NCBI GenBank assembly: GCA_001600495.1
Contig: BCKE01000006.1
Span: 507,399 to 532,281, forward strand
Direction: 5' to 3'
Source of the DNA: Pilasporangium apinafurcum
Taxonomy: Eukaryota; Oomycota; Peronosporomycetes; Pythiales; Pythiaceae
Length of the DNA stretch: 24,883 nt
Under the pieces are notes generated by a model. That model saw only the letters and a program-made list of their open reading frames with translations, had not been told where the DNA came from and did no database searches. A program made the translations under genes and the position numbers. Of this stretch, positions 1-24,883 are shown in pieces. The first letter of the stretch is position 1, and each line of letters begins with the position of its first letter.

Positions 1-143
1 GTTCATGTGTCGTAGATGTCTATTCTGTGGTTGTTTAGTCTTAGCAAGCTTTTGTTAGTCAAATCGAACTGAAAGAAAAAGAGAAGGTCCTCCTTCCTGA
101 GTTACTGATCGATTGATATTTCATATGATCTCTTGAAGTGAGG

Positions 144-440
144 TTATGCGATGTGAGCACACGAGATTGCTGTGCTATTACACCTTCGGCTTCTTTCTGC
201 CAGTTCTTTGATTGCTGCTGCTTCTGCCTCATAGCCTAAGCAAAATGCAGACTCTCCACTACTTGATGTGTAAAAATTGCCAAATCTAGGTCGCACTTTC
301 GCGCCGAAGAGTCTGTGAGAGACATTAGTCATTCTATCACCTGCGGTATAGTCTCCATATTGGCTATCTCTTATCCACATCCGCTGCGAGTACCGAAGCA
401 ACTCGGCGTGATGCCGAACGAGATAATGGATAGTAGATTC
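144..440 (-). CDS. Unidentified open frame, probably the 3' exon of a gene
   Basis: Open minus-strand frame of 98 codons ending in TGA-independent stop TAA at 144-146; an in-frame stop lies just upstream at 441-443. The protein is rich in charged and small residues (for example AEAAAIKELAERSRR near the end) and contains no motif I recognise. No convincing start codon fits: the first in-frame ATG gives a shorter product, so this may be a last exon whose acceptor lies near 440. It shows no similarity to the bZIP/START family that fills the rest of the window. It could equally be a chance frame. Low confidence. Confidence 0.3.
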   Translation of the reverse strand, partial: ESTIHYLVRHHAELLRYSQRMWIRDSQYGDYTAGDRMTNVSHRLFGAKVRPRFGNFYTSSSGESAFCLGYEAEAAAIKELAERSRRCNSTAISCAHIA

Positions 441-671
441 TTAGATGTAATTACATCTCATGCATTCGCACTAAGCTAAATAGAGTCTCAAAATACGCAT
501 GCATGCTCACAAAAAGCGAGGAACATATAAAATAAAAAAATCCAGCGTTCATGCTTTTCATCCATATCCAGAGCAGGATATCAGAAGAAAGAAAAAACGC
601 AGATTAACCATATAGAGAACGCATATGTCGATGGAATGCATCGACTTAATCCACATCAGACCATGCCCGCA
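441..671. other. Intergenic, A1 3' flank
   Basis: AT-rich stretch downstream of the A1 stop codon. I see no coding frame, RNA gene or repeat in it. It should hold the A1 3' untranslated region and polyadenylation site. Confidence 0.5.
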
Positions 672-2449
672 TCACATTTTGCCGTGCTGCTTCAGGGCCT
701 GCGCAAGGAGCACATTTTCAATCATCTGGTGACTCGCGGTAATACCGTTGGCGGTACCACACAACACGAAATCAGTGAGTTCCCCAATCTTCTCATGGTC
801 TTCACTCATTGTGCGGCTCGTGAACTCGGGAGTCGTGATATAACACGTTTGCAACAACGTATAATCAGAGGACATGGTCTTAGGGCGTTTGATGACGACG
901 TAGCCTTTTTCTCGGAAATGTACACCCGACAATGGCGCATCCGAGAACTCTACTGGATCAATGATCGACCGCCAGACAATTACCATACGATCTTCCTCGA
1001 TGTATCGACGCAAGATTTGCTTGACACGGAAATCCGCCTTGGTGTTATTCGCATGTAATTCCATACCTATATTTTCGATAATGGTATCTTCGGTTGTGTC
1101 CACCATGTCCTATAAGCAGCAACAGAACAACAGAAATCACGCACACATAGATATCAGAATGAGGTGCCCTCTTCAGCCTGGAAGAACCAGTAAATGTCTT
1201 CGTCTCGTTTTGTTACCTTGGCCGCCTTGTGGTAGTACTGACGGAAGGGAACGTGATCCATGTTTCGTGCGAAATGCTGCCACACAGCAGAGCCTGTCGC
1301 ATGAAGGCCGAAGGGCAAAACTTTGTTTTCAAATATTTCCATGTACATGCCGTTGACGCCATCGCGCATGCGGGCATCCTTGTGCGTAGTCTCCATCGAT
1401 CCAAGACCAATGGCTTCAAAGACAGCATCAACCTCGCGGTAGGACATATCCACACCAACGAGAAGCTCTTCGAAGATGGATGTATCTGTTCGGTCAGCTG
1501 TATTCGGATACACACGCTTGGAGCGCTTGCCCAACCCACAGGCTTCCATACCCTGAAATACATTCAAATAATACAGCGCAGTTTAGTACTGCAAAGTTCG
1601 ACAAACCAAGTATAATTCAACACTTTCACGTACCCGTAGTGTTGTCCGCTTCTTCAGAATCGCCTCAAGACTCTTGGCAATCTTAATTTGACTTTCCAGC
1701 ACGAGTTTTAAGCGAATGTTTTCCCGTTCAGACTGAATACGCTGCTCGCATTGATGGGCAGCGATTTCCTCCCACACACCTGGCACACGTTTCCGCACAA
1801 GGTCACTCGTATTTTCAGTCGTTTCGGCGTCCATTGTCTCTGTCTCTTTCCGTGGCAAACACCGGCCTGCACTGCTACTATCACCATCATAGTTCAGGCG
1901 TTGTTTCTTCTTTAATTGTGCCAGCTGGATCTCCATTTCCTGAACTTTCTTGCGTAAGTAGATCAGCTCCTGCTTGCGTTCATCGCGAGCTTTGTTGGGA
2001 TTGTACTTGAGAGGTTTCTTGGTCTTCCCATTCGCTGATTTTTTGGGAGATGATGATCGAATTTGTCGCTGGTGCGGATGAAGAGGCTGCAGTTGGAGTT
2101 GCTCATTCATTGGAACCGCCGGTAAAGGACTAAAGCTTGATACGATAGGCGCAGGAACAGGCACAGCGCCTATGTCCAACGACGGTGAAATCGGTGAAAT
2201 TGGCGAAATCGGGGAAATCGTAGAAATTGGGGAGATTGGTGACCGTAGCGGTGAAGGAATTGAGGACCCAAGCGCCAGTTCACGTGCATGCAGGTCCATC
2301 AACGCACTCACTTCATCCTCCTCCTGCTGTTCTCGCGCCTCTTGGGAACGGATGCGATCGGTCGTAGCCTGTGCCACTTCGACATATTCGTCGAGGAAGA
2401 GTAGTGCCGCCTCGAAGCTCTCGTGGGTTTCTTCGAGAAGGAAGGTCAT
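672..2449 (-). CDS. A1: bZIP-like / START-like protein (529 aa, 3 exons)
   Basis: Exons on the minus strand are 2449-1634, 1552-1217 and 1109-672; both introns (81 and 107 nt) are phase 0 with GT-AG ends. The start is the ATG of MTFLLEE, because this motif opens every paralogue; the frame is open further upstream but unlike the family. Residues 1-18 form the conserved acidic/hydrophobic N-terminal motif. Residues about 71-89 are a Ser-Pro-Ile tripeptide repeat. The basic region NPNKARDERKQ at about 150 runs into a zipper with Leu/Val/Met/Leu heptads. A second helical segment, VWEEIAAHQ to LKKRTTLR, spans about 226-272. A START-like fold runs from VWQHFARNM (about 363) through EEDRMVIVWRS to the C-terminal helix ASHQMIENVLL. 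Inferred role: DNA-binding regulator with a ligand pocket. It is closest to A3 and A4. I recall similar oomycete proteins labelled 'M96 mating-specific family', which I could not check. Confidence 0.85.
2184..2246. repeat. 9-bp tandem repeat inside A1 exon 1
   Basis: Six consecutive units of the type GGNGAAATY (2184-2237) plus a degenerate seventh unit. On the coding strand they encode Ser-Pro-Ile tripeptides. The unit length is a multiple of three, so copy-number change keeps the frame. It lies in the poorly conserved linker between the N-terminal motif and the basic region, and no other paralogue in the window has it. Confidence 0.9.
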
Positions 2450-2776
2450 ATTTGATTTATGGATGGAGTAAGACAGGATAAAGGTAGAGAAGTTGCTGAG
2501 ACTAAGAAGGACGACAATACGTGGATGTGTGGGCAACCGAAAGTATTGCGCAATGGATGCCTGATTTTTACAGATGAAGAAAAAAGAAAGTATATAAATC
2601 CCAAGTTATTTGTTTTTTATTGAGCAGTCATGATGGGCGGGAGTGAGAGGGAGATGTGCTTGAGAAATGACTCCAAACCTCAACGTTCCTTATTACTGGC
2701 TAGGTGAGTATGTGCTCACTATCGCTAGAATCTGAAGAGTGACTGACTAATTGGGTGCTGACCGCAGAGTCAGCAA
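2450..2776 (-). promoter_or_regulatory. A1 upstream region with initiator-like motif
   Basis: Non-coding gap between the A1 start and the A2 stop, both on the minus strand. At 2544-2556 the minus strand reads CCATTGCGCAATA, resembling the oomycete initiator TCATTYYNCAWTTT and lying 95-107 bp before the A1 ATG. A TATATAAAT string lies further upstream near 2590. Promoter assignment is inferred from position and motif. Confidence 0.4.
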
Positions 2777-3970
2777 TCACATGTCTCTGGCTACAGTAGA
2801 TTGGTCACCTTGTGACCAGTCGGCACTTATCAACATCATTCCCGAGGAAATGGGACACGAATGAAGGTCTTTTGCATTTGCCACCTGATACATGTCGTCA
2901 ACAAGCTCCACAAAGATGAAATACTCAATGTACGAATTCTGCTTCGAATGAGGGTAAAGCATAAAGGCATTTTGGATTTGCAAGTTACCCAAGCGAATGA
3001 TGACAGAGCTCTCTCTTGATGTGCACTGAATTCAGTCTCCCTATTCACTGTATCTCTCACCTGAGTATCCACAAGATAACCATCCATCCCGTGCATATCC
3101 ACGTCACTACTTGCGTTGGTTGTGCCCACTGCAAACGATTCAGCATCACTACTCCAAACACTGCTACCAATCGATGGTATATTGTCTATAGCAATAGTAG
3201 AAGTAGGTTTGTGCTTAGAGTCATTCGGCTGGATGAGAAACATGTCCATGGCCTATAACACAGAGAGTACATAAATCAGTGATGGTGAATGTATCTGTTT
3301 TTCTTGCCTATGCCAAAACTTAAGCAAGACAAAAGATGTTAAATGCACTTACTCGTAGCGTAGTGGGCCTTTGCAGCATGACGTTCAGTCGATTGGCCAG
3401 TTGCAATTGCTTCTTCAATAGTAATCGGAGCCGAATGTTCTCACGTTCCGCCTTGATGCGATCTTCGCATTGCTTTGCAGCATTTCGTTCCCATTCGCTA
3501 ACGTCATGTAAATTCCGCTTGCGGGGGCTGTCACACACCACCAACTCGGCTTTTTTTTCTGACAGTATTCGATGCGATGACTTTGGGTTATTACGCAATT
3601 GCTGCAAGTGTTGTTCAAGGACATGAATCTTCTCGCGCAAGTAGATTAACTCTTGAGTGCGCTCGTCACGAGCTCGATTGCGATTACACCTACGTGACCG
3701 CTTGTGGATGATCACAGCATTTTTGCGGGAATGAATACGTGTTCGCTGCTGTGAGCTTGTGGGACGCTGGTCGTCTTTTCCCGAGTCATCTGCACCGGGA
3801 AAACCTTTAGTGAATAGATCCGGTAGCACAGCGTCAAATACAAAATCCACTTGGTCCTTGTCGAGGTGGTGCGAATCCAATGATCCGATTGTTGAATCGG
3901 ATGAAAACTCTTCGACGAATGATAACGCAGCAGCAAAGGATTCAGTGTCTTCTTCGAGCAAAAACGGCAT
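2777..3970 (-). CDS. A2: bZIP-like protein without a START domain (about 352 aa)
   Basis: Exon 1, 3970-3353, is clearly family: MPFLLEEDTESFAAALSF at the N-terminus, basic region NRNRARDERTQELIYL at about 100, zipper, and the second segment KAERENIRLRLLLKKQ ending LQRPTTLR|gtaagt. The downstream part does not match its paralogues. The best model uses exon 2 at 3252-3061 and exon 3 at 3025-2777, giving a Ser/Asp-rich tail and then an unrelated segment (NSYIEYFIFVELVDDMYQV). No VWQHF or EEDRVVIVW signature is present in any frame, so the START-like fold is missing. The second intron in this model is only 35 nt, which is suspiciously short, so the 3' part is uncertain. It could be a decayed gene or a truncated DNA-binding-only paralogue. 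Exon 1 is secure (about 0.85); the rest is about 0.4. Confidence 0.55.
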
Positions 3971-4035
3971 GGTTTCGGGTTGTCTTATGTGATTTGGATT
4001 CCAAGTGGTGCAGAGATTTTACTTGTACAGTGCTA

Positions 4036-4048
4036 GTTGCGAAATGAT
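4036..4048 (-). promoter_or_regulatory. Initiator-like motif of A2
   Basis: The minus strand reads ATCATTTCGCAAC, a close match to the oomycete initiator consensus TCATTYYNCAWTTT as I know it. It sits 66-78 bp before the A2 ATG, a usual leader length. Function is inferred. Confidence 0.5.
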
Positions 4049-4946
4049 ATGCTAAATGGAGAATAGTGTGAATTGGTGGGATTTCTAGATATCATTCATG
4101 GTGACCAAGTGCATGTACATATCTCACACATCCACTTCATGCTTTTGTGAGTCAATTCCTTGCTCATGATGGTCTGACATGGATGAGGAGGGCCATGCCA
4201 ACATATGGTACACCATTGAAGTCTGTTAAGCCACAAACAATTTTACCACTTGCTACCAATGAAATGCTGACTCGAAGTCACGTGTCATCGATTATCGCTA
4301 CGTAGGAGCTGTGTCTATGTTTCATTGGACCTTCTTACACTGCAACTACCTAGGACCCTCACTCACACTTGAGAGGAATGTAGTTTGAATTACGCGATCA
4401 TGGCTACATCCTTCCAACTAACAAAATTTTCATCTTGTCGCGATCCACCAGCGGCAAAAACACATTTTTTGACAGCAAATGCAGATATAGGGATATTTGC
4501 GCTATAAACTATGTAATTTTACCATTATGGTTTCCATCAAAACAACTACATGAAGTTGGTTTGTGAGGCAGGTATTATCATCAGTACTTGCCAACTGCAA
4601 ACGCTCGAATCCGTTCTGATGCGGTTTCGAGCACGGTGCAATATGATTAAATGATGGAAAAACAGTCGGTGAGAGTCGCGAGGATCGAAAAGCCGCTCTA
4701 TAGCCATCAGATTTTGCATTGCGTGATCAGTATCGGCAATGGGCCCACACACATCCTGCTTCATCTGATAGTTACGCATAGGTGATTTCACACATACACA
4801 CATATGCAAAAGAAAGTCATCCTTGTATTGGATCAGTTAACGATGGTGCATGTTTTGCTAAAGCGATATGAAGATTAAAGCATCTCACCAAACTTAGTTT
4901 TGTGGAGTAATTCACATGGAGCCAATCTGGTATTTTCGGACTCTTG

Positions 4947-4993
4947 ATTCTCTCACACCGAGAACAAGTCTTTCTTGTATACTCTTCCTCACA
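4947..4993 (-). repeat. Left arm of an inverted duplication
   Basis: The minus strand of this segment matches the plus strand of 5254-5301 over about 47 bp, with one substitution and a GG/AAA difference. Both copies encode CEEEY-[TR]-RKTCS in one frame. The arms are about 260 bp apart. Confidence 0.8.
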
Positions 4994-5253
4994 GTCAACT
5001 TTAGGTACTCGTGAACAATGCATTAACCTCTATCCTCCATTTCTTCTACCTCTACGATACACTTTGACCTGACTTTTTAAGCAAACCAATACACATCAAT
5101 AAAAACTTGCTTCCAATTCTCTGTAACAAACTCTCTTCTTCTCAAGAACGGATGCTCGAGGAGACACAACTGATGGCTATGCCAAAATGATTATCCAGAA
5201 AGCGTGATGCGGTAGTGTCGGTGCGAAAGAAAGGCAAATATCACACATACGAG

Positions 5254-5301
5254 TGTGAGGAAGAGTATAGAAGAAAGACTTGTTCTCAAATGTGAGAGAA
5301 T
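5254..5301 (+). repeat. Right arm of an inverted duplication
   Basis: Partner of 4947-4993. In one frame it reads CEEEYRRKTCSQM then stops; a one-base shift gives an open continuation CERIRDVMKHQKVLDCL, parallel to CERIKSPKIPDWL in the left copy. This suggests two decayed fragments of one Cys-rich coding sequence, in opposite orientation. Confidence 0.75.
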
Positions 5302-6100
5302 TCGTGACGTGATGAAGCACCAGAAAGTCTTGGATTGTCTTCACTGGAAGTTCGTCCTTGATAGAGATGTCAATGGTAGTAGAGACATCTTTCTCAAGAA
5401 TGGACACTTCTTCGTCTGGACTGATTGAGTCCAAATGGTGGAGAGCTGCCTATATTATGGCTGTTTCTCATCACTACCACAAATTCATCATGTACTTGGA
5501 TTCAGGTGAGATGAAGGAGGATTACTACCACCAGGGTTACAATTAGCCACTTGACACTCGACCACAACCGACCAAACTTTGGAGTAATGCAATGTGTCGT
5601 TCTTGAGATCGAATGGAAGTTGAAAAGATGTACTATTGTCGATGATACAGTAAGTCTTGCAAACGTGAACACATACATGTGTTTATCCAAATAAAAACTG
5701 TCCAATTTTACCATTGATCTGTGTGCTTCACCCGTCGGCAATCTGATAGTGCCAATTGACGTTGCTGAGTGGCTTGGATTGGTAATGAGTAGGCATTTCA
5801 AGTTCGCATGTTAGGTTCGGTTCCCTTCCCCTTCATATTTTTAGCCAATAATTTCACTTTTAATCCCATAAAACTCTCGCTTTTGTCTCAAATGTTTATT
5901 TATATCCAATCAGATTTTACCATAGCGCAATTTGGAGCATATAGTAAATTAAGTGGAAAAATAGAAGGTCTCGATTGGTTGGAATGTTGAGGAGCTTCGT
6001 TATTTTGTCAATTCATTATGGTAGGTGTGTGAGCACGTGCGTCTGTTTGTATGAGTGTGCTCTTGCGATCGCGCTAATTGACCGAAGCTGCTGGTGGAAA

Positions 6101-7756
6101 ATGACGCCATTTCTTGATGATGGAGAGTTTGAGAACTTTGAGGCAGCACTGCTATTCCTCGACGAGTACGTCAAGGCTGTACAAGCCACGAGTGATCAGC
6201 TCCAAACCAATAATGGAGAAAATAAAGATAACGACGAGCTCATCGACTTCCACTCCCAAGTGACGCTCTCACCAATCGACCTGTCGTCTGCTGTTTCCTC
6301 GTCTCACATGAGTAGCCCACTGGCCACAACTAGCGATGAAGGGCGGTCACTGCCAGCTCCAAGCGGATCTAAACAGCCGTCACAATCGCAAGAACAAGTT
6401 CTGGTGAAGAAACTGCCGCCGACACGGACAGTCAAGCGCAAGACAACTGCCAAGTACAACCCAAATCGTGCACGAGACGAGCGGAAACAGGAGCTCATTT
6501 ATTTGCGAAAACAAGTACAGGACTTGGAACAAGAACTTAATCAACTGAAGAAGAAGCCCAAGTGGCCACGGAATAACGATGTTTGTTTAGTGAGAGAGCA
6601 GGAAGAGCAGCAAGAATTGGCTGAGGCGGCAGCGAATGGGCTGACGATTCCGTGCGTGTGGGAGGAAATTGCAGACCGGCAGGCGAAGCAGCGCGTGAAA
6701 TCTGAGCGTGAGAATATTCGACTTCGTCTCATTCTCGAGAGTCAGATTAAAATCGCCAAAAATCTGCAAAAAGTTCTGACAAAGCGATCCACGTTGCGTG
6801 TACGTATTACACTTGCTTTATGGTGTGTTGTAAGGGTATTTTTTTTGACAATTAACGACGTTTTTGCGATGAAATGGCAGTCAAACAAAGGCATGGAAGC
6901 ATGTGGTCCAGCAAAGCGGTCGAAACGTGTCCATCCGACCACAGCCGAACGTAACGATACCACCATTTTTGAAGAGTTACTTGCTGGGGTAGAGCAGTCG
7001 TACTTGGAAGTGGATAAAGTTTTTGAAGCCAACGGACTGAGCCGCACAGAAACGCAGACACGTGATGCACAAATGCGTGACAGTGCCGACGGAATGTACA
7101 TGGAAATCTTTGCCAACAAAATCCTGCCGTTCGGAAAGGATGCCACAGGCTTGGGAGTCTGGCAGCACTTTGCACACATTATGGAGCACGTTCCTTTTCG
7201 ATCCTACTACCGAAGAGAAACGAAGGTGCATTTTGAAGTTGAAGCCAGTCAGTTTTGTGTTGTAGTGCACTAACTGATAATATTATTGTACTTGATGATT
7301 TGGCAGGATATGGGGACGTCAGAAGACACAATCGTGGAAAATATTGGATTGGAACTGTCAGCCAACAACGCCATGGCCGATTTCAGTGTGAAGCAGATTC
7401 TGCGGCGGTATGTGGAGGAAGACCGCGTCGTGATCGTGTGGTGTGCGTTAATTGATCCGGTTAAGTTCTCAAACGAGCCGCTCTCAGGAGTTCATTTTCG
7501 AGAAAAAGGGTATATTGTCATCAAACGACCGAGTACCATGCCAGCCAAGTTCTCGCTCATGCAGACTTGCTATATCATTACACCAGAGTTTTCAAGTGAA
7601 GTAATGAGCGAAGATCAGGTTCGTATCGGGCAACTCACGGATTTTGTTCTCAGTGAAATTGCAGCAAGTATCACGGGTGGTCATCAAATGATCGAAAATG
7701 TGCTACTCGCGCAATCTATGAAGCCACAGAAGCAGCAGAGCAGTAACGCGAGATGA
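6101..7756 (+). CDS. A3: bZIP-like / START-like protein (497 aa, 3 exons)
   Basis: Exons are 6101-6799, 6881-7225 and 7307-7756, all phase 0, with donors GTACGT and GTGCAT and acceptors GGCAG. The ATG of MTPFLDDGEFENFEAALLF is chosen by family alignment. The basic region YNPNRARDERKQ is at about 118-128 and the zipper follows to about 155. The second conserved helix, CVWEEIADRQ to TKRSTLR, is at about 184-233. The START-like fold begins at VWQHFAHIM in exon 2 and continues in exon 3 through EEDRVVIVWCALIDP, ending in the helix GGHQMIENVLLAQS. Intron 1 is 81 nt, a multiple of three without a stop, so unspliced RNA would read straight through from the zipper half to exon 2. Closest neighbours in sequence are A4 and A1. 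Role as in A1: inferred DNA-binding regulator with a lipid-type pocket. Confidence 0.88.
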
Positions 7757-7821
7757 TCATCAAACTACAATTGTCAATATCCTATCCTATTTCTCATTGT
7801 TTAGTGTTAATTGTGTCATTA

Positions 7822-7848
7822 TAGTCCTCGCCACATGGGATCGTACAC
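7822..7848 (+). repeat. Left terminal inverted repeat
   Basis: 25 of 27 bases match the reverse complement of 8859-8885. Just inside, at 7855-7876, a hairpin can form with arms AAGTGAG and CTCACTT. Confidence 0.9.
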
Positions 7849-8083
7849 CGGTTAAAGTGAGCTACAGCTCTCACTTGCCCTTGACCGCTAGAAAACCATG
7901 CAAGCACATGAAACTAGAGATAAATTAGATTCTAGTTCACTACGTTAACCGTACAAACTTCAAAAACTGAAAGAGAGAAAGCAGCTATAAATCCAAGGTG
8001 TAAACCCCTTCAAATCCGATATTGTTATTTTATTAATACTTTTATTAATTTTTTGATAATTTCATTGTAATACTTTATTCAAG

Positions 8084-8725
8084 TCATTCACTTTCCTCAC
8101 TGCAACTTCGCACATCATCGTCATCACCATCTATCGGTATTATAGCTACATGATTGAGACTACAATAGCTTTCATCGAGATGTATCTCGGGAAGCTTGGG
8201 ATTGCCCTTCCTATCATAGTTATTGCATTTGCTACATAGATACCAATCTCTATATGCAACGATATCAATATCATCGACGGAATAGTGCCTCAACTTACCT
8301 CTCCCAAATCGGAATTTGTTTCTCCTCATAACTCGACTTACAGTCCTCCGAGTAAACTTCTCATCTGTTCGCTTCTCAATCTCTTCAATGATAATCGACA
8401 CAGTGGTCGGGAGAACTTTCCGGTTGCGCTCGTATACTATATCGCGTATATTAGTCACAAGAGATGCAGAGTAGGAGAGTGGAGGTTTTCCTCCAGGTGA
8501 TGGTTCAGCTAGGAAACCGGGATCACACTGGCGATTCCACTGCGCGATAACACATGCAACTGTGCTTTGAGAGACGCCCATGCACTCAGCTATATGTTCC
8601 CGCACTTTTCGTTGCATTTTCGAACGTCCTTCATCTTTTTCCTTCACGAAGTAGTGATGAGAGCGCACAATCATAATTTTCTCTGCTATCGATAGTTCAT
8701 GTTTGACCTTTGGTAACTTCGCCAT
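8084..8725 (-). pseudogene. Truncated Tc1/mariner (IS630)-type transposase
   Basis: About 213 codons from MAKLPKVKHELSIAEK; an in-frame ATG 11 codons upstream (8758) is also possible. The N-terminal half has two helix-turn-helix-like segments: REHIAECMGVSQSTVACVI (recognition of the terminal repeats) and a second one around RRTVSRVMRRNKFRFGRG. The frame then reaches the first catalytic aspartate in EIHLDESYCSLNHV, and the other two acidic residues of the DDE/DDD triad are absent. The reading frame ends about 20 residues later in an acidic tail (GDDDDVRSCSEESE). This fits an internal deletion joining the N-terminal part to the original C-terminal tail. It cannot catalyse transposition as it stands; binding of terminal repeats may persist. 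Confidence 0.8.
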
Positions 8726-8858
8726 TTTTTGGCCATTTATTTCCCAAACGCACACCATTCAAAAGCTCTCTCTTTCCTCTTTTCATTGATATACTCTGCA
8801 AAGTGCTTTACCAGTTGAGACTTTTGTATATTGCGTCAACAAAAACAACTCATATAGC

Positions 8859-8885
8859 GTGTACGATTCCATGTGGTGAGGACTA
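8859..8885 (-). repeat. Right terminal inverted repeat
   Basis: Inverse partner of 7822-7848; the transposon ends at 8885 and TA at 8886-8887 completes the target duplication. Confidence 0.9.
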
Positions 8886-8976
8886 TAATTACTAAATACG
8901 ACCAAAAAGCCACTGATTGGTCCAGTGCGCGAGCAGGTACGATTTGCGATTCTGGAGGTTATCAGAGATAGCAGAA

Positions 8977-10621
8977 ATGATTCCATGCCTTGATGAAAGC
9001 ACAGAAAACTTTGAGGCGGCGCTGCTGTTCCTGGACGATTTCTTTCAGGCTGTGCAGTCTTCAAGCGAACAGCTCCAACGGCTCACTACCGTACGAATTA
9101 GTGAAGAGGACGAAGAAGACAGTGGTGACAAACGGTTGCGATTACAGTCACACGCGGCACTCTCTTCATACAAGCAATCTACAACATCGTTATGTTTGGA
9201 GGCGGGTAGTCTGCTAAGCTCCACTAGTGACGAAGCGCTACGATCAGGAATTCGAGACCCATCCAATAATGCACCACACCAGCAGCAACCAACAGAAAAA
9301 CAAGTACAAGGGACGCACAAGAAAAAACGACGGAGCAATCCGAATCGAGCGCGTGAAGAACGAAAACAGGAACTTATCTATCTGCGAAAGAAAGTGGTGG
9401 AGATGGAGCAGGAGCTTGAACGACTACAAATCCAACCGAAACGACTTATAGGAGATTCGTCGACTTCTATCAGAGACATCGAGAAAGAACGAGAAGAACT
9501 AGCAGAAGTTGTAGCGAATGGACTCATCATTCCCTCTGTGTGGGAAGAAATTGCTGCTCGACAAGCAAAAGAGCGCACGAAATCCGAACGTGAAAATGTT
9601 CGGCTTCGCCTGATTCTTGAGAGTCAAATCCGAATCGCCAAAAATCTGGAAAAAATTCTCAAAAAACCTTCTACCGTGCGTGTAAGTGGCCTGAGGACCA
9701 TTAGCTTAGACGTGGTCTATATTATCAGTATGATCCCGATAACTGGCTGATCACTTGATAACTATTGTAGTCGAATCAACGATTGCAGGCTTATGGTTTG
9801 ACGAAGCGACTCAAATGTTTCCATCCATCCACACATGAACTGTCTGATGCCGCTATCTTGGAAGAACTCGTACGGGGTGTGGAGAAGTCATACATGGAAG
9901 TAGATGCAGTGTTCACAGCGAACGGATTGGCGCTCACCGAAACTCAAACGCGCGATGTGCAGTTGTGCAACAGCGCCGATGGCATGTACATGGAAATCAT
10001 TGCCAATAAAATTGTTCCCTTCGAGAAGGACGCCACAGGGAAGGCAGTGTGGCAACATTATGCACGTATCATGGAGTATGCACCTTACCGATCCTACTAC
10101 CGACGGGAATCGAAGGTATGTTCAGCATTATTTCTGCAGTTTTTGACGCGCACAGATAGGTGAAAATGCGTTTTCGATGTTTTTCTTGATGTATTTGACA
10201 GAGTATGGGGCCATCGGAAGACACGATTGTTGAGAACATTGGGCTTGAAGTATTCGCGAACAAGGCCAAGGCTGATTTCCGTGTGAAGCAAATCTTGCGA
10301 CGGTATGTCGAAGAAGACCGTATTGTGATCGTATGGCAGGCGTTGATCGATCCAGTCGAGTTTTTGGATCAACCTGTGTCGGGTATTCGTTTCCGTGAAA
10401 AAGGCTATATCATCATCAAGCGCCCGAGCACCATGCCCCACACATACTCGCTTCTGCAAACTTGCTACATTATCACGCCTGAAATTACGAGCACGGTGAT
10501 GCGTGAAGATCACGTTTGCACGAACCAGCTCACGGAGTTGGTACTCAATGAAACGACGGAGAGTATTGCAGGCGGCCACCAAACGATTGAAAATGTATTG
10601 CTGACGCAAGTCATGTCGTAG
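8977..10621 (+). CDS. A4: bZIP-like / START-like protein (489 aa, 3 exons)
   Basis: Exons are 8977-9681, 9771-10115 and 10202-10621, all phase 0 (introns 89 and 86 nt). The start is the ATG of MIPCLDESTENFEAALLF. Basic region SNPNRAREERKQ at about 119-130, zipper to about 157, second helix SVWEEIAARQ to LKKPSTVR at about 187-235. Exon 2 opens SNQRLQAYGLTK, matching SNKGMEACGPAK of A3, which fixes the acceptor at TTGTAG. START-like fold from VWQHYARIM through EEDRIVIVWQALIDP to the helix GGHQTIENVLL. It lies only 91 bp beyond the transposon, so its upstream region includes transposon sequence; ATTGG (CCAAT on the other strand) occurs near 8913. It is convergent with A5 (287-bp gap). A3 and A4 look like the most recent pair in the cluster. 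Confidence 0.88.
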
Positions 10622-10909
10622 TAGCATTGAGCGAAGGTATTATGCTGCGTGATGATCAATTCGTTTGCATGTTGACCAATGCTGGTGTTGTTGGTATTAT
10701 GGTTTTAGGCAATACGTCTGTCAGCTTATTCTAGTAGTACAATTATTTAAACCCAAAGAACAAAGGAAGATGTTTATGAGTTAATGCAAACCTGTGTAAT
10801 TGATGCACACCAGGGCCGTGAGTTTCATTTTCAATTGCTTCGATCTCTTATTACCTTTTTAAGCAACCAATACTGTTAAATAGAAATCATACCCATGGTA
10901 AGCAGCTTA
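10622..10909. other. Convergent 3' intergenic space of A4 and A5
   Basis: AT-rich, no coding frame or repeat seen. It should contain both polyadenylation sites. Confidence 0.5.
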
Positions 10910-12498
10910 CTATCGCTTCTGCATGGATTGGGACAGCAAGACATTTTCAATCATTCGATGGCTTGCTGCAATGTTTGCAGCAGTTGTGCTAAGCACAAAA
11001 TCTGTAAGTGCTCCGGTTCTCGCGTCTTGGTGACTCATTAGTCCATTGACAAACTGTGGCGTCAGGATATGGCAGCGTTTCATGACCGTATACTCCGACG
11101 ACATCGTTTTTGCCTGTTGAAGTATGATGTATCCTTTCTCGTCGAACTGAATGCCAACCAAAGGTTCGTCAGAAAATTCGACAGGCGTGATAAATGCCCG
11201 CCATACGATGACAACACGGTCTTTTTCAATGTATCGTCGCAAAATTTGTTTCACGCGGAAATTTGCTTTCGTGTTGTTCGATTGCAATTCCAGTCCCATG
11301 TTTTCCACGATTGTGTCTTTTGCTGCCTCCATTTTCTAATTAGACACACGGCAATCCATAATCAAGTCAATAAACAAGTACAATTTAGACCACATCGAAG
11401 CACAAATAATGCCTACCTTGGACTCTTTCTGATAATAAAAGCGGTACGGCATGTGCTGCATGTTGTTCGTGAAGTGTTGCCACACGGCAGAATTAGCAGC
11501 ATCAACGTTAAAAGGCAGAATTTGGTTCGACAACATCTCCAGATACATGCCATCGGCACTGTCTCGCATGCTTTTGTCACTGAACGGAATCTCCATGCGA
11601 TCCAGGCCATTTGTGGCAAAGATATCATCCACCTCTTGGTATAGTTGCTCCACTCCTGATAGCAGAGCGCTGAACACATCGTTATCACTCGGCACTGCAG
11701 TGAGTTGATGCACGCGTTTCATGCGCTTCCCGATGGTACACGCCTCCATGCCTTCGTTAGACTGTCATGACATGCAAGACAGTTTGATTGAGTTGGGCAA
11801 ACAATAGAAATGAGTATAAAGTCAGCAGTTATGACAATACTTACTCTTAGTGTAGATCGCTTCTTTAGGATCTTTTCCAGGCTTTTCGCGATCTTGATTT
11901 GACTTTCCAGCACAAGTTTAAGACGAATATTCTCGCGTTCGGATTCCATTCGTTGTTCCGATTGTCGAGCAGCGACTGCTTTCCAGATCTGCTGGCTAGA
12001 ATCACACCCACTGCGTGGCTGCCATCCCTTATCACCGCTAAAACACTTGGTGTCATTCCCATCGTACTCGCTGCTCGCAGCAACGGATTTGCGCCGCAGT
12101 TCTCGAAGCTCCTGCTCCATGGTCTGGACTTTGTTGCGTAAATAGATGAGCTCCTGTTTGCGTTCGTTGCGTGCACGGTTTGCGTTCTTTCTCGTTTTTT
12201 TCACGGGTATTTCAGGATTGGAGTTTAACGATTGTAGCTGTTCAGCTGCAAGCGATAACGCTAACTGTCCATCAGCAGCTAATTCCGAGGTGGAGTTTGA
12301 CACATATGCTGTTACAAGGCTGTTAGCGGTCTGAGATGCCTGAAGCAGTTGTTTATCTGCCTTTTCCTCTTCATTCTCTGCTTCTTTTACGAGGCCATGG
12401 ATCTGATCGCTCTCGGTTTGGACGGTGGTACCGTATTCTTCGAGAAACGACAGTGCAGCCTCGAAACTTGCCCAGTCGTCCTCCAATTCTAGTGGCAT
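10910..12498 (-). CDS. A5: bZIP-like / START-like protein (474 aa, 3 exons)
   Basis: Minus-strand exons 12498-11845, 11761-11417 and 11335-10910, phase 0, introns 83 and 81 nt. Start ATG of MPLELEDDWASFEAALSF. Linker rich in Ala, Ser and Gln; basic region NANRARNERKQ at about 104-115, zipper after it, second helix IWKAVAARQ to LKKRSTLR at about 170-218. Exon 2 opens SNEGMEACTIGKR. START-like fold from VWQHFTNNM through EKDRVVIVWRAFITP to ASHRMIENVLLSQSM. The usual E-E-D-R is E-K-D-R here, and FREKGY is FDEKGY; neither break is obviously disabling. It shares a 469-bp divergent upstream region with A6. Confidence 0.88.
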
Positions 12499-12967
12499 GC
12501 GATCACGACTATACTGCAAGAAACCTCGTCCTATCTCACAGTCGTTTCCACGTTCACAGGAGTCATGCAAGGCAATCAAGCTCAAGACTAATCAACTACG
12601 CTGAAGAAGCTGTTTACGGAGTTTGGTGGATGATTCGATTCCCGCTAAAGTGGCCCCTGTAAACAGCGCTCGGCATCCACAAGAATTAGCCCACGCGATA
12701 TAACACGCCATATTTGGCACCCCTACCCTCCGGGAAAAAATTAGACGGGAAACCACCACTGTAAAAAATATTTACCGTTTACGGTATAATGATGAACACG
12801 GGAAAGCAGCATGCTTGAGCATGGCCATGACAAATGCATCTGGAAACCGAAAGCAAGCAAATCCGATGCCACGATCCTCCATTTGAACTCTGGCGTCACT
12901 GTCTCACTTGTTTCTCTGAGCGTGTGTTTACTACTACAACTGTTCATTACTGCTAATCATACACGTG
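12499..12967. promoter_or_regulatory. Shared divergent upstream region of A5 and A6
   Basis: Non-coding 469 bp between two start codons facing away from each other. It contains an inverted repeat TACCGTTTACGGTA at 12773-12786 (arms TACCG/CGGTA, 4-nt spacer), which could be a dimer binding site. TCACTTGTTTC near 12905 resembles an initiator for A6. Function is inferred from layout. Confidence 0.45.
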
Positions 12968-14696
12968 ATGGCGTTCTTACTGGAAGGCATAGAACCCGAG
13001 GTGGCGCTGGAGGCGGCGCTATCGTTTCTGGAGGATTATGTGGACAGCGATGGCGATGATATGTGTTCTGATACTCAGCAGCAGTTATTGCATCCGTATG
13101 GCCACGAAGGGTTGCAGGATGTGAATGTTTCAGTACATAATCAACAGCCGATTTCTCAATTTTTTGCTTGCGATGGCTATTTTGCTGATCACGCTGTAGC
13201 TGACATAGTAGAGAATATGGACGATATGGCTGAGGACCATGCTGCCTCACAGCTGGTACAGATTGGTCACTCGTTTTCAATAAATGAAGGAGAACATGAA
13301 GAATATGAGGCAGATGCTGCTGAAGGTGACACGATAGTTCAATCAACTACCACCAACACGTCTACGACACAATTGGAACTGATACCCACGAGACCAGTGA
13401 AGAAGAATCCGAACAAAGCCCGGAACGAGCGGAAGCAAGAACTTATCTACTTGCGCAACAAAGTATTTAAAATGGAGCAACAACTCATGGAACTGAAGCA
13501 AGCAACGTCACCATCCTGCAGCGGAACTGGAGGGCTACTCTCTCGCTGTGAGCGGTTGCCATTGAAAGCCTCCAGTTCTACCAGATTGCGCATCCGACCA
13601 AGGAATGAGTTCACGACCTCTTCACGCGTGTGGGAGACAGTGGCGCGTGGACAATACGAACAGCGTGTTGATGCTGAACGCGAGAATATTCGACTCAAAC
13701 TTATTCTGGAAGAGCAGATCAAGGTTGCCAAGAGTCTTGAGAAGATTCTGTATAAGCGCGCAATCTCAAAGGTATGTCTCGACATTATTTGTTCTGCAGA
13801 TGGGAAGTTAACTAACTGTAATTCCCGATTAATTCCAAAGGGTTTGGATGCATATCGCACGGACCAGCGCTCCAAGTGGATGGATTCTGCAAACTCAAGC
13901 GCATTATCTGACGCGGCGATCTTCCGAGATCTGAGTATTGGTGTCGAGCAATGCTACTTGAATGTGGACACAGTGTTTTTGACCAACAGGCAAGATATGC
14001 GCAAGAGTGATGGTGGTGAAAATAGGAATGCGGCCCATATGCGCGATGGGGTTAATGGCATGTACTTGGAAATATTTGCGGATAAAGTGCTGCCGTTTGA
14101 GAAGCACGCAACCGGAACGGCTGTGTGGCAACACTTTGTGCACAACATGGACCGATTGCCACGCAAATTTTACCAGCGCAAGGGCCCGAAGGTATGATAA
14201 GTATATGATTTGGGACACGCTCGTTACGGTCAGGATTGACATACCCCTTTGTTGTTAGCACTTGGATGTCACGGATGATACTATCACTGAGAGCTTTAGT
14301 CTCGAAATGCGAGCAAACGATACGAAAGCAGATTTCTTAGTGAAGCAGATTCGTCGTCGATTTGTCGAGGAAGACCGGATTATTATTGTCTGGCGAGCGT
14401 TGATTGATCCCATCGAATTCTCAGATGAACCTGTATCAGGGTATCGTTATCATGAAGATGGGTACATCATAGTTAAGCAGCCATCTACGATGTCATCCGA
14501 GTTTACGCTCGTGCAAACCTGTTTCGTTATCACGCCCGATTTTAGTGACGACGTCACGAAGCAAACGTCCAAGATTGGTAAATTAACTGATTTTATGCTG
14601 AGCACGATTGCGGCCTACATCTCAGCGAGCCATCGAATGGTGGAGAATGTATTGCTGGACCAGACATTGAGGAATCATCGCGCCTCAAACTCATAG
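12968..14696 (+). CDS. A6: bZIP-like / START-like protein (530 aa, 3 exons)
   Basis: Exons 12968-13771, 13841-14191 and 14259-14696, phase 0. Start ATG of MAFLLEGIEPEVALEAALSF. A long acidic linker (Asp/Glu rich, about residues 18-135) precedes the basic region NPNKARNERKQ at about 145-155; zipper; second helix RVWETVARGQ to LYKRAISK at about 220-268. START-like fold from VWQHFVHNM through EEDRIIIVWRALIDP to ASHRMVENVLLDQ. Intron 1 (69 nt) has an unusual AAG acceptor at 13838-13840, with branch-like ACTAACTG before it. A CAG at 13797-13799 inside the intron would, if used, give an immediate stop (ATG GGA AGT TAA), and full retention would insert 23 in-frame residues. The most divergent clade A member with a START domain. 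Confidence 0.85.
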
Positions 14697-14771
14697 CGTC
14701 GTTATTGGAATTTATCACATCAGTGCACAGTCTACGCGTCTTCTCTGTCAGCTATCTGTCACATATTTATT

Positions 14772-15230
14772 TTATCGCACCATGAGCAGTAGATCTCGAT
14801 TCCCTGTATCCTCTAAAATCTTGTTTTGAATCGTTTGCTGATTAGTGCGCATGAATCCACTTAATGTATTGAATATCAAGTGGTGCAAATGAATAATTCG
14901 TGCGCTAACTTCTTCCGTACTGTTGGTATTCTCTTGGTTGGAGTAGATATGGTAACACGTGTGAAGCACTGATGCTCTTAATGAATTTGTGGTTGACCAG
15001 GCCACGATCAGCCATCCACGTTTTCGAAAGTAAATCGCTTCGCCTCGTGGTATTAGCATCGACAATCAGCAATATATCATGCGATCTTTCTCCTTGTACT
15101 TGGGCATATAGGACACCGAATAGATGGTGATCACGCTGACTTGCTTCTATAGTGCCATCATGTGGCTCTTGTGGAATGTGTTACCATCGATGTGCTTTTC
15201 CTGTAGAACAATTTCAAAGGGAAGCACCAA
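14772..15230 (-). pseudogene. psiB0: decayed clade B copy (exon 2 remnant plus exon 3)
   Basis: The frame 15065-14772 matches the second half of B1 exon 3 (FRKRGWLIVAWSTTNSLRAS... and MRTNQQTIQNKILED). Reading upstream, the first half is still recognisable, HIDGNTFHKSHMM against B1 NVDGNTYHKSYMI, but contains an in-frame TAG and a TGA, and the EGDR signature region is scrambled to KEKDRMIYC. Just upstream, LPFEI resembles the LPFEV of B1 exon 2, joined almost directly to exon 3. No exon 1 is found. This is a dead copy, with the 5' portion deleted. Confidence 0.85.
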
Positions 15231-15298
15231 AGAAGGTTATCAGCGAGGCAAATGATATCGAAAATGCATGTGCAAAATTCAGATCAATTGACTGAAAG

Positions 15299-15311
15299 GT
15301 TGCACGAATGT
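15299..15311 (-). promoter_or_regulatory. Clade B initiator-like motif retained by psiB0
   Basis: The minus strand reads ACATTCGTGCAAC, identical to the motif 53 bp before the B3 start codon, yet only 69 bp upstream of the psiB0 coding remnant. It suggests that the promoter survived while exon 1 and most of exon 2 were lost. Confidence 0.55.
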
Positions 15312-15420
15312 AGTTCATTTGGCTTAGTTGATGTTTTCATGACTCGCAACATATATATATTGCAGCGATCTCGTTAAAACAACTGCATTTTGGTCTTGTT
15401 TGTTTGCTTGTCTTGTTTTT

Positions 15421-17092
15421 CTACACCATCAAAAGCGCTCTGCTTCCCGCCTCCTCAAAAATCTGGTTTTGAATTTTTTGCTGATTTGCTCTTGTGCGGC
15501 CACTTAATGTTGTCAGGACCAAATTTTTCAAGCGATTCATGCCATGGGTTGATAGCATCGCCTGTTGATTCGGTTCAGTAAAAATACGATAACATGTGCG
15601 AAACACGGACGCATTGAGTGGATTAGTGGGCGACCGCGAGGTCATCATCCACCCATTTTCTCGGAATCGAAGCTGCCCATCTTGTGGTATTAAGACTGAG
15701 GACCAGACGTACACGATCCGATCGCCTTTATCAAACTTACGCATCACCGAAACACCATGTAAACTCACTAACCCAATGCGGTCCTGTAACGAGATCATAT
15801 AGCTCTTGTGATAGGTGTTGCCATCGACATTCCGTTTCTAAACGTATATAAAAGACAAATCAACTCATCCGTGAGTAAAATCGATACAAATAACGAAGAA
15901 ATACAGCACATGTTATGCAGTATAGTAAACAAATACTCACATGGACGTAGTATCGGCACGGATCTTTCTCTTTTGGTACTCCTGTGAAGCCTTGCCACAT
16001 CAAGTCACCGGCGCGGTGAACTTCAAACGGCAGAATAGTGTTGGTACCCACTTCAACATACTCCCCCAGTACTGGATCCTCCTTGGCTTGCGTTGTACAG
16101 CTGATTTGTCCCATCGCTGCCAGATTATCTGGCTGAAGTACACTATCTGAGTCGAGATATAGCTTCTCAACACTTTCCGCCAGTTCATCCAGAATCGCTT
16201 GGTCATTCGAAAGTGTCTCTTCGTTGTAATACAGCGGATGGCTCTGATCAAATACAAACTCCAATCCCTATGTGCAGCCACACAATAACAATTATGGTGT
16301 GGAATCAGTCACACTCATCAATATTAATACATGTGAAGCATATACACAATCGTGTGGTACCTCCAACGTCGATGGTTTATTGAGTAGTCCTTCAAACACC
16401 TTTGTGAGCTTCATCTGCTTCGCCAGCGTCTCTCGGAGTCGGCTGTTCAAAATTTCCGATTTATGTCGTTCGCGCAGTTGTTCAATCGCTAATTCCAGCC
16501 ACCTGGATCCAGCTTTTGATCGACTCATCGAATTTTCCCCCACAACTAATCGAATGACATTGTTGGTTTCCTCTTCATCGATGGAACTACTACTCGACGA
16601 TGAAGTTGACGGTGACGTAGGCGGGGATCGACTGCGCGTAAGCTGGATCTGCCGCAATTGTGTGAGTCGTGTTTCCAATTCCACGACTTCCTGGCGTAAA
16701 GAGAGGAGTTCTTGGCGTTTTTTCTCCCGTAATCTCGCAGCAGCCGTGTTACTGCGTCGCCCTGTGCGTCCATCTTTCTTCTTCGCCACCACTGTCGTGG
16801 GCGTATCATCACTGGATTCACCGCTACCACTGCCAAATTCTCGGCATTGTGCGGCGAATGGATCTGCGTTGATGGAAGGAAGAATTGTGGTATAGGACGC
16901 GCGGAGGAAATCGGGTGAGATTCTCTCCACGCTACTGACGTCTGTCAAAAATTCGGCGGAGTTGCTCTTGGCCATTGTCGATGTAGTACGCGTAGTGTCA
17001 TTTCCACTCGTAACGGTGACCTCACATTCATCGATAAACGCTAACGCTTCCTCGAGCGTGGCTTGTTCATCCTCCAACACCAAGAAGCTCAT
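15421..17092 (-). CDS. B1: bZIP-like / START-like protein (491 aa, 3 exons)
   Basis: Minus-strand exons 17092-16361, 16267-15941 and 15837-15421, phase 0, introns 93 and 103 nt. Start ATG of MSFLVLEDEQATLEEALAF; the frame is open upstream but off-family. Basic region RRSNTAAARLREKKRQ at about 115-131, zipper LLSLRQEVVELETRLTQL, then a Ser-rich linker (seven Ser in a row), then the second helix WLELAIEQLRERHKSE at about 198. Exon 2: LEFVFDQSHPLYYNEE, with LPFEVHRAGDLMWQGF near its end. Exon 3 has KGDRIVYVWSSVLIP and the C-terminal helix RANQQKIQNQIFEE. The zipper register is canonical, but the residue at the invariant Asn position is Ser, with Asn shifted by one. Likely a nuclear regulator; function inferred. 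Confidence 0.87.
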
Positions 17093-17377
17093 GATTTGCT
17101 CTTGTTGGTTGCAGTGATACTGGGAAAATGGGAAATGCTCAAAGGCACAGATAGTACTGTGAAGGTTGCAAGAAGGTAACGCTATGCACGTCATTTGATT
17201 GGATGTGGCTACCAAGTGACGTTACGGTGATTGGGTGGTTTACTATTGTGGCGACTAGGGCAAGCTTGAAAATGACAAAGAAAGTGCAAAAGAAGATGAG
17301 CACAGTGACATTTTATTGGATAATATTAATACAAATCTGGATGGTGATTCGATATAAATAAATTTAAAAAGTGCCGG
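17093..17377 (-). promoter_or_regulatory. B1 upstream region
   Basis: Non-coding gap to the B2 stop. On the minus strand there are two CCAAT boxes in the direction of transcription (17198-17202 and 17230-17234) and an initiator-like motif ACCTTCTTGCAAC at 17165-17177, 73-85 bp before the start codon. Confidence 0.5.
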
Positions 17378-18330
17378 TCAACAGCTGCGCGGTGAGTGAA
17401 GGTCATGAAAACATTGGCAGATGTGTAATAGAAATTGATAGTGAATTGCAAATTGATACACATCAACAACACAATCACGGACAACTGATCTACCCGAAGA
17501 AGAAGTAATGATGCGAAGGCATTTTGGTTGAAATATCGTCTTGTCACTGACTTGGTGCTTCTTCTTTGGAAATAAGGTAGATTCTCCCATCGTATTAACC
17601 TGACGAAGGGAGTCGTGGGTATCGAAATAGCACAGCTGGTCCGCGACTGGAAGTTCCTATGTACCAAAACGCAATTCACATCATGAGTAACTAGTCATAA
17701 TCAAGGTAATTCTCCATAAAAACACAACTCGTACGGTACCCGGAACGTAGATGGCTTGTGCAACAGCCCATCAAGCACTTTCGTGAGCTTCATCTGCTTC
17801 AGCAGTGCTGCTTTAAGCTGGCCGTTTAATTGTTCAGCTTTGCGTCGTTCTCGAAGTTGATCGATCGCGATTTCCAGCCATATGGAGCCATCAATCATTT
17901 CATTTTCGATGTTGAGGCCACTTTGTTCAGGTAGTAACTGGAGTTGACTCTTCATATCTATTCTCTCCATTGATTCTTGACGGCTGCGTTGTAACTGTGC
18001 CAGCCGCGCTTCCAGCTCTATAATCTCCTGCTGCAGCGAAGCCAATTCTTCCTTTTTCTTCTCACGAAGGCGGACTGCTGCCATCGCCACTACACGTTTG
18101 CGACGACGCCTGCGCGCCTCATCCCGTTGCTGCTTGGCTGAACTCTCGTTGATCATTTCTTCATATTTGGATGGACATGCGACGTCGGTTGAACTTGGAC
18201 ATTCGAGTTCCCATAGATCATTTCCATTTACTTTACATCGTTCCTCTACAGTCGTGACATCGTAAGTATCAATGAAGGCGAGTACTTCCTCCACCGATGG
18301 CTGCTCGGTTTCCAGTTCCAGGAAACTCAT
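17378..18330 (-). CDS. B2: bZIP-like protein without a START domain (about 289 aa)
   Basis: Exon 1, 18330-17740, is typical clade B: MSFLELETEQPSVEEVLAF, a basic region rich in Arg (RRRRRKRVVAMAAVRLREKK) at about 74-93, zipper LASLQQEIIELEARLAQL, and second helix IWLEIAIDQLRERRKAE at about 148-165, ending LLHKPSTFR at the usual splice point. Exon 2 in the model, 17656-17378, begins ELPVADQLCYFDTH and ends in a Cys/His-containing tail; it has no similarity to the START half of B1 or B3 and there is no third exon. The 83-nt intron has good ends. So the DNA-binding half is intact while the ligand half is replaced or lost. It could be a truncated regulator able to dimerise with its neighbours, or an early pseudogene. 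Confidence 0.65.
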
Positions 18331-18655
18331 CTCGAATCAACGCGTCACAGCGACAACACAAAATCGCAAATGGTATTGAGTGCGTGGTCTCATTTCGCGT
18401 CGCTGAGGTTGCACGAAAGTAGAATAATACTGGATGAAAATCATTTAGAAGGTTAGGGTTATATGATTGCGTTTGAAAAATAGGAATGTTTGCTAAAGAA
18501 TGCTTGTATCTTCGTGCGCCTTTTGAGGCTGAAGAACATGGTGAAGATGTCAAGCACCGAAGTCATCAAGCACCACGGTTGTCTGTAATCACAGCAATGG
18601 CCATAGTACATAGCGATACATTGAGTCTTAATATTGGCTATACCATTAACAGATC
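18331..18655 (-). promoter_or_regulatory. B2 upstream region
   Basis: Non-coding. The initiator-like motif ACTTTCGTGCAAC (minus strand, 18408-18420) lies 78-90 bp before the start codon. Nothing else recognised. Confidence 0.45.
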
Positions 18656-20235
18656 TCAACCTCCCGCATTCTCGAGTAGTGCGTTCTGGATATTTTGTTG
18701 GTCCAACCGCATTTTGCTACTCAAAAAATTCATGACAGTGTGCTTAACATGGTTGTCGGCATTCACGTCGCCAAGTGGAGTCTCGAGTTCTGATTCAGCG
18801 TAAATATGATAACAAGTACGTAATATCGACGCCTGCTGCGGTCGACTCTGGGATCGTTCTATGACCATCCACCCTCGTTCACGAAATCGAGGGCGTTCAT
18901 TGCGCAGCTTGAGCAAAGATGCCCATATATACACAACACGATCCTCTTCATCATACCTCCTTATGGAAGAGAGCCCATGAACACCTATGGTTTGTGTTTG
19001 GTTTGGTATAGTCATCATGTAACTTTTCTCAAATAACGTCCCATCCTGTCGGCGTCTCTGCATCAGCATATCATTAGCCACCAAGAAAAGTGAGCTCAAT
19101 TCATTTCATCAACACCAACTTGGAAGAAAAGGGACTTACTTGTAAATAATATTTGGATGGATCTGTGTGAGAAGAGACATCTGTAGCGGTTTGCCATATT
19201 AGATCGACGGCTCGATGGAGCTCATATGGCATTAAGGTGGTAGTGGTGATTTCAATGTAATCACCGATGGTAGTGTCGTGCTTGATCCGAGTCGCACTTC
19301 CAATTTGTTCACTAGCAGGTGACTGTAGAAACGAATTCGTCTCCAGGTACAACTTGTCTAGCCGTAACGTTAGCTCCAGCATAACCTCATCATCGTTTTG
19401 CACCATTGCCTTATCGAAGTACAGTGGATCCTGCTTGTCGAAAGGGAACTTCATACCCTGTGATGGATGATAGACCAACAAGTCACACCATTAGTCGCAT
19501 GCCTAACATATGCAATGCTTTACAACTTCGCAAAGGGTAAACCTGTAAAATGGACGGTTTGTGCAGCACCCCTTCAATACTTTTAATGAGTTTTATTTGC
19601 CTGGCCACTGCCTCCCGCAGCTGTATGTTGAATTTCTCAGCTTTCGATCGTTTCTCAAGCTCGATAACGACTGCATTTCGCCACGAAAAGTGGTTGGTTG
19701 ACCTGTTGTTCTCCATGCCCATTAGCTGCATGAAAATGTTTGCTTCGTCTGCCTGTCTCGAATACCTCAGCGGTACATTGCCACTACCACTAACGATGTG
19801 CTGTGCATGCTTCAGTGTGCTCAGACGTGTCTCTAACTCCGCTACTTCTGCACGCAATGAGAACATCTCAGTCTTCCGTTGTGCTCGCAACCGTCGTGCC
19901 GCCTCAACATCCGAACGGCGATTCCGTGGTTTCTTCGTCGTTTTCTTTGATGTTTTATCTACTTCGGAAGTCAGATTGCTGGTTATCCGAGAGGGTTTAT
20001 TGAGTACTATGGCGCTGGTCGATGAGGACGAGTTGGCATTTAAAGATGGGGATACAAAGATTGGACCCAATGTGTCGTCGATCCAACTGCTGCTGTCACT
20101 GGAAGTTGTGCCTTCATCATCCGCCTTTCCCAGTACGTCATCTATTACGATTGATGGTTCACAGGCGTCGATAAACGCCAGTGTTTCCTCCAACGTCGCT
20201 TGTTCATAATCGTCTTCGCCTAGCAAGAAACTCAT
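18656..20235 (-). CDS. B3: bZIP-like / START-like protein (470 aa, 3 exons)
   Basis: Minus-strand exons 20235-19543, 19457-19140 and 19057-18656, phase 0, introns 85 and 82 nt. Start ATG of MSFLLGEDDYEQATLEETL. Ser/Thr-rich linker, then basic region RRSDVEAARRLRAQRK at about 104-120 and zipper MFSLRAEVAELETRLSTL. This is the most canonical bZIP of the window: spacing to the first zipper leucine and the Ala-Ala and Arg are right, but the invariant Asn is Asp. Second helix SWRNAVVIELEKRSKAE at about 184. Exon 2: MKFPFDKQDPLYFDKA. Exon 3: EEDRVVYIWASLLKL and the helix LDQQNIQNALLENA. The donor of intron 1 is GTTTAC, weaker than in its neighbours. Transcribed toward B2. Confidence 0.87.
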
Positions 20236-20287
20236 CGTCGTGCCTTTGGGCACAAATGTGAGAAGCGGTGGTTTGCTACTTGATAAT

Positions 20288-20300
20288 GTTGCACGAATGT
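20288..20300 (-). promoter_or_regulatory. Initiator-like motif of B3
   Basis: The minus strand reads ACATTCGTGCAAC, 53-65 bp before the B3 start codon and identical to the copy at 15299-15311. Confidence 0.5.
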
Positions 20301-20339
20301 GACTAAAAACCATCATTCTGTACAAAATTGCACGTCACA

Positions 20340-20566
20340 GAGGATCAGCTCACATTCAGCATAAACATAATTGTAAGTGTGCAAAACAATCATTCTCTAC
20401 ATGGTCTTCGACTTTTTCACGACGGACCACGCTTGCTTGCGAAATTGTATGCATTCATTTCTTGGTATCAACAACGATGTCCACACATAAATGATGCGAT
20501 CGTCTTCTTCATGTTTCTTCATGATGCACAGACCGTGGATGCCATCTCGACATTATGACGGCGGTA
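20340..20566 (-). pseudogene. psiB4: fragment of a clade B exon 3
   Basis: The minus strand reads GIHGLCIMKKHEEDDRIIYV and continues WTSLLIPRN, matching GVHGLSSIRRYDEEDRVVYI and WASLLKLRN of B3. After KSKTM there is an in-frame TAG, then the matching frame resumes as HTYNYVYAECEL against CYHIYAESEL. The first part of the exon is missing, though a possible acceptor TTTCAG|TACCGCCG at about 20566 parallels B3. No other exon is found upstream. It is a dead fragment between B3 and C1. Confidence 0.8.
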
Positions 20567-20825
20567 CTGAAACTTTTTCCCTCTTTTGTTCTCATGTGCA
20601 CTAATCAACACGTTTCTGGTTCAAGATGGTGGACGTTATTCTTGCTGACAAACGGATGCTGTACGAATATGAAGAAAATACCTATCATCATTCGGAGCAG
20701 CAAATCGCCCTTCATGTGCCTCGATTAGCATCTAGAAAAAGCAATATGCTTTTCTTCTTTCGTTGATAAGACCATTTGAATTCAAAATAGTGCACTTGAA
20801 TGCAAAGAAACTCTGTATGAACGCT
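20567..20825. other. Interval with a possible plus-strand exon remnant
   Basis: A plus-strand frame at about 20626-20766 includes EENTYHHSEQQIALHV, which resembles the start of clade B exon 3 (GNTYHKSYMISLQ...SLHGV in B1). It faces away from psiB4 and stops quickly. The similarity is short, so this is tentative. Confidence 0.3.
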
Positions 20826-22214
20826 CTATTGCACGCTGACACCCACACCAGCGAGCAATGCAGTTTCGACTTCGTCCTGCACAACATCGAACTTGGCGTT
20901 GATTGTGCGTCCTACCATGGCACAAATACTGCCCAGCTTGTGCGCTTGTTTTACACTGTGAGTTGCTGAGTGGATCACGTCAGCAAATACGCGGAAGCAC
21001 GTTTGTGAGATCGTGATTGGATCTGGTCGTGAGCTGCTTTTCCGAAAGACAATCCATCCTTGCTCATGTAAACGAACCGACGAATCTGTAGGTAACAGCA
21101 TCACTGACCGCCACACGAAGATCACACGGTCGGGCTCGACAAATTTTCGAAGTGATGTACGACCATGAACAGTCACATTGCTACTCTTTTCCTCGACTAA
21201 GATGGAAAAACTCTTGGAGAGACTATTTGCTGTAGGCTTGCATGACTAGAAAATGCAAATATATGTTAGTTCAGTACACAAGAAATGATCGTGTCATGAA
21301 AGCCTACATGTTGGTGGTAGTGGCTGGTCTGAATCAGCTTGCCTGTGATTAGTCCCCATATCGCTGCACCACTTTCTTTCAGACTATATGGCAATGGTAC
21401 AACCTCTTTCATCTCCACAACCATGCCATGTTTCGGGTCATGTCGGAGTTCCAACGTTCGAGCGGCGTGGTCAGTTAAATCGAAAATATTATCAGTCTCC
21501 AGGTACAATCTTTCCACTCCACGCTCGAGGTCTGTGTATGAAATTGACTCGTTTCCATCAAAGAAGTCCCTTGGAGCCCGATCTGACTGTCCAAAGAGAA
21601 ATTCATGGTCCTAAAAACATTAAATATATAGATTCAGCATGTACAAAAAAGATAACGGCAACAGCACCCAGCCTTACCTCCATATTGACATGGTTGACCA
21701 GCGCCTCTTCTAGGTAGCGTGCCAGCTTAATCTGTCGTGTCAACAATGCCTTCAATTTGCGGTTTGTTATTTCTGATTTCTGGCGTTGTGTATACTGTCG
21801 TAGTGCCATTTTAATCCATATGGACGCTAATTCCGGTTTCTCATTCGAAAATGAATCGCTTGCATCGTTCAATACCAACTGCGCAACACAGTCTGGACGA
21901 CCATGAACACGTCGAAGATTCTGCAGTCGTTTTTCCAATTCCTGCACCTGTACGCGCAATGCACGCAACTCTGCTTGCCATCGTGCGCGATAATAATTTG
22001 GTCCTTTCACTGCCTTTGTCTTTTGCGGTTTGAAGTCGTTGTTGTTATTGCCATTCTTGTCCTTTGTGCCATCGATTGCCTCGGTGACAACAGGTGGATG
22101 AGAAAGATCGCCTGATATCGGTGCTTCTATGTCTGTGTGCTCATATTGAAAGCAGTTATCGATGAACGCCAGCGCTTCTTCCAACGAAGCCTCGTCCTGC
22201 AACAAGAAGCTCAT
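20826..22214 (-). CDS. C1: short bZIP-like / START-like protein (419 aa, 3 exons)
   Basis: Minus-strand exons 22214-21678, 21610-21308 and 21245-20826, phase 0, introns 67 and 62 nt. Start ATG of MSFLLQDEASLEEALAFIDN. The linker is short with an Asn run; basic region GPNYYRARWQAELRAL at about 72-88, much less basic than in clades A and B; zipper LRALRVQVQELEKRLQNL; second helix IWIKMALRQYTQRQKSE at about 133. Exon 2: DHEFLFGQSDRAPRDFF, with a helix VERLYLETDNIF and ending SHYHQH. Exon 3: VEPDRVIFVWRSVMLLP and a C-terminal helix. The divergent basic region, with Trp and two Tyr where DNA-contacting residues are expected, makes DNA binding doubtful; it may act as a dimer partner. Divergent from C2 across 195 bp. 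Confidence 0.85.
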
Positions 22215-22409
22215 GCTTTTGTCTGACAAATTACGAACGTCCTCCTCGCGTTGCTGTAGAGGATTATCCTTTTATATCCAATCAAATTATCCAAACGTGA
22301 AATTATTTTTATAAACAGCCAATGAAATTGTGTTATCAGAAGCAAATTGACCAATGATAACAATTAAATGAATGAACCCATCGAAGAAGTCTAATGAGAG
22401 ACAATTCAA
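22215..22409. promoter_or_regulatory. Compact divergent promoter of C1 and C2
   Basis: 195 bp between two start codons. Three CCAAT boxes lie on the plus strand (22278-22282, 22319-22323, 22351-22355). The minus strand carries TATAAAAGG at 22268-22276, 54-62 bp before the C1 start. A CCAAT box in a similar TTTATATCCAATCA context occurs upstream of A3 (5906-5910). A shared bidirectional promoter is inferred. Confidence 0.6.
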
Positions 22410-23748
22410 ATGACTTTCTTGTTGAAAAAGGAAGATCAGACAACTGTAGAAGCAGCATTGGAGCTCATTGATGCATATCATAGGAGCAACAACAATGACG
22501 GCATCGGTAATAGCAGCGACGAACTCGTTACTCCATCTCTTTCTTCGGGAAAAGCTGGCAAAAGACAAAAAAAACACAATAATCGCTCAAGAGAGCGACG
22601 ACAAAAAGAACTTCGTTTGCTGAGAACTCAGGTGCAGGAACTGGAAACCGAATTGCAGTATTTAAAGCGCATATCGTGCGATTCACGTACACCCCTACAG
22701 CTGTTTAGTGGTGGCAGAAATAATGAACGTGGTCAGCCAGCAAAGCCTCAACTAGCTACAATTTGGATCAACATGGTCATTCGACAACACCAGCAACGAC
22801 AGCGATCGGAAATGACGAATCGTAAACTAAAGAGGGTTGTAGAAGAGCAGTTCGAAATCACCAAATATCTCGAAGATACCCTGATAAAGACAATGACATT
22901 GGAGGTGAGTGCATTAGGATGGTGATCTAGCCAAAAGTTAGGAAGCAATTGTCTCTAATAACTGTCTGTGCTCGTGTAGGATCTGGACATTATTTTTGGA
23001 AGATATCCCCAAATCCATCGCGATCACTTCGCTGGAAATGACGCGATAATCTATGAAGAGCTAGCGAGTGGAATGGAGAAATTGTATCTGGACGTGGACA
23101 GCATGCTGGCAGCAACTGGACTGGACGCACAGGAGACAATTGCTCGTGCCGTGGAGATTAAGCATAATCCTCTCCTGGGTGGTTATGTAGAGATGAGAGA
23201 TATCTCTTTCTGGTCGTATAATTTTAAGGAAAGCAGTACTGCGCTGTGGCTGATGCTTAGTAAGAGGATGCTGCAGACTGATTTGCACCATCAACATGTA
23301 CGTTGTCTGTATGCGTCTAGTAATTCCATGATCAAACCAGTGGCCATATTTGACTTTATTCTCCATAGAGAATAAAAACTGTCGATAATGACCTTGAAAA
23401 AAGCTATTTCATGGTGATATGCGATGAAGATGGGGAGCTTTTCAAAGTTTTTTCGCGGATATGGAGGCAGATCGCCTCGTGATTGTGTACAGATCACTCT
23501 TGACTGCACCAATGGATGTGCTTCGCGTTCGCGAAGAAACGTGGATTGCTCTAGGGAGATCCGCAAGCGATGATTTCGCTTTGGCACAAATGTGTCTTCG
23601 CTGGATGGACGACCATGATTTTGTCACAAATGTTCGCCAAAATGTACATCAACTCAAGAAATTGGTCATGCAGGCGCTTTATGAGAAGATAGATAGCTCG
23701 CACCAGCTCATCGAGTATGTTTTACTTGAAAATGCCGCGCCAGTATAA
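22410..23748 (+). CDS. C2: short bZIP-like / START-like gene with a one-base frameshift
   Basis: Exons 22410-22904, 22980-23297 and 23369-23748; introns 75 and 71 nt, phase 0. Start ATG of MTFLLKKEDQTTVEAALELI. Basic region HNNRSRERRQKELRLL at about 57-72, zipper LRTQVQELETELQYL, second helix IWINMVIRQHQQRQRSE at about 118. Exon 2: DLDIIFGRYPQIHRDHF, helix MEKLYLDVDSML, ending LHHQH like C1. Exon 3 opens RIKTVDNDLEKSYFMV and runs to ELFKV, but the EADRLVIVYRSLL signature that must follow is in another frame, one base off. The break falls at a run of six T (about 23448-23453). Without a correction the START-like half is lost. Either a homopolymer sequencing error or a young pseudogene. Length would be about 397 residues. 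Confidence 0.72.
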
Positions 23749-24386
23749 TGAATTTACCCCACTAAGGTGCTACCAGTATCTATACAATCACTTTGTTCTT
23801 ATATCATGCGGCCACCTCATAGTATGGCATATCAAAATAACTGAAGTAAACCATAATGCATCCACCAACAACACTGACCCACTCAGTGCATGCACTCACC
23901 AGTCGCCTTGAAGAGTCAAGCCAATCTCATAAATTTTCTGTTGAGGGTCCAATATTAGTATGCTTGAGCAGTGGAGTGAATGAATACATATGTAGTTAAT
24001 ACAAATGTCCAGAAAATTGCATTATGTTCCTGCCATATTAGCGATAGAAGCGTTTCGACGAGAGCCCAATGAAGGAGTTTCAGTGATGGTCGTTAAGTAG
24101 CGCTCGCTATTATTTTACGCCTGTAAATTCCATTGTTAGTCATCAGTCAGCAATGATCCATCCAAGAATAGAGTCCACTGGCGTTGTGCTTGGGTGCACA
24201 GTTGCTGCATAGCGAGTAATTCCATGCAACTGTTTCTCGTCTAATTTGGGGTCTTTGAGAACAGGACGGATGCCCACTATGTAGTCATATCATTATTTTC
24301 CAAGTCTTCCATTTGCAAGACGCCAACAATTCTCCGCTGATAGCAGCGTTGACAACGACTCGTTCCGTTACCACTACAGCGACACG
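23749..24386. other. Intergenic between C2 and the right-edge gene
   Basis: Mostly AT-rich, without family exons. The only protein-like frame is on the minus strand at 24143-24289 (48 codons, including KLDEKQLHGITRYAATVHPS), with no start codon and no motif I recognise; it could be a last exon or a fragment. Confidence 0.35.
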
Positions 24387-24883
24387 ATGAGAATTTCAAT
24401 CCGAAGAGCGCTCATTCTGACCTTTAACCTCATCTCAACATTTCTCACACTCTTTACCGGTCTACGTGAGAATCCATTGATCGTCTATGTCACAGGGAAA
24501 TACGACAGCATCCGCTCACGGCTCATTCAAGGAACAATCAATTATGACACCATTCGAGGCGAATTGTTGCGTAAAGAGATGTTGATCGATCTCGTAGACA
24601 TGGGAAAGAACTATCGCTTCTTCTCTGCACCGACACGTACACCTTCCAATGTTGGGATGGAACGAAGTGTTTGTTTGCGGGTAAATTCGATCAATGCGTC
24701 GGTTTTAAACATTTACTTTGACGATGTTTGGGGTANTGGNCCNCGNCGNACNNNNGTGAATCTGCATAGTATCTCAGCTCCAAACTGTGGTGTTATCAAT
24801 TTTAGACCCGAGTGGTTGGAAACTCAATGTATCGAGACCATGCATGGCAACAATGTGACAGGATGCTATCAATACATTCTCGA
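24387..24883 (+). CDS. Unidentified membrane-anchored protein, 5' part only
   Basis: Frame open from ATG 24387 to the window end (165 codons), running through the ambiguous bases. After a short basic start (MRISIRRA) there is one hydrophobic segment, LILTFNLISTFLTLFTGL, residues about 9-26, which could be a signal anchor or a first membrane span. The rest is mixed polar sequence with several Cys and Asn. The frame is also open upstream to 24284 without an ATG, so an extra 5' exon is possible. I do not recognise the family. It has no bZIP or START feature, so it marks the right border of the cluster. Bases 24736-24755 contain 10 N. Confidence 0.6.
   Translation, partial: MRISIRRALILTFNLISTFLTLFTGLRENPLIVYVTGKYDSIRSRLIQGTINYDTIRGELLRKEMLIDLVDMGKNYRFFSAPTRTPSNVGMERSVCLRVNSINASVLNIYFDDVWGXXXXXXXVNLHSISAPNCGVINFRPEWLETQCIETMHGNNVTGCYQYIL

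Follow-up and report, generated by a model that had tools for sequence, protein, structure and literature searches.

The gene cluster

The window analysed here, a stretch of 24,883 nucleotides from the oomycete Pilasporangium apinafurcum, contains 13 related loci. Eight are intact three-exon genes, three are broken copies and two are exon-3 fragments. The loci, and the parts of A3 that are discussed below, are as follows.

672..2449, minus strand: A1, intact (exons 2449-1634, 1552-1217, 1109-672); gene model that matches all three exon profiles
3353..3970, minus strand: A2, broken; exon 1 retained (N-terminal motif, basic stretch with zipper, second coil)
6101..7756, plus strand: A3, intact (exons 6101-6799, 6881-7225, 7307-7756); gene model, profiles and structure models
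6437..6559, plus strand: A3 basic stretch and three-heptad zipper; the first d-position Leu is residue 135, with Arg at d-10
6659..6799, plus strand: A3 second coil (W...R..SE..N..L), from the alignment and heptad count
6956..7735, plus strand: A3 START-like half by predicted fold; runs from residue 26 of exon 2 through exon 3, across intron 7226-7306
8977..10621, plus strand: A4, intact (exons 8977-9681, 9771-10115, 10202-10621); has a 97% identical relative on contig C8
10910..12498, minus strand: A5, intact (exons 12498-11845, 11761-11417, 11335-10910); gene model, exon profiles
12968..14696, plus strand: A6, intact (exons 12968-13771, 13841-14191, 14259-14696); gene model, exon profiles
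14802..15194 (C6:522200-522592), minus strand: exon-3 fragment interrupted by stops, most similar to the B group; genome search, profile match 15062-14793
15421..17092, minus strand: B1, intact (exons 17092-16361, 16267-15941, 15837-15421); alone in the window in passing the Pfam bZIP_2 cut-off
17740..18330, minus strand: B2, broken; exon 1 retained
18656..20235, minus strand: B3, intact (exons 20235-19543, 19457-19140, 19057-18656); Asp at the Asn position of the basic stretch
20346..20597 (C6:527744-527995), minus strand: exon-3 fragment with three internal stops; genome search, profile match 20546-20400
20826..22214, minus strand: C1, intact (exons 22214-21678, 21610-21308, 21245-20826); basic stretch with the fewest basic residues
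22410..23748, plus strand: C2, broken (exon 1 22410-22904, exon 2 22980-23297, exon-3 remnant 23461-23745 in another frame)

The intact genes have 419-530 codons each in spliced models, and each is interrupted by two phase 0 introns of 62-107 nt at homologous positions. All eight have the same layout, in which an N-terminal motif is followed by a basic stretch with a short leucine zipper, a second coil and an alpha/beta C-terminal half. A single alignment accommodates the eight proteins; the zipper, the second coil and the C-terminal half each contain residues that never vary. The N-terminal motif is acidic-hydrophobic (FEAALLFLDEY is an example) and, when the translations are read by eye, is visible in all 11 genes that carry exon 1. 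We would guess that it forms an activation or docking helix.

The exon profiles were built from the window genes themselves, and the intact genes match all three by construction. In A2 and B2 neither the exon-2 nor the exon-3 profile finds a match downstream of the retained exon 1. C2 has exons 1 and 2 but matches the exon-3 profile only in part, and in a different frame. The preliminary description of this DNA counted eleven genes and two decayed copies with one layout. The clustered homologues are present, at 13 loci, and the two decayed copies correspond to the exon-3 fragments with internal stops at about 14802-15194 and 20346-20597. However, A2, B2 and C2 are broken and therefore the full layout is found in eight of the 11 genes. 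A transposon-like insert lies between A3 and A4. The sequence CCAAT or ATTGG occurs 14 times upstream of the genes, where 7.8 are expected, in six of the 11 genes, which is not a strong signal.

The family in the genome

A search of the whole genome with exon 3 of A3 finds B3 (E 3.5e-10), B1 (E 8.2e-7) and C1 (E 7.9e-6), and chance therefore does not explain the kinship of the three groups A, B and C. The same genome has at least 88 loci of the family, 50 of them on one contig. This count was made from rows with E ≤ 0.001 in six genome searches, which give lower bounds, with repeated places merged; contigs C103 and C116 and both ends of C105 gave matching rows, possible duplicates that may slightly inflate it. 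At about 90 loci the family is several times the size of the bZIP_2 set of the genome, bZIP_2 being the only family counted for this comparison (13 Pfam matches, 12 of them outside the window; the count covers PF07716 alone). Pfam START has 17 matches in the genome and none in the window. The elicitins, sterol carriers that are a marker family of oomycetes, have 50 matches in the same genome, which supports its oomycete origin. We propose that tandem duplication and divergence gave rise to the many versions of the family.

Nine pairs were compared for dN/dS. The exon-1 segments used here and in the profiles begin at the basic stretch, and the N-terminal part of exon 1 lies outside them. The only informative pair, with unsaturated dS, is A4 and its copy on contig C8; in five of the nine pairs one or more segments give an infinite dS, and in three more dS is above 1 throughout. 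For A4 and the C8 copy dN/dS is 0.02, 0.05 and 0.05 in the segments of exons 1, 2 and 3. This pair, the only recent one that can be measured, is under purifying selection. It could be argued that the cluster is a tandem array in decay that no longer serves any function, as five of the 13 loci are broken or fragments and a transposon-like insert separates A3 from A4. Such a reading is very improbable, however, given eight intact genes with conserved splice sites and a dN/dS of 0.02-0.05 in the sole pair of nine where dS is unsaturated.

The zipper half

The zipper directly follows the basic stretch and is short, about three heptads. In 33 family members its a and d positions are occupied by L, I, V, M or F in 199 of 231 cases, compared with 59 of 495 elsewhere; two of the seven a/d positions are fixed by the search pattern, and with both excluded 133 of 165 are hydrophobic. 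Among 36 genes of the window and of fetched loci in which exons 2 and 3 could be chained, 35 also match the zipper and coil. The heptad signal of the second coil is modest (0.49 vs 0.19). Family proteins very probably dimerise.

The basic stretch has five to nine Lys or Arg residues between d-22 and d-5 in all eight intact window genes. The conserved basic-region Arg at d-10, which we take to be the position of R243 in GCN4, is present in all eight and in 28 of the 33 family members. By an ungapped count from the zipper, none of the eight has the bZIP Asn at d-18, presumably the position of N235 in GCN4, and L, A, R, T, V, S, D and A are found instead. The A genes, B1 and C1 do have an Asn nearby, but it can be aligned to the bZIP position only with a gap. 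When exon 1 alone was compared with Pfam bZIP_2, only B1 of the eight passed the cut-off of 22.3 bits, with 24.4 bits. B3 reached 16.5 bits, below the cut-off, and the other six had no bZIP match at E ≤ 1. The earlier view of this half as a bZIP-like basic region plus zipper is upheld by the zipper pattern and the Arg, and is weakened by the loss of the Asn and the single match over the bZIP_2 cut-off. Judged by sequence, this half resembles a bZIP but has diverged.

Whether the family proteins contact DNA directly is evenly balanced. A possible, though not likely, explanation is that they are zipper partners that do not bind DNA. Proteins with such a divergent basic region would sequester canonical bZIPs as dominant partners, and the C-terminal half would be a regulatory or docking module. 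The Asn is lost in every window gene, B1 alone passes the bZIP_2 cut-off, and possible mates are present among the 12 bZIP_2 matches outside the window. P. infestans bZIPs that lack the Asn mostly gave no DNA motif (PMC11267843). However, all eight genes have kept the Lys/Arg-rich stretch and the Arg at d-10, and among the three segments of A4 and the C8 copy that of exon 1 is nominally the lowest in dN/dS. On the reading as sequestering partners, the truncated A2 and B2 would be the most extreme case, akin in idea to the plant LITTLE ZIPPER proteins.

The C-terminal half

The preliminary description assigned a START-like fold to this half and suggested a Pfam START search and structure prediction. 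The Pfam search did not bear it out. No START match is listed at E ≤ 10 for the eight window proteins or for eight divergent paralogs, a negative result limited by the HMMER filters, which drop most matches above E ~0.1. Profile searches of the PDB did not lead to START either, their best matches being geminin (E 0.081) and ATF-4 (E 0.41). Structure prediction for A3 gave a divided answer. The AlphaFold2 model of exons 2-3 has a helix, two strands, helices, five strands and a long C-terminal helix, which is a START-like order, and its block pLDDT is 79-95 across most of exon 3. The intron was read through when the model was made, and a 27-residue intron translation is included. For the model itself the matches are uniform. 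At E ≤ 0.001 it has 16 matches in the PDB, every one of START/StARkin type: CERT 12, CalU16 2, MLN64 1 and PRELID1 1, where we take CalU16 and PRELID1 to share the START-type fold. The best in Foldseek is CERT (E 2.6e-5), and MLN64 (E 2.0e-4) is among the best. The Foldseek TM-scores of the 16 are low, 0.19-0.46, with rmsd 9-27 Å, perhaps partly because the intron translation was retained.

The model of exon 3 only (pLDDT 79), which is free of the intron insert, has no PDB match at E ≤ 0.001. Its best match is CapZ (E 3.2e-3), and ranks 1-23 are actin-capping protein or large complexes with it; dynactin and the actin-branch complex presumably contain this protein. START-type entries first appear at ranks 44-45 (E 0.14). 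CapZ is the nearest fold to this model, which therefore lends START no support and may well argue against it. The C-terminal half could then consist of an antiparallel sheet and a long helix, in a CapZ-like or new fold that has no pocket for a lipid, and serve in oligomerisation or protein binding, and the lack of a listed Pfam START match in the 16 members agrees with this. However, the Pfam listings for these 16 members (eight window, eight divergent paralogs) do not contain a capping-protein match either. CapZ is also not found among the best 50 of the 1219 PDB matches to the exon 2-3 model, where START/StARkin-type entries account for every match at E ≤ 0.001. A half of this kind, CapZ-like or new and without a lipid pocket, is quite unlikely.

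A profile of the C-terminal half (35 rows given, 34 used by hhalign) scored 20.2 against eight START sequences of the same genome; 60 column shuffles reached 15.4 at most, and the reversed profile 10.0. Column shuffles also erase hydrophobic periodicity and so are a lenient control, and the hhalign probability is only 1.4%. This similarity is suggestive only. Based on the predicted models, a START-type helix-grip fold is probable for the C-terminal half, with good confidence, but not proven.

Proposed function

The most likely reading, held with a little less than even confidence, is that the family consists of ligand-responsive dimeric regulators. They would be nuclear, bZIP-like proteins with a C-terminal pocket domain of the helix-grip (START/StARkin) type. 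The basic stretch and zipper would pair two chains and contact DNA, alone or via partners, and the second coil would lengthen or specify the dimer. By binding a partner or a hydrophobic ligand, the pocket domain may set dimerisation, stability or activity. Gating by a ligand is itself slightly less probable than its absence, and a nuclear location is presumed. Lipid sensing, DNA binding and heterodimers are properties that we infer. It is doubtful that the approximately 90 loci are an oomycete-evolved zipper-plus-START-type set of combinatorial lipid- or sterol-gated transcription regulators outside plants, in an organism well supplied with sterol-carrying elicitins.

Comparison with known systems

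The Asn-substituted bZIPs of P. sojae (PsBZPc) and P. infestans resemble the window family in their oomycete host, their large tandem sets and the replaced basic-region Asn (PMC4046829, PMC11267843). Their substitutes are reported as Cys, Val, Tyr and other classes; the window genes have L, A, R, T, V, S, D and A. In the P. infestans report DNA motifs are given for 11 of 17 bZIPs of the Asn type but for only 1 of 7 with Cys and 1 of 5 with Val, and its authors suggest heterodimers or blocking (PMC11267843). The 71 P. sojae bZIP candidates, in the survey's account, have no extra predicted functional domain except for one PAS protein, whereas a START-like half is predicted in the window family (PMC4046829). 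The family may overlap the "other" class or the 62 unconfirmed candidates of that survey (PMC4046829). The oomycete bZIP-PAS proteins (PsBZPc32, PlBZP32), as described, also have a sensor-type domain after the bZIP (PMC4046829, PMC7273347). That domain is PAS and not START-like, and the P. sojae survey reports a single such gene among its candidates, compared with a large family here. M96 mating-specific proteins were considered and rejected; their source describes them as secreted, with a histidine-rich first third followed by a glycine/serine/tyrosine-rich part (PMC5999078). No record of an oomycete bZIP-plus-START protein was found in the titles and abstract openings of the open-licence papers that the searches listed. 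For homologues from Phytophthora, START-like domains may already be annotated in databases.

If zipper control by a lipid- or sterol-binding pocket holds true, part of the puzzling expansion of Asn-less bZIPs in oomycetes would have a function, and there would be a new system, with many natural variants, for asking what the START domains of transcription factors sense. If it does not, this is still a very large regulator-like family with a second half that goes unmentioned in the P. sojae bZIP survey as it describes its candidates (PMC4046829).

The START domains of CERT and MLN64 are 8-12% identical to the exon 2-3 model in Foldseek alignments, with low TM-scores, and the window family has no listed Pfam START match. 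These domains have the nine strands of the START fold, compared with seven (2+5) predicted in the model. The plant HD-Zip III/IV proteins have a zipper and then a START domain in one nuclear regulator, and the window family would be similar in that a zipper precedes a predicted START-like domain in one protein. In the plant proteins a homeodomain lies before the zipper, whereas the window family has a basic stretch and no START match at the sequence level. Homeobox is absent from the 18 Pfam families listed at E ≤ 10 for the eight window proteins. An origin independent of plant HD-Zip III/IV is likely. Should the pocket prove to bind a lipid or sterol and to control the zipper, the zipper-plus-START design of these plant regulators would have arisen a second time in this family.

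Gene content of the window

The window had been described as holding eleven genes and two decayed copies. Thirteen loci are present, a number also obtained by merged whole-genome searches, but only eight genes are intact, judged by their reading frames and by the conservation of splice signals (A1, A3, A4, A5, A6, B1, B3 and C1; the letters denote three groups). These have 419-530 codons in three exons, and their two phase 0 introns, 62-107 nt in size, lie at the same protein position in all eight. A2 and B2 are broken copies matched by the exon-1 profile alone, C2 is broken with a partial exon-3 match out of frame with the preceding part, and two exon-3 fragments both contain internal stops. 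Further features of the window are as follows.

2183-2242: tandem repeat in A1 exon 1, 9-nt unit, 6.7 copies, coding repeated ISP triplets in the linker
3970-3353, minus strand: A2; N-terminal motif, zipper and second coil still coded, C-terminal half absent
4960-5287: inverted repeat in the A2-A3 interval, 37-nt arms, 95% complementary, 254 nt between
7810-8897: DNA-transposon-like insert between A3 and A4
18330-17740, minus strand: B2; same parts coded and absent as in A2
22215-22409: stretch between the divergent genes C1 and C2, 195 bp between start codons

If expressed, A2 and B2 could be short zipper-only partners. The ISP-triplet repeat is a likely site of length change. The insert is bounded by terminal inverted repeats of 39 nt (7810-7848 with 8859-8897, 87% complementary) and holds a minus-strand ORF of 224 aa (8084-8758), whose winged-helix/HTH matches are weak (HTH_33 at E 2.6e-4, under the cut-off); it seems to be a short Tc1/mariner-type element. 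The inverted repeat at 4960-5287 is possibly a small non-autonomous element. Several CCAAT boxes and a TATAAA occur between C1 and C2.

The zipper half

The exon 1 product starts with an N-terminal motif, followed by a variable stretch, then the basic stretch and leucine zipper, and last the second coil; an alpha/beta domain is coded by exons 2 and 3. Invariant residues in an alignment of the eight window proteins lie in these blocks. The full layout said to be common to all copies is found in the eight intact genes but not in A2, B2 or C2. The proposed leucine zipper is well supported. Among 33 family members, L, I, V, M or F occupies 199 of 231 a/d positions versus 59 of 495 others; two of each member's seven a/d positions are set by the search pattern itself, and 133 of the remaining 165 are hydrophobic. 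At about three heptads the zipper is short, and the heptad signal of the second coil is weaker (best register 0.49 vs 0.19).

A bZIP-like DNA-binding half was only partly upheld. When residues are counted backwards from the first leucine of the zipper, the conserved Arg occurs in 8/8 window genes and 28/33 family members, but the conserved Asn in 0/8; B3 has Asp at this site, and in B1 an Asn lies one position away. Lys/Arg residues in the basic stretch are fewest in C1 (5 vs 7-9 in the others). When exon 1 is searched by itself, B1 is the sole gene to exceed the Pfam bZIP_2 cut-off, and it is the one window gene among the at least 13 matches of a genome search with this family. By these sequence features the window proteins are bZIP-like, but borderline members of the bZIP family as defined, or not members at all.

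The START-like half

The preliminary description assigned a START-like fold to the C-terminal half. At the sequence level it was not detected, Pfam START (PF01852) being listed for none of 16 members (eight window proteins and eight divergent paralogs). Comparison of the family profile with eight same-genome START sequences gave a probability of only 1.4% and a score of 20.2, the maximum of 60 column-shuffled controls being 15.4 and the reversed profile scoring 10.0.

Structure prediction was more favorable. A3 was folded as one piece from exon 2 through exon 3, with the 81 nt of intron 2, a multiple of 3, read through, using an alignment of exon sequences from the other genes. The model (mean pLDDT 74, pTM 0.71) has ten-residue blocks at 79-95 pLDDT over most of exon 3 and below 50 in the intron, and its elements are ordered helix, two strands, two helices, five strands and long helix. 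All 16 Foldseek matches in the PDB at E <= 0.001 are START or START-related (CERT 12, CalU16 2, MLN64 1, PRELID1 1), but their TM-scores are low, 0.19-0.46. Exon 3 modelled alone gave no PDB match at E <= 0.001; its closest entry was actin-capping protein (E 3.2e-3), and START-type entries appeared only at ranks 44 and 45. Taken together, the C-terminal half is probably a helix-grip domain without sequence membership in PF01852.

The family across the genome

The window is C6:507399-532281 in a genome of 36.5 Mb and 136 contigs. Six merged exon searches gave at least 88 family loci at E <= 0.001, 50 of them on C6; both halves were seen in 61, exon 1 only in 12 and exon 3 only in 15. The two halves travel together: chaining of exons 2 and 3 in the window and fetched loci gave 36 genes, and 35 of these also have an exon-1 match. 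By these search counts the family exceeds the recognized bZIP_2 set several times over (88 loci vs at least 13 matches, PF00170 left out). The 50 elicitin matches in this genome support an oomycete source.

The eight window genes are not one clade, as they need 5 changes in a 32-member tree, but their clustering exceeds that of most shuffles (10/500 as low). A6 falls with genes from C57, C54, C105 and C34, and a C54 gene joins B1, B3 and C1. The nearest relative of A4 is on C8, at 97% identity, and this pair alone was informative for dN/dS, eight others being too diverged. Values of 0.02, 0.05 and 0.05 for segments of exons 1, 2 and 3 indicate purifying selection on both halves in this pair. 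About eight members (C6:90856-109224 and the locus L056) seem to have lost their introns, as the exon-1 match and the exon-3 match fall in open frames of equal length (439-537 aa). An apparent inverted duplication lies upstream of the window, where two fragments about 25 kb apart have identical scores and the same stops.

C6:474248-474568, plus strand: family fragment
C6:499222-499542, minus strand: family fragment

Proposed function and known oomycete bZIP proteins

In the simplest reading the window proteins would be dimeric regulators, two chains being held together by zipper and second coil, with a putative C-terminal pocket that would control dimer choice or activity by binding a hydrophobic ligand or a partner. 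DNA contact and ligand binding, both putative, are its weakest links, the former because Asn is lost and because DNA motifs were mostly not obtained for P. infestans bZIPs lacking it (PMC11267843). The main rival would be a partner or decoy role for family proteins that no longer read DNA. The conserved Arg and the bZIP_2 match of B1 speak for the dimeric-regulator reading.

The START domains of CERT and MLN64 are among the best fold matches of the A3 exon 2-3 model, at low TM-scores. Expanded bZIP sets in which the Asn is replaced have been published for oomycetes (PMC4046829, PMC11267843). Literature searches confined to open-licence papers listed no bZIP-plus-START protein of an oomycete. 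In the P. sojae survey one PAS is the sole extra domain reported among the bZIP candidates (PMC4046829), whereas the window proteins have a predicted START-like half.
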